A stretch of 64,000 nt of DNA from an uncultured Bacteroidales bacterium (GTDB lineage: Bacteria; Bacteroidota; Bacteroidia; Bacteroidales; Bacteroidaceae): assembly GCA_902779845.1 (NCBI GenBank), contig CACZCZ010000006.1, positions 32,887-96,886 on the forward strand. The letters run 5' to 3'. This document shows, one piece after another, positions 1 to 64,000 of this stretch; position 1 is the stretch's first letter; each line of letters opens with the position of its first letter. The notes below the pieces were generated by a model. It had not been told where the DNA came from. It searched no databases and saw nothing but the letters and a program-made list of their open reading frames with translations. Made by a program: the position numbers and the translations under genes.

Positions 1-500
1 CCCACTTTGAGATTGAGGTCAGTGTGCTTCAGGCACTGAGCTATTGTCTATACGAAATCATGGACAACATCCATATTCACTCAGGGAAGCCATTGGGCAC
101 GACGATGACCAGTTACGACAGTAACCAGAAGACCCTCAGCGTCCTGATTGCAGACGACGGTATGGGCATCAAGGCTTCACTCTCTGAGAACGAGAAATAC
201 AAGGACACCAGCGAGGCTGAAGCCCTGAAGCTATGTCTCGAGGATAAGATAACTGACGGTAAGGGACTGGGATTTGGTCTTTATACCACGTCAAGACTTA
301 TTGACAAGATTGGCAAAGAGTTTATCCTACACTCCGGTACGCATAAGTTAGTACGAAAAGACGGAAAGGAATCCGTCATGGAAAATGGCCTATGGCAAGG
401 TACGCTCATCTATATGGTTATTGGAACTAATGAAGAGATTGACCCGAACCAGGTCGTTGACCATCGGACTGAAAGATACAAAGTGATGAATGAGATGTGA
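1..500 (+). CDS. GHKL-type ATP-binding protein, C-terminal part (5' end outside window)
   Basis: The frame is open from the left edge and stops at 500, so this is the 3' part of a longer gene. The visible ~165 residues look like a histidine-kinase-type (GHKL) ATPase fold. An N-box-like stretch YEIMDNIHIHS comes first, then a G1-type loop DDGMGI, then a G2-type loop GKGLGFGLY followed by a helix, and a final strand. This combination binds ATP in sensor kinases, anti-sigma kinases and MutL/Hsp90 relatives. No histidine phosphoacceptor or receiver domain is visible here, so whether it is a kinase or a stand-alone ATPase cannot be decided. It is followed by about 200 bp of AT-rich repeats before the surface-protein genes and is probably not functionally linked to them. 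Confidence 0.7.
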   Translation, partial: HFEIEVSVLQALSYCLYEIMDNIHIHSGKPLGTTMTSYDSNQKTLSVLIADDGMGIKASLSENEKYKDTSEAEALKLCLEDKITDGKGLGFGLYTTSRLIDKIGKEFILHSGTHKLVRKDGKESVMENGLWQGTLIYMVIGTNEEIDPNQVVDHRTERYKVMNEM

Positions 501-701
501 TAGATGGGTGATAGATCGAAATCGATTCATGGTTAACGTAAAAGGCTTAAAATAAAAGAAATAAGAGGTGATTGGTGATAGATGATAGATGAAATTGAGA
601 AAAAGTATAATTGATAATGTACAATTGATAAATAAGAAATAAGAAATTAAAAATGATAAATGATAAATGATAAATGATAAATAAGAAATAAGAAATTAAA
701 A
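501..701. repeat. Degenerate heptanucleotide array filling the spacer before fimbrillin 1
   Basis: This spacer is almost entirely short degenerate repeats. From about 555 it runs in units such as GTGATAG, AAATGAT, AAATAAG and AAATTAA. Four consecutive AAATGAT units lie around 652-680, and the AAATAAG/AAATAAG/AAATTAA block occurs twice. The array runs directly into the ATG at 702. Complementary 7-bp units (TTCATNN, TTATCAT) encode the signal-peptide core at 775-815. No clear promoter stands out, because the sequence is so AT-rich. Confidence 0.8.
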
Positions 702-2114
702 ATGAGAATGATAAGGAACATAGCAAGTGGCGTGAGACTCGGTCGGATGACTGGGGCGATGCGGCGTGCTGTTTCGTCATTCTTCATCCTTCATTTTTCA
801 CTTATCATTTCTCTTACTGCCCTCGCTGCTTGCTCCAGCGACAGCGGTGAGGAGCCGCGGCCGGTGGTGCCTACGCCGGAGCCGGTGGTGCCTACGGAGG
901 TGGCCATCAGCTTCAACGGCCACGAGGAAGAGGGGAAGACGGTGGACACCGGTTCCACGAGGGCAGAGACCCGCGCCGGGACACCGCTGAGCGAAATGGG
1001 CGTCACACAGTTCAATGTGTGGGGCTACAAGAACATGAGCTACAGTGCGCCGAACTACGACGGCAAGCAGGAGGTGTTCCCCGGATATATCGTGAAATGG
1101 CTGGCCAACAGCGCAGCCACCACGACTACGAACAGCAGCGGCTGGGAGTATATTCTGCTGGATCCGGCAGACCAAACCATCAAATACTGGGACTGGGCCG
1201 CCAAGGCTTACCGCTTCTTTGCGGTGACAAACTGGGACAGCGAGAGTGCCGGACCTTATGAGACCAATAAGACCTATGGGGCCGCTGGAGCCAATGAGTA
1301 CAGCATTTCGATGCTGGCGAACTGCAGCGGCGCTGATAAAGAAACGATAGCAGCCAATATGACGGCAACGCCGTTCTTCTCGCACCTGTGGTTCAGCACC
1401 GACGAGCTGCCCACCTACGCCGACAAACGCTATGGCAAACCGGTTCAACTGGAATTCCTGAAACCTTACGCACGCGTGCGTTTCATCTTTAAATATTCGT
1501 ACCCGAGAGAGGGTATCAAACTGACAAAAACAATTTTCAAGCCGACGGACGACAGCGAGATATGCCGCAAAGGCACGTTCACGGTCAGCTACCCGATGAC
1601 AGGTGCAGCGACGAGCGAGTCGTACACTGTGACCCCAGAAGCCGTAGCAACTACTTATACAGCAGTCGCTAATGGCACAACCCTGACAAGCGGTAAGACC
1701 TATTACACCTCTGGCAGCGGCGCAGGTGAGTTCGTTTCTAATGGCTCAGAAGTGGCAGATGGCTCCAACTACTTCACTCTGACCAATAAGAAGCTGGAGG
1801 CGTTCACCGAGGAGTGCGACCCCGAGGACGACAGCAAGGTGTACACCGAGACGGACGGGGGATGGTACTATGTGCTGCCCAACCTGTCACAGGGCGCCTA
1901 CAAGATGGCGGTGTGGATGAATGCTGACGATGTGGACGCCGATGCCAAGAGAACGGCCGTCGTGCCTGCGGAATATATGCGCTGGCTGCCGGGCTACAGC
2001 TACACCTACATCTTCAAGATCCTTGAGGAAGGTGGCGTGGAGATTGAACTGGTGCAGGCGGCCGTCACGCCCTGGACGGAAATGGAAGCCGACCATGAGG
2101 TATATAACTGGTAA
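702..2114 (+). CDS. Fimbrillin-like (Mfa/FimB family) lipoprotein
   Basis: A 470-residue predicted lipoprotein of the Bacteroidales fimbrillin group. The N-terminus is basic, a hydrophobic core spans about residues 26-43, and a lipobox LAAC puts the lipidated cysteine at 44, followed by acidic and proline-rich linker sequence (EEPRPVVPTPEP). The C-terminal motif (YSYTYIFKI, then VTPWTEMEADHEVYNW) is typical of the Mfa_like/fimbrillin family, whose members are exported as lipoproteins and then processed and polymerised, or act as tip and anchor subunits. Residues ~325-365 hold a TSGKTYY-type module also seen in the first giant protein. Start chosen at 702; 747 or 759 would also keep the signal peptide. 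It lies 4 bp upstream of a second fimbrillin-like gene, probably co-transcribed. Pilus type and role are not resolvable from sequence alone. Confidence 0.8.
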   Translation: MRMIRNIASGVRLGRMTGAMRRAVSSFFILHFSLIISLTALAACSSDSGEEPRPVVPTPEPVVPTEVAISFNGHEEEGKTVDTGSTRAETRAGTPLSEMGVTQFNVWGYKNMSYSAPNYDGKQEVFPGYIVKWLANSAATTTTNSSGWEYILLDPADQTIKYWDWAAKAYRFFAVTNWDSESAGPYETNKTYGAAGANEYSISMLANCSGADKETIAANMTATPFFSHLWFSTDELPTYADKRYGKPVQLEFLKPYARVRFIFKYSYPREGIKLTKTIFKPTDDSEICRKGTFTVSYPMTGAATSESYTVTPEAVATTYTAVANGTTLTSGKTYYTSGSGAGEFVSNGSEVADGSNYFTLTNKKLEAFTEECDPEDDSKVYTETDGGWYYVLPNLSQGAYKMAVWMNADDVDADAKRTAVVPAEYMRWLPGYSYTYIFKILEEGGVEIELVQAAVTPWTEMEADHEVYNW

Positions 2115-2208
2115 GAAAATGAGCATGAAAAGGACCATAAACAGCATGATGAGTCACGCCCTGAAGGGCGGGACACCACTGCTTATGGTCCTTTTCATGC
2201 TCATTTTC
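2115..2208. promoter_or_regulatory. Perfect 26-bp inverted repeat spanning the fimbrillin 2 start codon
   Basis: Positions 2115-2140 and 2183-2208 are exact reverse complements (26/26). With one mismatch the pairing continues 3 bp further inward. The left arm contains the start codon and codes for MSMKRTI; the right arm codes for the hydrophobic signal-peptide core LMVLFMLIF. The 42-nt loop carries a smaller perfect hairpin at 2157-2170 (CGCCCT, GA, AGGGCG). As RNA this would bury the start codon in a very long stem. A translational switch is an inference; the repeat itself is directly visible. Confidence 0.85.
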
Positions 2209-3363
2209 CCATTACTCACCTCCTGCTCCAGCGACAGCGATGACGAGGAGGTGGTGGTGCCGACGACGGAGGTGCCGATAGAGGTGATGAGCTATACAAC
2301 GTGGTTCGAGGAGAATGTGGCCAAGACGAGGGCCTATGGTGCTGAGGGGGCAGGCGCTGCCACCCGCGCCTGGATACCGCCTACGGGCTTCACGCAGTTT
2401 GCTGAGGATCAGAAGATAGGTGTCTGCCTGACGCAGAACGACAAGGAGCCGAAGATAGGTCACTTCTTCAAGAGCAGCGGCAAATGGAAGACCAATGTGG
2501 AGATGGATGAGGTCACCTACTACCTCTATGGCTATACGCCCCACAACACGGGTATCTCCTGCGAAGTTACGGACTTAAGCGGAGCTCAGAGCGCCTTCAG
2601 CAGCGGCTCCATCCTGAAGATCAAGAACCTGCCGGCCATCACCTCCGAGGACGTCTGTGTGGTGATCGGTGCCAAGAACGGAAAAGAAGACTATATAGCA
2701 GACGCGGATTACAGCGTCACCGGTCTGCGCCGCGGTGACTTCGCCTACGACGCCCAAAAGGTGACCACCAGCGAGAGCAGCAACGGCAACTATGTCTATA
2801 TGCTCTTCGACCACCTCTACTCAGCCCTGCGCCTCAACATGAGAGTGGACACCAAATACGCTGAGATTCGCACAATCAAGCTGAAGGAGATCACGCTGAG
2901 CACCCAAACGGACGACGAGCCGGCCAGCCCGACCAAGAAGAAAACCGACATCACGATCAGGCTGAACGCTAACCTCGACGGCAGCGACCCCATCGAGAGC
3001 GTGACGTACACGCCGACGGGCGAGGAAACAGGCGAGAGCTCGATGTTCCACTCCGACGAAGGCCTGGAGCTGACCACCAAATACAGCGAATACATCTGCC
3101 ATTTCATGCCGCAGGGCGTGACCACGCTCATCCTGACCAGCACCTTCGACATCTACGACAAACATGACCCGGAACACCCCGAAGGCAACCTGATCCGCAA
3201 AAATGCCAAGGCGACGAACACGCTGGTGCTGGGCAAACTGCTGACAGGCCAGGACACCGCTCGCCGCGGTAGCCGATACACCTTCAACATCACCATCAAA
3301 CCCACCTATCTCTACCAGATGTCCGACCCGGATTTGGCAGACCCGAGCATGGTGGTGGAGTGA
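2119..3363 (+). CDS. Second fimbrillin-like lipoprotein
   Basis: A 414-residue predicted lipoprotein. A signal peptide of about 35 residues ends in the lipobox LLTSC (cysteine 36), followed by an SSDSDDEE acidic stretch as in its upstream neighbour. The body and C-terminus (RGSRYTFNITIKPTYLYQMSD) fit the fimbrillin_like / Mfa-like families. The frame is open well upstream, overlapping fimbrillin 1, but an upstream start would lose the signal peptide. The start is therefore placed at 2119 (MSMKRT, or 2125), 4 bp after the previous stop. The start codon lies in the left arm of a perfect 26-bp inverted repeat. The two lipoproteins are probably an operon. They could be subunits of one pilus, or accessory lipoproteins for the giant proteins downstream, which is only inference from position. 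Confidence 0.78.
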   Translation: MSMKRTINSMMSHALKGGTPLLMVLFMLIFPLLTSCSSDSDDEEVVVPTTEVPIEVMSYTTWFEENVAKTRAYGAEGAGAATRAWIPPTGFTQFAEDQKIGVCLTQNDKEPKIGHFFKSSGKWKTNVEMDEVTYYLYGYTPHNTGISCEVTDLSGAQSAFSSGSILKIKNLPAITSEDVCVVIGAKNGKEDYIADADYSVTGLRRGDFAYDAQKVTTSESSNGNYVYMLFDHLYSALRLNMRVDTKYAEIRTIKLKEITLSTQTDDEPASPTKKKTDITIRLNANLDGSDPIESVTYTPTGEETGESSMFHSDEGLELTTKYSEYICHFMPQGVTTLILTSTFDIYDKHDPEHPEGNLIRKNAKATNTLVLGKLLTGQDTARRGSRYTFNITIKPTYLYQMSDPDLADPSMVVE

Positions 3364-3480
3364 AAATTGAAAGATTGAAAAATTGAAAAAAGGCCGCAAA
3401 ACGAATCGTAATAACGAAATAACGTAATAACGTAATATCGAAAGCGGCCAAACAAAGAAATAAGAAATAAGAAATAAGAA
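3364..3480. repeat. 8-bp and 7-bp tandem arrays before giant gene 1
   Basis: The spacer starts with AAATTGAAAG-type repeats, then an octamer array around 3407-3440 (units like CGTAATAA and CGAAATAA), then a heptamer array from about 3457 (AAGAAAT three times, then GATAAAT, AATAAAT) that runs across the start codon at 3481. No conventional ribosome-binding site is visible. Confidence 0.75.
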
Positions 3481-3636
3481 ATGATAAATAATAAATTATA
3501 TAGGAATGGGCTGAATAGGCTGAAAAGGGCCAATGGGCGTTATGAGGTCTTCGGGCGTCATGGAGCCAGTGTGCTTCGTGGGCTGCACCGTGCTTGTTTA
3601 TCATTTAGTATTTATCATTTATTATTTATCATTTCT
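3477..3636. promoter_or_regulatory. 20-bp inverted repeat linking the giant 1 start codon and signal-peptide core
   Basis: Positions 3477-3496 (including the ATG) and 3617-3636 are perfect reverse complements (20/20), 120 nt apart. The right arm is part of a heptamer array (TTATCAT, TTAGTAT, TTATCAT, TTATTAT, TTATCAT) that encodes the hydrophobic core IYHLLFIIS. The loop encodes the basic N-region. The arrangement mirrors that at 2115-2208. Confidence 0.75.
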
Positions 3637-6600
3637 CTGACCTGTTCCCTCCCCGCATCCGCCCAGATCAAGGTTGGTGGCAATGTGTATGGCGGTGGCA
3701 ACCAGGGCGATGTCAACGGCAGCACGCGCGTGAACGTCTATTCCGGCGACATCGGTACTGTGGAGAATCGCACAGACGAGACGACGCCCGTGGAGAACCC
3801 GAAGGGTAAGCTGTTCGGCGGTGCCCGTATGGCCAACGTAGGCGGCAACACCTTCGTGAACATCGACGGCGAGAAAGCCAGCGGCTATGTGCTCATCAAC
3901 CAAGTCTATGGCGGCAATGACATCGCCGGCACCATCGGTGAGAACAAGAGCGCAGAGAAAGTCGTCCCCACGGAGCTGACAGCCATCAAGAGTGATCCAG
4001 CCGATACTGACCCCAAGAAGAACGCTGTTGACAACACCTTCAACAGCTTTGTCCGCATCTCCACCAAACTGACATCACCCCTTGAATACTATACTGATGA
4101 AGACGTTGCTGAAGCAGCTAATAATCCCGAGCATCCCGCCTGGAACAAGACTGCCGGCGTCGATGTCAAGCCGGCGGACGATGGCGAGAAGATCTATATC
4201 GGCCAGCTCTTCGGCGGCGGCAACGGTGACTACTTCTACAACAACAACGGCGGCACACATGAGATCTACCGTTCAGAAGCAGACTTCGAAGCGAGCCAGC
4301 TTCCTATTGCCACTTCCACAACGGACTTCATCCTCCCCGAGCAGAAGAAGACCTATCTCGAGGTGGTAGGCGGTTCCATCGTGTATGGCTACGGCGGCGG
4401 CAACAACGCCACGGTGAAGGAGCAGACCATCATCCACGTGGATAACCCCAGCCTGGTGACCAACCATATTCTGGTGGATAACAGCTGGGTGGAGGGCAAT
4501 GCTGCGACTTATACGACCTATGAGGAAAATAAGGCCAGTGGGTCGAATGAGCTTCCTACGGGTTATACCGACCTGCTCTGCAGCGCGCGCTTCAAGGAGA
4601 TGGGCATTAACACCGGTTTCTCGAAGCCTAGTAGCGGCGAGTACCAGATCGGCCGCTTCTTCGGCGGCAATAACAAGGCCGAGATGGACATCCGTCCCAC
4701 CTGGAACCTGGTGAGCGGCAAGATCCGTAACCTGTACAGCGGCGGCAACCGCGGTAACATGACCAGCCCCGAGGGCCTGCTGCTGGACATCCCCGACTAC
4801 TCCACCCTCATCGCCGACTACGTCTATGGCGGCTGTCGTATGGCAGATGTGAAGCCAACGGTGAATGGAGAATATGTGCCCTGTACCAACCTTCAGGATA
4901 AGGATGCAGGGGGCAATCTGAAGTACAAGTTCCCCAATGAGCTGTCAGCCCGCGTCCTCATCCGCGGCGGCAACATCAACACCGTCTATGGCGGTAACGA
5001 TGTGACAGGACGTGTGTATGGCGGCAATGCCGTCGGTATTCACACCAGCATCCGCGGCGATGTCTATGGCGGCGGCAACGGCGCCTACCCCTACACCGAC
5101 ATAGAGAGCTTCATCGGTGATGATGTCTATGGCGACCTGTACTACGAAGGCAGCCTCAACGACTTCCGCCCCAATGCCGAGCAGGTCTCCATCCACCTGA
5201 AGGGCACCGAGGACAAGCCCACCGTCATCGGCGGTGCTATCTACTGCGGCGGTAACTGCGCTACGCTGAAGTCAGCCAAGGAGAGCCCGCTGATGGAACT
5301 GAAGATCGGCTCCTACGTGCTTGCAGACAAGGCCTTCCTGGGCAACAACGGTGAGGAGATGATAGACCCCACCATTCTTGAGCTCTACGCCACCGAGTAC
5401 AACTCCATGAATTTGGAGGACCCCGGAACCTTTGCCGAGTACATGGAGGGCGCCGCCATGAGTCTGCGTCCCAGCGTCGTCTTCGACCAAGAGCCTGACG
5501 ACCAGGAAACCTACATAGACTACACCAGTCAGATCGGCTCGTTCTACTGCGGCGGTAACGTAGGTAGCATGATCATCCCAGGCAAGCACACGCTGCGCTT
5601 CGACCGCGGTCTGGTCATCTTCGAGAAGCTGGTGGGCGGCTGTAACAACGCCAATGTGGAAGCCATACCAACGCGCAACGCTGCCTACAAGGGTGGCATC
5701 TTAGGCAGCGCCGAGGAGCAGGACAGCTACATGGAAGGCGGCAAGATCAAGGACCGTCTGGAGATCAACCTGAACAACGTCGTCATTCAGCCCAAGCGCT
5801 GGAACGACACTTTCACGCCCATCACCACCGGATCTCTGACCGCTGGCAAGACCTATTACGAGACCGCCCTGCGCACCAGCGAGTTCATTGCTGATGGTAA
5901 AGAGAAGCCCTCTGACACCGACCCCTACTATGAACTGACCACTGTCGGCAAGGAGCTGGAGTGGAACACGGTCAAATGGGATGTTGACGAGAACGACTTC
6001 ATCAGAACCGGAACAACTGAAACTTCCGACGACCTGAAACGTCGCCTGTACGGCGGCAACGTCTATGGCGGCTGCTACAACAGCGGCCACGTGAACGGCA
6101 ACGTCATCATCAACATCAACCAGGATCTCCACCAGCGCGATGTGCTGTTTGCCGAGGCAGATCCCAGCGACCCGTATAAAATCAAAAGCGGCGGCGACCG
6201 CCGTACGGGTGTGCTCATCGAGTCGCAAGGCGACGACGTGCAATCTGTAGCCATGTCGGTGTTCGGTGCCGGTTATGGTGCAGACACGGAGATCTGGGGC
6301 AGCACCACGGTGAACCTGAACAACGGCTACGCCTTCCAGATCTTCGGCGGTGGCGAGGAAGGTGTTGTCGGCAAGACGGGCGACGAAGGCAGCAAGACCT
6401 ATAATGCCCACTACACCAGCACGGTGAACCTGAAGGGCGCCTATGCGGGCTACTCTGAAGAGGAGGAGGGCCTGCCCCTGGCAGAGACCGAGTACATCTA
6501 CGGCGGCGGTTGCGAAGGCGACGTCCTCGGCGACTGCTACGTCTATCTCGGCAACGGCCGCATCTATGATGCCTTCGGCGGCGCCAGCAATGCAGACATC

Positions 6601-9600
6601 TACGGTGCCACGGAAGTCCACATCGGCCACAACGGCGGCTTCCCGTGGATTCGCGACAACATCTATGGCGGCAACGACTTCGGCGGCACCATCAAGGGTA
6701 AGAGAAACCACACGACGGCCACCGCTCCGCGTGAAGCCTTTGATGCACAGATGCTGTTGTCCTCCACCTATGTGAAATACATCCAGGGCCGCGTCGATTC
6801 CATCTTCGGCGGCAGCTATGGTAACTACGACTACAAGGACCCCGTCTTCAAGGACTACACCTACTACACCGGTGAGGACGACATTCCTGAGGGGAAGAGC
6901 GCCGGTGATCCTCGTCTCGATGACGAGGGTAATCCCGTCTTCCACTTCCCGCACCTGGATGACAACTCCTTCGTGCACTTCATTCCCGTCGATAACTCCA
7001 ACAACCGCGCCTCCTTCATCTTCGGCGGCAGCGAGGGCCATCCCGGTTTTGCAGGCCTGAACAACTCCATGCAGGACGAGGCTTATGTGCTCCTCGATGA
7101 CACCAAGACCAAGGATGCCAACCGCTTTGCCAACGTTGATGTCTATGGCGGTGGTGCCTTCGCCGGCGTGGGCACAGCAACGACCATGGGTGCCGGGCGC
7201 ACTGCTATCGACCTGTATGCCGGCAGCTTCCATAATATCTACGGAGGCTGCAACCGGGAGGGTCTCGTAGGCTACACCCGTGTGAATGTGCCTGCTGAAT
7301 CCACAGCCAAGGTGAACGCCCTCTTCGGCGGCGGTAAGGGCTATGACATTTCCCTGTTCAAGGTGGCCAAGACCCGAGAGTTAGCTTCGCGCTACTGCGA
7401 CAACTATGTCACCTGTATTGACTACAAGGGCCGGAATGCCATTGTAGAGGATGCCATCTACGGCGGCAACGAGAATTGCCGTATTGCGTGTGACACCTAC
7501 TTAAACATCGAGGTTCCTGTGATGAAGAGCAGCGGCTATCAGGCCACCATCTACGGTGCCGGTCATGGACGTAAGACCCTCTCCGGACGTACCAACGTGT
7601 TTATGAACAACGGTTCGAATGCCTATAAGGTGTTTGGAGGCGGACGCGACGGTAATGCCTTCAACTTCGCTTCGATGTCACAATGGCTCAAGAACCAATA
7701 CGCAATCGCTTACCCGGAGGCAACACCTAGCGCACTGAATGCTTCCGTAAGCGCTTACGGTGACATCCTGACGACGTTCGGCACCTATCTTGCATTAAAT
7801 CCCATCCATTTGCCAGAAAAGGTTGGCACCTATCCGAATTCCTCAGGCGTCTATGACGGCACCTACACCAACGACATTCTTCCGACTGAGGAGAAGCCCA
7901 TACCCACATACCACCAGACCAATGTACACATCATGAATGGTGGTAATGTCAGCGGCTATGCCTACGGTGGCGGTTACGGTATTAATGCCGTGGTAGCCGG
8001 TTCCACCTATATTGAATTAAAGGGCGGTAACGTCAACAGGGACATCTATGGCGGTGGCGAAGGAGGTCCGGTATTCGACGAGTTCGACTTGAAGAACTTC
8101 ACGGCAACCACCAACGTCTATGTCGAGGGCGGCATGACCCGTAACGTCTATGGCGGCGGTTACCTGGGCCCGGTGGGCAAACACCATAACACCGTTGACG
8201 GAGAACTCGTGGAAGCAGCCATCCAGGAGGCTGCAACAGAGACCCCTGCTGTGGCCAATGTGACCATCGGTAAGGTGGACGGCACCAGCTTCTACAACGG
8301 CATCCCCGCCATCCAGCGTAATGCCTACGGTGGCGGTGAGGGCGGCTCTGTCTATGGCACCGCCAACCTGACCATCAACAACGGATACATCGGTTACCGC
8401 TACAAGAACAAGGCGGCAGAGGGGCAGACGCCCGACTACCAGTATGTCGAAGAACTCGACGACAAGACTGCCAATGCCATTGAACAAGCCGGCAACGTCT
8501 TCGGCGGCGGCTACGTGGTCAACAGCTACGTGGATGTCGCCAACGTGAAGATGTACGGCGGCACCGTCCGCGGCAGCCTCTACGGCGGCGGCGAGGTCGG
8601 TCCTATCGGGCGCGGCACCATCAGGTACAAAGGCACCTACGACACCGGCATTGTCAACGGCGATGCCCGCATCTACAAGGCCGGAAAGACCCATGTGCAG
8701 CTCTTCGACGGCCATGTCAAGCGCAACGTCTTCGGCGGCGGCCGCGGTCATGACAGCTGGGGCGGCGACGGTACGATGTATATGGACGATGACCTGAAGC
8801 CCTTGCTGGACCTGCAGTGTAAGGGTTATGTCTTCGGCCAGACCGAAGTGGATGTCTATGGCGGTGAAGTGGGCACCGACGAAGGTGTGGCCCTCGGCTA
8901 CGGCAACGTCTTCGGCGGCGGCGACATCGGTTTCGTCTATAGTGCTTACGAGGATGCCAGCGGCAATCTGTTTGTCGGCTTGAAGTCCGGCCAGCGGTAT
9001 AATAAAGGTATAACGTCCGGCCAGACAGGATACGACGACGAGGGTTATTATTATAAAGCGAAGAAAAATGGCGATGGTTATTCCTTCGTGGATGACGCCG
9101 GTACCGTCCTTTCAGGAACTGCCGAGAAGCACCTCACCGAGGACTGCAAGGTCGTTGTGGAGCCCTGGTGTAAGGTGGGTACTCCCATTAGCATCGAGAA
9201 CGTCTATCCTCAGTATTCTACCGTTCCTGAAACGGAGATTGCTTATATCAAAGATAAACAGTTATCCGTCGAGTCCTCTATAGATGCCTCGGGCAAGGTT
9301 ACTGCCGCAGGCGGTATTCGCTACACCCACGCATACGCTAAAGATGACTTTGTGCCGACAGCAGCCCTCAACACGCTGGGCAACAAGTCGGCCAGCTCCA
9401 CAGAATGGACTACACTCGGCAAGACCGATGTCAACAAGGAAGGTGTCATCGTTCACAATGCCGTGTTCGCCGGTGGTAACACCTCTCCCGGTTCTACCGA
9501 GGTGTATGCCAACACCACCACCGTCTTCGGCAACGCCACCGCCTCCATCAACGATGTCTATAACCGCGACCTCATCTCCATCGGTCGTGGACGCATCGGT

Positions 9601-12600
9601 GGTCTGTATGGCGACGGCAACCTGACGCTGGTCGATGGCTACCGCGAGCTGAACATCACCAACTACGGCACGGACTACTACCATATCACACCCGAGATTA
9701 CGCTGGCACAATACAACGCCCTCCCCAACCGCGAGGCCGCCTACTACGAGATTCGTTATAAGTGTAAGAAGGAGTGTACCGACAATGCCAAAAAGACCTA
9801 CGCTATAGGTGCCACCATCACGGCCGATGAGATGCTGGCCGTCTTTGATGGCATAGAGGGGATGATTCAGGCCGATGGCAAACCCAATCCTGAATATTGG
9901 GTAGAGAACGGTGTCTGCTCGCGCTATGCCGGCCGTCCGATGAACACCGTGCAGCGCGCTGACTTCTGCGGCGTCTTCGGCAGCCGCATGGTGATGCAGG
10001 GTGCTCAGGACCGTGTGCCTGAGACCGTTGACTACACCAACTACACCATCAACCGTGTGCGTGAGGTGTCGCTGAATAAGAAGGTCTCTGTACGCTCTGG
10101 TGATTCTGGCGATGAGAAGAACAAGGAACATGGCAACTACTTCGGTATCTACAGCGTCGTGAACTTCCTCGGTGCTCTCACCAGCGATGTCGATTTCCAC
10201 GATGCTGTCCGCGTCACCGATAACTCCGACGCTACCACCTACAAGTGCGATGCCAATGAAAAGGAGTATGGCACTGCCACCTACTACGACTGGAAGCTGC
10301 AATTCCACAACGAGCGCAAGCGTAACAATGGTAACAGCCATAACAAGGTGGCGCTGGCCTCCGGCGTCTATCTGGAGCTGACCTCTGAGAAGAGCACCGG
10401 CACCGACCTCTACGAGAAAGACTGGGGTTTGATTACCGGCGTCGTGGAACTCGACCTCATCAACGTGCAGCCCGGCATGGGTGGCGGCTATGTCTATGCC
10501 CGCAATGAACACGGCATCCGCTCGACCACGAATAAAGACCAGGTCATCCTGACAGCCCTGAACCGTGGTGCTGTCACCAACAAGCACTTCCAGTACAACG
10601 AGACCGAAGACACCAAGAAAGAATGGGAAACCTCCGGTAACTTCGTCCACAGCACGCAGACCATCATCGACGACTGCTATAATATTGGTGGCAAGTACGG
10701 CTCAGGTTACAAAAAACCCGACGGTGTGCCCGCCCACTACTGGTTCATCAAGGGTGCCGTCTATATCTACGACCAGTATATCTCCGCATACACCGGCTCG
10801 CCGAATGCCTACAGCGAAATCGTCAGCATCCCGCTGACCATCACCTCTGCCTCCCACGGTAAGATGACGCTGTTGGATGTTCAGCCCAATCTCTATGCCT
10901 ACTATGCCGTCAACTCTGGCGGCACAACGAAGGAGCTGGGTGAAACGGGCAAGATAGAGCTTCGTGAGACCGAATACGGCCGCAACGATGCCATCAACTT
11001 CTGGGATTGGAAGACCCTCTCCACACATGAAAGACAACTCTTCGTGGATGAGACCTACGTGGTCACAGCCAACTGTAAGATAGGCAATGACACCATCCAT
11101 GCTGGCACAGTATTGCTCCCTGGTAACACTTCTACGCCAGGTACCTATGAGTACTTGAAGGCAAACAATGATTCTGTCTTCCACATCAACAAGGACAAGA
11201 ACGTTGCCTTCGACTTCGTCTTCCGTCCCTCCAACAACGTCAGCCACGACACCGGCTACATCCTCACCTACAATATCGACAACCCGAACCAGTGGAACAC
11301 CTGGTACACGCCGAAGGAGGGTACGTCCCTGACCGGGAAGAAGGATTCTGAAGAGATCAAGTCTCCTTCAATAAAACCCAGCGACTACGAGGACGGTCCT
11401 ACCTATACGCCCAATGCCACCGGTCTGTATGGTCAGCAAGACTATGCCATCGGTAGTATCATCTCCAAAGAGGAATATACCACGTATGGCACAGCTTACA
11501 GCCAGCTTACCGATGCTGAGAAGACGGCACTTGGCGATCAGGCTGAGTTCTATCCTGCCTACATCGTAACCGCCGATGTGCTGGAAACCACCAACAAGAA
11601 CAGCACCGCCCAGCGCTTCCACAAGGGAGCTACCTTGGCTGAGCAGGATTATGATCCTACGACATGGACTTCCATGAGCAGCAGCGTCGCTCGCGCCTAC
11701 GTGGTCACCAGCACCATCCAGCTCAGCAAGACCGAGTTCATCTATCGCGGCACCTACATGAAAGAATCTGAGAAGGCGACGAAGAAGGCAGAATATCCTG
11801 ATCTGGCCGACAAGATCGAGAGCGCTATCCAGCCTGCTTACTACTGCACCACGGCCGGTAAGTATGGTGGCAACTACTATGAGGTAGGTCACAACTACCG
11901 TGGTCTGGCAGCCTTCAGCAGCCTGTCGAAGAGCGACCGCGAGAAGTTCACCTTCAACTACGACGCCCTCGACCTGCTCATAGATCCATATTACAGTATG
12001 GAAGCAGATGGTTCGGAAGCGAAGTATGCTGAAGGCGAGAAGTACCAGTACGACTCAGCTGCAGGAACCAAGAGTGGTGCCGAGGCTAACCCCGCACATT
12101 ATTCTCTCCCATCTCCTATCGACTACACAGCCACGTTTAAGGGCACCTCTTTGACTCTGCCATCGGCCATCACCGTGAAGCATAAGAATGGCACGAGTTC
12201 AAGTGAAACGACGTTGGCAGAAGATGATGAGCTCTCCCGCGAAGACTTTGAATCCCTGCCCAACGAGCAGTTCTACTGGGCTCCTATCACGGTAAGCAAC
12301 ACCAGCGACACATACTACGTGGTGAAAGAGACCATCGTCCTGGGTGATACGCCATACGCTGCCGGACAGGTCATCACCAAGGACACCTACGACGGCCTGA
12401 GTGGCGATGTCGATAACGAAGACACCACAGATGATGGCGAGAAGGCAAAAGTGGCATGCCTGACATTCACAAGTCCTGGTACCTATTATTATTGCCGCGA
12501 GGGCTATACCATCAATACCGCCCACTATACAGGCACCTCTATGACCGGTGCTGTGACGGATATTATTAATGACACCCAATATACATCAACGGTTCCAGCA

Positions 12601-15600
12601 GGTACTGTCATAAAAGCAACCAATGTTGAGAGTAGTTATGGCTATGAGAATATCATCAACCTGCAGAAGAACTTCGCCATCCACGGCGTGGCACCGACGG
12701 AGACCAGCACACTGTATGTGACGCGCAACTCCGACATCTTCGACCTCTCTGCCGAGAAGATCATCACCGTCATCTACAAGTATGACTACGTAGAGAGCGA
12801 CATGGACGGAATGCATATCACGCCCGTAAGCGAATACCACGTGCTGAACATCCACCTGAACTTCAAGAGTGGCGTGCCCACCGTGGAGGACATCAAGGCT
12901 CCGGACATCATCCTGCCCGGTACCACCATCAGCATCCCCGAACCTTACGTGACACCCGGTGCCTACGAGATTACCGGTGGCGGCTGGAAGCTCTTCGACA
13001 CCGAGACCGATGCCGAGAGCCACATCAACGGCGTGGAATACTCCCCCGTCTCCGACCCGCTCTACCTCTATCAGAACAAGCACTTCCTGGCCTACTATGC
13101 CAAGAGCTATCTGGGCGAGACCTACTCCAACTACGTTCCCGTAAGCGTGGCTAACTACCACGACTTGAAGAAGGTCATGGAGGCCACGGATCACCACTAC
13201 TACATCGACCACAAGGAGATCTTTAACCGCCTGAAGGTGGAACCGAAGATCTACATCAACAACTACAGCGGCGAAAAGGATGGTCTGGATATGTTCAAGG
13301 ATCTCTATGACCTGAGCCTGGTTACTAAATCATCGAGTGCCGGAACTGACGGCTATACGGTGGCAGACGGTAAGATCACAGCAGCCACAGGTACAGCAAA
13401 CACCAGCTTGGTTGGTCATACGCTGTTGAACACGAATACCCGCGCCGAGCGCAACCTCGAGTTCTTCTTGCGCACTGACATCGACCATACAGACAGTTGG
13501 ACGTCTATCGGTGATGATGGCTATTGTGATGACCCGTCAACTCCAAATGTGGATGAGGGTGTCTCTGGCAAGTGCTTCGATGGCGTGTTCCACGGCGACG
13601 GCCACACCATCAGCGGTCTTGACAACTCACTCTTCAACTATCTCTGTGGCGAGGTCTATAACCTCGGTGTCACGGGCTCGTTCACAGGAGGCGGTATTGC
13701 AGAGCATGGCAGCGGTTATGTGGAGAGCTGCTGGATTAAGACCACCGGCACTACCCCATTGGGCACCAAGCCCTATCCGATCTTCGGTGATCCGTCACGC
13801 AGCACAGGCATACAGCTGGTCAACAGCTACTACTCCGATGCCAACAAGGATCTCTACAAGACCGGTACCAGCGCACGCGGTACAGCCATCCAGATGCCTG
13901 ACGACGCCTTCTACAACGGTGAGGTGGCCTACGACCTGAACAACTTCTACCTCTACAAGCGCTACAACGACCACGTTGCGCCCGGCGCTTCTCCCGTCGA
14001 GTACAAGTACTACCTGCCAGGCCTGACGGATCCTGAGACAGGCAAGCTCATTCCGCAAACGGGCCACTACGCCAGCGCCCCGTCGGAGTGCTCATCCGGC
14101 ACCAACGGCCTCAAGTATGTCGAGGACCGCTTCGCCGACGGTGACTTCCGCTATGCTGCCGGCACCATCCCCGAAGAAGAAGACGAGCGCCTACAGGCAG
14201 ATCCCGAAGATCCCACGAAGCAGGACTTCTACCCCATCTATCCCGATGACTACCTGTTCTTCGGCCAGCGCCTGAACTACGGCTACTCTGCTACCTATCC
14301 GCACAACGACACGCCGAAGGCTATCGCCCGCTTCGAGGGACGTCTGTCCAAGAACCCCGATGCCAACCGCGTCTATCGTGCTCCGGCCTACTACCGCAAC
14401 AGCGCCATGTATGTCGCCCACTTCAACCCGCACGCCTATCTGGCAGCGATGTCCAAGGACGGCACCAAGGAGGCACATCCCAATATGACCGCCATCGACT
14501 TTGCCGACCATAAATTTGGATCTTATAATACCTATAAGACCTATGGCTTGGGCACTGTCAACGGCACTGCCGATGGTCTGCCCTACATGTTCTACCCGCC
14601 GCTGCTCGACGACGACGGTCTGCTGAGCATCGTCAACATCGACGAGACGCAGAACCTGCTCGTCTATGCACCGGCAGAGACCTCCACGGACGGCTATGCC
14701 AACAAGGCGACCTTCGACGTGCTGACCAGCTACTTCGCAGATCCTGCTTATGAGGACTACTACGACAACGACGATGGCTATCGCCTCGTGGCCGATGCCA
14801 GCGCCGTGACCTCGTCGATCTATGGTCACCTCGTGCAGAGCGACCTGACGGCCACCAACGACCACCTCCTCGTAGATAAGCAGGACTTCGACGCGCCTAT
14901 CGCCTACGACTTCGACGGCAGCCACCGCATGTGGTACCAGCGCATCCCCGAGGATCAGGAGTATGTGGACTTCAAGAAGGGCTGGCAGGGCATCAGCCTG
15001 CCGTTCACCGCAGAACTCGTGACGACGCATCAGAAGGGTGAGATCACACACTTCTACAGCGGCAGCGACACCAGCAAGAACGGCACCGACACGAAGGTTG
15101 GCCACGAGTACTGGCTGCGTGAGTTCAACGACATCAGCACCGGCGGCGAACCCTCCGTGGCCTTTGCCACCTTCCAGTATCCGACGTCTGCTGGCGGTGA
15201 CGAAACCAAGGAGGTCTCCAACAAGTTCCTCTGGGACTACTACTACCAGAACGAGGATGTCCACGACCAGCAGGATGCCAATGCAGACACCTACTTGGAG
15301 TATCAGCAGTATTACAACACCACGCGTACATATTCCAAGTACCCGCTGCTGAGCGCTGCCAAGCCATACATCATCGGCTTCCCGGGTGAGACCTACTACG
15401 AGTTCGACCTCAGCGGTAACTTCGAAGCTAAGAACACCGGAGCACCGCTCGACGAGTTGGATAAGCAGACCATCACCTTCGCCTCCGCAGCCGCCGCTCG
15501 CATCCATGTCAGCGACACGGAGAAGGCAGGCGGTTCCAAAGTCAACTACAACAGCACCGACTACACCTTCAAGCCCAACTACTTGAATGATAATCGAGGC

Positions 15601-16185
15601 AACGGTGATTATGTGCTGAACGGCATTGGCGATGCCTTCATGAAGCTCGATGACACGGTGACAGCCTGGAATACAACGGGTTCAACCTACGCTGATAACG
15701 AGGCCTTTACGGCTGCCAAGGAAGCAGCCGGAGCGCTATATACCGATGCCAACGGCACTACCGAGGCCGAAACATGGGCAGGTGCAGAAACCACCTACTA
15801 CACACGCACCAGCGTGAAGACCACGAAGAACGATGCCAATGGTGTAACGCCCGCGCTCACTGCCTTCCGGCCCTACTTCGTGGCACAGGCCGTAAGCGGC
15901 ACCAAGAAGCACCAGCTGCCCAGCCGCATCATCTTCAGCGGTGCTAACGGCGACGAGTTCAATGAAGGTCCTGAGTCCGCCCTCGACGGCACCGTGGAGA
16001 TCTTCGCCCGCGGCCGCAACATCGTAACCCGCTCACACATGAAGGTGGCCACCACCATCCGCATCGTGAACATCGGCGGTGTCACCGTGGCCAACTTCGT
16101 CCTGCCGGCCGGCCAGACCATCGAGACACCCGTCCAGGCCCACGGCGCATACATCGTGAACAAGAAGAAAGTATTCGTAAGATAA
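3481..16185 (+). CDS. Giant YGGG-repeat surface protein with sorting-type C-terminus (4234 aa)
   Basis: An uninterrupted 4234-residue frame. A long basic N-region and hydrophobic core end at ASA, with predicted cleavage before Gln62. Residues ~65-2050 are an irregular repeat in which short turns alternate between (I/N)VYGGGN-type loops and strands such as VNIxGGxI; this periodicity suggests a parallel beta-solenoid. Residues ~2080-3050 contain several 'YYxxxEY ... GxxIxxxxY' modules. A GLUG-like segment lies near residues 3360-3420 (GDGHTISGLDNSLFNYLCG). The last ~55 residues (TIRIVNIGG, GQTIETPVQAHGAYIVN, KKKVFVR) resemble a type IX secretion sorting domain, so outer-membrane transport and surface attachment are likely. 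No enzymatic motif was recognised; adhesin or matrix protein is the best guess. It lies 4 bp upstream of a transposase-like gene. Confidence 0.8.
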   Translation: MINNKLYRNGLNRLKRANGRYEVFGRHGASVLRGLHRACLSFSIYHLLFIISLTCSLPASAQIKVGGNVYGGGNQGDVNGSTRVNVYSGDIGTVENRTDETTPVENPKGKLFGGARMANVGGNTFVNIDGEKASGYVLINQVYGGNDIAGTIGENKSAEKVVPTELTAIKSDPADTDPKKNAVDNTFNSFVRISTKLTSPLEYYTDEDVAEAANNPEHPAWNKTAGVDVKPADDGEKIYIGQLFGGGNGDYFYNNNGGTHEIYRSEADFEASQLPIATSTTDFILPEQKKTYLEVVGGSIVYGYGGGNNATVKEQTIIHVDNPSLVTNHILVDNSWVEGNAATYTTYEENKASGSNELPTGYTDLLCSARFKEMGINTGFSKPSSGEYQIGRFFGGNNKAEMDIRPTWNLVSGKIRNLYSGGNRGNMTSPEGLLLDIPDYSTLIADYVYGGCRMADVKPTVNGEYVPCTNLQDKDAGGNLKYKFPNELSARVLIRGGNINTVYGGNDVTGRVYGGNAVGIHTSIRGDVYGGGNGAYPYTDIESFIGDDVYGDLYYEGSLNDFRPNAEQVSIHLKGTEDKPTVIGGAIYCGGNCATLKSAKESPLMELKIGSYVLADKAFLGNNGEEMIDPTILELYATEYNSMNLEDPGTFAEYMEGAAMSLRPSVVFDQEPDDQETYIDYTSQIGSFYCGGNVGSMIIPGKHTLRFDRGLVIFEKLVGGCNNANVEAIPTRNAAYKGGILGSAEEQDSYMEGGKIKDRLEINLNNVVIQPKRWNDTFTPITTGSLTAGKTYYETALRTSEFIADGKEKPSDTDPYYELTTVGKELEWNTVKWDVDENDFIRTGTTETSDDLKRRLYGGNVYGGCYNSGHVNGNVIININQDLHQRDVLFAEADPSDPYKIKSGGDRRTGVLIESQGDDVQSVAMSVFGAGYGADTEIWGSTTVNLNNGYAFQIFGGGEEGVVGKTGDEGSKTYNAHYTSTVNLKGAYAGYSEEEEGLPLAETEYIYGGGCEGDVLGDCYVYLGNGRIYDAFGGASNADIYGATEVHIGHNGGFPWIRDNIYGGNDFGGTIKGKRNHTTATAPREAFDAQMLLSSTYVKYIQGRVDSIFGGSYGNYDYKDPVFKDYTYYTGEDDIPEGKSAGDPRLDDEGNPVFHFPHLDDNSFVHFIPVDNSNNRASFIFGGSEGHPGFAGLNNSMQDEAYVLLDDTKTKDANRFANVDVYGGGAFAGVGTATTMGAGRTAIDLYAGSFHNIYGGCNREGLVGYTRVNVPAESTAKVNALFGGGKGYDISLFKVAKTRELASRYCDNYVTCIDYKGRNAIVEDAIYGGNENCRIACDTYLNIEVPVMKSSGYQATIYGAGHGRKTLSGRTNVFMNNGSNAYKVFGGGRDGNAFNFASMSQWLKNQYAIAYPEATPSALNASVSAYGDILTTFGTYLALNPIHLPEKVGTYPNSSGVYDGTYTNDILPTEEKPIPTYHQTNVHIMNGGNVSGYAYGGGYGINAVVAGSTYIELKGGNVNRDIYGGGEGGPVFDEFDLKNFTATTNVYVEGGMTRNVYGGGYLGPVGKHHNTVDGELVEAAIQEAATETPAVANVTIGKVDGTSFYNGIPAIQRNAYGGGEGGSVYGTANLTINNGYIGYRYKNKAAEGQTPDYQYVEELDDKTANAIEQAGNVFGGGYVVNSYVDVANVKMYGGTVRGSLYGGGEVGPIGRGTIRYKGTYDTGIVNGDARIYKAGKTHVQLFDGHVKRNVFGGGRGHDSWGGDGTMYMDDDLKPLLDLQCKGYVFGQTEVDVYGGEVGTDEGVALGYGNVFGGGDIGFVYSAYEDASGNLFVGLKSGQRYNKGITSGQTGYDDEGYYYKAKKNGDGYSFVDDAGTVLSGTAEKHLTEDCKVVVEPWCKVGTPISIENVYPQYSTVPETEIAYIKDKQLSVESSIDASGKVTAAGGIRYTHAYAKDDFVPTAALNTLGNKSASSTEWTTLGKTDVNKEGVIVHNAVFAGGNTSPGSTEVYANTTTVFGNATASINDVYNRDLISIGRGRIGGLYGDGNLTLVDGYRELNITNYGTDYYHITPEITLAQYNALPNREAAYYEIRYKCKKECTDNAKKTYAIGATITADEMLAVFDGIEGMIQADGKPNPEYWVENGVCSRYAGRPMNTVQRADFCGVFGSRMVMQGAQDRVPETVDYTNYTINRVREVSLNKKVSVRSGDSGDEKNKEHGNYFGIYSVVNFLGALTSDVDFHDAVRVTDNSDATTYKCDANEKEYGTATYYDWKLQFHNERKRNNGNSHNKVALASGVYLELTSEKSTGTDLYEKDWGLITGVVELDLINVQPGMGGGYVYARNEHGIRSTTNKDQVILTALNRGAVTNKHFQYNETEDTKKEWETSGNFVHSTQTIIDDCYNIGGKYGSGYKKPDGVPAHYWFIKGAVYIYDQYISAYTGSPNAYSEIVSIPLTITSASHGKMTLLDVQPNLYAYYAVNSGGTTKELGETGKIELRETEYGRNDAINFWDWKTLSTHERQLFVDETYVVTANCKIGNDTIHAGTVLLPGNTSTPGTYEYLKANNDSVFHINKDKNVAFDFVFRPSNNVSHDTGYILTYNIDNPNQWNTWYTPKEGTSLTGKKDSEEIKSPSIKPSDYEDGPTYTPNATGLYGQQDYAIGSIISKEEYTTYGTAYSQLTDAEKTALGDQAEFYPAYIVTADVLETTNKNSTAQRFHKGATLAEQDYDPTTWTSMSSSVARAYVVTSTIQLSKTEFIYRGTYMKESEKATKKAEYPDLADKIESAIQPAYYCTTAGKYGGNYYEVGHNYRGLAAFSSLSKSDREKFTFNYDALDLLIDPYYSMEADGSEAKYAEGEKYQYDSAAGTKSGAEANPAHYSLPSPIDYTATFKGTSLTLPSAITVKHKNGTSSSETTLAEDDELSREDFESLPNEQFYWAPITVSNTSDTYYVVKETIVLGDTPYAAGQVITKDTYDGLSGDVDNEDTTDDGEKAKVACLTFTSPGTYYYCREGYTINTAHYTGTSMTGAVTDIINDTQYTSTVPAGTVIKATNVESSYGYENIINLQKNFAIHGVAPTETSTLYVTRNSDIFDLSAEKIITVIYKYDYVESDMDGMHITPVSEYHVLNIHLNFKSGVPTVEDIKAPDIILPGTTISIPEPYVTPGAYEITGGGWKLFDTETDAESHINGVEYSPVSDPLYLYQNKHFLAYYAKSYLGETYSNYVPVSVANYHDLKKVMEATDHHYYIDHKEIFNRLKVEPKIYINNYSGEKDGLDMFKDLYDLSLVTKSSSAGTDGYTVADGKITAATGTANTSLVGHTLLNTNTRAERNLEFFLRTDIDHTDSWTSIGDDGYCDDPSTPNVDEGVSGKCFDGVFHGDGHTISGLDNSLFNYLCGEVYNLGVTGSFTGGGIAEHGSGYVESCWIKTTGTTPLGTKPYPIFGDPSRSTGIQLVNSYYSDANKDLYKTGTSARGTAIQMPDDAFYNGEVAYDLNNFYLYKRYNDHVAPGASPVEYKYYLPGLTDPETGKLIPQTGHYASAPSECSSGTNGLKYVEDRFADGDFRYAAGTIPEEEDERLQADPEDPTKQDFYPIYPDDYLFFGQRLNYGYSATYPHNDTPKAIARFEGRLSKNPDANRVYRAPAYYRNSAMYVAHFNPHAYLAAMSKDGTKEAHPNMTAIDFADHKFGSYNTYKTYGLGTVNGTADGLPYMFYPPLLDDDGLLSIVNIDETQNLLVYAPAETSTDGYANKATFDVLTSYFADPAYEDYYDNDDGYRLVADASAVTSSIYGHLVQSDLTATNDHLLVDKQDFDAPIAYDFDGSHRMWYQRIPEDQEYVDFKKGWQGISLPFTAELVTTHQKGEITHFYSGSDTSKNGTDTKVGHEYWLREFNDISTGGEPSVAFATFQYPTSAGGDETKEVSNKFLWDYYYQNEDVHDQQDANADTYLEYQQYYNTTRTYSKYPLLSAAKPYIIGFPGETYYEFDLSGNFEAKNTGAPLDELDKQTITFASAAAARIHVSDTEKAGGSKVNYNSTDYTFKPNYLNDNRGNGDYVLNGIGDAFMKLDDTVTAWNTTGSTYADNEAFTAAKEAAGALYTDANGTTEAETWAGAETTYYTRTSVKTTKNDANGVTPALTAFRPYFVAQAVSGTKKHQLPSRIIFSGANGDEFNEGPESALDGTVEIFARGRNIVTRSHMKVATTIRIVNIGGVTVANFVLPAGQTIETPVQAHGAYIVNKKKVFVR
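3682..9640 (+). repeat. YGGG coding repeat region of giant protein 1
   Basis: The DNA word TATGGCGG(C/T)GG(C/T)AA and its variants (TTCGGCGGCGG) recur every 60-200 bp, encoding VYGGGN/VFGGG loops. Unit length is irregular. Longer non-repeat segments interrupt the pattern, for example around 5820-6000 and 7680-7900. Confidence 0.85.
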
Positions 16186-16189
16186 AAGA

Positions 16190-17494
16190 ATGATAGAGAA
16201 GAAACCCATACAGCACCGCATGACCCGCCGCGCAGCGGCTCATGACTACACCCGCACAGGCATCTACCACATCACTGTGAATGTGGCAGACGGCCTCGGG
16301 CAGGTGCTGGGCTCCATCGTGGGTTCCCTCTCCGCCCCCGACGGCTGCGCCGATGCGCCGCATACGGCGCTGTCGCCCGTAGGGCAGATGGTGGAGCACG
16401 AGTTGCTCACTGCCATCCACGACCACTACCCCATGGTCACCATTCAGGACTATGTCATCATGCCTGATCACCTGCATTGCCTGGTGGCGGTGGAAGACCG
16501 CATTATCAGCAAGAATGGGACCGTACGGGCTTTAGGAGATGTCATCACGGGCTTCAAGGTGGGCTGCAACCGCCAATACTGGGAGATAATGCAGCGGACA
16601 GACCCCGCTGCCACACTCAGCAGCTCAGCCAGTGCGGCCGGCGGCGCAGCCAGTGCGGCCACTGCGGCCGGCGGTTCCATCGCCGGTGCGGCCAGCGGCG
16701 CAGCCAGTGCAGCCAGTGCGGCCGGCAGCGCAGCCAGTGTGGCCAGCGGCGCAGCCAGTGCGGCCAGTGTGGCCGGCGGTTCCATCGCCGGCACCCATTC
16801 CCCCCTCTTCGCCCCGGGCTATTGCGATGTCATGCCCATCGATGCGGCGCAGCTGGCGACCCAGCGCGCCTACATCGCCGGCAACCCGCGCAGCCGCCTG
16901 CTGCGCATGAGCCACCGCGCCCTGCTCTCCGTGCAGCGCGGCAGCATCGCCACCGCGCTCACCCCCTCCGCCCTCCGCGGATTCCTGCAGCGCGAATGCC
17001 CGCCCCATCTGGCCACGCCCGAAGCACTGGCCGCCATCGAGGGCCGCCTGCTTCTGGCTGGCGGGTTCATCGTGTGCGACACCTATGGCGACCGGGCCCT
17101 CCTTACAGCGCGGCGCTGCCTGCCGGTGGTCTGCCACCGCAAGGATGCGGCGCGCTACGACGAACAGAAACAACGTTGCCTGACGGAGGCGGCACATGGT
17201 GCCGTCCTTGTCAGCGCCTGCATATCCCCTCGCGAACGCGAGATCCTCACCGAATGCGCGGATCACGGTTATCCCGTGATCACCATTCACGACAACGGTT
17301 TCCCCGACCGCTATCACCCCTCCGCAGACCGCCTCGACCAGTGCATGGCCGGTCGTCTGCTCCTCATCAGCCCTTGGCAATACCACTACCGGGGCAATAC
17401 CGAACAAGTCACCGTCCTCTTCTGCAAGACGATGAACTGCGTGGCGCAGGCCCTGTGCCACACAAAAGACAATTGGTGGAAGAATAAAGAATAA
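16190..17494 (+). CDS. REP-associated-type tyrosine transposase (Y1/HUH) with C-terminal Rossmann-like extension
   Basis: A 434-residue protein. The N-terminal ~125 residues match the Y1_Tnp/RAYT pattern: an early strand IYHITVNV, then the HUH motif VIMPDHLHCLV (two histidines separated by one residue), then a helix TGFKVGCNRQYWE whose tyrosine is a candidate nucleophile. RAYTs are single-strand nucleases that act on REP hairpins in other bacteria. A low-complexity Ala/Ser/Gly linker (about residues 144-202) is encoded by a 9-bp array. Residues ~225-250 (YIAGNPRSR) look like the end of the transposase fold. Residues ~335-434 (ISPREREIL, ITIHDNGFPDRYHP, AGRLLLISPW) resemble a DprA/LOG-like Rossmann region. 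The gene starts 4 bp after giant gene 1 and ends 56 bp before giant gene 2. It is intact, but activity is unknown. Confidence 0.75.
   Translation: MIEKKPIQHRMTRRAAAHDYTRTGIYHITVNVADGLGQVLGSIVGSLSAPDGCADAPHTALSPVGQMVEHELLTAIHDHYPMVTIQDYVIMPDHLHCLVAVEDRIISKNGTVRALGDVITGFKVGCNRQYWEIMQRTDPAATLSSSASAAGGAASAATAAGGSIAGAASGAASAASAAGSAASVASGAASAASVAGGSIAGTHSPLFAPGYCDVMPIDAAQLATQRAYIAGNPRSRLLRMSHRALLSVQRGSIATALTPSALRGFLQRECPPHLATPEALAAIEGRLLLAGGFIVCDTYGDRALLTARRCLPVVCHRKDAARYDEQKQRCLTEAAHGAVLVSACISPREREILTECADHGYPVITIHDNGFPDRYHPSADRLDQCMAGRLLLISPWQYHYRGNTEQVTVLFCKTMNCVAQALCHTKDNWWKNKE
16621..16796 (+). repeat. 9-bp minisatellite encoding the RAYT Ala/Ser/Gly linker
   Basis: Units of the AGTGCGGCC / AGTGTGGCC / GGCGGCGCA type recur in the frame of the transposase and encode SAA, SVA, AGG and GSIAG tripeptides. 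Because the unit is a multiple of three, copy-number change would lengthen or shorten the linker without breaking the frame. Confidence 0.8.
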
Positions 17495-17550
17495 AAACTC
17501 TACCCAGCGGTTCCCCCGCTGGAATAAAGAAAAAAATATATACAACAGAT
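17495..17550 (+). other. Short spacer before giant gene 2
   Basis: These 56 bp between the transposase stop and the ATG of giant gene 2 contain the imperfect hairpin CCAGCGG...CCGCTGG around 17504-17523, followed by an A/T-rich stretch. This could be a weak terminator or a start-proximal structure. No clear promoter motif is seen. Confidence 0.4.
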
Positions 17551-20500
17551 ATGAAAGTTTACGGTAAGTTTACAGACATGTTTAAGTACGTTATCAAGAG
17601 AACAAACGTTCTCCGCAACATATTCTTTTCACTGACTCTGATGACCCTCGGAGCTTCGGGGGCGTGGGCGCAGACCGACTTTTCGGGAGTGTATTATATT
17701 GCCAATGAGGCCAATCATGCTGATGCTACTATTAACACACACTGGTACTTGGTACCAGGAGCGGATCCGCAACAACCTCACTATGCTGATGCATATTTTA
17801 GCAACGAATATTGCAGTAAAAATGGTAAAGGAGATTATAAAACATCCTATGGTGACCCTGAAAAGCCTTTCCTTACCACTTATCAGACCAATCGAGACCT
17901 GAATTCCATCTGGATGATTAGTTCTGCTGGCGATGGGTCTTATTATATCAAACATGTCAAAACGGGCTATTACGTTATCTATGAGCCGCCTTACAAGGAT
18001 GCAATCCAACGTAAGTCTATGCACCTTGAAAGTACAGAGACTCCGGGAGATAATGCCAAGTTTACCATCACTGGTAGCCTGAGCGGTCCTATCAATATCA
18101 GCCCTAAGAGCATCACTTCCGGTAATAGGTTCTTCAACCCTGCAACAGGAGAGGGAAACCGTCCTTATTACTATGGTCCTTCAGGAGATTACTTCCACGA
18201 TGGTATGATTGGACTTTGGAGTGCTAGTAATGGTAATTCCCAATGGTATTTTGAGGAAACCGCGATTCCCCCTACCATCACCTACGATGAAGAAACAGGT
18301 AAAGCAACGATTACCTCTGTAACGGGTACAACAATTCACTATACATTGGATGGTAATGACCCAACGGCTGGCAGCACAACATATTCAGAAGCTGTTTCTA
18401 TGGATGCAGGTAATACTATCAAGGCCATCGCCGTAGATGGAGAAAACAACACCTCTCTTGTTGTCTCGATGACCTTGAAGAACTATACTTATCATATTTT
18501 GAATAAGGCAGGAGATGTAGCCATTACACATACTTTGGCTCAGCCTGTCGGCAAGCCCTTTACGAACTCCTATACCGATATCCCTGCTGCCATCCGCAGC
18601 CCCTATCTGGCCGGTGAGGAAGTGAAATTCTATAATAGGTCAGCAGCCTCGGATCAGTATGAGATTCACGCGACGAATTCAACTGATGACAACATCTGGG
18701 TGACCTATACCACAACTCTTCTGAAGGATAAGTTCCTGCACCTGCGTGGTGCTCGTGCTTTGAACGTTACGCTGAAGGGTGATTACATCTCTGATAGCGG
18801 AACTAATGGAAGCGGTGCTTTTGCACACAAATCCAGTCCTACCGATGATGAGAAGGCATCCAGTAGCTACCTCTGGTATTTCTCCGGAAATGATCCTTAC
18901 GCTATTGAGATCAAGAATGCCGCAACGAACAACTATTGGGGATATGACACCCCTTCCGGGACATCGGCCTCACTCACGTTAGTGAGCGAATCAGCCAAAA
19001 AGAAGTTTATCCTGATGTCAGGAAGTATAGACCCCTCAAGCGGCACCACCTACGAACGGATGGAACTGATGGCCGCTACGAGCGATGCCAACTATTACCG
19101 CGTTAAGCGAACAGACGACAACTTCAGCATCGACAATGTGACCGCTACGGGGGATGGCTCCCTGCAGGTACTCGCCTACCCCAACAGCTCTTCTATCACC
19201 TACAATTTGATTGACAAGGCCGGCAAGGTGCTACTGGAGGTCACCAGTAAGTCTGAATCAGTGGATCTGCCCGATGGTTTCAAAAGTCCGCTGGTAGATG
19301 AATATCAATATTGGAAATCGAGCGCCTTCAATATAGAAGGCGACACCTATACGCTCAAGGAAAGCCCTGAGGAGTCCGACAAGATCAAGACCATCACGGA
19401 CGCTACAGACGGCGTCATCTATGTCACCTATAGGGTCAATAACAGAGTCCTTTTCGATGAAACCGATGACGATGCCGTAGGTTCAATCGCATATCGACTC
19501 CAATTCATCAATGGTGAGAGTTTCCAGCAGGAGAATGGTAAGGACGGTGTGATGGCCTCGCCTCAAAAAGCCGTATATCCCTACTCCAATGGCGATGCCA
19601 TGCTGTATGTCTATGGTAAGGAGCAATGGGACACGCAGTTGGCATCAGGTGCCAGCACCCGTAACCGTTGGCTGTGGTATGTCGTCAGCCCCAACAGCGA
19701 CCCCTACCACGTGAAGATTATGAGCAACTCCGCTCAAGCCAGCAGTCATAACTACTTCCGCACTTACGTGGTGAACTATGGCGGCAGCAATCATGTGGTG
19801 ACAGGTGTGACCACGAAGAACGAAGCCGTAGATAGCGAACACGACAACCAGCTTCCCACGGAATATATGGTGCTGACAGGCCAAGACGGACACTGCAAAC
19901 TGGTGACGCTGAACACCATCGATGACGGCACTACCACCGAGCGCCGCACGGTGACCAGCTTCGAGCAGTACTGGAAGAACAACCCCACGACGCAGAACCT
20001 GCTGGGAGCTTCTTCGGTCACCTCCACAGAAAGTGTGGATGATGCCGGTATAGTACTCACCTCAGCACAACAGTCGCTATTGCCAAGCAACTGGCATACC
20101 TATCAGGCATGGGCAAATGCTGCCCCATGGACATCTTGGAGTGACGGTGGAGGCGGAAGCGGAAAGAAATACCACAACAAGCACCACTGGTTCCAGACCA
20201 TCAACATGGCCACCGTCGCAGGCTCACAAGGTGAATTTGAGTTCGTGGAGACATCCCTTGAGCCCCAGGTGATCCTGCTTGATAAGCATGGCTGGGAGAT
20301 TATGCGTAAGCCACTGTCCCAAACTGACGAATTGCGCAAGTACGACAGTCCGATGGTAAAGGAGTACCATTGGTATCCCACAGCCACGAAGGCTGCCGGC
20401 TATCATAAATATACGGTCGATGTCGATAATCCGGGAATCCAGGTTTATTACTCCTATGAAGATGGCGGAAAGACCAAGTGGGCGCCGCTAAATGAGACTT

Positions 20501-23500
20501 ACACACATACCTCTACGACGTTGGCCGATAGCCCCTATGACCATATTAATTCCACGGAACATTCGGGGTGGGAAGAGCAGCCCGCCAGCGTGAAGACGGA
20601 CTTCTACGTCACCTACGACGTGGATGAGACCTATGAGAGGCTATATACCGGAGCCGCCAGGAAAGAGAATGTAAAACCAGCGGCCTTCCTGGTCCAGTTG
20701 GGAGACAACTACGCCAAAATTGACGGTACCTCTTTAGGGATCGAAACGACTTTGCCGGACCCCATTACCGAAAACATGCAATGGTATCTGAGGACCAACT
20801 TCGACATTGACCGAGAGATGGGTTATCTCTATGCCGGTCAAACGGGTGCACAGGATGATGCGTTGCCAAAGGATGATACCGAGGCGGCCTACTTTAGTGC
20901 CGGTCAGAACGGTTTTGACCCGTACAATGTGCAGATCCAGAGCGTGGAGAACAACTTTTATTATTTCACCACCCCCGCCACAGATTCTCAACTTACCGGC
21001 GGTTCCTGGGAGGGCACATCCACGGATTTGACATTGGAGAACCTCAGTTTTGATCACCAGCACCCCGAAGGCTACGACCAAACCACGCTGAACATCACCA
21101 ACGCCACGTTCATAGTGGTCAAGGATGCCGGCGGCCGTTGGCTGCTGATGCCCCGTTTCGACAATACGAAGGTGGTGAACTCCCTGACAGCGCCACGATT
21201 GGCAGCGGCCAATGCAGCCGAACACAACCCCCTTACCTTCACCCCGAGTCCTAAGTTTATTCACTATGGTGATGAGCTATCCTCCTTGAATGGTCAATAC
21301 ATCTTGGCAGCGGACTTCGATTTCACGAAGAAATCTGATGGCACTTCATTTAACTTCCAGTCCTTGGGTTCTGGAAGCGCGCCCTTCACCGGTTCCATTG
21401 ATGGCGGCGGCCACACATTCACCTGGCTCTCTGTACCTCTGTTGGCCTACGCGGATGGCGCCATTGTCAAGAATCTCATATTAGATAATGTAAGAATAAG
21501 TAACGCCGAAGACGTGCCCAATGTGGGCGCCATTGCTGCCAACGCCACAGGCAAGACACGCATCTACAACTGTGGCGTGCTGGCTTCGGAAAGTACTATA
21601 GCAAAAGGTGCTGATGGCTATGACAAGATTACGTCATGTAGCAGCACCGTTGGCGGCAGCGGATATGTCGGCGGCCTGGTAGGTCTGCTTGACGGCGAGG
21701 CACGTGTGATTAATTGCTATAGCTATGCCGACATCACAAGTGGTACTGAAGTAGGCGGCATCGTAGGGCACAACAATGTAGCAACAGCAAGCAACAACCT
21801 CAAGACCATGGTCTTCGCCTGCATGTTCTATGGCAATATCGCTGATGCTTGTGGTAACAAGGCCCCAATCTACAACGGAACAGTGATTTCGAACGTGGAC
21901 AATGGCGTAGGCAACTTCAACTACTTCCGCTCAGACGCCCCTTGGGCACAGGATCAGGATAATATCGACACCCCGAACTCCGCCTTGATGGCTGAGGACC
22001 GTTTCCTGCAGCGCTTTGAGTTCTTCCGCCTGTTGCTGAACAGCCAGCGCGAGTTGGCAGCGTGGTGGGTCACGGGCGAAATGGGCCGGAAGGACGAAAT
22101 GAAAAAATGGGTCTTGGAGACGGCTGATAGAACCATCGACAAGCCCATGCCCTACCCTGTGCTGAAGGCACAAGATCAGTATCCCTCCATCATCAACTAT
22201 GATGCCGAGCATGCCACGACAACAACGGAGCGCAACAAGGGTGGCAAGTTAGGAACCCTGACGGTGAACATACAGATGGGCAACGGCAAAGTCTTTGGTG
22301 CGCCTGCTGGTGCTGAGATTAAGACCACTCCGCTCACGCTGAACATCACGGACAAGGATCCCGACCATTTCAACTTCAACTATAACAAGGTACAGCTACC
22401 TTACTACAATGACGTAGGCACGAAGAACTATAGTAAAGCCGGTGGTACAGACAACACCTCCCGTGTGGTGACAGGCTGGAAAATTGTCAGCATCACGGGC
22501 GGCAATCCCGGCACTTTCACAGCCGCCGATGAATGGGGGGGCTACAACTTTGCCGACCGCCATTGCACCGACAAGGACCTGTATTCCGTCAGCGGCCGCA
22601 TCTTCAACCAGGGTGCCTACTGGGATGTTCCCGAAGGAGTCACGGCAATCACCATTGAACCCTACTGGGCTAAAGCGGCCTACGTGGCTGATGCCTACCC
22701 CGATGTGGTGTATAATCAAGGCATGACCTCTTCCAAGGATGTACCCAACGTCGGTAATGGACAGAAATACACGAACGGTGGGATCTATCCCATCGCAGGG
22801 GAAAACCAGACAGTCTATACATCGATAGCCAACGCCTCTAATGCTCTTTCAGCCACATCAAACACCGTCTATGATTATGCTGTTGTGCTTGTGGGTAATG
22901 TCCACCAATATACTGGAAAAGACGCAGTCATCGGCGGAGACAAAAAATACACCGTTACGACCATTGACCTTGATCATGACAATGAGCCGGACTATTCGTT
23001 CATGATGCGCGATGACGGCCGTGGTGTCATCCATCCTTTACGATGGGATTTCCTGAACATCGTAGGTCTTGGTATGGCGCAGAAATCGACGGGTGCAAAG
23101 GGTAGTTATAACCTGGGTATTCTGATTCCTAAAGGATGGTTCGAAAGTACCAACACCTCGCTCTTCCGTGTCACCCAGTTTGAATATGAGCACAGCAGCA
23201 AAGCAGCTACTGACGCACTCATCGTCCAAGGCGGTGTTATGGAGCAATGGGTGAGCAATAACCAGAAAGGCACATCGAATAAGATACCCTATATCCATGT
23301 CGGCGGTAATGTATGGTTCAAGGAATTCCACACAGGCTGTCACCAAGATAAATCAATCGCTACTTTGCACTCCCCCATTTCGGTGACGGGTGGCGACTAC
23401 GATGAGTTCTACCTCACAGGCCTTTATCGAGGCGATGTGACCAGTAAAGGTGACAATGCCGAATGCTACATCAACGGTGGCCGCTTTGGCATCGTATGCG

Positions 23501-26500
23501 GTGCTGGCATGGAAGGCATCGGCAATAACAATGGTGCCAACAACACAGGTAACATCTCCTGGCTCATCCAGAACGCAGACATCCGTGAGTTCTACGCCGG
23601 TGGCCTCAACGCAGCCAAGCCGGTAACGGGCAACCTCAGCACCACCATCACAAACAGCTACGTAGGTATCTTCTGCGGTGGCCCCAAGTTCGGCGACATG
23701 AGTGCCGGAAAGACCGTCCACACAACGGCTACAGGTTGTACCTTTGGCACCTATTTCGGAGCAGGCTACGGTGGTAATTCATATAGCCGATTGGCTCCGA
23801 AAAACCATAACAGCATCACCAACTTCCCTCATAATGATAAAGATGCAGGTAACCATGCTTCTTGGAACGCTTGGTTGGCAGCCTATTATAAGCAGGATTA
23901 TAGTTCTGAGTATGGAGGTGTCTCTACTCAGTACACGTATCAATTCCTACCGATGTCTGATAATAATACCAATGTGGCTCGTATCCTTGTAGATTACGTT
24001 AAATTCTCATTGGCTACTACACGCGATGTTACCTCCGACCTCACGGGTTGCATCGTGACCGGCAACTTCTATGGCGGCGGCAGCTTAGGTAAGGTTGATG
24101 GCAATGTCACCTCCACGCTGACGGATTGCACCTTGAATGGGGATGCGTTCGGCGCGGGCTTCTCGGGTTCTCTGCCGGAAGTGGAGGTTGACAGTATCGG
24201 TTTCAGAGTAGAACCTTATTACTATGATAAATTCGGTACCTACCGCAAAGGTGTGAAAGGCGTGACCACGACCTACACATGGAGCCATCGGGATGTCGTC
24301 AACAATACTGCTTCAGCTATTGACAAAACCAATCATATCCTCTACACTCCTGAGGATCTGACAACCCTCGGAACAGTGGCTGGCACAGCCACCCTGAACA
24401 TTGAAGGGACGACGACCGTAGCCGGCAATGTGTATGGCGGTGGTGAGTCAAGCGATGTCACCGATAAGAAAGGCGAGAAAGAAGCTGCTGTGGTTGTCAA
24501 TGTCAATAGTGGTACCATCAGCCACGATGTCTATGGCGGCGGTAAGGGTGAGACAACAACTGTCAGCGGTAACATAACCGTGAACATCGGTGCCAAGAGT
24601 GGCGAGGCTCCAAGTGTCACCTACACGGGTAACGGCACTGTGAACGGTGATGTCTATGGCGGCTCGGCCCTCGGCAATGTCAACGCAACGAAGGAAGCTG
24701 GCTACGACTACGAGACAGATCCCAATGCCAATATTGCTGCAACAGCAGGCAAGGCGACACTGGTCAACATCTATGGCGGAACGGTAAATGGTAACGTCTT
24801 CGGTGGCGGCCGTGGTGCTTTGGCAGTAGGTACGTCAGGCAATCCCGGCTATAAGCCTGCGATTGATGCCCGCAACTTCACCAATACCGCCATTACCATG
24901 GAAGGCGGAACCGTCAACACGGCCGTCTATGGTGGTAGCAATATCAATGGTGTGCTGAAGGGTTCCTCCACGGTCACGATTATCGGCGGTACGGTGGGAA
25001 CGGCTCCGACATTAGAGAAGCCTACTATTACCAATGTTGTCTTCGGTGGTGGCTTTGGTGAGCCCACGCTGGTGAATGGCGATGTGACGGTGAATATCGG
25101 CACCTCTGGCCTGGAATCAAGCGGTGCCATCCTCAACGGTAACATCTATGGCGGTGGTGCGCTGGGTAATGTGAATACCAGCAAGCCCGCAAGTGAACTC
25201 GTCTTTGATCCCTCAAAGAAGGTGAATGTCAACCTGTATAAAGGCACCATCCACGGCAATGTCTATGGTGGCGGTCTGGGACAACAGGCGAAGGACGCTG
25301 TCCTTTATGAAAATGTTACGGAGTATAATACTGCTAAAGGCACATCTTTAGATGCGGCTGCTTTTGCCGCATTATCTGATGCAGAAAAGACAAAGACTGA
25401 AGCAGAGTCAGCCGTTGAGGCCTATGTGGGCGGTGATGTCAAAGTCTTGTTGGATGGCGCAACCCTCACCTACTCCGTCCCGAATCCGAAAACAGGACAG
25501 GTCTTCGGTGGAAATAACCTCAATGGTACACCTAAGGGCCATATCCTGGTTCATGTAAAACGGACGGTTCCCGTAGAAGGACAGACTTATGATGTAGCTG
25601 CCGTCTATGGTGGCGGTAACGAGGCCGACTACAATCCCACGAACGACGACTATGCCGAGGTGGTGATTGAAGGCTGTTCCGTCACCAGCATTCAAGAGGT
25701 CTATGGCGGTGGTAATGCCGCAGCTGTGCCAGCCACGGAGGTATGGGTTCTGGCTGCAAAGAAGATTGAGAACCTCTTTGGTGGTGGTAACGGTGTCTTG
25801 GGCGCCGACCACGCAGCTCACGTAGGTTTCCATCGTAATGACGACCTTACCAAGAGCGACTATGCCAACGGTTCTGGTAAGACTTTTGTCAACTTAGTCG
25901 GCGGTACGATTCAGAATGTTTTTGGTGGAAGTAACAGTAACGGTGATATCCGTGAAGGCGCCAATATCTTGATGCCCAAGCAATCGGATTATGCCGGGAC
26001 TGCCGTCTTGAACAGCCCCGAGAGCTGTACGCTGAACGTCGAGCATATCTATGGCGGCGGTAAGAACGCCGACATGAGCGGCGGCACCAACATCGTCCTG
26101 GGCTGTATGCCGGATGAATGGATTGGCGAGATCTATGCCGGTGCACAGAACGCGGATGTAACCGGTGATGTCAGCCTGACCATCACCAGCGGAAAGTTCT
26201 ATCGCGTCTTTGGCGGTAACAAGGACGGCGGAATGCTGAAAGGTTCCATCAAGGTAAATATCGAGGAAACGGGCGAGTGTGACGTTCCTATTGTGATTGG
26301 CGAACTCTATGGCGGCGGTAATCTGGCCGGTTACTCCATCTATGGCTACAAGAATACCGGCACGATAGAAGCCCCCGTCTGGGTGCCTCGGACCAAAGCC
26401 GAATACAACACGTGGTATGCTAGTTTGTCTGAAGAGGATAAGGCTAAGCCAGAGAACCAGCCCTATGACAATCCGCAGTTGAATGTTCGTGCCTTCACAA

Positions 26501-29500
26501 GCATCGGTAAGATATTCGGTGGAGGCTTCCAGGCTCTGATGATTGCAGACCCACAGGTGGACATTGATGTGGTGAAGGGAAGTCATGCCGCTACGGCACG
26601 TGCTGAAGAAACAATAGAGAATGTTCCTATTAAGAAAAAGAATGAGTCAACTGGCGAAATTGAAGATGCTACGATAACCCTTCATTTCCCTGCACACGAA
26701 GAAAATAAGATTGGTGCCATCGAGCATGTCTTCGGCGGCGGTAATCTGGCTGAGGTCATCGGTGATGCCACCGTAAACATCGGCACCGAGACGACAGCCG
26801 TCTTCATTACGGAACCGAAGCATCTGGGCACTAAGGGCACGGATTATACAGAGCGCGGAGACGGCAAGTTCGAGGCCACCGTTGAAGGTGCCATCATCAC
26901 GGGTAGCGTCTATGGCGGCGGTAATGAAGCAAACATCGACGGTAATACGCAGGTGAACATCTGTGCGAAGTGGAACGAGGACAATACGAAATACCAGCGT
27001 GTCGCTCCGGGCACTGCCGGTGTCAGCATTGCCCAGGATGTGTTTGGTGCCGGTAAGGGTATCGATACCGATGCCACCACGGCGCTGGTATCTGGCAACA
27101 CCACCATTGTGATGATGGACGGTGAGGTCAAGCAGAGCGTCTATGGCGGCGGTCAGCTGTCACAGGTGGGCCACGACACGAATATTCTTATCGGTGGTGG
27201 TACGATCGGTAAGAACAAAGAGGGAGATATTTATTACGGCGGTGCCACTTGGGGCAATGTCTATGGTGCCGGCCTCGGTAGTGAATCAGGTGTAGGATTC
27301 GGTCTTGTGAAGGGCAATACCAACATCACTATTCAGAACACAATGGATGGTGAGACCCTTGTTAGTTCACCAACCATCTACCATAATATATATGGTGGCG
27401 GTGCATTGGCATCAGTGGGTGACTTTACCTTTGATGGGACAACGGGCCTACCCAACGGACTTAATCCCGAAAATACGAATACGGGTAAGGCTACCCTCAT
27501 CATCTCTGGCGGTACCATTGGTATCGACGGCCACGAAAACGGTATGGTCTTCGGTTCATCGCGAGGCTTGATTGACGCTCCTAAAACCATCTACGATAAG
27601 TTGGCATGGGTGTATGACACAGATGTTGAGATTGGTGCAGAAGGTGCAGCAACCGGCCCCACCCTCCATGGTTCACTCTATGGTGGTGGTGAGAACGGTC
27701 ATGTCTTGAATGATGCTTCTGTAACCATGATTATCGGTACGGTTGGTAATCCTGCCGAATTCTATGCTTATCGCGGTAATGTCTATGGTGCCGGTTGCGG
27801 TACGGATATGTATTATTCATCCACCATTCCAGATGGGCATACAGTCCACGATGGTGCGGGTGACAAATACAATCCCTTAGCTGGTTTTGTGGGCCATAAT
27901 GCCTCCGTCACCATCAATGGCGGTAATGTGGCCAACAACGTTTATGGTGCCGGTTCCATGGGTAAGGTCGGAGGTAGCACCTCTGTCATCATCAATACCA
28001 ATGGTGCTATTGGTGTCGAAGGTGCTCCTGAAGGTGGTAATGTCTATGGTGCAGCCCGTGGTGAGCTGGATCTTACTGGAAAGATTCCAGATGGATATCA
28101 AGCCGACGACTTCTCTTCTGTCACCAGTTCTTCCGTCACACTCACGAAGGGTACCGTCAGGGGTAGCCTCTATGGCGGTGGTAAGGCCGGTGTCGTACAT
28201 GGTCCTGTGACGGTCAACCTGAATGGCGGCACCGTAGAACACGATGCCTACGGCGGCGGTGCTTTGGCCAAGGCCAATACGCAATATCATGCAACAGAAC
28301 ATCCTGATTATATCACCACTGTCAACTTGGGTAACTCAACTCAAGGTTCCAACATCGTTGGCAACCTCTACGGTGGTGGTCTGGGACAGCTGGCAGCAGA
28401 TGCAGTGCTATATGCTGATGAGACCGAGTATAATGCTGCTAAAGGAACATCTTTAGATGCGGCTGCTTTTGCGGCATTGTCTGTTGCCGAGAAGACGAAG
28501 ACTCCTGCCAAGACCAACGTAGAAGCCGATGTCAAGGGTCCCATCACGGTGACGGTCACCAAGGGCTTGGCCACGAATGTGTTCGGATGTAACAACGTCA
28601 ACGGTTCGCCGCAGAGCACAGTGACGGTGAACATCAATGGCACGGATGCGCCCGATGATGTCACCCGCCCCTTACCGATTCGCAATGTCTATGGCGGCGG
28701 TAATATGGCGGCATATACCTATACGGACAGCAGTCATCCCCAGAACCTGCAAGTCAATATCACTGGCGGCACCATGGACAATGTCTTCGGCGGCGGCCTC
28801 AGCGCTGATGTGTATGGCGGTATCAATGTCAATGTCAGCGGCGGCACCATCAAGAATGATGTCTATGGCGGCGGTGCGCTGGCTAATACGAATACGGGGA
28901 ACACGTTAGAAGCAGCAGGAAATAATACCAACTACTATTTCGAGGTCAAACATCTTAAATACGTGGAAGATGATGCAGAAAAAGCTTCCAGTGTGGTTGG
29001 ATATTATGAAGATGCTGCAGGCAACACCCCCACTACTGACGACAAGGCCCACAGTGGAAAGACCTATTATAAGCAAACCATCCTGTCGGCAAAAGCTCAT
29101 CGTGACGTAACCAGCGGTACAACATATAAAACTATAGTTTCACTTACTGGTGGTGTCATCGGTAATGCCTACGGTGGCGGCTTAGGACAACTGACAGCCG
29201 GAGGTGCTACAACAGGCGAAGGAGCCGTTCAGGCTATGGTTTATGGAGATGTTGATGTTACGGTGAACGGCGCGGCATTTACTGCCGTCGTAGAGCCATC
29301 TGCAAAGAATGCGCCTGTCACTGGTCGTGTATTTGGATGTAACAACATCAATGGTACACCCAAGGGAAGCGTAACGGTTAGGGTCAACTCCACCAGACGA
29401 ATTGACGGTGGCAACCACACCTTAGGTGATTTTGAGATTCAGGGTGTCTATGGTGGCGGAAACCTTTCTGATTACGCCCCTGAAACGTATGATAAAGACA

Positions 29501-32500
29501 CCGAATTCGGCCAAAGGTCAAGAGTGATTATCGATGGCTGTGAGGAAACCAGCATATCCAAGGTCTATGGTGGTGGTAATGCTGCCGTGGTCCCCTACAC
29601 CGACGTTACCATCGAGGGCGCTTTTGAAATCGGTTATGTCTTCGGTGGCGGTAATGGTGGTGATATGATTTATAAGAATGGGACCTGGATAGATAATACT
29701 GGTGCTGATGTCCCCGGCTATACGCATGTCCTGCTGAAAGGCGGTACGATTGGTCAGGCTTTTGGAGGCAGTGACTCCAGAGGTTCTGTTGGCGGCTCTG
29801 AGATTCTACAAGAAACTGGAGGCAGCTGCCCCTTGCGCCTTGTGAACCTGTATGGTGCCGGTAATGGTGAAGAGGCATCATCTGTAGGAGATATCACCGT
29901 GGATGTGTCTGGTTGCGGTGAGTATAGCGAGATCCAGAATGTCTTTGGTGGTTCTTATAAGGCAAATATTACTGGTAGTGTTACCTTGAATATCAAGAGT
30001 GGTATCTTTACCTCTGTCTATGGCGGTAACGACCGTATGGGTAGTATTGGCGGTAACATCACCATCAACATTGAAGAAACGGACAACTGCGATAAACCTA
30101 TTATCATCCAGAACCTCTATGGAGGTTGTTATCAAACGCCATATCCAGGTGCAAATGCAAGGACATATAAAGGAAGTGGCGATGTAAAGGATGATGCTAA
30201 TTACAATCCGTTCACAAGCGGTAAGTTAACTGTCAATGTCAAGTCTGCTACGCGTATCGACAAGATCTATGGCGGTAGTGAAGAAGGAGACGTTACTGGG
30301 GAGACGGAAATAAACATCAATATGATAAAAGGCTCCATGAGCGGCCATTCCGGTGTCACCCTTCCCAGCTATTATGCTGAAACGGGAGCCTCGATTCCCG
30401 GAAATATCACTGTCGCCCCCGCCATGGGGTGGATTGAGGCACACGTGTATTTCCCAACACCTGCAGAAAGTGCTGCTGGAAGAGAGAGGTCATCTGTAGA
30501 AGGATATTATACAAAAGATGTCTTTACTGTAGCATCAGGAACTGCTGAAGCCGAGGTCACCTATTATGAGTTGAACGATGGTGATTATACCCCAGTATCT
30601 CCTACACCTTCTGTAGGTGCAGACGTATCCAGCTACTACACAAAATCAGAAGGTGAATACGTTCGTGTTTCGGGTAGTGCAAAGAAAGGATACACCTATT
30701 ACAAACAGGTAGTACAGGGTACGATTGCAGATAGAATTGGAACCATCGGTGATGTCTTCGGTGGTGGTAATCTTGGTAAGGTGACTGGCAACACCACTAT
30801 CAATATCGGAACTGCCACATCGGTCACTATGAATACTGAAACTGATAATCCTGACACCGACGATATTGATGAAAGAGTTCACACCGTTCTGGGTGCTGAT
30901 ATCACGGGTGATGTCTTCTGTGGCGGTAATCAAGCAGATGTCACAGGTAATACCAATCTTAATATCGGTGTAACGTATAATGAGGCGAATTCAAGGTATG
31001 AAGCCGTAGCCGAGGGCACCGAGAAGGTCAAGATTGCCGGTGATGTTTTCGGCGGCGGTAAAGGTATTGCAGACTCCTTCAGATGTGACAAAGGCATGAT
31101 TGGTGTCGTGGATACGAATACTGGTGCCCCCGAAGACAGCGACAAAGGAACGCATGTCCGCATCGGTAACGGTACCATCGGCAACGGCACGAAAGGAGGT
31201 AACGTCTATGGCGGTGGTAAGGTTGGCCGCGTAGAATTCCACACAAATGTCACCGTAGGCTATGCTTACGGTGCTACGAGTGAACCTGAGATCAAGGGCA
31301 ATGTATTCGGTGCCGGTCAGGGCGTGAGCACACATGGCTACGCTGCTCTGGTGCGTGGTAATACGACGGTCACCGTTGACGGCAATGCCAAGATAGGAAA
31401 GAGCGTCTATGGCGGTGGCGAGATAGCTTCCGTTGGTAGATATACCGTTGCACAGACGGCAGAAGAAGCTGCTGCTCATGGCGTAGAAATCGGAATGCCC
31501 TATTCACTGGCCAACAGTGGCAGCGGTATTTGTACCGTCACGGTAGGAGGCGATGCAGAGATTGGTCCCAACAGCATGACGATGCCGACCTTCACCGGAC
31601 ATGTCTTCGGTGGCGGTAAGGGTGTCCTGCCCTATGAGGGCTTTGTGGAACCCAATAAGCCTTGGCGTATATTACCTTCTGGCACCACGGAATATTATTC
31701 TGATGAAGACAGCTACCTGAAATATGTGGAGACGCTGGCGTTAGCCACCCAAACCGATGTGACCATCGGTGGCAATGCCTTCGTCAAGGGTTCCGTCTAT
31801 GGCGGTAGTGAGAACGGTATCGTGCAGCACGATACACACGTGCTGATAGCAGGCGGTCAGATTGGTTGTGGTAAGAATACCACAGTACGTCATCCTGACG
31901 GAGTCTGGGCTGCGGACTATACTCCAACAGCAGAGACTGATTTGGAGTGTGCAAGCTGGGGATACGGTCTGGCTGCATCAGCTGCTGACAAGTTTGCTCC
32001 TTACGATAAATATGCCAACGAAGCAGGCTATGATTCCAAGGGAGGTAGAACTACTGGTGACGACGGCCACACCTATTACGGCAACGTGTATGGCGGCGGC
32101 TCGGGTAAAGACCCGTACAAGCCAGGTAAGTGGCACCGCAAGGCCGGCCTTGTAGCCGGCAACACTCAGGTCGATATCACCGGCGGTCACATCCTGACCA
32201 GCATGTATGGTGGCAACGAGATGACCGACATGGGTCTCTACTCTAATGATCCTGATCATGGTACACCTACAGTTCCTGTATCAGGAGGTAAGTGCACGAT
32301 TAACATGGTGGGCGGTACCCTCGGTGTGCCTCGCACCGTGGCTCGTATGATAGCGCATCCCGTGACCTGTTACCTCTTCGGAGCAGGTAAGGGCGACCCG
32401 CGCACTTTCTTCAACACATGGACCAATGTCATTGAAACCGAAGTGAACATCTCGGGTACTGCCCGCATCTATGGCTCAACATTCGGTGGAGGTGAGGACG

Positions 32501-35500
32501 GTCACGTCATCACAAACTCCACTACCAACATTGGCGGCACCGTAAATATCGACCTCAATGGCGATGGCGACACAGCTGACGAAGGAGAAACTTTCACAGC
32601 CCAAAGTGGACTGAAGATTGGCACCACCGGTACCTCCTACGTCGATGGTAACGTCTTCGGTGGCGGCCGCGGTTACTCGGGTACGGCTCTGACGGCAGGT
32701 AGCACTGGTGGTAACGTGACAGTGAATATTTCCGGTGGCACCATGCTCGGCTCCATCTATGGTGGTGGCCGTCTGGCATCGGTGGGTATCGGCTTTACAC
32801 CTGCTACCGACCACTCCTACGGACAGCTCCATGACGATGACAACAGTCACACGTATGGCCATGTCACCATCAATATCAGCGGTGAAAACACAGTCATTGG
32901 TAATGGAACAACAGAGGCTGGAACAGGCCACTCTGTGGGTGGTAATGTCTTCGGAGGTTCGATGGGTCGTATCACACTGCTCGATAAAACGCTGAATCCA
33001 TTATGGCCTAAGCTGGCTGTAGTCAAGACGTCAGAGATTAGCATTACAGGTGGTACCATTTGGAACAGTGTCTATGGTGGTAGTGAGTATGGTATTGTAC
33101 GTGACAAGGCAACTGTGACTATTGGCGGTACAAGGAACTCTACGGGTGTTGTTACTCCTTCAGGTACTCCTACAATCCATGGCAGCGTCTATGGTGGAGG
33201 TTATGGCAGTGACGATACTACTCCGACGCTCATCACAGCTGGAGAATATGCGACAGGACAAGATTACATTTTTACCCCGATGATATGGACTGGCTGCGTT
33301 TCTGGCGACACAGAAGTCAATATCGCTGGCGGTACAGTGAAGAAGAATGTCTATGGTGGTGGTGAGATAGCATCAGTAGGCCTTATCAACTGTCATGTTG
33401 TAGAGGATGCAAATGGTGATATCACCATCGGAACTAAGAAATATAGATATACGAATTTAACGAAGCACGCTGACATACAAGGCACTGGAACCGAAGAGGA
33501 AGCTTATGGCTTTGCTCTAAGCTGGCCTTATAAATTTGAGTATATCCCAGCGGATCCAAAATCTGACCACGTCGGTGGTAAAGCGACTGTTAATGTCACA
33601 GGTGGTCATATCGGTAGCACTACCTGGGATGACCGTACTGGCTATGTGTTCGGTGGAAGTAAGGGACAAGTTGCCTTCGAGGGTATTACGGATATTCACA
33701 AACAGCGCTACATTGAGGGTCTCTGTGCCAATGTGCGTGAGACCAAGGTGAACGTCAAGTACAGCACTACACCTTCAGACAAGACTCCTTCAAACATCGG
33801 AGCTGAGGCTAATTGTATTATGGGTGCCGTCTATGGCGGTGGTGAAGATGGTCATGTATATGAGAATGCAGCTGTCAACATCACCAATGGTTTGATTGGT
33901 CTGAGCGTCTATGGCGGCGGTAAGGGTGAAGGAACCTTTACAGGAACCAAATATGTCTATAATGAATCTACAAAGACATGGACATTGACGGATAATGTAC
34001 CAAATATGCCAAGCTGGACGGCTGGTAAGGTTTATGGTAACACCTCTATCACGATGAGTGATGGTCATGTCATGGGTAATGTCTATGGTGGTGGTAACTT
34101 AGGCTCCGTAGGTAAGGGTAACTATGCCGGCGGTACGGATGACTACTATCCTGCAGGTTATGGTGAGACATTACAGAATGCTCCTCTATGGACGAAAAGC
34201 GAAAGCTTTAACCCCGAGGCTACTATCACCGATTCTAACAAGCCGACATCGATGGCTGACTATTTCTTAAGCAGTGGAAAATGTACCATTAGCATTACAG
34301 GTGGAACGGTCGGTACGCTGAATGGCCTCTATGGCTATGTTTATGGAACGTCTAATGGTACTCCTACCGGTATGGTCTTTGGTGGTAGCCGTGGTCGTGC
34401 TGCACAAGATGTTGGAAAACTTTCGCCACGCTATAATTATGCACCGGACTTCTTCTTAGGTTATGTGAACAATACCGATGTTACTATTGGTACGCGGAAT
34501 GCAGCCACGGGTCCCACCATCTACGGTCAGGTCTTTGGTGGTGGTCGTGACGGTCATGTACGAGGCAGTGCCAAAGTAGAAGTCAACTCGGGTACTATCG
34601 GCCAAACTTATGACCAATCAGAAGGATATAGTGATGAAAGTCTGCGTGACTATCAGCGTTATCACCGAGGCAATGTCTATGGCTCTGGTTCGGGTTTGGG
34701 AACATGGAATGGTACAAATCATGGAACCTCATCTGGTTCTGTGACCCGAAATACGACCGTAGATATCTATGGAGGTACTATATATAATAATGTATATGGC
34801 GGTGGAGCTATGGCAACTGTCGGTCCTCCAAAGATTACCAAACCGGATTTCGCACCTGAGAATTGGTCGAAGTGTACTGTGAATATCTATGGAGGTACCA
34901 TTGGAAGCGGAAAAGAATATGAAAGTGTTTATATGTCGGACTTCGACAAGTATGGCTATGGTGGCTGCGTCTATGGTGGTAGCCGTGGTGACCGTGGTGG
35001 CGTCCCGGGTGACTTGGCAGACGGAGAAACCATTGAAAGCTATGCTACCGTTCTGTGGACAGAGGTGAACATCAATCCTCATCCTTCAGACCGCACCAAG
35101 GATGCTATCATTGCCGGTAACGTCTATGGCGGTGCCTGCGGTGGTCAGATCAAGAAGGATACCAAGGTGAACCTTACCGGTGGTACCATTACACATGATG
35201 CCTACGGCGGTGGTCAGGGTACTGCGGATATCGCTGCCGATGTTTTAGGTAATACCACCGTTAAACTGAATGAAGGTGTGGCTAATAAAGAAGATGCTAA
35301 GGGTTGCATCGTAAATAAGGTGTTCGGATGTAACGACCTGAATGGTACACCGAAGGGACACGTTCTGGTGCATGTATATGCGACCCAGACTGATGGTCAA
35401 AATAAAGTGTCAACTAAAGCCGCTCTTCCTCCTGCCTACTCAGAAAATAAGGCTTCAGATGAGGGCTATAAGGCTTGGCTGAACCGACTGAAAACAGAGG

Positions 35501-38500
35501 CTACACAAGAAGGAGGACTTGCTAGCGATAACACTGTTATCACTGCTGCCAACGATCTCTTGACTAGCTTGTCTTCAACAGAAGAGGAAGATTTGACTGA
35601 TGCTAACAAGACCGCTATTACCAATGCAGCAAAAGCTATCGACGATGCGATGAATGGTCTGTATGATTCGTATGGCTATGATGTAGCGGCCGTCTATGGC
35701 GGTGGTGACTTAGCACCATACGAACCTACCAGTAGCGAGGAAAAGACTGAGGTCATCATCGAAGGCTGTGATGTCACCAGCATCCGGCAGGTATATGGCG
35801 GTGGTAATGCTGCTTCCGTCCCTGCTACCGATGTGACGGTGAAATCATGTTATATCATTGACGAGCTCTTTGGTGGTGGTAACGGTAAAGATAACTACCA
35901 AAAAGATGGCAAGTGGTATGAGAACCCCGGTGCTCACATCGGTTATACACAGTTTGCGACTTATGATACCAGTGGAAGCCACGGTACTGGCGCAGACAAA
36001 GCCAACAAATACACAGCCATTGTACCTCGTGAGGCAGATGATACACAAGTAGGAGCAGATGCAGCAAAGGCTTATCGTCAAGAACATTACAGATATGGCA
36101 CGGGTGTGGCTTCATCACTTATTAATGGTGGTCATGTCCATAAATCCTATGGCGGTAGTAACGAGAAGGGTAACATCAGTGGTGAAATCAATTCACAGAT
36201 TCAACAGGTGGGTACTTGTCCCATCGTTACTGATGGTACATACGGTGGCAGTAAGAGTGCTGATACCGATGCCACGATTATCGTAGTCCTCGACTGTGTT
36301 GAAAATGGCAGTGATTTCTATGGCGGCTCCTACAAAGCGAATATCAATAGTGATGTGAACATCCATATCACCAATGGTAATTACACGAAAGTCTTTGGCG
36401 GTAACGACCGAGCCGGTACGATTAATGGTAAGATCACGATTACGATAGAGGAGTACGGCTGTACACCTATCCGAATCGGTGAGTTGTATGCTGGTGGTAA
36501 CTTGGCTCCTTACTCTGTCTATGGCTTTAAGACTGAGACAGAAAATGCTTTAGATGAAAATGGCCAGCCTTATCAGGAAGATGGCGTTTACGTCCAACAG
36601 CGCATTCCTTACAGGGCTGGCGAGGTTGGTGCACGAACAACTCCTTATTGGGATCCTCGTATCAACATCATCTCTGCAACAGAGATTGGTGCAATCTATG
36701 GCGGTGGATATGGCGCAACAGCAACATTGATTGGTAACCCGCATATCAATGTCAATATGACGGAGGGTAAGATTCGATCGAAATACAACGATTATAAGAC
36801 CGAATATGCCACACTCTATCCAACCTATGATGGCACAGGAGAAGATAAGAACAGGGTAATTCCTATTGGCACTATTGGATCTATCTATGGTGGCGGTAAC
36901 CTGGCTTCTGTAGAAGGTGATACCTATTTGGAGATTGGTACGGGTCAGTGGATAGCATCGTGGGATGCCAATGGTAACCCTGTATGGGAATCTACTACTA
37001 CCGGCGGCGATAAGTACTCATATAAGGAAAAGGTTCCTGCCGTTTACTACAGTCAGGCAGAATGTGACACCTACAATTCTAATTCTGCAAATAATGTGAC
37101 TGGGTATATCGCCAGTGGCACAGCGCTTTCAGCAGACCAAGTAGAAGCGGTTAAAGCGGCATTGGGAACCAGTTATGTGGCAGGTGCAGAATTAATGACT
37201 AAGGATGCCAATGCGTATAATGCTACATTGTCAGGTGCAAGGCTAACGTCTCAGATTAAGACAGGAGCCGTTTACTACACACAGGAAGAAATTGACGCTG
37301 CCCAAGAAGGTGATCCTGCTTATGGCAAAACGACATCTGACATTAAGACGCCGGCTGTATATTATACGCAGGCAGAATGTGATGAGTATAATAAGTCGCT
37401 TCCTAATTATATTGCTAAGCATAAAAAGCTGACTGCCGAAGAGGCTACTCGTGTTAATACAGCGTTGACACCATCGTATGTTTCTGGTAATGCTATCACA
37501 GCGGCAGATGCCAATGCCTATAATGCAACCTTGCCCAATGCGCTCAAGACGACAGATGTCAAGACTGCTGCTGTTTGGGCATGGTACGACGCTGATGGCG
37601 ATGAGGTGACAACTCCGCTTGATTTGGATTCTCGCAATGCGGCTACCATTACCGGTAATGTATTCGGTGGCGGTAAGGGTGTTGCTGAATCAACGGGTTC
37701 AACAGCATTCACCTGTCCAAAAGGCATGATTGGCGTTGATGGCGATGGCATCGACTATCCAGAAGGCGGAACAAGTGTCGTCATTGCTAATGGTAAAGTG
37801 GGAACGCTCGATAATAATAATAAGCTCGTAGCGGGTACTGGTAACGTCTATGGCGGTGGTGAAGTAGGCCGTGTAGAAAAGAACACGGTCGTCACCATCG
37901 GTATGACACCAAAGGAAGGTGAGACTATTGAGGACACCAAGTTTAAACCTACTGTCTATGGCAGCGTGTTTGGTGCCGGTAAGGGTGTTGCAACTCATGG
38001 CTACTCAGCGCTGGTCCGTGGTAACAGTACTGTCACCATCCAGGGCTTTGCAAAGGTTGGAGAAAGTGTCTATGGCGGCGGTGAAATTGCCTCCATTGGC
38101 CGGTATAATGTCGTTGACGGAATTCCCACTTCTTTGAAGAATGAGAATAGTGGCAACTGTATAGTGACTGTCCTTGACAATGCAGAAATCGGTCCTAACG
38201 AGATGACGATGTTCCACGTTGATGAAAGCGGAAATATTGTTGCTAATGACCAGCCTGATAACTCTGGTCACGTCTTTGGTGCTGGTAAGGGAGCTATGCC
38301 TGTAGCGGATTATACTACCGCACAACACATGACGAATGAAAATGAGATGGCTGGGTTTACATCGGAAGCTGATTACCTTAAGTACATCGAAACGCTTGGC
38401 TTGGCCACTCAAACAAAAGTTAGAATTGGTGGAAGAGCCTTCGTCAAGGGTGATGTCTTTGGCGGTTCCGAGCAAGGATTTGTGCAGCATGACACACATG

Positions 38501-41500
38501 TAGTCATAGAAGGTGATTGCCAGATTGGTAACGGTTATGTTCAGATGAATGCTGACGGTGTGTACTTGGCAAGAAAATCCAGATATAGTCTTAACCGACG
38601 TTATACAGACACAGAGTGGTCGGATGGTCACCTCACCGGTGTAGCTGGATATGAAAATTCTCTGCCCGAATGTGCAAGCTGGGAGTATGGACAGGCTACA
38701 GGCGCTGATAAATATGCGGCCCATGATATCTATGCCAATGATTATGATTCCAAGGGAGGTCGCACGATTGCTGATAACGGCAGCACCTTCTATGGTAATG
38801 TCTTCGGTGGTGGCTCTGGTTATTTCCCCTACAAGGCCGGTACATGGCACTGGAAGGCTGGTGATGTGGGTGGTAATACCATCGTGGATATCAAGGGCGG
38901 ACATATCCTGACCAATGTCTATGGAGCTAACGAGTTGACCAATGTGGCAGGTAAGAGTACTATCAACATGTCGGGTGGTACCATCGGTGTGCCGCGTACC
39001 CTGGGTCAGATTGCTGCTCACCCTGTGACTTGCTATCTCTTCGGTGGTGGTAAGGGTGACCATCGTGTATTGTTCAACAAGGAGACCAATGTACAGGATG
39101 TGGAAGTCAACATATCCGGAGGATGGATTTATGGTTCTGTCTTCGGTGGTGGTGAGGATGGTCACGTCATGCGTGATGTGAAGATGACCATCAGCGAAGG
39201 AACCGTTGAGACTCCCACTTATGCTGACTATTACGCAGGGCGTGCTACCAAGATAGGCACCTGGGGTACCTCCTACGTGGATGGTAACGTCTTTGGTGGC
39301 GGTCGTGGTTTCAGCGGTGATGCCTACACGGCCGGTAACGTGGCTGGTAGCATTAACCTGACCATCAGTGGCGGCACCATGCTCGGTTCTGTCTATGGCG
39401 GCGGACGCTTAGGTACGGTGGGCTATGACCTGAAGGCTTCTAATGAAGAAGGATATGGAGAAATGTCAACAGATGCCAATCGTGGCCATGTAGAGATTAA
39501 CATCAGCGGCGGTACCATCGGCAACGACTACGAGTACAAGTATGTGCCTACTGATGTGGCAGACTTGGCTACATGGCAGACAACTAACAATGTGCCGCAG
39601 ACTACCTATGAATCGACAACCGATACAAGCACCGAACCTGACACTTATACTCATCGTCTGTTGCATACTCGTGGCGGCAACGTATATGCCGGCGGCATGG
39701 GACGGCGTGAGAAGTTGGGCAGCAGCACGGATCCCATAACCGTTGTCGATTGGCGCAAACTGGGTAATGTGAAGAGTACGAAACTTACCATTACCGGCGG
39801 CACCATCAAGAGTAATGTCTATGGCGGTGGCGAGTATGGTGCTGTACGAGGTAACCACATGGTGGACGGTGTCGCACTGAGTACCGAGGTCAATATCACT
39901 GGCGGTACGATTGGTACGGAGATCAAGGACGATGCATCGAAGGTCATGTACACCTTCGGCAGCGTCTTTGGTGGTGGTACCGGTACCGTGAGCGATGTTA
40001 CGGCAACGACTGCGGTTGCTGATGCCGATAAATTGGGAGCGTATGTTACTGACAATACGAAGGTGACGGTCAATGATGCTGTCGTGAGAGGCAGCGTCTA
40101 TGGCGGTGGCGAGCTGAGTGCTGTGGGTGGTAGCACCGACGTAATCATCAGCGGTGCTACAGAGATAGGCCGCAATGAGGTGAAACCCAAGACCGATTCT
40201 GACCCTGGCTATGTGATGTTCGGTGGTTGGAGTATGGGTAACGTCTATGGCGGTGGCAGAGGTCATGAAACATCTGCTGTTGCCGGACTGGTAAAGGGTA
40301 ATACCAACGTCCTGATACAGAACGAAACTGCCGATGCTGCTTACGCTGCTGCACACGATGGCGTCGCGGAAGGTGCCATCATCTCCTCACCGAAGGTCTA
40401 TCACAACGTCTATGGCGGCGGTGCCTTAGGCTCTGTGGGTTCCTTCTTCGTTTCGGGAGCATCCGATGGAGGAACGGCACCAGGAAACATACCTTATGGC
40501 GTGCCTTACTGGACGGTTGGTCCAGATGGTACAACCGGTGCAAACAGTACTACTACCAACACTGGTATGGCAACAGTTACTATTAAAGGTGGTACGATCG
40601 GTATCAGCGGACGTGACAATGGCATGGTGTTCGGATCATCGCGCGGTGACATCGCAGCACCGACTGGCTCACCCACTCCTATGGATCCATATAACAAGGT
40701 TGCTTGGGTGAGAGCAACTGCTGTCACCATTGGTACTGAAGGTGGTAACAGAACGACACCGCTTGTCAGAGGCTCTGTCTATGGTGGTGGCGAGAATGGT
40801 CATAACTACCAGAATGCGACGGTGAATATATTGAGTGGTACCATCGGTATTCCAGATATAAATCCTGCTACTGGTGAAGCGGAGGAATGGTGGGACTTCG
40901 GTGCTGAAGGACGAACTGCCGACCAGACTGCCGCGCTCAATACGGAATACCGCGCTTACCGTGGTAACGTCTATGGAGCGGGTGATGGTTTTGACACCTA
41001 TACTCTTGGTGGCAAGAAACATCATAACCCGAGAGCCGGTATGGTTGGCGGCAGTACCGTGGTCAACATCAAGGGCGGTCACATAGGACGCTCTGTATAT
41101 GGCGCCGGTGCTATGGCTTCGATGGGTAATATCACGAATGCCACGGATACGCTTGATGTTTCTACTGGAGTACCAGGCGCAGGCACAGCGAAGCACTCCA
41201 GCGTGACTAATTCGTTTGCCCTCAGCTGGCCGTATAAGTTTGAGTTTGCTCCAATGACTGGTAAGTGTACCGTTAATGTGACAGGTGGTCACATCGGTAC
41301 GTTGAATGTTGATGGCGGCGATGTCTATGGCAGTGCCCGTGGTGAGGCTGGCGACCGTTATGAGATGGCACACTTTGCATACGCTAACGAAACCGTGGTA
41401 AATATCGATTATCCTGAGACGGCAGAGATGACCAGTGACATAGAGACAAACTATGACATACCTTGCATCACCGGCTCCGTACACGGTAGCGGTGAGAACG

Positions 41501-42894
41501 GCTATGTGTATGGCGACACCCATGTAACGCTGAACGAGGGCCTCATCGGCCACTCGCTCTATGGCGCCGGTAAGGGTAAAGGTACTTATACGAAGTCGTT
41601 GAACAAGATAGGTGGCGATGGCACTTATGATGCCAAGATATACAGCCTCATTGCCGGTAAGGTATTTGGTAATACCTATGTCACCATGAATGACGGTCAC
41701 GTGGGACGTAACGTCTATGGCGGCGGTAACATGGGCTCCGTCGGTAAGGGTAACTATGCCGGTGGTACTACGGATGACTATACCTACGACAGTGAAATTG
41801 GCAAAATCATGGGTTATGGTGAGAAGATCGATGGACCTCTGTGGAGTCCTTCTGACGGATTTGATCCTAATAAACCTATTGTCATGCTTTCTGATCCTGT
41901 TCCTGGTCCTCGTAACAGACCAGTAACCAATGCTGACTACTTCCTCAGCAGCGGTAAGACCACTGTGAAGGTGCTTGGCGGTATTGTCGGTTATATTGAT
42001 TCAACAAATCCTGACGTCAGCATGAAGAACGAACTACCTTATGGTAATGTCTTCGGTGGCAGTGCCGGTGAGGCTGCACCTAATGTGGCAGATGATCCGA
42101 GCGACCTATACCTCTATAGTCCGGCATTCTTCTCCGGCTATGTCAACGAGACAGATGTCACCATCGGTGCAGAAGGCACACCTGGTCCTACCATCTATGC
42201 TTCTGTCTATGGTGGTGGTCAGGATGGTCACGTGCGTCGTGATACCAAGGTGACAGTCCTCAGCGGTGAGATTGGTAAGCCTTATGACGATACCAATATA
42301 TCACTCTTAAAGACCGATAATATTAATGACCCGCAGTGGCTGCACCGCGGTAACGTCTATGGTGGTGGTTCCGGTATCACGAAGTATGTTGCTGACATTG
42401 AAAAAATGTATGCAGCGGGCTATACTGGCGATAAGATTCCTGCATCAGACTACAGCAACTCTTCCGGTTCTGTGACCCGCTTCACCCAGGTCGACATCAA
42501 GGGCGGCACCGTCCACCGTAACGTCTATGGCGGCGGTTCATTGGGTAGTGTCGGTGCACCGAATCTCGGTCAGACCTACGACCCGTATAAGCCGGGGCAG
42601 GCCGATATTGACGGGAAACCCGTCAACGGTCCGGGTCGCCAGTCGTTGAACCTGGTTAATATCAGTGGTTCGGTAGGTACAGTTGACAGCAGTCGTGCAC
42701 ACTACGGCGGTGATGTGTTCGGTGCCGGCCGAGGCAATCCGTCGCTGAATGTTGAGCAGTTCGCTACCTCTATATGGACCCGTGTCAACCTCCTCAACGG
42801 CGCCGATGTCAAGAACAATGTGTTCGGCGGTGGCGATGCAGGTATCGTCAAGAAGAACACCGAGGTAAATGTGGGCCAGCCAAAAGGAGAATGA
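17551..42894 (+). CDS. Giant YGGG-repeat secreted protein (8447 aa)
   Basis: A single open frame of 8447 codons. The signal peptide ends at AWA, with predicted cleavage before Gln41; 17578 is an alternative start. The N-terminal ~1200 residues hold beta-trefoil-like segments (YYIKHVKTGYYV), a chitobiase C-terminal-like domain at ~250-310 (HYTLDGNDPT...TIKAIAV), and three copies of an 'LxDKxGxV ... SPLVxEY' module near residues 310, 555 and 910. A GLUG-like region lies at ~1245-1430. From about residue 2170 to the end, irregular VYGGG/VFGGG turns alternate with 'TxVxIxGGxIG' strands, probably one very long beta-solenoid. Longer superunits are duplicated within it. No enzyme motif is seen, and the C-terminus (VFGGGDAGIVKKNTEVNVGQ) has no recognisable sorting domain, unlike giant protein 1. 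Probable extracellular structural or adhesive protein; function unknown. Confidence 0.8.
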   Translation: MKVYGKFTDMFKYVIKRTNVLRNIFFSLTLMTLGASGAWAQTDFSGVYYIANEANHADATINTHWYLVPGADPQQPHYADAYFSNEYCSKNGKGDYKTSYGDPEKPFLTTYQTNRDLNSIWMISSAGDGSYYIKHVKTGYYVIYEPPYKDAIQRKSMHLESTETPGDNAKFTITGSLSGPINISPKSITSGNRFFNPATGEGNRPYYYGPSGDYFHDGMIGLWSASNGNSQWYFEETAIPPTITYDEETGKATITSVTGTTIHYTLDGNDPTAGSTTYSEAVSMDAGNTIKAIAVDGENNTSLVVSMTLKNYTYHILNKAGDVAITHTLAQPVGKPFTNSYTDIPAAIRSPYLAGEEVKFYNRSAASDQYEIHATNSTDDNIWVTYTTTLLKDKFLHLRGARALNVTLKGDYISDSGTNGSGAFAHKSSPTDDEKASSSYLWYFSGNDPYAIEIKNAATNNYWGYDTPSGTSASLTLVSESAKKKFILMSGSIDPSSGTTYERMELMAATSDANYYRVKRTDDNFSIDNVTATGDGSLQVLAYPNSSSITYNLIDKAGKVLLEVTSKSESVDLPDGFKSPLVDEYQYWKSSAFNIEGDTYTLKESPEESDKIKTITDATDGVIYVTYRVNNRVLFDETDDDAVGSIAYRLQFINGESFQQENGKDGVMASPQKAVYPYSNGDAMLYVYGKEQWDTQLASGASTRNRWLWYVVSPNSDPYHVKIMSNSAQASSHNYFRTYVVNYGGSNHVVTGVTTKNEAVDSEHDNQLPTEYMVLTGQDGHCKLVTLNTIDDGTTTERRTVTSFEQYWKNNPTTQNLLGASSVTSTESVDDAGIVLTSAQQSLLPSNWHTYQAWANAAPWTSWSDGGGGSGKKYHNKHHWFQTINMATVAGSQGEFEFVETSLEPQVILLDKHGWEIMRKPLSQTDELRKYDSPMVKEYHWYPTATKAAGYHKYTVDVDNPGIQVYYSYEDGGKTKWAPLNETYTHTSTTLADSPYDHINSTEHSGWEEQPASVKTDFYVTYDVDETYERLYTGAARKENVKPAAFLVQLGDNYAKIDGTSLGIETTLPDPITENMQWYLRTNFDIDREMGYLYAGQTGAQDDALPKDDTEAAYFSAGQNGFDPYNVQIQSVENNFYYFTTPATDSQLTGGSWEGTSTDLTLENLSFDHQHPEGYDQTTLNITNATFIVVKDAGGRWLLMPRFDNTKVVNSLTAPRLAAANAAEHNPLTFTPSPKFIHYGDELSSLNGQYILAADFDFTKKSDGTSFNFQSLGSGSAPFTGSIDGGGHTFTWLSVPLLAYADGAIVKNLILDNVRISNAEDVPNVGAIAANATGKTRIYNCGVLASESTIAKGADGYDKITSCSSTVGGSGYVGGLVGLLDGEARVINCYSYADITSGTEVGGIVGHNNVATASNNLKTMVFACMFYGNIADACGNKAPIYNGTVISNVDNGVGNFNYFRSDAPWAQDQDNIDTPNSALMAEDRFLQRFEFFRLLLNSQRELAAWWVTGEMGRKDEMKKWVLETADRTIDKPMPYPVLKAQDQYPSIINYDAEHATTTTERNKGGKLGTLTVNIQMGNGKVFGAPAGAEIKTTPLTLNITDKDPDHFNFNYNKVQLPYYNDVGTKNYSKAGGTDNTSRVVTGWKIVSITGGNPGTFTAADEWGGYNFADRHCTDKDLYSVSGRIFNQGAYWDVPEGVTAITIEPYWAKAAYVADAYPDVVYNQGMTSSKDVPNVGNGQKYTNGGIYPIAGENQTVYTSIANASNALSATSNTVYDYAVVLVGNVHQYTGKDAVIGGDKKYTVTTIDLDHDNEPDYSFMMRDDGRGVIHPLRWDFLNIVGLGMAQKSTGAKGSYNLGILIPKGWFESTNTSLFRVTQFEYEHSSKAATDALIVQGGVMEQWVSNNQKGTSNKIPYIHVGGNVWFKEFHTGCHQDKSIATLHSPISVTGGDYDEFYLTGLYRGDVTSKGDNAECYINGGRFGIVCGAGMEGIGNNNGANNTGNISWLIQNADIREFYAGGLNAAKPVTGNLSTTITNSYVGIFCGGPKFGDMSAGKTVHTTATGCTFGTYFGAGYGGNSYSRLAPKNHNSITNFPHNDKDAGNHASWNAWLAAYYKQDYSSEYGGVSTQYTYQFLPMSDNNTNVARILVDYVKFSLATTRDVTSDLTGCIVTGNFYGGGSLGKVDGNVTSTLTDCTLNGDAFGAGFSGSLPEVEVDSIGFRVEPYYYDKFGTYRKGVKGVTTTYTWSHRDVVNNTASAIDKTNHILYTPEDLTTLGTVAGTATLNIEGTTTVAGNVYGGGESSDVTDKKGEKEAAVVVNVNSGTISHDVYGGGKGETTTVSGNITVNIGAKSGEAPSVTYTGNGTVNGDVYGGSALGNVNATKEAGYDYETDPNANIAATAGKATLVNIYGGTVNGNVFGGGRGALAVGTSGNPGYKPAIDARNFTNTAITMEGGTVNTAVYGGSNINGVLKGSSTVTIIGGTVGTAPTLEKPTITNVVFGGGFGEPTLVNGDVTVNIGTSGLESSGAILNGNIYGGGALGNVNTSKPASELVFDPSKKVNVNLYKGTIHGNVYGGGLGQQAKDAVLYENVTEYNTAKGTSLDAAAFAALSDAEKTKTEAESAVEAYVGGDVKVLLDGATLTYSVPNPKTGQVFGGNNLNGTPKGHILVHVKRTVPVEGQTYDVAAVYGGGNEADYNPTNDDYAEVVIEGCSVTSIQEVYGGGNAAAVPATEVWVLAAKKIENLFGGGNGVLGADHAAHVGFHRNDDLTKSDYANGSGKTFVNLVGGTIQNVFGGSNSNGDIREGANILMPKQSDYAGTAVLNSPESCTLNVEHIYGGGKNADMSGGTNIVLGCMPDEWIGEIYAGAQNADVTGDVSLTITSGKFYRVFGGNKDGGMLKGSIKVNIEETGECDVPIVIGELYGGGNLAGYSIYGYKNTGTIEAPVWVPRTKAEYNTWYASLSEEDKAKPENQPYDNPQLNVRAFTSIGKIFGGGFQALMIADPQVDIDVVKGSHAATARAEETIENVPIKKKNESTGEIEDATITLHFPAHEENKIGAIEHVFGGGNLAEVIGDATVNIGTETTAVFITEPKHLGTKGTDYTERGDGKFEATVEGAIITGSVYGGGNEANIDGNTQVNICAKWNEDNTKYQRVAPGTAGVSIAQDVFGAGKGIDTDATTALVSGNTTIVMMDGEVKQSVYGGGQLSQVGHDTNILIGGGTIGKNKEGDIYYGGATWGNVYGAGLGSESGVGFGLVKGNTNITIQNTMDGETLVSSPTIYHNIYGGGALASVGDFTFDGTTGLPNGLNPENTNTGKATLIISGGTIGIDGHENGMVFGSSRGLIDAPKTIYDKLAWVYDTDVEIGAEGAATGPTLHGSLYGGGENGHVLNDASVTMIIGTVGNPAEFYAYRGNVYGAGCGTDMYYSSTIPDGHTVHDGAGDKYNPLAGFVGHNASVTINGGNVANNVYGAGSMGKVGGSTSVIINTNGAIGVEGAPEGGNVYGAARGELDLTGKIPDGYQADDFSSVTSSSVTLTKGTVRGSLYGGGKAGVVHGPVTVNLNGGTVEHDAYGGGALAKANTQYHATEHPDYITTVNLGNSTQGSNIVGNLYGGGLGQLAADAVLYADETEYNAAKGTSLDAAAFAALSVAEKTKTPAKTNVEADVKGPITVTVTKGLATNVFGCNNVNGSPQSTVTVNINGTDAPDDVTRPLPIRNVYGGGNMAAYTYTDSSHPQNLQVNITGGTMDNVFGGGLSADVYGGINVNVSGGTIKNDVYGGGALANTNTGNTLEAAGNNTNYYFEVKHLKYVEDDAEKASSVVGYYEDAAGNTPTTDDKAHSGKTYYKQTILSAKAHRDVTSGTTYKTIVSLTGGVIGNAYGGGLGQLTAGGATTGEGAVQAMVYGDVDVTVNGAAFTAVVEPSAKNAPVTGRVFGCNNINGTPKGSVTVRVNSTRRIDGGNHTLGDFEIQGVYGGGNLSDYAPETYDKDTEFGQRSRVIIDGCEETSISKVYGGGNAAVVPYTDVTIEGAFEIGYVFGGGNGGDMIYKNGTWIDNTGADVPGYTHVLLKGGTIGQAFGGSDSRGSVGGSEILQETGGSCPLRLVNLYGAGNGEEASSVGDITVDVSGCGEYSEIQNVFGGSYKANITGSVTLNIKSGIFTSVYGGNDRMGSIGGNITINIEETDNCDKPIIIQNLYGGCYQTPYPGANARTYKGSGDVKDDANYNPFTSGKLTVNVKSATRIDKIYGGSEEGDVTGETEININMIKGSMSGHSGVTLPSYYAETGASIPGNITVAPAMGWIEAHVYFPTPAESAAGRERSSVEGYYTKDVFTVASGTAEAEVTYYELNDGDYTPVSPTPSVGADVSSYYTKSEGEYVRVSGSAKKGYTYYKQVVQGTIADRIGTIGDVFGGGNLGKVTGNTTINIGTATSVTMNTETDNPDTDDIDERVHTVLGADITGDVFCGGNQADVTGNTNLNIGVTYNEANSRYEAVAEGTEKVKIAGDVFGGGKGIADSFRCDKGMIGVVDTNTGAPEDSDKGTHVRIGNGTIGNGTKGGNVYGGGKVGRVEFHTNVTVGYAYGATSEPEIKGNVFGAGQGVSTHGYAALVRGNTTVTVDGNAKIGKSVYGGGEIASVGRYTVAQTAEEAAAHGVEIGMPYSLANSGSGICTVTVGGDAEIGPNSMTMPTFTGHVFGGGKGVLPYEGFVEPNKPWRILPSGTTEYYSDEDSYLKYVETLALATQTDVTIGGNAFVKGSVYGGSENGIVQHDTHVLIAGGQIGCGKNTTVRHPDGVWAADYTPTAETDLECASWGYGLAASAADKFAPYDKYANEAGYDSKGGRTTGDDGHTYYGNVYGGGSGKDPYKPGKWHRKAGLVAGNTQVDITGGHILTSMYGGNEMTDMGLYSNDPDHGTPTVPVSGGKCTINMVGGTLGVPRTVARMIAHPVTCYLFGAGKGDPRTFFNTWTNVIETEVNISGTARIYGSTFGGGEDGHVITNSTTNIGGTVNIDLNGDGDTADEGETFTAQSGLKIGTTGTSYVDGNVFGGGRGYSGTALTAGSTGGNVTVNISGGTMLGSIYGGGRLASVGIGFTPATDHSYGQLHDDDNSHTYGHVTINISGENTVIGNGTTEAGTGHSVGGNVFGGSMGRITLLDKTLNPLWPKLAVVKTSEISITGGTIWNSVYGGSEYGIVRDKATVTIGGTRNSTGVVTPSGTPTIHGSVYGGGYGSDDTTPTLITAGEYATGQDYIFTPMIWTGCVSGDTEVNIAGGTVKKNVYGGGEIASVGLINCHVVEDANGDITIGTKKYRYTNLTKHADIQGTGTEEEAYGFALSWPYKFEYIPADPKSDHVGGKATVNVTGGHIGSTTWDDRTGYVFGGSKGQVAFEGITDIHKQRYIEGLCANVRETKVNVKYSTTPSDKTPSNIGAEANCIMGAVYGGGEDGHVYENAAVNITNGLIGLSVYGGGKGEGTFTGTKYVYNESTKTWTLTDNVPNMPSWTAGKVYGNTSITMSDGHVMGNVYGGGNLGSVGKGNYAGGTDDYYPAGYGETLQNAPLWTKSESFNPEATITDSNKPTSMADYFLSSGKCTISITGGTVGTLNGLYGYVYGTSNGTPTGMVFGGSRGRAAQDVGKLSPRYNYAPDFFLGYVNNTDVTIGTRNAATGPTIYGQVFGGGRDGHVRGSAKVEVNSGTIGQTYDQSEGYSDESLRDYQRYHRGNVYGSGSGLGTWNGTNHGTSSGSVTRNTTVDIYGGTIYNNVYGGGAMATVGPPKITKPDFAPENWSKCTVNIYGGTIGSGKEYESVYMSDFDKYGYGGCVYGGSRGDRGGVPGDLADGETIESYATVLWTEVNINPHPSDRTKDAIIAGNVYGGACGGQIKKDTKVNLTGGTITHDAYGGGQGTADIAADVLGNTTVKLNEGVANKEDAKGCIVNKVFGCNDLNGTPKGHVLVHVYATQTDGQNKVSTKAALPPAYSENKASDEGYKAWLNRLKTEATQEGGLASDNTVITAANDLLTSLSSTEEEDLTDANKTAITNAAKAIDDAMNGLYDSYGYDVAAVYGGGDLAPYEPTSSEEKTEVIIEGCDVTSIRQVYGGGNAASVPATDVTVKSCYIIDELFGGGNGKDNYQKDGKWYENPGAHIGYTQFATYDTSGSHGTGADKANKYTAIVPREADDTQVGADAAKAYRQEHYRYGTGVASSLINGGHVHKSYGGSNEKGNISGEINSQIQQVGTCPIVTDGTYGGSKSADTDATIIVVLDCVENGSDFYGGSYKANINSDVNIHITNGNYTKVFGGNDRAGTINGKITITIEEYGCTPIRIGELYAGGNLAPYSVYGFKTETENALDENGQPYQEDGVYVQQRIPYRAGEVGARTTPYWDPRINIISATEIGAIYGGGYGATATLIGNPHINVNMTEGKIRSKYNDYKTEYATLYPTYDGTGEDKNRVIPIGTIGSIYGGGNLASVEGDTYLEIGTGQWIASWDANGNPVWESTTTGGDKYSYKEKVPAVYYSQAECDTYNSNSANNVTGYIASGTALSADQVEAVKAALGTSYVAGAELMTKDANAYNATLSGARLTSQIKTGAVYYTQEEIDAAQEGDPAYGKTTSDIKTPAVYYTQAECDEYNKSLPNYIAKHKKLTAEEATRVNTALTPSYVSGNAITAADANAYNATLPNALKTTDVKTAAVWAWYDADGDEVTTPLDLDSRNAATITGNVFGGGKGVAESTGSTAFTCPKGMIGVDGDGIDYPEGGTSVVIANGKVGTLDNNNKLVAGTGNVYGGGEVGRVEKNTVVTIGMTPKEGETIEDTKFKPTVYGSVFGAGKGVATHGYSALVRGNSTVTIQGFAKVGESVYGGGEIASIGRYNVVDGIPTSLKNENSGNCIVTVLDNAEIGPNEMTMFHVDESGNIVANDQPDNSGHVFGAGKGAMPVADYTTAQHMTNENEMAGFTSEADYLKYIETLGLATQTKVRIGGRAFVKGDVFGGSEQGFVQHDTHVVIEGDCQIGNGYVQMNADGVYLARKSRYSLNRRYTDTEWSDGHLTGVAGYENSLPECASWEYGQATGADKYAAHDIYANDYDSKGGRTIADNGSTFYGNVFGGGSGYFPYKAGTWHWKAGDVGGNTIVDIKGGHILTNVYGANELTNVAGKSTINMSGGTIGVPRTLGQIAAHPVTCYLFGGGKGDHRVLFNKETNVQDVEVNISGGWIYGSVFGGGEDGHVMRDVKMTISEGTVETPTYADYYAGRATKIGTWGTSYVDGNVFGGGRGFSGDAYTAGNVAGSINLTISGGTMLGSVYGGGRLGTVGYDLKASNEEGYGEMSTDANRGHVEINISGGTIGNDYEYKYVPTDVADLATWQTTNNVPQTTYESTTDTSTEPDTYTHRLLHTRGGNVYAGGMGRREKLGSSTDPITVVDWRKLGNVKSTKLTITGGTIKSNVYGGGEYGAVRGNHMVDGVALSTEVNITGGTIGTEIKDDASKVMYTFGSVFGGGTGTVSDVTATTAVADADKLGAYVTDNTKVTVNDAVVRGSVYGGGELSAVGGSTDVIISGATEIGRNEVKPKTDSDPGYVMFGGWSMGNVYGGGRGHETSAVAGLVKGNTNVLIQNETADAAYAAAHDGVAEGAIISSPKVYHNVYGGGALGSVGSFFVSGASDGGTAPGNIPYGVPYWTVGPDGTTGANSTTTNTGMATVTIKGGTIGISGRDNGMVFGSSRGDIAAPTGSPTPMDPYNKVAWVRATAVTIGTEGGNRTTPLVRGSVYGGGENGHNYQNATVNILSGTIGIPDINPATGEAEEWWDFGAEGRTADQTAALNTEYRAYRGNVYGAGDGFDTYTLGGKKHHNPRAGMVGGSTVVNIKGGHIGRSVYGAGAMASMGNITNATDTLDVSTGVPGAGTAKHSSVTNSFALSWPYKFEFAPMTGKCTVNVTGGHIGTLNVDGGDVYGSARGEAGDRYEMAHFAYANETVVNIDYPETAEMTSDIETNYDIPCITGSVHGSGENGYVYGDTHVTLNEGLIGHSLYGAGKGKGTYTKSLNKIGGDGTYDAKIYSLIAGKVFGNTYVTMNDGHVGRNVYGGGNMGSVGKGNYAGGTTDDYTYDSEIGKIMGYGEKIDGPLWSPSDGFDPNKPIVMLSDPVPGPRNRPVTNADYFLSSGKTTVKVLGGIVGYIDSTNPDVSMKNELPYGNVFGGSAGEAAPNVADDPSDLYLYSPAFFSGYVNETDVTIGAEGTPGPTIYASVYGGGQDGHVRRDTKVTVLSGEIGKPYDDTNISLLKTDNINDPQWLHRGNVYGGGSGITKYVADIEKMYAAGYTGDKIPASDYSNSSGSVTRFTQVDIKGGTVHRNVYGGGSLGSVGAPNLGQTYDPYKPGQADIDGKPVNGPGRQSLNLVNISGSVGTVDSSRAHYGGDVFGAGRGNPSLNVEQFATSIWTRVNLLNGADVKNNVFGGGDAGIVKKNTEVNVGQPKGE
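24064..42870 (+). repeat. YGGG coding repeat region of giant protein 2, with three superunit copies
   Basis: Well over a hundred VYGGG/VFGGG/VFGAG motifs occur. A higher-order unit begins with VFGxNNxNGTPKG and continues through a VYGGG(N/D) loop, a (T)SIxxVYGGGNAAxVPxT segment and an (L/V)FGGGNG segment. Copies start near 25500, 29330 and 35320. A block around 31290-33700 is re-used around 37960-39500, including 'THGYxALVRGN', 'IGxPRT' and 'AHPVTCYLFG'. This points to growth by internal duplication. Confidence 0.8.
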
Positions 42895-42937
42895 AGAATG
42901 ACGAATGACGAATGACGAATAAAAATAAAAAATAAAA
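42890..42937. repeat. AATGACG heptamer array between giant gene 2 and the small basic gene
   Basis: AATGAAG and three AATGACG units run across the giant-gene stop codon, followed by A-rich AATAAAA units up to the next ATG. AATGACG is the reverse complement of the CGTCATT heptamer found inside the MetH-like gene at 53170-53204. Confidence 0.8.
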
Positions 42938-43147
42938 ATGAGTAATCAATATGGCGGTGATGACATCGACAAGGTCATCCTTGAAGGTGTCACATTCAAG
43001 AAAGCGGGGCAAGGCCCCAAGCGACAGGAGCAGGGCAAGGTGAAGACGAAGGCCAAGAAGAAAGGCTATATCACCGGTGCCCATGGCTCTGCATCGGCGA
43101 AGAAAAAAGCCGATATACGGCGCGCCCGCGCCAATCGGCACAAATAA
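42938..43147 (+). CDS. Small highly basic protein (69 aa), unknown
   Basis: This 69-residue protein begins MSNQYGGDDIDKVILEGVTF and has a strongly basic C-terminal half (KVKTKAKKK, SAKKKADIRRARANRHK). It has no signal peptide or membrane segment. It lies 43 bp after giant gene 2 and is preceded by a heptamer array, and could be co-transcribed. The base composition and defined acidic-then-basic layout argue for a real gene, but I do not recognise the family. The lysine-rich tail would suit nucleic-acid or ribosome binding; this is speculation. Confidence 0.55.
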   Translation: MSNQYGGDDIDKVILEGVTFKKAGQGPKRQEQGKVKTKAKKKGYITGAHGSASAKKKADIRRARANRHK

Positions 43148-43685
43148 AAGAGCTCCACTTTCGGAAGTCTGTGTTTGACAAAGACATATAAAACCCCTCT
43201 GTGGTGGCTGAGGCCGTTAGCCTTTCGTGGCTGTTTTGCCTGTCTGTGCCTGAGAGCAAGCTCTCGCACAACAGCCAAAACAGCCACGGTGATGTTCCAT
43301 CACTCAGCCGCCACTGTGGAAAAACATCGCTTCGCTAAAAAACAGTTTTTCGGCCTCTCTTTAACTACGGAATACTGATGCCAGTCCCAGTCCAGTAGTA
43401 ATCGGCATGGAAAACTGTAACGATGTAAAAACAAAAGGGAACCGAGGTTGTCTATTAGAGAATTTTTGGGCCCACTATTTCGTGGCAGAATACTGTTTTT
43501 TCTGTTTTTCCTCTGATGCAGTCTGTGCTTTGCGAGCAAAGCCATTGCTGACTCGGGCGTTGTGCGAGAGCTTGCTCTCATGCACTGACGAACGAGCAGC
43601 AATGTTGGCCGTAGGCCACAGACAGCAGCAGAGGGGTTTTTATGGTTTTTGTTCGCTCTGCTCTACCGGGGAAAAAGCACTGGCG
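43148..43685. other. Structured intergenic block bounded by inverted repeats
   Basis: No convincing gene. Two ~85-90 bp related sequences lie in opposite orientation at 43190-43272 and 43559-43640. They share AAAACCCCTCTG at the outer edge and a 22-bp perfect match (43251-43272 against 43559-43580) inside. The left copy is itself a nested hairpin: CGTGGCTGTTTTG at 43227-43239 pairs with 43276-43288. Further small hairpins include GAGAGC-AA-GCTCTC and GCTTTG-CGAG-CAAAGC. The ~285-bp core has no clear coding potential. It may be a non-autonomous mobile element or a structured RNA. Confidence 0.6.
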
Positions 43686-44123
43686 CTAAAAGAGAGAAAT
43701 GGTTTTAGCACTCACGTCGTAGTAGTACCTCTCACATTGATCTTTGACGGGAGCGAAATTGTACAATAAACCTATAGGAGTATTGGTCAATCGCATATAA
43801 TTCCATAACTGCTGACGTTGTTCAACTCCTATGGAAGAGATGGCCTTGCATTCTACTGCAACATTTCCCTTGCATAAGAAATCCATATAGTGCTTATGCG
43901 ATAGCGGATGTCCATGATAGGTTACCTGAAAATAATATTCCTTGACAAATGGCACCTGCTTTTCCTCCAAAGACATTTTCAGAGCTTCCTGATAGATGTA
44001 CTCGTTTAACCAAGGCCCCAGTTCACGGTGAACGTCTTGACAACAACCCAAGATGTCGTAAACATGAGACTTTAGTTGTGTACACAAGTCCGTATCAGAG
44101 ATTGAGCTATTGATGATTTTCAT
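43686..44123 (-). CDS. GxxExxY-family protein (PD-(D/E)XK nuclease-like)
   Basis: A 145-residue protein when started at 44123 (MKIINSSISDTD). A longer frame reaches 44207, but its extra 28 residues look like spacer translation. The segment GPWLNEYIYQEAL is the signature of the GxxExxY family, here in the 'GPWLNEY' form. The later stretch HYMDFLCKGNVAVECKA has a D...ExK layout like the catalytic core of PD-(D/E)XK nucleases. The cellular role of this family is not established. The gene sits next to a structured, possibly mobile intergenic block, and a 16-bp inverted repeat flanks its 5' end. Confidence 0.8.
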   Translation of the reverse strand: MKIINSSISDTDLCTQLKSHVYDILGCCQDVHRELGPWLNEYIYQEALKMSLEEKQVPFVKEYYFQVTYHGHPLSHKHYMDFLCKGNVAVECKAISSIGVEQRQQLWNYMRLTNTPIGLLYNFAPVKDQCERYYYDVSAKTISLF

Positions 44124-44136
44124 AGTCTTGGTTTTT

Positions 44137-44261
44137 CGTTCGTTCTGGATGATATCCCACGGGATTGATGATATGGCTGCCGAGCTTTTATCTGGGAATT
44201 TATTCACAAGGAAAAGCCGACAGACATAACATCAGAGACGCAGTCTCATCCAGAACGAACG
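44137..44261. repeat. 16-bp inverted repeat upstream of the GxxExxY gene
   Basis: CGTTCGTTCTGGATGA at 44137-44152 is the exact reverse complement of 44246-44261, with 93 bp between the arms. It lies between the chosen start of the GxxExxY gene and the end of the AICAR transformylase gene. It may be an operator, a terminator remnant or an element end. Confidence 0.65.
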
Positions 44262-44343
44262 GGTTTTTATTTGTTTTTGTTAATCATGATTATTCGCAGC
44301 AAAGTTGACAGAGAGCAGCCTTTGCTGGTTCGCATGGCACTTT

Positions 44344-45528
44344 TTAATGGTGGAAGAGGCGGATGCCGGTGAAGGTCATGGCAATGTTGTACTTGTCGCA
44401 GGTGGCGATGACATGGTCGTCGCGGACACTGCCGCCAGCCTGCGCCACATACGCTACCCCACTCTTGTGCGCCCGTTCGATGTTATCACCGAAGGGGAAG
44501 AAGGCATCAGAGCCGAGGCTGACACCCGTGTTCTTGGCAATCCACGCTGACTTCTCCTCTCGCGTGAGAACCTCGGGACGCTCGGTGAAGAACTGCTGCC
44601 AGGCGCCGTCGGCCAGCACATCATCGTGGTCATCGGAGATGTAGATATCGATGGTGTTGTCGCGATCGGCACGTCGGATGCCAGGGACGAAAGGCAGCGA
44701 CATCACCTTCGGGTGCTGGCGCAACCACCAGATGTCGGCCTTCTGGCCTGCGAGGCGCGTGCAATGGATGCGGCTCTGCTGACCCGCTCCGATGCCAATG
44801 GCCTGACCGTCCTTCACGTAGCAGACACTGTTGGACTGTGTATATTTCAGTGTGATGAGGGCGATGATGAGGTCGCGACGTGCCTCGGCGGGGAAGTCCT
44901 TGTTCACTGTGGGGATGTTCTCGAAGAGGGCGGGGTCGTCAAGGCGAACCTCGTTGCGGCCCTGCTCAAAGGTGATGCCGAAGACCTGCTTGCGCTCGAT
45001 GGGCTCGGGACGGTAGGCAGGGTCTATCTGGATGACATTGTACGTGCCTTTGCGTTTCTCCTGCAGGATGGCCAGCGCCTCGGGGGTGAAGTCCGGGGCG
45101 ATGACACCATCGCTGACCTCACGCTTGATGAGCAGCGCGGTGGCCTCGTCGCAGGTGTCACTCAAGGCAATGAAGTCACCATAGGAACTCATGCGATCGG
45201 CACCGCGAGCACGGGCATAGGCTGTGGCAATGGGCGTGAGTTCGAAGGGAACGTCGTCAACCCAGTAGATCTTGCGCAGCGTGTCGCTCATGGGCAATCC
45301 CACGGCAGCACCGGCCGGCGAGACATGCTTGAAGCTGGCGGCAGCAGGCAGGCCCGTGGCCTCCTTCAACTCGCGCACAAGTTGCCAGGCGTTGAAGGCA
45401 TCGAGGAAGTTGATGTAGCCGGGACGGCCACTGAGCACTTGGATGGGAAGTTCACTGCCGTCGGCCATGAAGATCCGCGAGGGCTTCTGGTTCGGGTTGC
45501 ACCCGTACTTTAATTGAAGTTCTGTCAT
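44344..45528 (-). CDS. purH: Stand-alone AICAR transformylase (PurH transformylase domain only)
   Basis: A 394-residue protein that transfers a formyl group from 10-formyl-THF to AICAR, the penultimate step of purine synthesis. Recognisable segments are KHVSPAGAAVG near residue 67, SDGVIAPDFTPEAL, GIGAGQQSRIHCTRLAG and SDAFFPFGDNIERA, all of the bifunctional PurH transformylase half. The N-terminal IMP cyclohydrolase (MGS-like) domain is absent, and the start MTELQLKYGCNPNQ is a natural beginning rather than a truncation. The cyclohydrolase must be encoded elsewhere. Preceded by TTTAAAG and CGTTATTN repeats, not by a clear promoter. The symbol is given for the family; purV is sometimes used for this single-domain form. 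Confidence 0.92.
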   Translation of the reverse strand: MTELQLKYGCNPNQKPSRIFMADGSELPIQVLSGRPGYINFLDAFNAWQLVRELKEATGLPAAASFKHVSPAGAAVGLPMSDTLRKIYWVDDVPFELTPIATAYARARGADRMSSYGDFIALSDTCDEATALLIKREVSDGVIAPDFTPEALAILQEKRKGTYNVIQIDPAYRPEPIERKQVFGITFEQGRNEVRLDDPALFENIPTVNKDFPAEARRDLIIALITLKYTQSNSVCYVKDGQAIGIGAGQQSRIHCTRLAGQKADIWWLRQHPKVMSLPFVPGIRRADRDNTIDIYISDDHDDVLADGAWQQFFTERPEVLTREEKSAWIAKNTGVSLGSDAFFPFGDNIERAHKSGVAYVAQAGGSVRDDHVIATCDKYNIAMTFTGIRLFHH

Positions 45529-45684
45529 ATTGTTTAGTTTAAAGTTTAAAGATGATCGTGTTATTTCGTTAGTTCGTTATATCGTTATTTCGTTATTACG
45601 TCGTGTAAAATTCATTCGTCATTGACCTTCGGTCGAGCCTGCTCACGCTCGGGATAGTTCAAGCGAGCTTGACTCTCCTCTCGC
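45529..45684. repeat. Octamer array and mini-hairpins between the AICAR transformylase gene and mfd
   Basis: From about 45557 to 45600 the spacer is an 8-bp array with units CGTTAGTT, CGTTATAT, CGTTATTT and CGTTATTA. It is followed by small hairpins at 45625-45680: GACC-TTC-GGTC and TCAAGC-GA-GCTTGA. These could be a terminator for mfd, but no T-run follows. Confidence 0.6.
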
Positions 45685-48600
45685 TTAATCGCAGCCTTCT
45701 TCACTCTTCATCCCCTGCATTTCCTCGAGCACGTCGCAGGCGTCTTTGACGCTGCTTACGCCTCGGATGAGCATGGAGCGGCGCCCTTTGACCTCGTCAA
45801 GCTGACAGTCGGCAGCATGGAGGGAGTAGTAGGAGATGCACTGTCCGAAGGCAGGGGACTGGAAGAAGGGGGAGTCGTCGTCCTTGACGAAGTAGAGGCG
45901 CAAGCGCCCGTTCTTCAGCATCACACGCTCCGCACCGAAGTACTTGCCCAAGCGGCGCAGCTTGACGACACGGATGAGTTCCTCGCCCTCCTCGGGGATG
46001 GGCCCGAAGCGGTCGATGAGACGTTTGCGGAAGGCCTCCACGGCCTCGTCGCTCTCAAGACCGTCCAGCTCGCGGTAGAGGAGCATCCGCTCGGTGCTGC
46101 CCGGCACATAGGAGTCGGGGAAGGACATGAGCATATCGCTCTCCAGCTGACACTCGTCCACGAAGGCTTCGCCGCTGGTGAGTTCGCCGGAGGCCACCTG
46201 CTGGGCGTAGAGTTCCTTGAACTCATCGTTCTTCAGTTCCTTGACAGCCTCCGAGAGAATCTTCTGATAGGTCTCATAACCCAGATCAGCGATGAAGCCG
46301 CTCTGCTCGGCGCCCAACAGATTACCTGCACCGCGGATATCCAAGTCCTGCATGGCGATGTGTATGCCGCTGCCGAGGTCAGAGAAGTTCTCAATGGCCT
46401 GCAGGCGACGGCGCGACTCCGTGGGCAGTGCCCCCAGGGGCGGTGCCAGCAGGTAGCAGAAGGCCTTCTTGTTCGAGCGCCCCACCCTGCCGCGCATCTG
46501 ATGAAGGTCGGCGAGGCCGAAGTTATGGGCACCGCAGATGATGATGGTGTTGGCATTGGGGATGTCGAGACCGCTCTCGATGATGGTGGTGGAGATGAGG
46601 ACGTCGTAGTCGTAAGCCGCGAAGGCCATCATCACGTTCTCCAGCTCTTCGGGGTGCATCTGGCCGTGGCCCACCGCCACGCGCGCATCGGGAACATATT
46701 TATGTACCAGTTCCTCCAGCTCAGGGAGGCCGCTGATGCGGTTGTTGACGATGAACACCTGTCCGTTGCGACTCATCTCGAAGCCGATGGCCTCGGCGAT
46801 GACCTCAGGCGAGAAGGTGTGCACCTCGGTCTGGATGGGATAGCGGTTGGGGGGCGGTGTCTGGATGACGCTGAGGTCACGGGCGCCCATCAGCGAGAAC
46901 TGCAGGGTGCGGGGGATGGGCGTGGCAGTGAGCGTGAGGGTATCTACGTTGACCTTCATCTGGCGCAGCCGCTCCTTGGTGGCGACACCGAACTTCTGCT
47001 CCTCATCGATGATGAGCAGGCCGAGGTCCTTGAACTTCACGCTTTTACCTATGAGCTTATGTGTTCCTACGAGGATATCTATCTTGCCCGCCTCGAGGTC
47101 GGCAAGGATCTCCTTGGTCTGCTTGGACGTTCGGGCACGGGTGAGGTAATCGACGCGCACGGGCAGGTCCTTGAGACGCTCGGAGAAGGTGTGGTAGTGC
47201 TGGTAGGCCAGCACCGTCGTAGGCACCATCACAGCCACCTGTTTGCCATCGACGGCGGCCTTGAAGGCGGCGCGCACCGCCACCTCCGTCTTGCCGAAGC
47301 CCACATCACCGCAGACGAGACGGTCCATGGGGCGCGAGCGTTCCATATCCGCCTTCACGTCGTTGGTGGCCTTGAGCTGGTCGGGGGTGTCCTCATAGAG
47401 GAAGCTGGCCTCCAACTCGTGCTGCAGGTAGGTATCGGGGCTGAACTTAAAACCTTTCTCCTCGCGGCGACGGCTGTAGAGCTGTATGAGGTCGCGGGCG
47501 ATGTCCTTGATCTTGGCTTTCGTGCGCTCCTTCATGCGCTCCCAGGCCCCTGTGCCGAGACGACTGATGTGGGGCGGTTCACCCTCTTTGCCCTTATACT
47601 TCGACACCTTATGCAAGGCGTGGATGGAGACATAGACAACATCGTCGTGGTCGTAGGTGATCTTGATCATCTCAATACCCTCTTCCCGCTCCCCCGTAAG
47701 GGAGAGAGCCTCACTTCGTTCGTGAGCTGCGCGCAGCCTCTCCCCGCCCTTACGGGAGGGGTCGGGGGTGGGTCTGTTCGCGGGCACGCGAACGAGGCCA
47801 CCGAAGCGACCGATACCGTGATCTACATGGACGACGTAGTCGCCAATCTCGAACTCCTGCAGTTCCTTCAACGACAGCGCCACCTTGCCACCGCGGGCGC
47901 GGTCACTGCGCAGGTTGTACTTATGGAAGCGGTCGAAAATCTGATGGTCGGTGAACACGCACACCTTCAGGTCGTTATCGGCAAAGCCTGCATGGAGGGT
48001 CTTGGAGACAGGGGTAAAGGAAATATTCGAGTTCGCAAAGATTTCCTTTAAACGGTCATTCTGCTTCTGGGAGTCCGCTAATATATATATGGTGTAGCCC
48101 TGTGCCAGGTAGTCCTCAAAAGACTGCGTGACCAGGTCGAAGTTCTTGTGGAAGAGAGGTTGGGGGGAGATGGAGAAAGAGAGAAGACCCACCCCAGCAG
48201 ACTCTCCCCCCGCCCTCCCTATCAGGGAGGGAGCAGAATGTGCTTGAGCAGAAGACATTTCAATACGGCGGAACAATGAAAAACCCTTCTCAAAGGTTTG
48301 AGCATCAATCAACAGGAGTTCTTTATTGAAAGCGCTGGCTGCAGAAGTGACTACTCCCTCCCTCATAGGGAGGGCGGGGGGAGAGTCCGGGCTGTCTGAA
48401 ATGTTTCGGCTTATTTCTGCTTGTTTTGAAAATCCTTCCTCCCAGATCTGACCGATGCGCTCGGCGACAAAGGTGATGTCCTTCGTGATGACGAGGGTGT
48501 TCTCGGGAAGAAGAGTGGCGAGGGGCACACGCTCCTCGCATTCCTCGCTGAGGTCCGGCACCAGGGAGATCATCTCCTGCTGACCGCGAGAGAGCTGACT

Positions 48601-49317
48601 CTCCACCTCGAAGGTACGGATGCTATCCACTTCGTTGCCGAAGAAATCAATGCGGTAAGGGTACTCAGAACTGAAGGAGAAGACATCTACCAGGGAGCCG
48701 CGCACGGCAAACTGTCCGGGCTCATAGACGTAGTCGGTTCGCTGGAAGCCGAAGGCCAACAGCGTCTGCTCCACAAACGAGAGATCCACCTGTTCGCCCA
48801 CGCGCAGCTGCAGCGTCCTGTCATCCAACGTTTTCTTGGACACCACACGCTCCGCAATGGCTTCGGGGTAGGTGACAATAAAAAGACCCACCCCCGACCC
48901 CTCCCGTAATGGAGGGGTGACTGCTGGCGCGCAGCTCTCGAACGCAGTGAGGCTCTCCCCCTCACGGGGGAGCGGGGAGAGGGTCCTTGCAATCACTTCC
49001 GTCCTCAGGATCTCATTCGCAGCATCGCGCTGTCCGTACTTCACGGCCCGACGATATGAGGAAGGGAAGAACAGCACCTGCTGCTCGCCGAGGATCTGCA
49101 CAAGGTCGTGGTAGAAATAGCCGGCCTCCTCCATGTCATCGAGAATGAAGAGGAGGGGACGTCCCATGTCAGGCAACGACGCAAAGGCCAGCGCCGCAGA
49201 GCTTGCTTGCAAGCCCGCCACGCTCACCGTGTGCTTCTTCTCGTTAGCGAGGGCCTTTGCCAGTGCTTTCACCTTGGGGTGACGCGCATACAAAGCCTGC
49301 AAATCCTTTATCTCCAC
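45685..49317 (-). CDS. mfd: Transcription-repair coupling factor Mfd
   Basis: A 1210-residue DNA translocase that removes stalled RNA polymerase and recruits UvrA for nucleotide-excision repair. The order is a UvrB-like N-terminal module, an RNA-polymerase-interacting CarD-like domain (YVVHVDHGIGRFGGL, about 490-600), a RecG-like helicase with Walker A GDVGFGKTE (~662), DEEQ (~772), TATPIPRTLQ and QMRGRVGRS motifs, and a C-terminal TRCF domain. The start is a GTG (MEIKDLQ). Four palindrome insertions are translated in frame: residues ~111-145, 310-322, 361-373 and 514-545, giving peptides such as SPPALPMREG and APSLIGRAGGES. All lie before the helicase core, and one is in a loop of the polymerase-binding domain. 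The gene is otherwise intact, so the insertions appear tolerated. Confidence 0.95.
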   Translation of the reverse strand: MEIKDLQALYARHPKVKALAKALANEKKHTVSVAGLQASSAALAFASLPDMGRPLLFILDDMEEAGYFYHDLVQILGEQQVLFFPSSYRRAVKYGQRDAANEILRTEVIARTLSPLPREGESLTAFESCAPAVTPPLREGSGVGLFIVTYPEAIAERVVSKKTLDDRTLQLRVGEQVDLSFVEQTLLAFGFQRTDYVYEPGQFAVRGSLVDVFSFSSEYPYRIDFFGNEVDSIRTFEVESQLSRGQQEMISLVPDLSEECEERVPLATLLPENTLVITKDITFVAERIGQIWEEGFSKQAEISRNISDSPDSPPALPMREGVVTSAASAFNKELLLIDAQTFEKGFSLFRRIEMSSAQAHSAPSLIGRAGGESAGVGLLSFSISPQPLFHKNFDLVTQSFEDYLAQGYTIYILADSQKQNDRLKEIFANSNISFTPVSKTLHAGFADNDLKVCVFTDHQIFDRFHKYNLRSDRARGGKVALSLKELQEFEIGDYVVHVDHGIGRFGGLVRVPANRPTPDPSRKGGERLRAAHERSEALSLTGEREEGIEMIKITYDHDDVVYVSIHALHKVSKYKGKEGEPPHISRLGTGAWERMKERTKAKIKDIARDLIQLYSRRREEKGFKFSPDTYLQHELEASFLYEDTPDQLKATNDVKADMERSRPMDRLVCGDVGFGKTEVAVRAAFKAAVDGKQVAVMVPTTVLAYQHYHTFSERLKDLPVRVDYLTRARTSKQTKEILADLEAGKIDILVGTHKLIGKSVKFKDLGLLIIDEEQKFGVATKERLRQMKVNVDTLTLTATPIPRTLQFSLMGARDLSVIQTPPPNRYPIQTEVHTFSPEVIAEAIGFEMSRNGQVFIVNNRISGLPELEELVHKYVPDARVAVGHGQMHPEELENVMMAFAAYDYDVLISTTIIESGLDIPNANTIIICGAHNFGLADLHQMRGRVGRSNKKAFCYLLAPPLGALPTESRRRLQAIENFSDLGSGIHIAMQDLDIRGAGNLLGAEQSGFIADLGYETYQKILSEAVKELKNDEFKELYAQQVASGELTSGEAFVDECQLESDMLMSFPDSYVPGSTERMLLYRELDGLESDEAVEAFRKRLIDRFGPIPEEGEELIRVVKLRRLGKYFGAERVMLKNGRLRLYFVKDDDSPFFQSPAFGQCISYYSLHAADCQLDEVKGRRSMLIRGVSSVKDACDVLEEMQGMKSEEGCD
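47685..47775. repeat. Palindromic element a (composite) inside mfd
   Basis: Two hairpins (CTCCC...GGGAG at ~47689 and a CCCTTACGGG core at ~47747) are joined by TCACTTCGTTCGTGA and GCTGCGCGCAGC mini-palindromes. The right end is the family tail in reverse orientation (GGGGGTGGGTC). It is translated in frame in mfd. The GCTGCGCGCAGC plus hairpin part is shared with the copy in pyrC. Confidence 0.8.
48200..48233. repeat. Palindromic element b inside mfd (forward)
   Basis: Tail GACTCTCCCCCCG followed by the hairpin CCCTCCCTATCAGGGAGGG. On the coding (-) strand it is read as APSLIGRAGGES. An extra half-tail (ACCCACCCCAGCA) lies just left of it, as in the copy at 59680. Confidence 0.9.
48354..48387. 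repeat. Palindromic element c inside mfd (reverse)
   Basis: Same element as b in the opposite orientation, 120 bp away. On the coding strand it is read in a different frame as DSPPALPMREG. With b it forms an inverted pair. Confidence 0.9.
48885..48986. repeat. Palindromic element d (composite) inside mfd
   Basis: The tail GACCCACCCCCGA plus hairpin CCCCTCCCGTAATGGAGGGG is followed by a GCGCGCAGC segment and a second hairpin at 48953-48986 (CTCCCCCTCACGGGGGAG). It is a mirror-image arrangement of element a and encodes TPPLREGSGVG in Mfd. Confidence 0.85.
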
Positions 49318-49340
49318 GGATGATGCTCTTGTTTACGATG

Positions 49341-49348
49341 CAAAGGTA
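49341..49348 (-). promoter_or_regulatory. Bacteroidales -7 promoter motif for mfd
   Basis: TACCTTTG on the - strand fits the Bacteroidetes -7 consensus TAnnTTTG, about 24 bp upstream of the GTG start. A clear -33 element was not found; an octamer array (CGATTTGA) occupies that position. Confidence 0.55.
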
Positions 49349-49443
49349 GCGATAATTTTACGATTTGACGATTTGACGATTTACTTTTTTATCATTTTCG
49401 GCTCATTTTTACCTTTTCTTTTTCCATTTCAAATTTATTGTTG

Positions 49444-49451
49444 TACATTTG
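49444..49451 (+). promoter_or_regulatory. Bacteroidales -7 promoter motif for sdaA
   Basis: TACATTTG fits the TAnnTTTG -7 consensus, 37 bp upstream of the sdaA start and divergent from the mfd promoter. Confidence 0.6.
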
Positions 49452-49487
49452 CAGCCAATAAACCATTGAACCATCCTTACTCTCCCT

Positions 49488-50681
49488 ATGAAATCCCTGC
49501 GTGAACTCTACCGCATCGGCATCGGTCCCTCATCATCGCACACGATGGGGCCACAGACTGCTGCGCAGCTCTATCTGCAGCGCCACCCTGAAGCGCGCGG
49601 CTTCGAAGTCACACTCTACGGAAGCCTTGCCGCTACGGGCAAAGGGCACATGACCGACGTGGCCATAGCAGATGTGCTGCAGCCTGCGGCACCCACACGC
49701 ATCCTATGGGAGCCGCAGACCTTCCTGCCGTTCCACCCTAACGGCATGAAATACGTCTGTCTCGATGAGGCAGGGAAGCCCTATGATCCATGGACGGTCT
49801 ATAGCGTAGGCGGCGGGGCGCTCTCTGAGGGTGAGGGCAGTGTGCAGGGGGGGCCTGAGCTCTACGACCTCAACACAATGGAGGAAATCATCCATTGGTG
49901 CCAGGATAGCGGGCGTGCATTTTGGGAGTATGTCGAGCAGTGTGAAGGGCCTGAGATATGGGATTACCTGCATGAGGTGTGGACGGTGATGTGCGAAGCC
50001 GTGGAACGCGGCATTGACCACGAGGGGGTGCTGCCCGGGCCGTTGGGGCTGCAGCGCAAGGCCCCTGTCTATTACACCAAGGCCAAGGGCTACAAGGCCA
50101 ACCTGCAGAGCGACGGCCTCGTATATGCCTACGCGCTGGCCGTCAGCGAAGAGAATGCCTCCGGCGGGCGCATCGTGACAGCGCCGACCTGCGGTTCCAG
50201 CGGTGTGATACCCGCTGTGCTCTATCATCTGTCGCACAACCACACCTTCTCGGAACAACGCATCCTACATGCTTTAGCCACCGCCGGACTCATCGGCAAT
50301 CTCGTAAAGCACAACGCCAGCATCTCCGGGGCCGACGTAGGTTGCCAGGGTGAGGTCGGCGTAGCTTGCGCCATGGCTTCGGCGGCGGCCTGCCAACTCT
50401 TCGGCGGCTCTGTGGCACAAATTGAATATGCCGCAGAGATGGGTCTGGAGCACCATCTGGGCATGACCTGCGACCCCGTGTGCGGCCTGGTGCAGATACC
50501 CTGCATCGAACGCAATGCCTTCGCCGCCGCCCGAGCTCTGGACACCAACTTCTATGCCTCGATGTCCGACGGCCAGCACCGCGTCAGCTTCGACCGCATC
50601 GTGCGCGTCATGAAGCAAACCGGGCACGACTTGCCCTCGCTCTACAAAGAGACTTCTGAAGGCGGACTGGCGAAGATTTAA
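49488..50681 (+). CDS. sdaA: L-serine ammonia-lyase (iron-sulfur type)
   Basis: A 397-residue single-chain L-serine dehydratase converting serine to pyruvate and ammonia. The N-terminal beta-domain motif [10 protein letters not shown] is at residues 13-22. The alpha-domain contains [27 protein letters not shown] and [18 protein letters not shown], which provide the cysteines for the labile [4Fe-4S] cluster. Length and order match the bacterial iron-sulfur serine dehydratases. It has its own divergent promoter opposite mfd and is followed by a heptamer spacer and a glycosyltransferase gene. Nothing is odd in the coding sequence. Confidence 0.95.
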
Positions 50682-50741
50682 AAAGTGAAAAGGGAAAAGG
50701 GAAAAGTAAAAAGTGAAAAATGAAAAATGAAAAGTGATAGT
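50682..50741. repeat. Heptamer array between sdaA and the glycosyltransferase gene
   Basis: The whole spacer is eight 7-bp units: AAAAGTG, AAAAGGG, AAAAGGG, AAAAGTA, AAAAGTG, AAAAATG, AAAAATG, AAAAGTG. Several ATGs in it are array units, so the annotated start of the next gene should not be taken from within it. Confidence 0.85.
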
Positions 50742-51491
50742 ATGGACAGCATTGTCATTATCCCCACCTATAACGAAAAGGAGAATATCGAGAACATCAT
50801 CCGCGCCGTCACCGGACTGAAGGAACACGCTTTCAACGTGCTCGTCATCGATGACGGATCACCCGACGGCACCGCAGACATCGTGAAGCGCCTGATGGCT
50901 GACGAGTTTCAGGACCGTCTGTTCCTCGTTGAACGTTCCGGGAAACTGGGCCTCGGCACCGCGTACATCGCCGGCTTCAAATGGGCGTTGGCACACGGCT
51001 ATGAATACATCTTCGAGATGGATGCCGACTTCAGCCATGCACCGTCCGACCTGCCGCGACTGCTGGCCGCCTGCAAGGATGAGGGTTATGACGTGAGTAT
51101 CGGTTCGCGCTATGTCACAGGTGTCAACGTGGTGAACTGGCCAATGGGACGTGTGCTGATGAGCTATTTCGCCTCGAAATATGTGCGCATTGTCACGGGC
51201 CTTGATATCCACGACACCACGGCGGGTTTCGTATGCTACCGTCGCAAGGTGTTGGAGACCATAGACTTGGATGCCGTACGCTTCAAGGGCTATGCGTTCC
51301 AGATAGAGATGAAATACACAGCAAAGCAGTTTGGCTTCAAGATTAAGGAGGTGCCCGTCATCTTCGTCAACCGCGAGCTGGGCACCAGCAAGATGTCCGG
51401 CGGCATCTTCTCCGAAGCGCTCTGGGGAGTCATGCGCCTGCGCTTGGACGGATGGCTTAAGAAATACAAGAAAGCCACCCCATCGTCATAA
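50742..51491 (+). CDS. Family 2 glycosyltransferase, polyprenol/dolichol-phosphate mannosyltransferase-like
   Basis: A 249-residue GT2 enzyme. Motifs are SIVIIPTYNEKENI at the N-terminus, the nucleotide-sugar loop DDGSPDGT, the DxD-type metal site EMDADFSHAPSD and the acceptor-side segment TAGFVCYRRKVLE. This is the DPM1-like subgroup that loads a sugar onto a polyprenyl phosphate at the cytoplasmic membrane. No transmembrane helices follow the catalytic domain, so it is the short soluble form. The start is placed at MDSIVII (50742); the ATG at 50727 lies in a heptamer array. The sugar cannot be determined from sequence. Confidence 0.9.
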   Translation: MDSIVIIPTYNEKENIENIIRAVTGLKEHAFNVLVIDDGSPDGTADIVKRLMADEFQDRLFLVERSGKLGLGTAYIAGFKWALAHGYEYIFEMDADFSHAPSDLPRLLAACKDEGYDVSIGSRYVTGVNVVNWPMGRVLMSYFASKYVRIVTGLDIHDTTAGFVCYRRKVLETIDLDAVRFKGYAFQIEMKYTAKQFGFKIKEVPVIFVNRELGTSKMSGGIFSEALWGVMRLRLDGWLKKYKKATPSS

Positions 51492-51525
51492 CGTCATTAC
51501 GTTATAACGTTATAACGAAGAAAAG
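51484..51525. repeat. Octamer array after the glycosyltransferase gene
   Basis: Units CATAACGT, CATTACGT, TATAACGT and TATAACGA run from the last codons into the spacer before pyrC. They resemble the arrays at 3407 and 45557. Confidence 0.75.
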
Positions 51526-51530
51526 ACTCC

Positions 51531-52889
51531 ATGGAAAAGAAGGTTTTCAATGATGTCCTTTATGTGTCCGACGGCCGCATCCGCCGGGCTGATATTGTGG
51601 TAGAGGGTGAATACATCGCCCAAATCACCAACAAGGAAGAAATCCCTCAGCCCTCAGCCCTCAGCCCTCAGCCCTCACTTCTTCTCCCCGGCATCATTGA
51701 TGATCACGTTCACACCCGGGAACCGGGGATGACGCATAAAGGTGACCTCACGACAGAGAGCCATGCGGCAGCGGCGGGTGGCGTGACCACCATCATGGAT
51801 ATGCCGAACGTAGTGCCACAGACCACGACGCTGGAGACCTTGGCAGAACGTCAGCAGATGGGTGCCGCACACGCCTTCGTAAACTACAGTTTCTACTTCG
51901 GTGCTACGAACAGCAACGCCCACCTCCTACCCCACCTCGACCCCACCACGGTGCCGGCCGTGAAACTGTTCATGGGCAGCAGCACGGGCGGGATGTTGGT
52001 GGACCACGGCGACGCCCTACGCGCCGTCTTCGAACAGTCACCCCTGCTCATCATGACCCACTGCGAGGACTCCGCTATCATCGCGGAAAACATGCGGAAG
52101 GCGCAGGCGCTGTACGGCGATGACCCCGATGTCATCCACCACCCCGAAATACGCAGCCGCGAAGCCTGTATTGCCTCGTCGCAGCTGGCTATCAGGCTGG
52201 CGAAGGAGACCGGAGCGAGACTGCATATTGCACACGTAACCACAAAGGAGGAGCTAAAGACCCTTGAGAGCTGCGCGCAGCCACTCCCCGCCCTTACGGG
52301 AGGGGTTGGGGGTGGGTCTGTCTCTTTCGAGGTTTGTGTCCCGCACCTCCTCTTCACCGACGAAGACTATAAGACACTGGGGACACGCATCAAATGCAAC
52401 CCCGCCGTGAAGACACGGGAGGACCGCGAGGCTCTGCGAGCGGCGCTGAACGATGGCCGCATCATGGTGATTGGCACCGACCATGCGCCGCACCTGCTCT
52501 CGGAGAAGGAAGGGGGTTGCAAGCGTGCCGTATCGGGGATGCCCATGGTGCAGTTCTCGCTGCCCGCCATGCTGGGGCTGGTGGAAGAGGGCGTGCTGCC
52601 CATCACACGTATGGTGGAACTGATGTGCCACAACCCCGCACGCCTGTTCCACATCGCAGAGCGCGGCTTCATCCGCGAAGGCATGAAAGCAGACCTCACA
52701 CTGGTACGCCGCCAACCCTGGACACTCACCCAAGACCTCATCGTCAGCCGCTGCGGCTGGAGTCCCCTTGAAGGCCACACGTTCCCTTGGCGGGTGGAGC
52801 AGACCTACTGCAACGGCCGCCTCATCTATGATAAAGGTGTCTTTGCCAACGGAAACAGCCATGTGCAAGCCCTCCACTTTACACTATAA
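51531..52889 (+). CDS. pyrC: Dihydroorotase
   Basis: A 452-residue amidohydrolase that cyclises carbamoyl-aspartate to dihydroorotate in pyrimidine synthesis. Metal-site motifs are DDHVHTREPG (HxH), the loop THKGDLTTESHAAAAGGVTTIMDMPN, later histidines in IMTHCED and LHIAHVTT, and the late aspartate in GTDHAPHLLSEK. Two inserts are unusual. Near residue 40 a CCCTCAG heptamer array encodes QPSALSPQPSLLLP. At about 245-264 a palindromic element encodes SCAQPLPALTGGVGGGS between the strand ending TTKEEL and the strand beginning FEVCVPH. Both fall in apparent loops, and the enzyme is likely active. The 3' end overlaps the next gene by 29 bp. Confidence 0.93.
   Translation: MEKKVFNDVLYVSDGRIRRADIVVEGEYIAQITNKEEIPQPSALSPQPSLLLPGIIDDHVHTREPGMTHKGDLTTESHAAAAGGVTTIMDMPNVVPQTTTLETLAERQQMGAAHAFVNYSFYFGATNSNAHLLPHLDPTTVPAVKLFMGSSTGGMLVDHGDALRAVFEQSPLLIMTHCEDSAIIAENMRKAQALYGDDPDVIHHPEIRSREACIASSQLAIRLAKETGARLHIAHVTTKEELKTLESCAQPLPALTGGVGGGSVSFEVCVPHLLFTDEDYKTLGTRIKCNPAVKTREDREALRAALNDGRIMVIGTDHAPHLLSEKEGGCKRAVSGMPMVQFSLPAMLGLVEEGVLPITRMVELMCHNPARLFHIAERGFIREGMKADLTLVRRQPWTLTQDLIVSRCGWSPLEGHTFPWRVEQTYCNGRLIYDKGVFANGNSHVQALHFTL
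51644..51678 (+). repeat. Five-unit CCCTCAG heptamer array inside pyrC
   Basis: Four CCCTCAG units and one CCCTCAC in tandem near the 5' end of pyrC. Seven is not a multiple of three, so gain or loss of one unit would shift the frame of the gene. Confidence 0.9.
52263..52320. repeat. Palindromic element e inside pyrC (reverse)
   Basis: GAGAGCTGCGCGCAGCC is followed by a hairpin around CCGCCCTTACGGG and the reverse tail TTGGGGGTGGGTC. This is the same subfamily as the right half of element a in mfd. Confidence 0.88.
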
Positions 52890-53784
52890 GATAGCCGAAG
52901 TAGCGCCCTACATCAACTGGCTGTACTTCTTCCACGCGTGGGACTTCCCTGCGCGCTTTGCCGCTGTTGCCAACATCCATGGCTGCGACAGCTGCCGCGC
53001 CAGCTGGCTGGCCAGTTTCCCAGAAGAAGAACGGGCGAAGGCAGCGGAGGCCATGCAGCTGCACAAGGAGGCGATGCGAATGCTTGCAGCACTCGATGCT
53101 CAAGGCTACAAGACGCATGTCCGCTTCGGACTCTTCGAATGTAATAGCGACGGCGAGGATGTGATGATTCGTCATTCATCACTCGTCACTCGTCATTCGT
53201 CATTATCCTTCCTGCGCCAGCAGCAGCCCCCGTTCCTCTGCCTCGCCGACTATGTCCGTCCCGTCAACGCTGAGGGCCTCCGAGACAAGATCGGAGTGTT
53301 TGCAGCCTGCGCCGACGAGGGCATCGAGCAGCTGTATGCAGAAGGCACTGCCGAGGCTGATGCCTACAAGCATCTGCTGTGCCAAACCCTCGCCGACCGC
53401 CTCGCGGAAGCCGCCATCGAGCGGGCTCACGAGGCCATCCGCAAATTCTACTGGGGCTATGCACCCGATGAGCAGCTTTCCATCGCAGACCTCCACGCCG
53501 AACACTTCCAAGGCATCCGTCCTGCTGTGGGTTACCCCAGCCTGCCCGACCAAAGCCTCAACTTCGATCTCAACCAGCTCATCGATTTCTCGGCCATCGG
53601 CATCCGACTGACAGAGCACGGTGCCATGCAGCCCCATGCCAGCGTCAGCGGTTTGATGATCAGCCACCCCGAAGCCCGCTATTTCAGCATCGGGAAGATT
53701 GGCGAGGATCAGTTCCTCGACTACGCCCAACGCAAAGGGCGCAGCCCCGAAGAGATGCGCCCTTTCCTGATGAGGAATCTATAA
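52861..53784 (+). CDS. Stand-alone cobalamin-dependent methionine synthase activation domain
   Basis: A 307-residue protein matching the C-terminal AdoMet-binding reactivation domain of MetH, here a separate gene. Matching segments are YINWLYFFHAWDFPARF, LCLADYVRP, ADRLAEAAIERAHEAIRK, FYWGYAPDEQLS, GIRPAVGYPSLPDQ, LTEHGAMQPHASVSG and DQFLDYAQRKG. In MetH this domain methylates oxidised cob(II)alamin using AdoMet and flavodoxin. The start is set at 52861 (MCKPSTLHYKIAEV); upstream codons overlap pyrC and lack homology. A CGTCATT heptamer array inserts about 12 residues (RHSSLVTRHSS) before the conserved LRQQ segment. The 29-bp overlap with pyrC suggests translational coupling. The rest of methionine synthase must be elsewhere. 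Confidence 0.85.
   Translation: MCKPSTLHYKIAEVAPYINWLYFFHAWDFPARFAAVANIHGCDSCRASWLASFPEEERAKAAEAMQLHKEAMRMLAALDAQGYKTHVRFGLFECNSDGEDVMIRHSSLVTRHSSLSFLRQQQPPFLCLADYVRPVNAEGLRDKIGVFAACADEGIEQLYAEGTAEADAYKHLLCQTLADRLAEAAIERAHEAIRKFYWGYAPDEQLSIADLHAEHFQGIRPAVGYPSLPDQSLNFDLNQLIDFSAIGIRLTEHGAMQPHASVSGLMISHPEARYFSIGKIGEDQFLDYAQRKGRSPEEMRPFLMRNL
53170..53204 (+). repeat. Five-unit CGTCATT heptamer array inside the MetH-activation gene
   Basis: Units CGTCATT, CATCACT, CGTCACT, CGTCATT, CGTCATT. They encode RHSSLVTRHSSL in frame; as in pyrC, a one-unit slip would shift the frame. Confidence 0.88.
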
Positions 53785-53798
53785 GGGAAATCCCCATC

Positions 53799-55571
53799 TT
53801 ATGCCAGTTCCAGCTTGAAGGTCTTCCCCAGCTTGATGAGCGCGGGGTTGAGGTTACACATGTGTTTAAGCTGGTCGGTCTTGCTGAAGGTAACCGGTTT
53901 CTCCTCGTCTCGCTCCGGCACAGAGAAACTGATGTTGATAAAGCTGTTTTGCAAGCGTTCACGCAAGAACGCATGAAGACGCTCGATGAGTCCCTCCATC
54001 ATCGCACGAATCTCATCGTTCTCAACGGGCACATCAACCTGTGTATTCTCATCGTTGAGGAAGGAGGGCTGCATGATTTTCATACGCTGCGCCAACGCTG
54101 TCTCTTCCTTCGGCATGGTTTGGACGAAGGCCTGCCATTGTATCATGAACTCCTCGGTCTTCACGGGGCGGGACATCTGCTCCATCGGTGCCACCTCAAC
54201 CACGGGCGCGGCCTTCACATTGCGCTGCACGGCAGGTTGGTGATGGATGGAGGGGCTCAACGTGTTGAGCTTAATGGTCATGCGTTTAGGAGCGGTAGCT
54301 TCTAAAGGTATGCCCGAAGGAACGGTCTTGGGTGCTGCAGGTGCTACCTGCGGTGTTGCAGTGTCAGCCACCTTGGGCGACACAGTGCCGGCCACCTCCT
54401 TCGCAGCGGCGAGGGGGGCGGGGCTAAAGATGGGTTTTAAGATACGTACAGGGCGACGCCCCGCACTGGCATCGTCATCACCCACCGCCTGAGCGCACTC
54501 GATGAGGGTGAGCTCCACTTGCAGACGCTTGTTGCGACTGGTGCGGTAGGCCTGGTCGCAGTCGTTGCAAAGACGGATGACGCGGTAGAGCCACTTCGCC
54601 TTGCAGCGCTGGGCCTGCTCCACATAGCGCTGACGGATGTCGTCGCTGACCTCCAGGAGCGATGCCGTCTGGGGATCCTTGCTGACAAGCACATCGCGCA
54701 GATGGCTGGCCAGCCCACTGATGAAGGGAGCACCCTCGAAGCCCTTGCCCAATATCTCGTTATAGAGCAGCAGGCTCTCGCTGATCTTCTGTTCCAGCAT
54801 CAAGTCCACGAGGCGGAAATAGTAGTCGTAGTCGAGGACATTGAGGTTCTCGATGACGCGCTGGTAGGTGATGTCACCGCCTGTGAAACTCACCACCTGG
54901 TCGAAGATGCTGAGGGCATCGCGCATACCGCCATCAGCTTTCTGAGCAATGACATTGAGCGCAGACGGCTCAAATTTATATCCCTCTTTCTCAGCTACAT
55001 AAGCCAAATGCTTTAAAGTATCACTTACACTCATACGCTGGAAGTCATAGATCTGACAGCGGCTGAGGATGGTGGGCAGAATCTTGTGCTTCTCGGTGGT
55101 GGCGAGGATAAAGATGGCATGGGCTGGCGGCTCCTCCAGTGTCTTCAGGAATGCGTTGAAGGCAGAAGTGGAAAGCATGTGAACCTCGTCGATAATGAAC
55201 ACCTTGTACTTTCCAATCTGCGGCGGGATACGAACCTGCTCGATAAGGTTGCGGATATCCTCAACAGAGTTGTTAGAGGCAGCATCCAGCTCATGGATGT
55301 TCAGTGAACGTCCTTCGTTGAAAGCCTTGCAGGACTCACATTCGTTGCAGGCCTCGCCGTCATCGCGCAGATTGAGGCAGTTGATGGCCTTGGCGAAAAT
55401 GCGGGCACAGGTGGTCTTTCCCACACCGCGCGGCCCACAGAAAAGGTAGGCATGAGCGAGCTTGTTCGCCTTGATGGCATTCTTCAGCGTCGTGGCGATG
55501 GCGCTCTGCCCCACCACGCTGTCGAAGGTCATCGGACGATATTTGCGCGCTGATACAATGTAATCGGACAT
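53799..55571 (-). CDS. dnaX: DNA polymerase III subunit gamma/tau
   Basis: A 590-residue clamp-loader subunit. The start is set at MSDYIVSARKYRP (55571); the frame is open another 35 codons upstream, but those translate a heptamer spacer. The AAA+ core has Walker A FCGPRGVGKTT near residue 45, a zinc-binding cysteine set (CLNLRDDGEACNECESC), Walker B IIDEVHMLS, sensor 1 ILATTEKHKILPTILSRC, then the collar domain. The C-terminal ~200 residues are Ala/Pro/Lys-rich linker and a short tau-like end. Convergent with the MetH-activation gene, with a 14-bp gap. No slippery A-run for programmed frameshifting was obvious. Confidence 0.94.
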   Translation of the reverse strand: MSDYIVSARKYRPMTFDSVVGQSAIATTLKNAIKANKLAHAYLFCGPRGVGKTTCARIFAKAINCLNLRDDGEACNECESCKAFNEGRSLNIHELDAASNNSVEDIRNLIEQVRIPPQIGKYKVFIIDEVHMLSTSAFNAFLKTLEEPPAHAIFILATTEKHKILPTILSRCQIYDFQRMSVSDTLKHLAYVAEKEGYKFEPSALNVIAQKADGGMRDALSIFDQVVSFTGGDITYQRVIENLNVLDYDYYFRLVDLMLEQKISESLLLYNEILGKGFEGAPFISGLASHLRDVLVSKDPQTASLLEVSDDIRQRYVEQAQRCKAKWLYRVIRLCNDCDQAYRTSRNKRLQVELTLIECAQAVGDDDASAGRRPVRILKPIFSPAPLAAAKEVAGTVSPKVADTATPQVAPAAPKTVPSGIPLEATAPKRMTIKLNTLSPSIHHQPAVQRNVKAAPVVEVAPMEQMSRPVKTEEFMIQWQAFVQTMPKEETALAQRMKIMQPSFLNDENTQVDVPVENDEIRAMMEGLIERLHAFLRERLQNSFINISFSVPERDEEKPVTFSKTDQLKHMCNLNPALIKLGKTFKLELA

Positions 55572-55750
55572 TGTTGAGTTGAAAGTTGAGAGTTGATGGT
55601 TTAAAGTTCGGGACAAAATTACAAAAAAAGATTGATAGAACGGTGCTAAGACAAAAAAACTTTCAAAGGATTGCATTTTTTCACGCTTTCTTTTTTCTCT
55701 TTTCGATGAAATGTGTACCTTCGCACCCAGAAAAGCAGAAAATAAGGAAC
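55572..55750. promoter_or_regulatory. Divergent dnaX / ftsB-like promoter region
   Basis: Next to dnaX, heptamers (GTTGAAA, GTTGAGA, GTTGATG, GTTTAAA, GTTCGGG) run up to the start codon. On the other side TACCTTCG at 55716-55723 (+ strand) fits the Bacteroidales -7 motif, 28 bp upstream of the FtsB/DivIC-type start at 55751. The middle is A/T-rich without clear motifs. Confidence 0.55.
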
Positions 55751-56056
55751 ATGGAACATTTTTTTACCTTTTGGAACTTCATCCGACGCCATAAGTATGC
55801 CGTCGCCGTTGTGGTTTTCCTCCTCATCATCGGGCTCTTCGACGAGAACAGCCTCTACACCCGCTACCAGCGCCGCGTAGAAATCGGCAACCTGAAGCGC
55901 GAGATAGACAAATATCAGGCGCAGTACGATGCCGAAGCCATGGAGTTGCAGGCTTTGGAGAACGACCCCAAGGCCGTAGAACGCATGGCACGAGAGCGCT
56001 ACTTCATGAAACGTCCCAATGAGGACATCTTCGTTTACGTGGAAGAAGAAGACTAA
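55751..56056 (+). CDS. FtsB/DivIC-type cell-division protein (septum formation initiator)
   Basis: A 101-residue single-pass membrane protein. A short cytoplasmic N-terminus is followed by a transmembrane helix (YAVAVVVFLLIIGLFD, residues ~16-31), then a coiled coil (RRVEIGNLKREIDKYQAQYDAEA) and the conserved end ERMARERYFMKRPNEDIFVY. This is the FtsB/DivIC layout; the proteins bridge FtsQ and FtsL at the division septum. The start at 55751 is preferred over in-frame upstream codons because it sits 28 bp after a -7 motif and begins the conserved part. First gene of a four-gene + strand run. Confidence 0.9.
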   Translation: MEHFFTFWNFIRRHKYAVAVVVFLLIIGLFDENSLYTRYQRRVEIGNLKREIDKYQAQYDAEAMELQALENDPKAVERMARERYFMKRPNEDIFVYVEEED

Positions 56057-56066
56057 ACGCCCCACG

Positions 56067-56432
56067 ATGAAACAGCTCACCCCTCTCCAACTCCTCCTGC
56101 AGCAAGGCGCCGCCGTGCTGATGCTCGCCGGTGCCGCCGTCTTCCTGCTGTTCCCGCTGTGGGGAACGGTGCTGTTCACACTGGGCGCTGTGGTCTTCGT
56201 GCCGCTGCAGATGCTGCAACGCTACGAGGGTCAGAGTTTCATCATCCGGCGTCTGCGCCGCCAGCAGCTACTGGGCGGCGTCGCCTTCCTCTGCACCGCC
56301 TGCTGCATGATCATGCAGGTGGGAGACTTCGGCTTCGCCCGTCGCAATGAGTGGGTGGTGTGCCTCACGGTGGCCTGCATCCTGCAGCTCTACACCGCAT
56401 TCCGTATTCCCGCAGAACTCAAGAAAGAATGA
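56067..56432 (+). CDS. Small multi-pass membrane protein
   Basis: A 121-residue protein with about four hydrophobic segments in two pairs (GAAVLMLAGAAVFLLFPLWG plus TVLFTLGAVVFVPLQ, and LLGGVAFLCTACCMIMQV plus WVVCLTVACILQLYTAF) separated by a basic loop RRLRRQQ. Start at MKQLTPLQLLL (56067), 10 bp after the preceding stop. Its 3' end overlaps the acyltransferase start by 4 bp (ATGA). I do not recognise a characterised family. The context (division protein upstream, phospholipid acyltransferase downstream) suggests an envelope role. Confidence 0.82.
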   Translation: MKQLTPLQLLLQQGAAVLMLAGAAVFLLFPLWGTVLFTLGAVVFVPLQMLQRYEGQSFIIRRLRRQQLLGGVAFLCTACCMIMQVGDFGFARRNEWVVCLTVACILQLYTAFRIPAELKKE

Positions 56433-57214
56433 AATACCTCTATCTTCTCTACCAGCTCCTCATCTCACCCGTGCTGCTGCTGCTGACACTCCTGACAGCA
56501 CTGATGACGACCATCGGATGCTCGGTGGGCAATGCCTCCTTCTGGAGCTACTACCCCGGCAAGCTATGGTCCATTGTCATGATTCGTCTGCTCTTCCTCC
56601 CCGTTCACATCGAGGGCCGCGAGCACATGGATCCCCAGCAGAGCTACGTCATCATCCCCAACCATCAGGGGGCCTTCGACATCTTCCTCGTCTATGGTTT
56701 CCTGAACCGCCATTTCAAATGGATGATGAAGGCAGAGTTGCGGAAGATGCCCTTCATCGGCAAGGCCTGCGAGAGCGCCGGCTTCATCTTTGTCGATCAG
56801 AAAGGCGGTCCGAAGAAGATGAAAGAGACACACGACCGTGCCCGTCAGGTGCTGCAGGGCGGTGTGTCGCTGGTGGTATTCCCCGAGGGAGCCCGCTCCT
56901 GGGATGGCCGCCTGCGCAAATTCAAACGTGGCGCCTTCCAGCTGGCCGACGAACTTCAGCTGCCGCTGCTTCCCATCACCATCAACGGTTCTTTCGAGGT
57001 GCTGCCGCGCTCGAAGGGCTATGTCAACTTCGTGAAATGGCACCCCCTCTCGCTCATCATCCACCCCGCCATTGAGCCACATAAGGCAGAAAGCGAGGAG
57101 GCTGCCGGCGCGGCCGAACGCGAGGTGATGCAGCAGGCCTACGACATCATCGCCAGCCGCCTGGAAGCGGTGTCGAAACCGACACCAGAAGGCACCTACG
57201 ACCCTAATGACTGA
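56429..57214 (+). CDS. plsC: 1-acyl-sn-glycerol-3-phosphate acyltransferase (PlsC-like)
   Basis: A 261-residue membrane acyltransferase that makes phosphatidic acid from lysophosphatidic acid. An N-terminal hydrophobic helix (ISPVLLLLTLLTALMTTIG) is followed by the catalytic NHQGAFD (the NHx4D motif), the acceptor-binding segment FVDQKGGPKK and the block FPEGARSWDGRLRKFKRGAF. The start at 56429 overlaps the previous stop in an ATGA, so translational coupling is likely. The symbol is by family; Bacteroidales often carry several paralogues, some acting on other lipids. Confidence 0.92.
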   Translation: MKYLYLLYQLLISPVLLLLTLLTALMTTIGCSVGNASFWSYYPGKLWSIVMIRLLFLPVHIEGREHMDPQQSYVIIPNHQGAFDIFLVYGFLNRHFKWMMKAELRKMPFIGKACESAGFIFVDQKGGPKKMKETHDRARQVLQGGVSLVVFPEGARSWDGRLRKFKRGAFQLADELQLPLLPITINGSFEVLPRSKGYVNFVKWHPLSLIIHPAIEPHKAESEEAAGAAEREVMQQAYDIIASRLEAVSKPTPEGTYDPND

Positions 57215-57219
57215 ACATT

Positions 57220-57924
57220 ATGAAACGAACGTTATACGCTTTCTCCCTCTTCTGTGCGCTGGTGCTGACCGGCTGCAAGAATCAACTGGACATCCAAGGC
57301 GAGACCTCCCTGCCGGAGCTGGAAGGCCGCACCCTCTACCTTCGCGTCTATGAGAACGGCGACCTGCAGGCCATCGATTCCGCCAGCATCACCCACGGCA
57401 AGTTCCACTTCACCGGCAACGCCACCGATTCCACCGTCATGGCCTTTCTCTTCCTTGAAGAGCAGAGCCTGATGCCCGTCGTGATCGATGAGAACCCACT
57501 GACCATCACGCTGAACGAGAATGAGCACAAGGTCGTGGGCTCTGCACTGAATGATACGCTGCGCGCCTTCATCCAGCGCAAGACAGAACTGGACATGCAG
57601 CTCGCCGAGCTGCCGCGTCGTGAAAGTCGCATGATTTTAGAGGGCTATGACCACCACGAGATCCTCATGCAGCTCAATCAGGAGGCTGCAGCCTTGACGG
57701 CACAGGAGGACGAGCTGGTGACGCGTTTCATCAAGGACAACATGGATAATGCGCTGGCTCCCGGTGTCTTCATGATTGTCACCTCGGGCCTCCCCTACCC
57801 GATGCTCAACCCGCAAATCGAAGAGCTGGAGGCACTCGGCTCACCGCGCTTCCTGAATGACGCCTACGTCAAGGATTTCCTGAAGATGGCGCACGACAAT
57901 ATGGAGAAGCTGAAAGATCAGTAA
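57220..57924 (+). CDS. DUF4369-type lipoprotein
   Basis: A 234-residue predicted lipoprotein with signal peptide MKRTLYAFSLFCALVLTGC (cysteine 19). The N-terminal half (YLRVYENGDLQAIDSASITHGKFHFTGN) matches the DUF4369 beta-sandwich domain that often precedes thioredoxin-like domains in Bacteroidetes. Here the thioredoxin part is missing; the C-terminal half is helical and charged (ALTAQEDELVTRFIKDNMDN). It lies 5 bp after plsC and is probably in the same operon. It converges with the rluA-like gene with a 5-bp gap. Function unknown. Confidence 0.8.
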   Translation: MKRTLYAFSLFCALVLTGCKNQLDIQGETSLPELEGRTLYLRVYENGDLQAIDSASITHGKFHFTGNATDSTVMAFLFLEEQSLMPVVIDENPLTITLNENEHKVVGSALNDTLRAFIQRKTELDMQLAELPRRESRMILEGYDHHEILMQLNQEAAALTAQEDELVTRFIKDNMDNALAPGVFMIVTSGLPYPMLNPQIEELEALGSPRFLNDAYVKDFLKMAHDNMEKLKDQ

Positions 57925-57929
57925 GCGCC

Positions 57930-59750
57930 TCAGAACGGTGCCGGCGCCTCGAAGTGCATCCTTTCGTGCGTCACGGGATGCGTGAAGTCAAGCGCTTCGG
58001 CATGTAAGTACAAGCGGTCTGCGACATGGCCGTAGAGTCTGTCGCCCACAATCGGAGCATTCAGCCCTTCCTTAGCTGCCGCATGAACCCTTAGCTGATG
58101 GGTGCGACCTGTCTGCGGATAGAACCTCACGCGCGTACCTTTTTCTTCCTGTCCGATGACCTCGTACAGTGTCACCGCCTCCTTGCCATGCTCCCAATCC
58201 ACCCGCTGTCGCGGCATATCCTCCAGATTTGGCGCGAGGGGCAAAGATAAAGACCCACCCCCAACCCCTCCCGTTAGGGAGGGGAGCCTGCACTCTAATA
58301 TCGCTACGTACTGCTTCTTTATTTCCCTGCGTTCAAACTGCTGGCTGAGGGCTCGGTGGACGTAGGCGCTCTTAGCAATGACCATGATTCCCGAGGTGTC
58401 CTGATCCAGACGGTGTACGATGACGCTGCCCTCGATGGCTGGCCACAGGCGAAGTGCCTCGTCGAAGAGGTTCGCCTGGTCGCTCTTGCCCGGAATGCTG
58501 CACCAGCCCTCGGGTTTCTCGATGACGGCCAGGTGCTCATCCTCCCACACCACTCGCACAGGCTTCAGCGTCTGCTCGTAATGCAGCGCCGGGTCGGGTT
58601 CCACGTTCAGCCCTTGCAACATGTAAGTCAGAATGGGACGGCATTTGCTGTGACAGGCAGGGAAGAAAGCCCCAGGCTCCTTGTAATGTCCAGGGGTAGA
58701 TGGTCCCCACCAGAACTCGGCCATCGCCAACGGCTGCAAGCCCAGCTTGTAGGCTGTCTGTAGCAGTTTCGGCGCACAGCACTCACCGGCACCGGATGGA
58801 ATCAAAGACCCACCCCCCGCCCTCCCTTGTAGGGAGGGAGTTTTTACGTTTGAAGGAATAACACGAAGAGAATCATTATTAAAAATCTCTATTAATCTCT
58901 TTCTCTCCCCTCTCGCATTCAAAAACTCAAATTGATCGAAGAGCCATTGTTGGAGGGCTTCGCTGCGTTGTTTGCGCTCTGCGTACAACTGTCGATGTCT
59001 GAAGTGATAATTGGCCATCAGGCCTTCGGCTTGCGCAATCTCGCCCGCATGGAGATGCTTCGCACGTTGTATGTCCGCCTTCTGATGCTGACGCATTCGG
59101 ATGTAATCTGCGTTGCCACGCAGCGCATTGTTGCGCGACGCTTCGTACACGCGTTTGGCTTCATCTATGGCCTGCTGGCGCTCGCTTTTCATCAGTTCCA
59201 GCGCCGCCCTCGTTGCCCTCACCTCTTCGCTGTTTCTGAGCGTTTCCATCTCTTCGCTCAGTGCCATGATCTCAGCCTGTTCCTTCTGGAAATGGCTCTC
59301 CGGATCCAGATAATCCACCACGGGCGGTACAAACCACGGATGATTGTAGCTCCCTTTCAGCTGTCCGGAATAGGCGGCAAGAAAATAAATAGGCCCCTCT
59401 ATATCTCCCCCTAAGGGGAGACTTTCCAGTCCATCTACAGTCTCCGCGCTAAATTCACCGGAATTCTCTATTTCATTTTTTGTGTTTTGTATTCTGCAAA
59501 CCAGCACCCCATACATCTTCCCTTCTCTCACGCCCATCTCCCGCAGCTTATCCTGCACGATGAGCGCCGCCTTCCGGCACAGGGGATGTGGTGTGTAGCG
59601 AAAGGGGAAGGTAAATTGAGTGGGCATGGGTTCGCCCTGCCAGGAAAGGGGATGGAGATAGGAAGACCCTCCAACAGCAGACCCTCCCCCCTGCCCCTCC
59701 CTTGCAGGGAAGGGAGTAGAATCTATTTGAGAAATGGTTTTAATCTCCAT
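57930..59750 (-). CDS. RluA-family pseudouridine synthase with long N-terminal domain, carrying four palindromic inserts
   Basis: A 606-residue protein. The C-terminal ~220 residues are an RluA-type catalytic domain: VVWEDEHLAVIEKPEGWCSIPG, the catalytic HRLDQDTSGIMV, and RTHQLRVHAA. It would isomerise uridine in rRNA or tRNA; the target is unknown. The N-terminal ~380 residues, with a coiled coil at ~165-270, are typical of the long Bacteroidetes form. Four family palindromes are translated in frame: residues ~12-24 (PFPAREGQGGGS), ~111-116 (a short hairpin), ~304-315 (TPSLQGRAGGGS) and ~489-500 (LPSLTGGVGGGS). The last falls within the catalytic domain, between the strands ending VAILE and NLEDMPRQRV. 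The start at 59750 is uncertain, because the first codons belong to the flank of an element. Confidence 0.88.
   Translation of the reverse strand: MEIKTISQIDSTPFPAREGQGGGSAVGGSSYLHPLSWQGEPMPTQFTFPFRYTPHPLCRKAALIVQDKLREMGVREGKMYGVLVCRIQNTKNEIENSGEFSAETVDGLESLPLGGDIEGPIYFLAAYSGQLKGSYNHPWFVPPVVDYLDPESHFQKEQAEIMALSEEMETLRNSEEVRATRAALELMKSERQQAIDEAKRVYEASRNNALRGNADYIRMRQHQKADIQRAKHLHAGEIAQAEGLMANYHFRHRQLYAERKQRSEALQQWLFDQFEFLNARGERKRLIEIFNNDSLRVIPSNVKTPSLQGRAGGGSLIPSGAGECCAPKLLQTAYKLGLQPLAMAEFWWGPSTPGHYKEPGAFFPACHSKCRPILTYMLQGLNVEPDPALHYEQTLKPVRVVWEDEHLAVIEKPEGWCSIPGKSDQANLFDEALRLWPAIEGSVIVHRLDQDTSGIMVIAKSAYVHRALSQQFERREIKKQYVAILECRLPSLTGGVGGGSLSLPLAPNLEDMPRQRVDWEHGKEAVTLYEVIGQEEKGTRVRFYPQTGRTHQLRVHAAAKEGLNAPIVGDRLYGHVADRLYLHAEALDFTHPVTHERMHFEAPAPF
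58252..58286. repeat. Palindromic element f inside the rluA-like gene
   Basis: Tail GACCCACCCCCAA plus hairpin CCCCTCCCGTTAGGGAGGGG. On the coding strand it reads LPSLTGGVGGGS. Confidence 0.9.
58807..58840. repeat. Palindromic element g inside the rluA-like gene
   Basis: Tail GACCCACCCCCCG plus hairpin CCCTCCCTTGTAGGGAGGG. On the coding strand it reads PSLQGRAGGGS. Confidence 0.9.
59404..59421. repeat. Short palindrome h inside the rluA-like gene
   Basis: TCTCCCCCTAAGGGGAGA is a near-perfect hairpin resembling the family core, but the C-rich tail is not evident. It may be a degenerate or distinct member. Confidence 0.55.
59680..59716. repeat. Palindromic element i at the rluA-like 5' end (forward)
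   Basis: Tail GACCCTCCCCCCTG plus hairpin CCCCTCCCTTGCAGGGAAGGG. A half-tail GACCCTCCAACAGCA lies just left at 59665. Translated as PFPAREGQGGGS near the N-terminus. Its outer flank (CAAATAGATTCTACT on the coding strand) resembles the flank of the copy in ilvN. Confidence 0.88.
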
Positions 59751-59765
59751 TCTTGGTAGTAACTA

Positions 59766-59802
59766 CTCCCCTCCCTACAAGGGAGGGGCTGGGGGGAGGG
59801 TC
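59766..59802. repeat. Palindromic element j upstream of the rluA-like gene (reverse)
   Basis: Hairpin CCCCTCCCTACAAGGGAGGGG and reverse tail GGGGGGAGGGTC. Opposite in orientation to element i, 49 bp away; the pair brackets the rluA-like start codon. It is followed by a GTCTTGGAG tandem repeat and then the end of ilvC. Confidence 0.88.
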
Positions 59803-59844
59803 TTGGAGAGTCTTGGAGGGTCTGTTCTTTTAGGCCTTAATTCA

Positions 59845-60888
59845 TTAGTTGTTCTCCGGACGAAGCTGACGTACAACAGCTGCGGTACGCCACATCTCGC
59901 TATCGCGCAGGGCAGCGAGTTCCTTCTCAAGGCCTTCGCGGTAACCGGGTTTGCTGTTGCTGTCGATGGAGATCTGAGCCTCGTGACCAGCCTTCACGCT
60001 GGCGTAGAGCTTCTCGACCACGGGCTTGATGGCATCGTGGAACGGACCCATCCAGTCGAGGGCGCCACGCTGGGCGGTGGTGGAGCAGTTAGCGTACATC
60101 CAGTCCATACCCTTGGCAGCAAAGAGAGGCATCAGGCTCTGTGTGAGCTCTTCGACGGTCTCGTTGAAGGCCTCGGAGGGTGTGTGGCCGTTCTCGCGCA
60201 GCACCTCGTACTGAGCCAGGAGCAGACCCTGGATAGCACCCATCAGAGAGCCGCGTTCGCCGGTGAGGTCAGAGGTAGCTTCGCGCTGGAAGGTCGTCTC
60301 GAAGAGGTAGCCGCTGCCAATGCCGATACCGAAAGCCAGCACCTTCTCCAGTGCCTTGCCGCTGGCATCCTGGTAGATGGCATAGCTGCTGTTCAGGCCG
60401 CGACCTTCGAGGAACATGGTGCGGAGGCTGGTGCCGCTACCCTTGGGAGCCACCATGATGACATCGATGTCCTTGGGAGGAACCACACCTGTGCGGTCGT
60501 TCCAAGTGATGGCGAAGCCATGTGAGAAGTAGAGTGTCTTACCTGCCGTGAGATGGGGCTTGATGGTAGGCCAGAGCTGCATCTGAGCAGCGTCGGAGAG
60601 CAGCAGACATACGATGGTACCGCGCTCAGCAGCCTCCTCGAGGGAGAACAGCGTCTCACCGGGAACCCAGCCGTCAGCAACAGCCTTTTCATAGGTCTTG
60701 CCGGGACGCTGGCCTACGATGACGTTGAAACCGTTGTCGCGCAGGTTGCAGGCCTGTCCAGGGCCCTGCACGCCATAACCGAGCACAGCGATGGTCTCGT
60801 TCTTCAGCACCTCACGTGCCTTCTCAAGGGGAAACTCCTCGCGGGTCATGACTTCTTCAATGACACCGCCAAAATTCATTTTTGCCAT
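59845..60888 (-). CDS. ilvC: Ketol-acid reductoisomerase
   Basis: A 347-residue NADPH/Mg2+ enzyme of valine, leucine and isoleucine synthesis, converting acetolactate or acetohydroxybutyrate to the dihydroxy acid. The Rossmann loop is LGYGVQGPGQ, followed by NVIVGQRPGKTYEKA, the segment SHGFAITW, VIMVAPKGSG and metal-site segments DLTGERGSLMGAIQG and EAFNETVEELTQ. Length matches the long Bacteroidetes class I form. It is the last gene of the - strand ilv cluster, separated from the upstream genes by a lipoprotein gene. Start MAKMNFGG at 60888. Confidence 0.96.
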   Translation of the reverse strand: MAKMNFGGVIEEVMTREEFPLEKAREVLKNETIAVLGYGVQGPGQACNLRDNGFNVIVGQRPGKTYEKAVADGWVPGETLFSLEEAAERGTIVCLLLSDAAQMQLWPTIKPHLTAGKTLYFSHGFAITWNDRTGVVPPKDIDVIMVAPKGSGTSLRTMFLEGRGLNSSYAIYQDASGKALEKVLAFGIGIGSGYLFETTFQREATSDLTGERGSLMGAIQGLLLAQYEVLRENGHTPSEAFNETVEELTQSLMPLFAAKGMDWMYANCSTTAQRGALDWMGPFHDAIKPVVEKLYASVKAGHEAQISIDSNSKPGYREGLEKELAALRDSEMWRTAAVVRQLRPENN

Positions 60889-61069
60889 ATTGTTTTAGTT
60901 TAAAGAATTGGTCTTGGAAAGGGCTCTTTGGCCTCATTGGCCTCATTGGCTCTTTGCTGCGCAAAGATAAGCATTTTCTCTCAAAGCGCGGCACAACGCC
61001 GCCCTTTATTTACTATGAGCCCCGTCTTTTGTTGATATGAATCAGTTGCAGGGCTTAGCAAGCTTTCGC
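60889..61069. repeat. Spacer with 9-bp array between the lipoprotein gene and ilvC
   Basis: Around 60923-60956 the spacer contains GGCCTCATT twice, flanked by GGCTCTTTG-type variants (9-bp period, same family as AATGAGGCC and the RAYT linker array). The rest is A/T-rich upstream of ilvC; no clear promoter motif was identified. Confidence 0.6.
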
Positions 61070-62041
61070 TTAGTTCACCTTGTCAAAGTAAACAAAGACA
61101 CGACAGCTGAACGCCAGCGTCACAAAAGCACCCATTTGCGCCTTGATCTCCTCCACTTGCGGGATAACCGGCTCTATGCAGAGCTGGTCATTGCGGAAAG
61201 AGACACCGGCAGTGTTGTCCCCTTGATCGGGGAATGAGATGACGAAAGACTTCCCTGATTCTGTCCACCTCCAGCTCGCCACGACACATTCCTCGGGACG
61301 CTTCGTGATTGCTGTTCCCGTGGTGGTAAACTGGACTTGGTTAAAGAATAAGGGATTCGAGGTGAGGTCGCTAAAATCAGCCATCTCGTAGATGTCAACG
61401 GATTCGCGAATACTTTCGGGCAAATCATCTACGACGCTCTCAAGGAAGGGTATCAGGTCCTCCTGCAACTGCGGCAGTTCTTCAAGGGTGCACTCCCTAT
61501 TAAATTCATCTTTGAGGACTTTCAAATCTATACGCACGGTAGCCAGCTCCCACGCAGCACTCATCTGGGTTGTAGTAGCATCATAGGCAATCGATTTTTG
61601 CAGCGTTACGGGCAGTTCCACCGTCGCGCCATCAGTGGGAGTTGCGCTCAGCAGGAAACCATCGCCGGCCTCGTTGAACTTTACGATGACTGTTCCCCAA
61701 CCATTCAGCTGATACTCATTGCCTTCTTTCGCGGTAAATTTACCTTCTACTACGCGCACCACATCCTTGTCGGCACGTGTCTTGACACCGGAAGCAGCCT
61801 GACGCTCACCCACGATGTAGTTGCCGGTGGTGGGGACTATTTCCACGAAGTCAATCAAGCCACCCTCGCTGGTGACATTATATCGGGCAGCGGTGTTGGA
61901 AGACGGTATCACCAATGGTACAATGGGTTCCGGCCCTACAGGACCTGGTCCCGGGTCTGACTTCTCTTCATCCTTGCTGCAAGCAGCAAATACCAATACA
62001 GAAGCTGCAAAAAACGCAGCCAGCTTAGACAATGTTTTCAT
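61070..62041 (-). CDS. Predicted lipoprotein of unknown function in the ilv cluster
   Basis: A 323-residue protein with a lipoprotein signal (MKTLSKLAAFFAASVLVFAAC, cysteine 21), then an acidic and Pro/Gly-rich linker (SKDEEKSDPGPGPVGPEP). The body is predicted mainly beta, with a central helical stretch (LEELPQLQEDLIPFLESVVDDLPESI). No family was recognised. It lies 8 bp after the thioesterase gene, so it could be co-transcribed, but a surface lipoprotein has no evident role in branched-chain synthesis. I regard it as an insertion into a conserved operon. Confidence 0.75.
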   Translation of the reverse strand: MKTLSKLAAFFAASVLVFAACSKDEEKSDPGPGPVGPEPIVPLVIPSSNTAARYNVTSEGGLIDFVEIVPTTGNYIVGERQAASGVKTRADKDVVRVVEGKFTAKEGNEYQLNGWGTVIVKFNEAGDGFLLSATPTDGATVELPVTLQKSIAYDATTTQMSAAWELATVRIDLKVLKDEFNRECTLEELPQLQEDLIPFLESVVDDLPESIRESVDIYEMADFSDLTSNPLFFNQVQFTTTGTAITKRPEECVVASWRWTESGKSFVISFPDQGDNTAGVSFRNDQLCIEPVIPQVEEIKAQMGAFVTLAFSCRVFVYFDKVN

Positions 62042-62049
62042 TTTTTTCT

Positions 62050-62889
62050 TTAAGTATTTTTAAATTGGACTTTAGCCTGTACGACAACCTCTCCCGCCGG
62101 CTTCTCGGCTACGCCTACATGCTTACGGATCTCAACGTGTGTGGAGGCTGTGGCACACCCATCCTCTGGAACTTCTTCTGTAAAAAAGGTTAATATATCA
62201 CCAAGGTAAGATTCTGTTTTATAAGCTATATCGAAGCGATGGATAAAGTTATGCTCGAACTGTTCGCGAGGGAAAAGATCGAGGATATGCTCGATGTATT
62301 TCACGCTGTTGATGTGGCCGTTGATATCTACGTCAGAGTAGTAAGTAGGGATCGCACGGTAGGGTTCATTGGAGAAGCGAACGGTGCGGCCGAACTTGGC
62401 AATCGGGCACGGCTTCTCCTCGGCAGGGATGACATAGTTGAGGATGTCGCCGTCCTTGAGTTCCAAGAGGTTCGAGGGTTGGCGCGTCTCCACATCTATC
62501 ATCGCCCAGATGCTGCGGGCGTAGCCATAGATGCGGCCGTCGTCGGCATTGCGGATGAGGAAGTTACGCTCGGTGAAGAGCTTCATGACGCTCTCCACCC
62601 ATGTCTCCACCTCCACGTGCTCATACTGCGCCGGCATCTCCGTCAGCTCGATGCTCAGGCGCGACAGCACCCATGTGTAGTGCCGTTCGTTCAGCTGGTC
62701 AATGCCCCACCCGCGGTTGTGCGAGTGTCTTCCCGCCGCATTCAGCAGATGATTCCCCAGCACCCCCAAAAACAGATGCCCCGTAAAATCCACATGGAAG
62801 GGTTCCACGCTAAAACTATATGTGGAGACTCTCCCCCCGCCCTCCCTATAAGGGAGGGAGCTATTACTATCTGAGTTATTGATATGCAT
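62050..62889 (-). CDS. Acyl-ACP thioesterase
   Basis: A 279-residue double-hotdog thioesterase of the acyl-ACP thioesterase family. The first hotdog starts at YSFSVEPFHVDFTGHLFLG; the second contains the catalytic-type segment YYSDVDINGHINSVKYIEH (DxNxHxNxxxY). It hydrolyses acyl-ACP to free fatty acid. In Bacteroidales this gene commonly lies between ilvN and ilvC. The first ~22 residues (MHINNSDSNSSLPYREGGGRV) come from a palindromic element, so either the protein carries an unusual N-terminal extension or the true start is further in; no in-frame ATG lies between residue 1 and the conserved fold. Confidence 0.88.
   Translation of the reverse strand: MHINNSDSNSSLPYREGGGRVSTYSFSVEPFHVDFTGHLFLGVLGNHLLNAAGRHSHNRGWGIDQLNERHYTWVLSRLSIELTEMPAQYEHVEVETWVESVMKLFTERNFLIRNADDGRIYGYARSIWAMIDVETRQPSNLLELKDGDILNYVIPAEEKPCPIAKFGRTVRFSNEPYRAIPTYYSDVDINGHINSVKYIEHILDLFPREQFEHNFIHRFDIAYKTESYLGDILTFFTEEVPEDGCATASTHVEIRKHVGVAEKPAGEVVVQAKVQFKNT
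62827..62860. repeat. Palindromic element k at the thioesterase 5' end (forward)
   Basis: Tail GACTCTCCCCCCG plus hairpin CCCTCCCTATAAGGGAGGG. Identical in core to element m. On the thioesterase strand it is read in a third frame as SSLPYREGGGRV. Confidence 0.92.
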
Positions 62890-62915
62890 TGGAAAGTAAT
62901 ATTCTATTATGATGA

Positions 62916-63281
62916 TTATTGGAAATAATTTTCTATTTGCTGCAATACATTGTCCAAGTCATAGAGAACTTCTTCATTCGTGAAACGCATCACATGAAAG
63001 CCCATTTGTTCTAAGAACTGTTCACGCATAGCATCATTTTCCTGTTGCTGTCGCTCTGCATGGTAACCTCCATCGACTTCGATAATGAGTCCTTCGCGCT
63101 GAGATACGAAATCTACAATATAATCTCCAATGATAAATTGACGATTAAAACGCGTACCTACATCAAGTGTGCGCAACGCCTCCCAAAGGACCGACTCCGC
63201 CAGTGTTTGATTCTTTCTGTTTGCTCTGGCAAAATCCTTCAATATTTCATATCTGTCAGGGGACGACCAATGAAAATCCAT
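62916..63281 (-). CDS. DUF559 protein (Vsr-like PD-(D/E)XK nuclease fold)
   Basis: A 121-residue protein from the ATG at 63281 (MDFHWSSPDRYEIL). It matches the DUF559 family: ARANRKNQTLAESVLWEALR, FNRQFIIGDYIVDFVSQREGLIIEVDGGYH with the D...E-x-D catalytic-type layout, and a C-terminal GFHVMRFTNEEV. These are small Vsr-like endonuclease-fold proteins of unsettled role. It sits between ilvN and the thioesterase gene, where a conserved operon would not be expected to contain it. Inverted copies k and l of the palindromic element lie on either side. No sign of decay. Confidence 0.88.
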   Translation of the reverse strand: MDFHWSSPDRYEILKDFARANRKNQTLAESVLWEALRTLDVGTRFNRQFIIGDYIVDFVSQREGLIIEVDGGYHAERQQQENDAMREQFLEQMGFHVMRFTNEEVLYDLDNVLQQIENYFQ

Positions 63282-63326
63282 TTCCAATCAATAATAAAAA
63301 TGAATCCGATTCTTGAAAGGTGACCG

Positions 63327-63360
63327 CTCCCTCCCTTATAGGGAGGGCGGGGGGAGAGTC
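63327..63360. repeat. Palindromic element l at the ilvN 3' end (reverse)
   Basis: CTCCCTCCCTTATAGGGAGG and the reverse tail GGGGGGAGAGTC. On the ilvN strand it encodes the last residues KTLPPPSL, and the TAA in its hairpin loop (63336-63338) is the ilvN stop codon. Confidence 0.92.
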
Positions 63361-63956
63361 TTCTCCTTCTCCCTCTCCCTCTCCTCCAAATACTCATCCA
63401 GTTCCTCGCGTGTGCCTCTGGTGATACAGATGCGGCCGGAGCGGGCGAACTGATGGACGACATCGAGGCTGTTGAGGGCATTGAAGAGGGAGAGGATGTC
63501 CTCTGTCGTGCCCGTCTTCTCGACAGCCATGTAGGTGGGGTTCACCTCCACGATGCGGGCGCCGTGGTGCCGCACGATGCGGCACACCTCGGGGTTCTCC
63601 ATCGCGGCGGGCGTCGAGATTTTCAGCAGCGACGTCTCCTGCAGGAATATCTCGTCGTCGGTATAGAAGCGAGCCTGCAGCACATCGATGCGCTTCTCGA
63701 TCTGCGCCTTCAGCACCTTCACCATCTCTTCGGTGCAGTAGCACGTGATGGTGTATTTATGCACGCCAGGCGTGGAGCTGGCGCATACGTTCAGGCTCTC
63801 GATATTGATCTGTCGGCGCGTGAACACCGCCGTCACCTGGTTCAGAATACCGGCGAGGTTTTCGGAGAAGACCAAAATGGTATATAAAGACTCTCCCCCC
63901 GCCCTCCCTATAAGGGAGGGAGTGGAATGTATTTGACTACTTGGTATCTTATTCAT
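63336..63956 (-). CDS. ilvN: Acetolactate synthase small (regulatory) subunit, ends rewritten by palindromic elements
   Basis: A 206-residue subunit that activates acetolactate synthase and confers valine feedback. The N-terminal ACT domain is LYTILVFSENLAGILNQVTAVFTRRQINIESLNV, followed by the C-terminal domain ending FARSGRICITRGTREELDEYL. The first ~24 residues (MNKIPSSQIHSTPSLIGRAG...) and the last eight (KTLPPPSL) are translated palindromic elements; the element at the 3' end also supplies the stop. The frame stays open upstream of the ATG to the window edge (NIHFDEREAY), so the start is provisional. First ilv gene visible; the large subunit would be expected just upstream. Confidence 0.9.
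   Translation of the reverse strand: MNKIPSSQIHSTPSLIGRAGGESLYTILVFSENLAGILNQVTAVFTRRQINIESLNVCASSTPGVHKYTITCYCTEEMVKVLKAQIEKRIDVLQARFYTDDEIFLQETSLLKISTPAAMENPEVCRIVRHHGARIVEVNPTYMAVEKTGTTEDILSLFNALNSLDVVHQFARSGRICITRGTREELDEYLEEREREKEKTLPPPSL
63889..63922. repeat. Palindromic element m at the ilvN 5' end (forward)
   Basis: Tail GACTCTCCCCCCG plus hairpin CCCTCCCTATAAGGGAGGG. Read on the ilvN strand as TPSLIGRAGGES. The flank beyond the hairpin (TCAAATACATTCCACT on the coding strand) matches the flank of element i. Confidence 0.92.
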
Positions 63957-64000
63957 ATATGCTTCTCTTTCATCAAAATGAATATTCTTTGATATGTCCA

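What the first reader, a model, noticed from the sequence alone, without database searches (positions are those of the whole stretch)
47685..63922. REP-like palindromes inserted in frame in at least five housekeeping genes
Thirteen copies (a-m) share a tail (GACTCTCCCCCCG or GACCCACCCCCGA) and a hairpin (core CCCTCCC, 4-5 nt loop with TA, GGGAGGG). They lie inside mfd (4), pyrC (1) and the rluA-like gene (3 clear plus 1 partial), and at the ends of the thioesterase and ilvN genes. They are translated in several frames and both orientations (SPPALPxREG, SLIGRAGGES, LPYREGGGRV, SLTGGVGGGS). Tolerated in-frame palindromes are known from Rickettsia (RPEs); a tail-plus-hairpin layout is the hallmark of REP elements. 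I saw no copy in the first 47 kb.
Basis: partly seen in the sequence, partly recalled or inferred. Interest (0 to 1): 0.87.

Follow-up and report, generated by a model that had tools for sequence, protein, structure and literature searches.

The report
Nuclease-linked palindromes inserted inside bacterial genes
Short hairpin-forming DNA repeats have inserted, without breaking them, into several essential genes of a Bacteroidales bacterium, and the same repeats mark both ends of a small gene for a DNA-cutting enzyme of the homing-endonuclease type, which is probably what spreads them.

Summary
The repeats are real: 12 tail-plus-hairpin copies at 47,741-63,922, none earlier in the window, 139 strict copies in the assembly. 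They are insertions: several congeneric Mfd orthologues lack them. DUF559 is a Vsr/EDxHD-fold nuclease; its closest solved structures are 3hrl and the homing endonuclease I-Bth0305I. All 4 DUF559 matches in this genome lie between inverted palindromes. Of 79 testable DUF559 relatives (the best 80 kept of 536), 76 carry strong flanking inverted repeats, against 1 of 1,500 random segments. End type follows nuclease clade, not genome (Mantel r 0.56; 11 of 12 within-genome comparisons). Elsewhere DUF559 lies in frame inside LeuRS, MetH and HsdM, with translated palindromes at one or both edges. This genome has one weak match to the REP transposase family. Best reading: REP-like elements of a DUF559 nuclease, the window's gene-less copies being non-autonomous. 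Linkage is shown; mobilisation by the nuclease is inferred. In-frame REPs are known; no listed paper joined DUF559 to such repeats.

The parts
47741..47774 (-). palindrome, GACCCA/G-loop type, in mfd (RPTPDPSRKGGE), inside the CarD/RID domain match
47677..47734 (-). partner hairpin of the copy above, with spacer GAGCTGCGCGC; together a 98-nt dimer
   Evidence: I1, 58 nt, 91% complementary to 48927-48984
48200..48233 (+). palindrome, GACTCT/T-loop type, in mfd (APSLIGRAGGES)
48354..48387 (-). palindrome, GACTCT/T-loop type, in mfd (DSPPALPMREG); convergent with 48200, native Mfd sequence between
48885..48918 (+). palindrome, GACCCA/G-loop type, in mfd (TPPLREGSGVGL)
48927..48984 (+). partner hairpin of the copy above
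   Evidence: I1
52285..52318 (-). palindrome in pyrC (LPALTGGVGGGS)
58252..58285 (+). palindrome in the rluA-like gene (LPSLTGGVGGGS)
58807..58840 (+). palindrome in the rluA-like gene (TPSLQGRAGGGS)
59680..59715 (+). palindrome at the N-terminus of the rluA-like gene
59767..59802 (-). convergent partner of 59680, upstream of the rluA-like start
   Evidence: (I6)
62827..62860 (+). palindromic end downstream of the DUF559 gene; read through in the thioesterase N-terminus (SLPYREGGGRV)
   Evidence: (I9: 36 nt, 100% complementary to 63326-63361)
62916..63287 (-). DUF559 (Vsr/EDxHD-fold) nuclease gene, 123 aa, flanked by inverted palindromic ends
63327..63360 (-). palindromic end upstream of the DUF559 gene; gives ilvN its C-terminus and stop (TLPPPSL*)
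63889..63922 (+). palindrome at the N-terminus of ilvN (PSLIGRAGGES); a convergent palindrome follows about 270 nt on, beyond the window (L022)
45685..49317 (-). mfd, host gene with four palindromes
57930..59750 (-). rluA-like pseudouridine synthase, host gene
62050..62889 (-). acyl-ACP thioesterase; its ORF as read now starts inside the element
63336..63956 (-). ilvN; both ends supplied by palindromes

Best explanation
The palindromes are the ends of small mobile elements whose enzyme is a DUF559 nuclease of the Vsr/EDxHD homing-endonuclease fold. A full copy is: tail-hairpin, short spacer, nuclease gene, short spacer, inverted hairpin-tail (window 62,827-63,360; spacers 39 and 55 nt here, medians 18 and 28 nt in relatives). 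The other palindromes of the window, singly or as convergent pairs, are non-autonomous copies that the nuclease (or a lost relative with the matching end type) spread in trans. Where a copy lands in a gene and stays open and in frame it is tolerated, so it persists as an insert of about 12 residues or as a new start or stop. Shown: insertion, in-frame read-through, nuclease between inverted ends, match between end type and nuclease clade. Inferred: that the nuclease cuts at or next to the tail-hairpin, perhaps as a dimer bridging two inverted ends, and that break repair copies the ends to a new site or homes them to a homologous one. How pairs come to enclose native host DNA is not explained.
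Against: No target-site duplication could be read. Most convergent pairs without the gene enclose unique host DNA, for example native Mfd sequence, which a simple internal-deletion MITE does not explain. Of 39 genomes of the genus set with palindromes 7 show no DUF559, and 5 of 22 without palindromes have one (incomplete MAGs). In the phylum sample 7 of 24 testable loci score below 30, among them two of the three LeuRS cases (L219, L221). The Mantel and genus correlations are not corrected for phylogeny, and the 12 within-genome comparisons come from few genomes and are not independent. No cleavage or movement has been observed.
Confidence: 0.66

Rival explanations
1. The palindromes are moved by some other agent, and DUF559 is a free-standing homing gene that inserts into or between existing palindromes, as some IS elements target REPs.
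For: G040 has, at the ilvN-thioesterase junction, a pair (left hairpin decayed) without the nuclease gene (L188), and L189 and L195 have a single palindrome there. Palindromes exist without a DUF559 match in 7 of 39 genomes. REPs as targets of IS elements are reported (PMC1525189; title and abstract start seen in the search listing).
Against: Short and rather constant distances from gene to ends (median 18 nt upstream, 28 nt downstream, 73 loci) rather than a random cut in a roughly 100-nt spacer. No other candidate enzyme was found, but Y1_Tnp was the only other one searched for. End type follows nuclease clade even within one genome, although a target-specific homing gene would show this too.
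Confidence: 0.2
2. Classical REP elements mobilised by a RAYT (Y1 transposase).
For: Tail-plus-hairpin layout, high copy number, mostly convergent dimers, intragenic copies in repair and pseudouridine-synthase genes as reported for REPs (PMC3733652, section 15).
Against: One weak Y1_Tnp match in the genome (24.1 bits; below the NCBIfam REP_Tyr_transpos cut-off, 33.6 against 80 bits), without flanking inverted repeats (score 20). Y1_Tnp count hardly follows palindrome count (partial 0.15). No GTAG tag at the outer end. The assembly is 85.9% complete, so a missing RAYT is possible.
Confidence: 0.06
3. The palindromes are kept for a function in RNA, such as terminators, mRNA stability or insulation of genes, and their spread is incidental.
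For: 60 of 101 unique copies are not internal to a long ORF by my criterion; some supply stop and start codons.
Against: 41 of 101 copies are inside long ORFs, on either strand and in several frames. Mfd orthologues exist without them. Rfam finds no known family in 47,000-64,000.
Confidence: 0.04
4. The peptides are ancestral protein sequence.
For: None found.
Against: Absent from congeneric orthologues at the Mfd sites; other species carry other palindrome families there. The other host proteins were not aligned in the same way.
Confidence: 0.01

Closest known systems
REP elements / REPtrons (GTAG-tagged palindromes with RAYT/TnpAREP)
   Same: 20-40 nt tail-plus-hairpin repeats, high copy number, head-head dimers, enzyme gene flanked by its own repeats, some intragenic copies in repair and pseudouridine-synthase genes (PMC3733652, abstract, passages and section 15; PMC8266576, passages)
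   Different: Tag GAC[CT]C[ACT]CCCCC instead of GTAG; enzyme is a PD-(D/E)XK-like DUF559 nuclease, not a HUH tyrosine transposase
CGTC REPs and Rickettsia palindromic elements (RPE-4, RPE-6)
   Same: In-frame palindromes in functional genes; reported to lack a dedicated transposase (PMC3733652, abstract and passages)
   Different: The outer end, read on the other strand, is AGTC or GGTC, not CGTC; here a nuclease gene is flanked by the repeats
EDxHD homing endonucleases (I-Bth0305I) and Vsr-like DUF559 proteins
   Same: Same fold and profile-level homology; I-Bth0305I is said to dimerise on a target of nearly 60 bp (PMC3943268, passages); a DUF559 gene is called EDxHD in PMC9403480 and DUF559 is found in Vsr-like VsrA in PMC12907096 (passages)
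   Different: The ends are palindromes and the frames that carry the insert are continuous; no splicing element is evident (none was searched for)
MITE and its autonomous transposon
   Same: Terminal inverted repeats, gene-less copies
   Different: Each terminal repeat contains a hairpin; no target duplication seen; most pair interiors are unique DNA
PINSR repeat of Prevotella intermedia (PMC4755523, passages)
   Same: High-copy repeat of related bacteria
   Different: 188 bp, intergenic, no terminal inverted repeats

Membership tests
REP / REPtron (GTAG superfamily) | 20-40 nt palindrome in high copy number, mostly head-head dimers | tested here: met
   139 strict copies; of 37 neighbour pairs closer than 1.5 kb, 26 convergent, 4 divergent, 7 same direction, from the first 100 listed of 139 places
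REP / REPtron (GTAG superfamily) | terminal GTAG tag | tested here: not met
   Outer end mostly [AC][AG]GAC[CT]C; a GTAG-like GAGTAG occurs only on the inner side of the hairpin
REP / REPtron (GTAG superfamily) | associated RAYT gene flanked by the repeats | tested here: not met
   Single weak Y1_Tnp, no flanking repeats; assembly 85.9% complete
CGTC REP / RPE | terminal CGTC tag | tested here: not met
   Complement of the outer end is AGTC or GGTC
CGTC REP / RPE | in-frame copies in functional genes | tested here: met
   mfd, pyrC-like, rluA-like, ilvN, thioesterase; insertion proven by orthologues for mfd only
EDxHD / Vsr-like nuclease (enzyme) | fold and sequence relation to I-Bth0305I and Vsr | tested here: met
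Homing endonuclease element | self-splicing intron or intein around the gene | not tested
   No intron or intein search was run; the interrupted LeuRS, MetH and HsdM frames are simply continuous
Homing endonuclease element | repeated arrival at the same site | tested here: inconclusive
   Same site with different nuclease/end types at two places, but vertical descent with later replacement is not excluded
TIR transposon / MITE | terminal inverted repeats around the enzyme gene | tested here: met
TIR transposon / MITE | target-site duplication | tested here: inconclusive
   None readable; the empty sites are too diverged for exact junctions
TIR transposon / MITE | DDE transposase | not tested
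   No search for DDE transposases was made

The most novel reading that the evidence does not exclude
DUF559 nucleases drive a new and widespread class of mobile element, from Bacteroidota to Cyanobacteriota, Deinococcota and Alphaproteobacteria, that needs no splicing: hairpin ends which read through in frame let it enter essential genes such as LeuRS and MetH, and its gene-less copies make up many RAYT-less palindromic repeats, including the short glycine- and proline-rich peptides seen inside housekeeping proteins.
Probability: 0.45. Interest if true: 0.93.

Novelty: new variant of a known kind. Interest (0 to 1): 0.84.

Why it matters
It gives a testable enzyme to palindromic repeats that have none assigned (CGTC REPs, which include Rickettsia RPE-4 and RPE-6, are described as lacking a dedicated transposase, PMC3733652). 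It gives DUF559, a domain of unknown function in Pfam, a likely role. It also explains odd in-frame peptides in essential proteins as products of a selfish nuclease element that survives by being translated rather than spliced.

Tried and rejected
RAYT as mobiliser: not supported. Special frame-openness of the palindromes: not supported, mean 4.6 open frames over 94 copies against 4.9 in shuffles. Copies preferring genes: no, 41 of 101 copies are internal against 1,206 of 2,000 random positions, so genes are hit less than at random. Simple MITE with a shared interior: not supported for the T-loop family; at E 0.01 or less only some G-loop interiors (up to 45 nt) and the two DUF559 interiors match each other among 33 interiors compared. 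Known RNA family: none. Defence gene: PADLOC gives only weak hits, among them 'homing endonuclease' 8e-6. Link to the CGTC/dRS3 repeats of Neisseria: the one DUF559 locus looked at has an inverted repeat (score 36) but no dRS3-like motif by a simple pattern within 1 kb. Target duplication: none readable. Prior report: ten literature searches showed no paper linking DUF559 or COG2852 to palindromic repeats among the papers they listed; the broad ones listed only the top 10-20, and the library lacks most subscription journals. Of the 14 papers that hold 'DUF559' I looked at passages in three.

Corrections made on checking: my notes give 17 of 24 for the phylum sample by a miscount, which shows 16 of 23; locus L245 had been left out and was added (score 95), so 17 of 24 is now the true figure, with five loci at contig ends untested. 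With 400-nt flanks the random background is higher (20 of 1,500 at 30 or more, 8 of 1,500 at 36 or more) than with the 350-nt flanks (1 of 1,500 at 36 or more).

Full report
What is there. The window holds 12 palindromes with an outer tail GAC[CT]C[ACT]CCCCC and a hairpin of the kind CCC(C)TCCC-loop-GGGAGGG(G), all between 47,741 and 63,922. The whole assembly (2.92 Mb, 47 contigs, 85.9% complete) holds 139 strict copies, 75 on one strand and 64 on the other, and none for the reversed control pattern. Two types dominate: T-loop ends (GACTCT, GACCCT or GACCCA tails, then CCCTCCCT) and G-loop ends (mostly GACCCA tails, then CCCCTCCCG). Among the 100 places listed of 139, 37 neighbour pairs lie within 1.5 kb: 26 convergent (tails outward), of which 24 are 80-232 nt apart, 4 divergent and 7 in the same direction.

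They are insertions. Among 30 Mfd sequences of the genus set (this genome included), L123, L124 and L127 lack inserts at the two paired sites, while L117 (this genome), L118, L119, L125 and L126 have inserts at both, of different palindrome families in different genomes; L122 has one at the first site only (occupancy read by eye, not tallied for all 30). At a third site L118 has 105 nt where empty orthologues have 69, a gain of exactly 36; in this genome the two paired sites gain 33 and 39 nt. This genome's insert at the third site lies inside the CarD/RID domain, whose Pfam match spans 86 residues for 56 of 57 profile positions. The stated refuter of the finding is thus not met for Mfd; the other host proteins were not aligned this way, except that the ilvN-thioesterase junction was compared by eye. 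Of 101 unique copies 41 are inside long ORFs, against 60% of random positions in the same loci, so genes are hit less than at random but often.

The missing part. Between the inverted palindromes at 62,827 and 63,360 lies a 123-codon DUF559 gene. The genome has four DUF559 matches, all between inverted palindromes (scores 74, 72, 71, 59): two with T-loop ends (C6, C21), a fragment with G-loop ends (C7), and one (C29) with another palindrome family, seen also as the translated peptides LTPQPPLQGARGS and PLAPWRGGWG. The window's element sits where, in congeners such as L193, L194 and L198, ilvN runs straight into the thioesterase gene; here it gives ilvN a new tail and stop (KTLPPPSL*) and the thioesterase ORF a new start.

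The linkage is general. For the DUF559 protein 536 relatives were confirmed in named genome records and the best 80 kept; 79 could be tested. All 79 score above the 95th percentile of far-flank controls, 45 above the highest control, and 76 reach 36, which 1 of 1,500 random segments does. With 400-nt flanks, where 20 of 1,500 random segments reach 30, 21 of 25 testable of 29 further genus loci and 17 of 24 testable of 29 phylum loci reach 30. Of eight plasmid loci (of 38 matching records) from cyanobacteria, alphaproteobacteria and Deinococcus, by eye five have such hairpins on both sides and three on one side. The Bacteroidales loci lie in many places: 146 outer flanks of 73 loci form 55 similarity clusters, several shared by up to seven genomes.

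Ends and enzyme belong together. Over 74 loci the distance between nuclease proteins and the distance between their end sequences correlate (Mantel r 0.56; largest of 2,000 permutations 0.23). In eight genomes that I grouped by contig prefix, 11 of 12 informative loci have ends closer to those of their nearest nuclease relative in another genome than to any mate in their own; L093 fails, L041 and L044 tie, L112 has its mate as nearest relative, L058 has no testable mate, and L097 had no end above threshold. Across 61 genomes palindrome count follows DUF559 count (rho 0.55; 0.44 with genome size removed), while Y1_Tnp follows weakly (0.25; 0.15). These tests are not corrected for phylogeny.

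In-frame nuclease elements. In other Bacteroidota the DUF559 domain sits inside continuous frames of LeuRS (L219, L221, L243), MetH between its two B12-binding domains (L232, L237), HsdM (L229) and Type ISP or other methylase genes (L217, L218), and in a Pseudanabaena plasmid in a methylase gene (L252). Translated palindromes are seen on both sides in L243, L232, L237, L229 and L217, but in L219 and L221 only on the right, and these two fail the inverted-repeat test. In L247, L248 and L252 each end of the element is, by eye, a whole palindrome dimer.

Mechanism. Shown: insertion, read-through, a nuclease between inverted hairpin ends, cognate matching, and the same site held by different types (ilvN end in the window, L040 and L062; a second gene's stop in L042, L047 against L053, L064). 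Inferred: the nuclease recognises tail-hairpins, perhaps as a dimer (I-Bth0305I is said to dimerise on a target of nearly 60 bp, PMC3943268, passages), cuts, and repair spreads ends or whole elements. Unexplained: convergent pairs that enclose native host DNA, and the absence of a readable target duplication.

Known ground. In-frame REPs and Rickettsia elements, head-head dimers, and intragenic copies in repair and pseudouridine-synthase genes are described, and the CGTC class is said to lack a dedicated transposase (PMC3733652: abstract, passages and section 15). DUF559 as EDxHD or Vsr-like is mentioned in PMC9403480 and PMC12907096 (passages). I saw no report joining the two among the papers listed by the ten searches named in Tried and rejected.

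Noticed in passing
L017 / G000:C29 about 65,409-65,723 and the neighbouring asnS: A DUF559 gene flanked by another palindrome family (score 74); the asparaginyl-tRNA-synthetase-like ORF next to it carries a similar-looking in-frame stretch TTPPRPLERGTGGE.
   Followed up: partly
window about 53,160-53,215: A different short repeat read in frame (RHSSLVTRHSSLSFL) in the ORF at 52,768-53,784; a CGTCATT-rich insert sits in mfd of congener L118.
   Followed up: no
L030 5,120-5,282 (own genome C13): Tandem array of four palindrome units 37 nt apart ending in the usual inner motif, which suggests that the tail-plus-hairpin alone can be the unit that is added.
   Followed up: no
inner side of T-loop hairpins, own genome: Conserved inner motif GTAGTTACCTTTCAAG or AGAATGTATTTGAG, which resembles the Bacteroidetes -7 promoter box TAnnTTTG (recalled, not tested).
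   Followed up: no
L016 1,261-2,565: A 434-aa protein with a weak Y1_Tnp core, an internal stretch of short repeats (GARGDEG) and a long C-terminal extension, without flanking palindromes.
   Followed up: partly
window 48,200-48,387 and other pairs: Convergent palindrome pairs enclose host DNA of about 100 nt, in some cases around what look like start codons and signal-peptide regions (by eye).
   Followed up: partly
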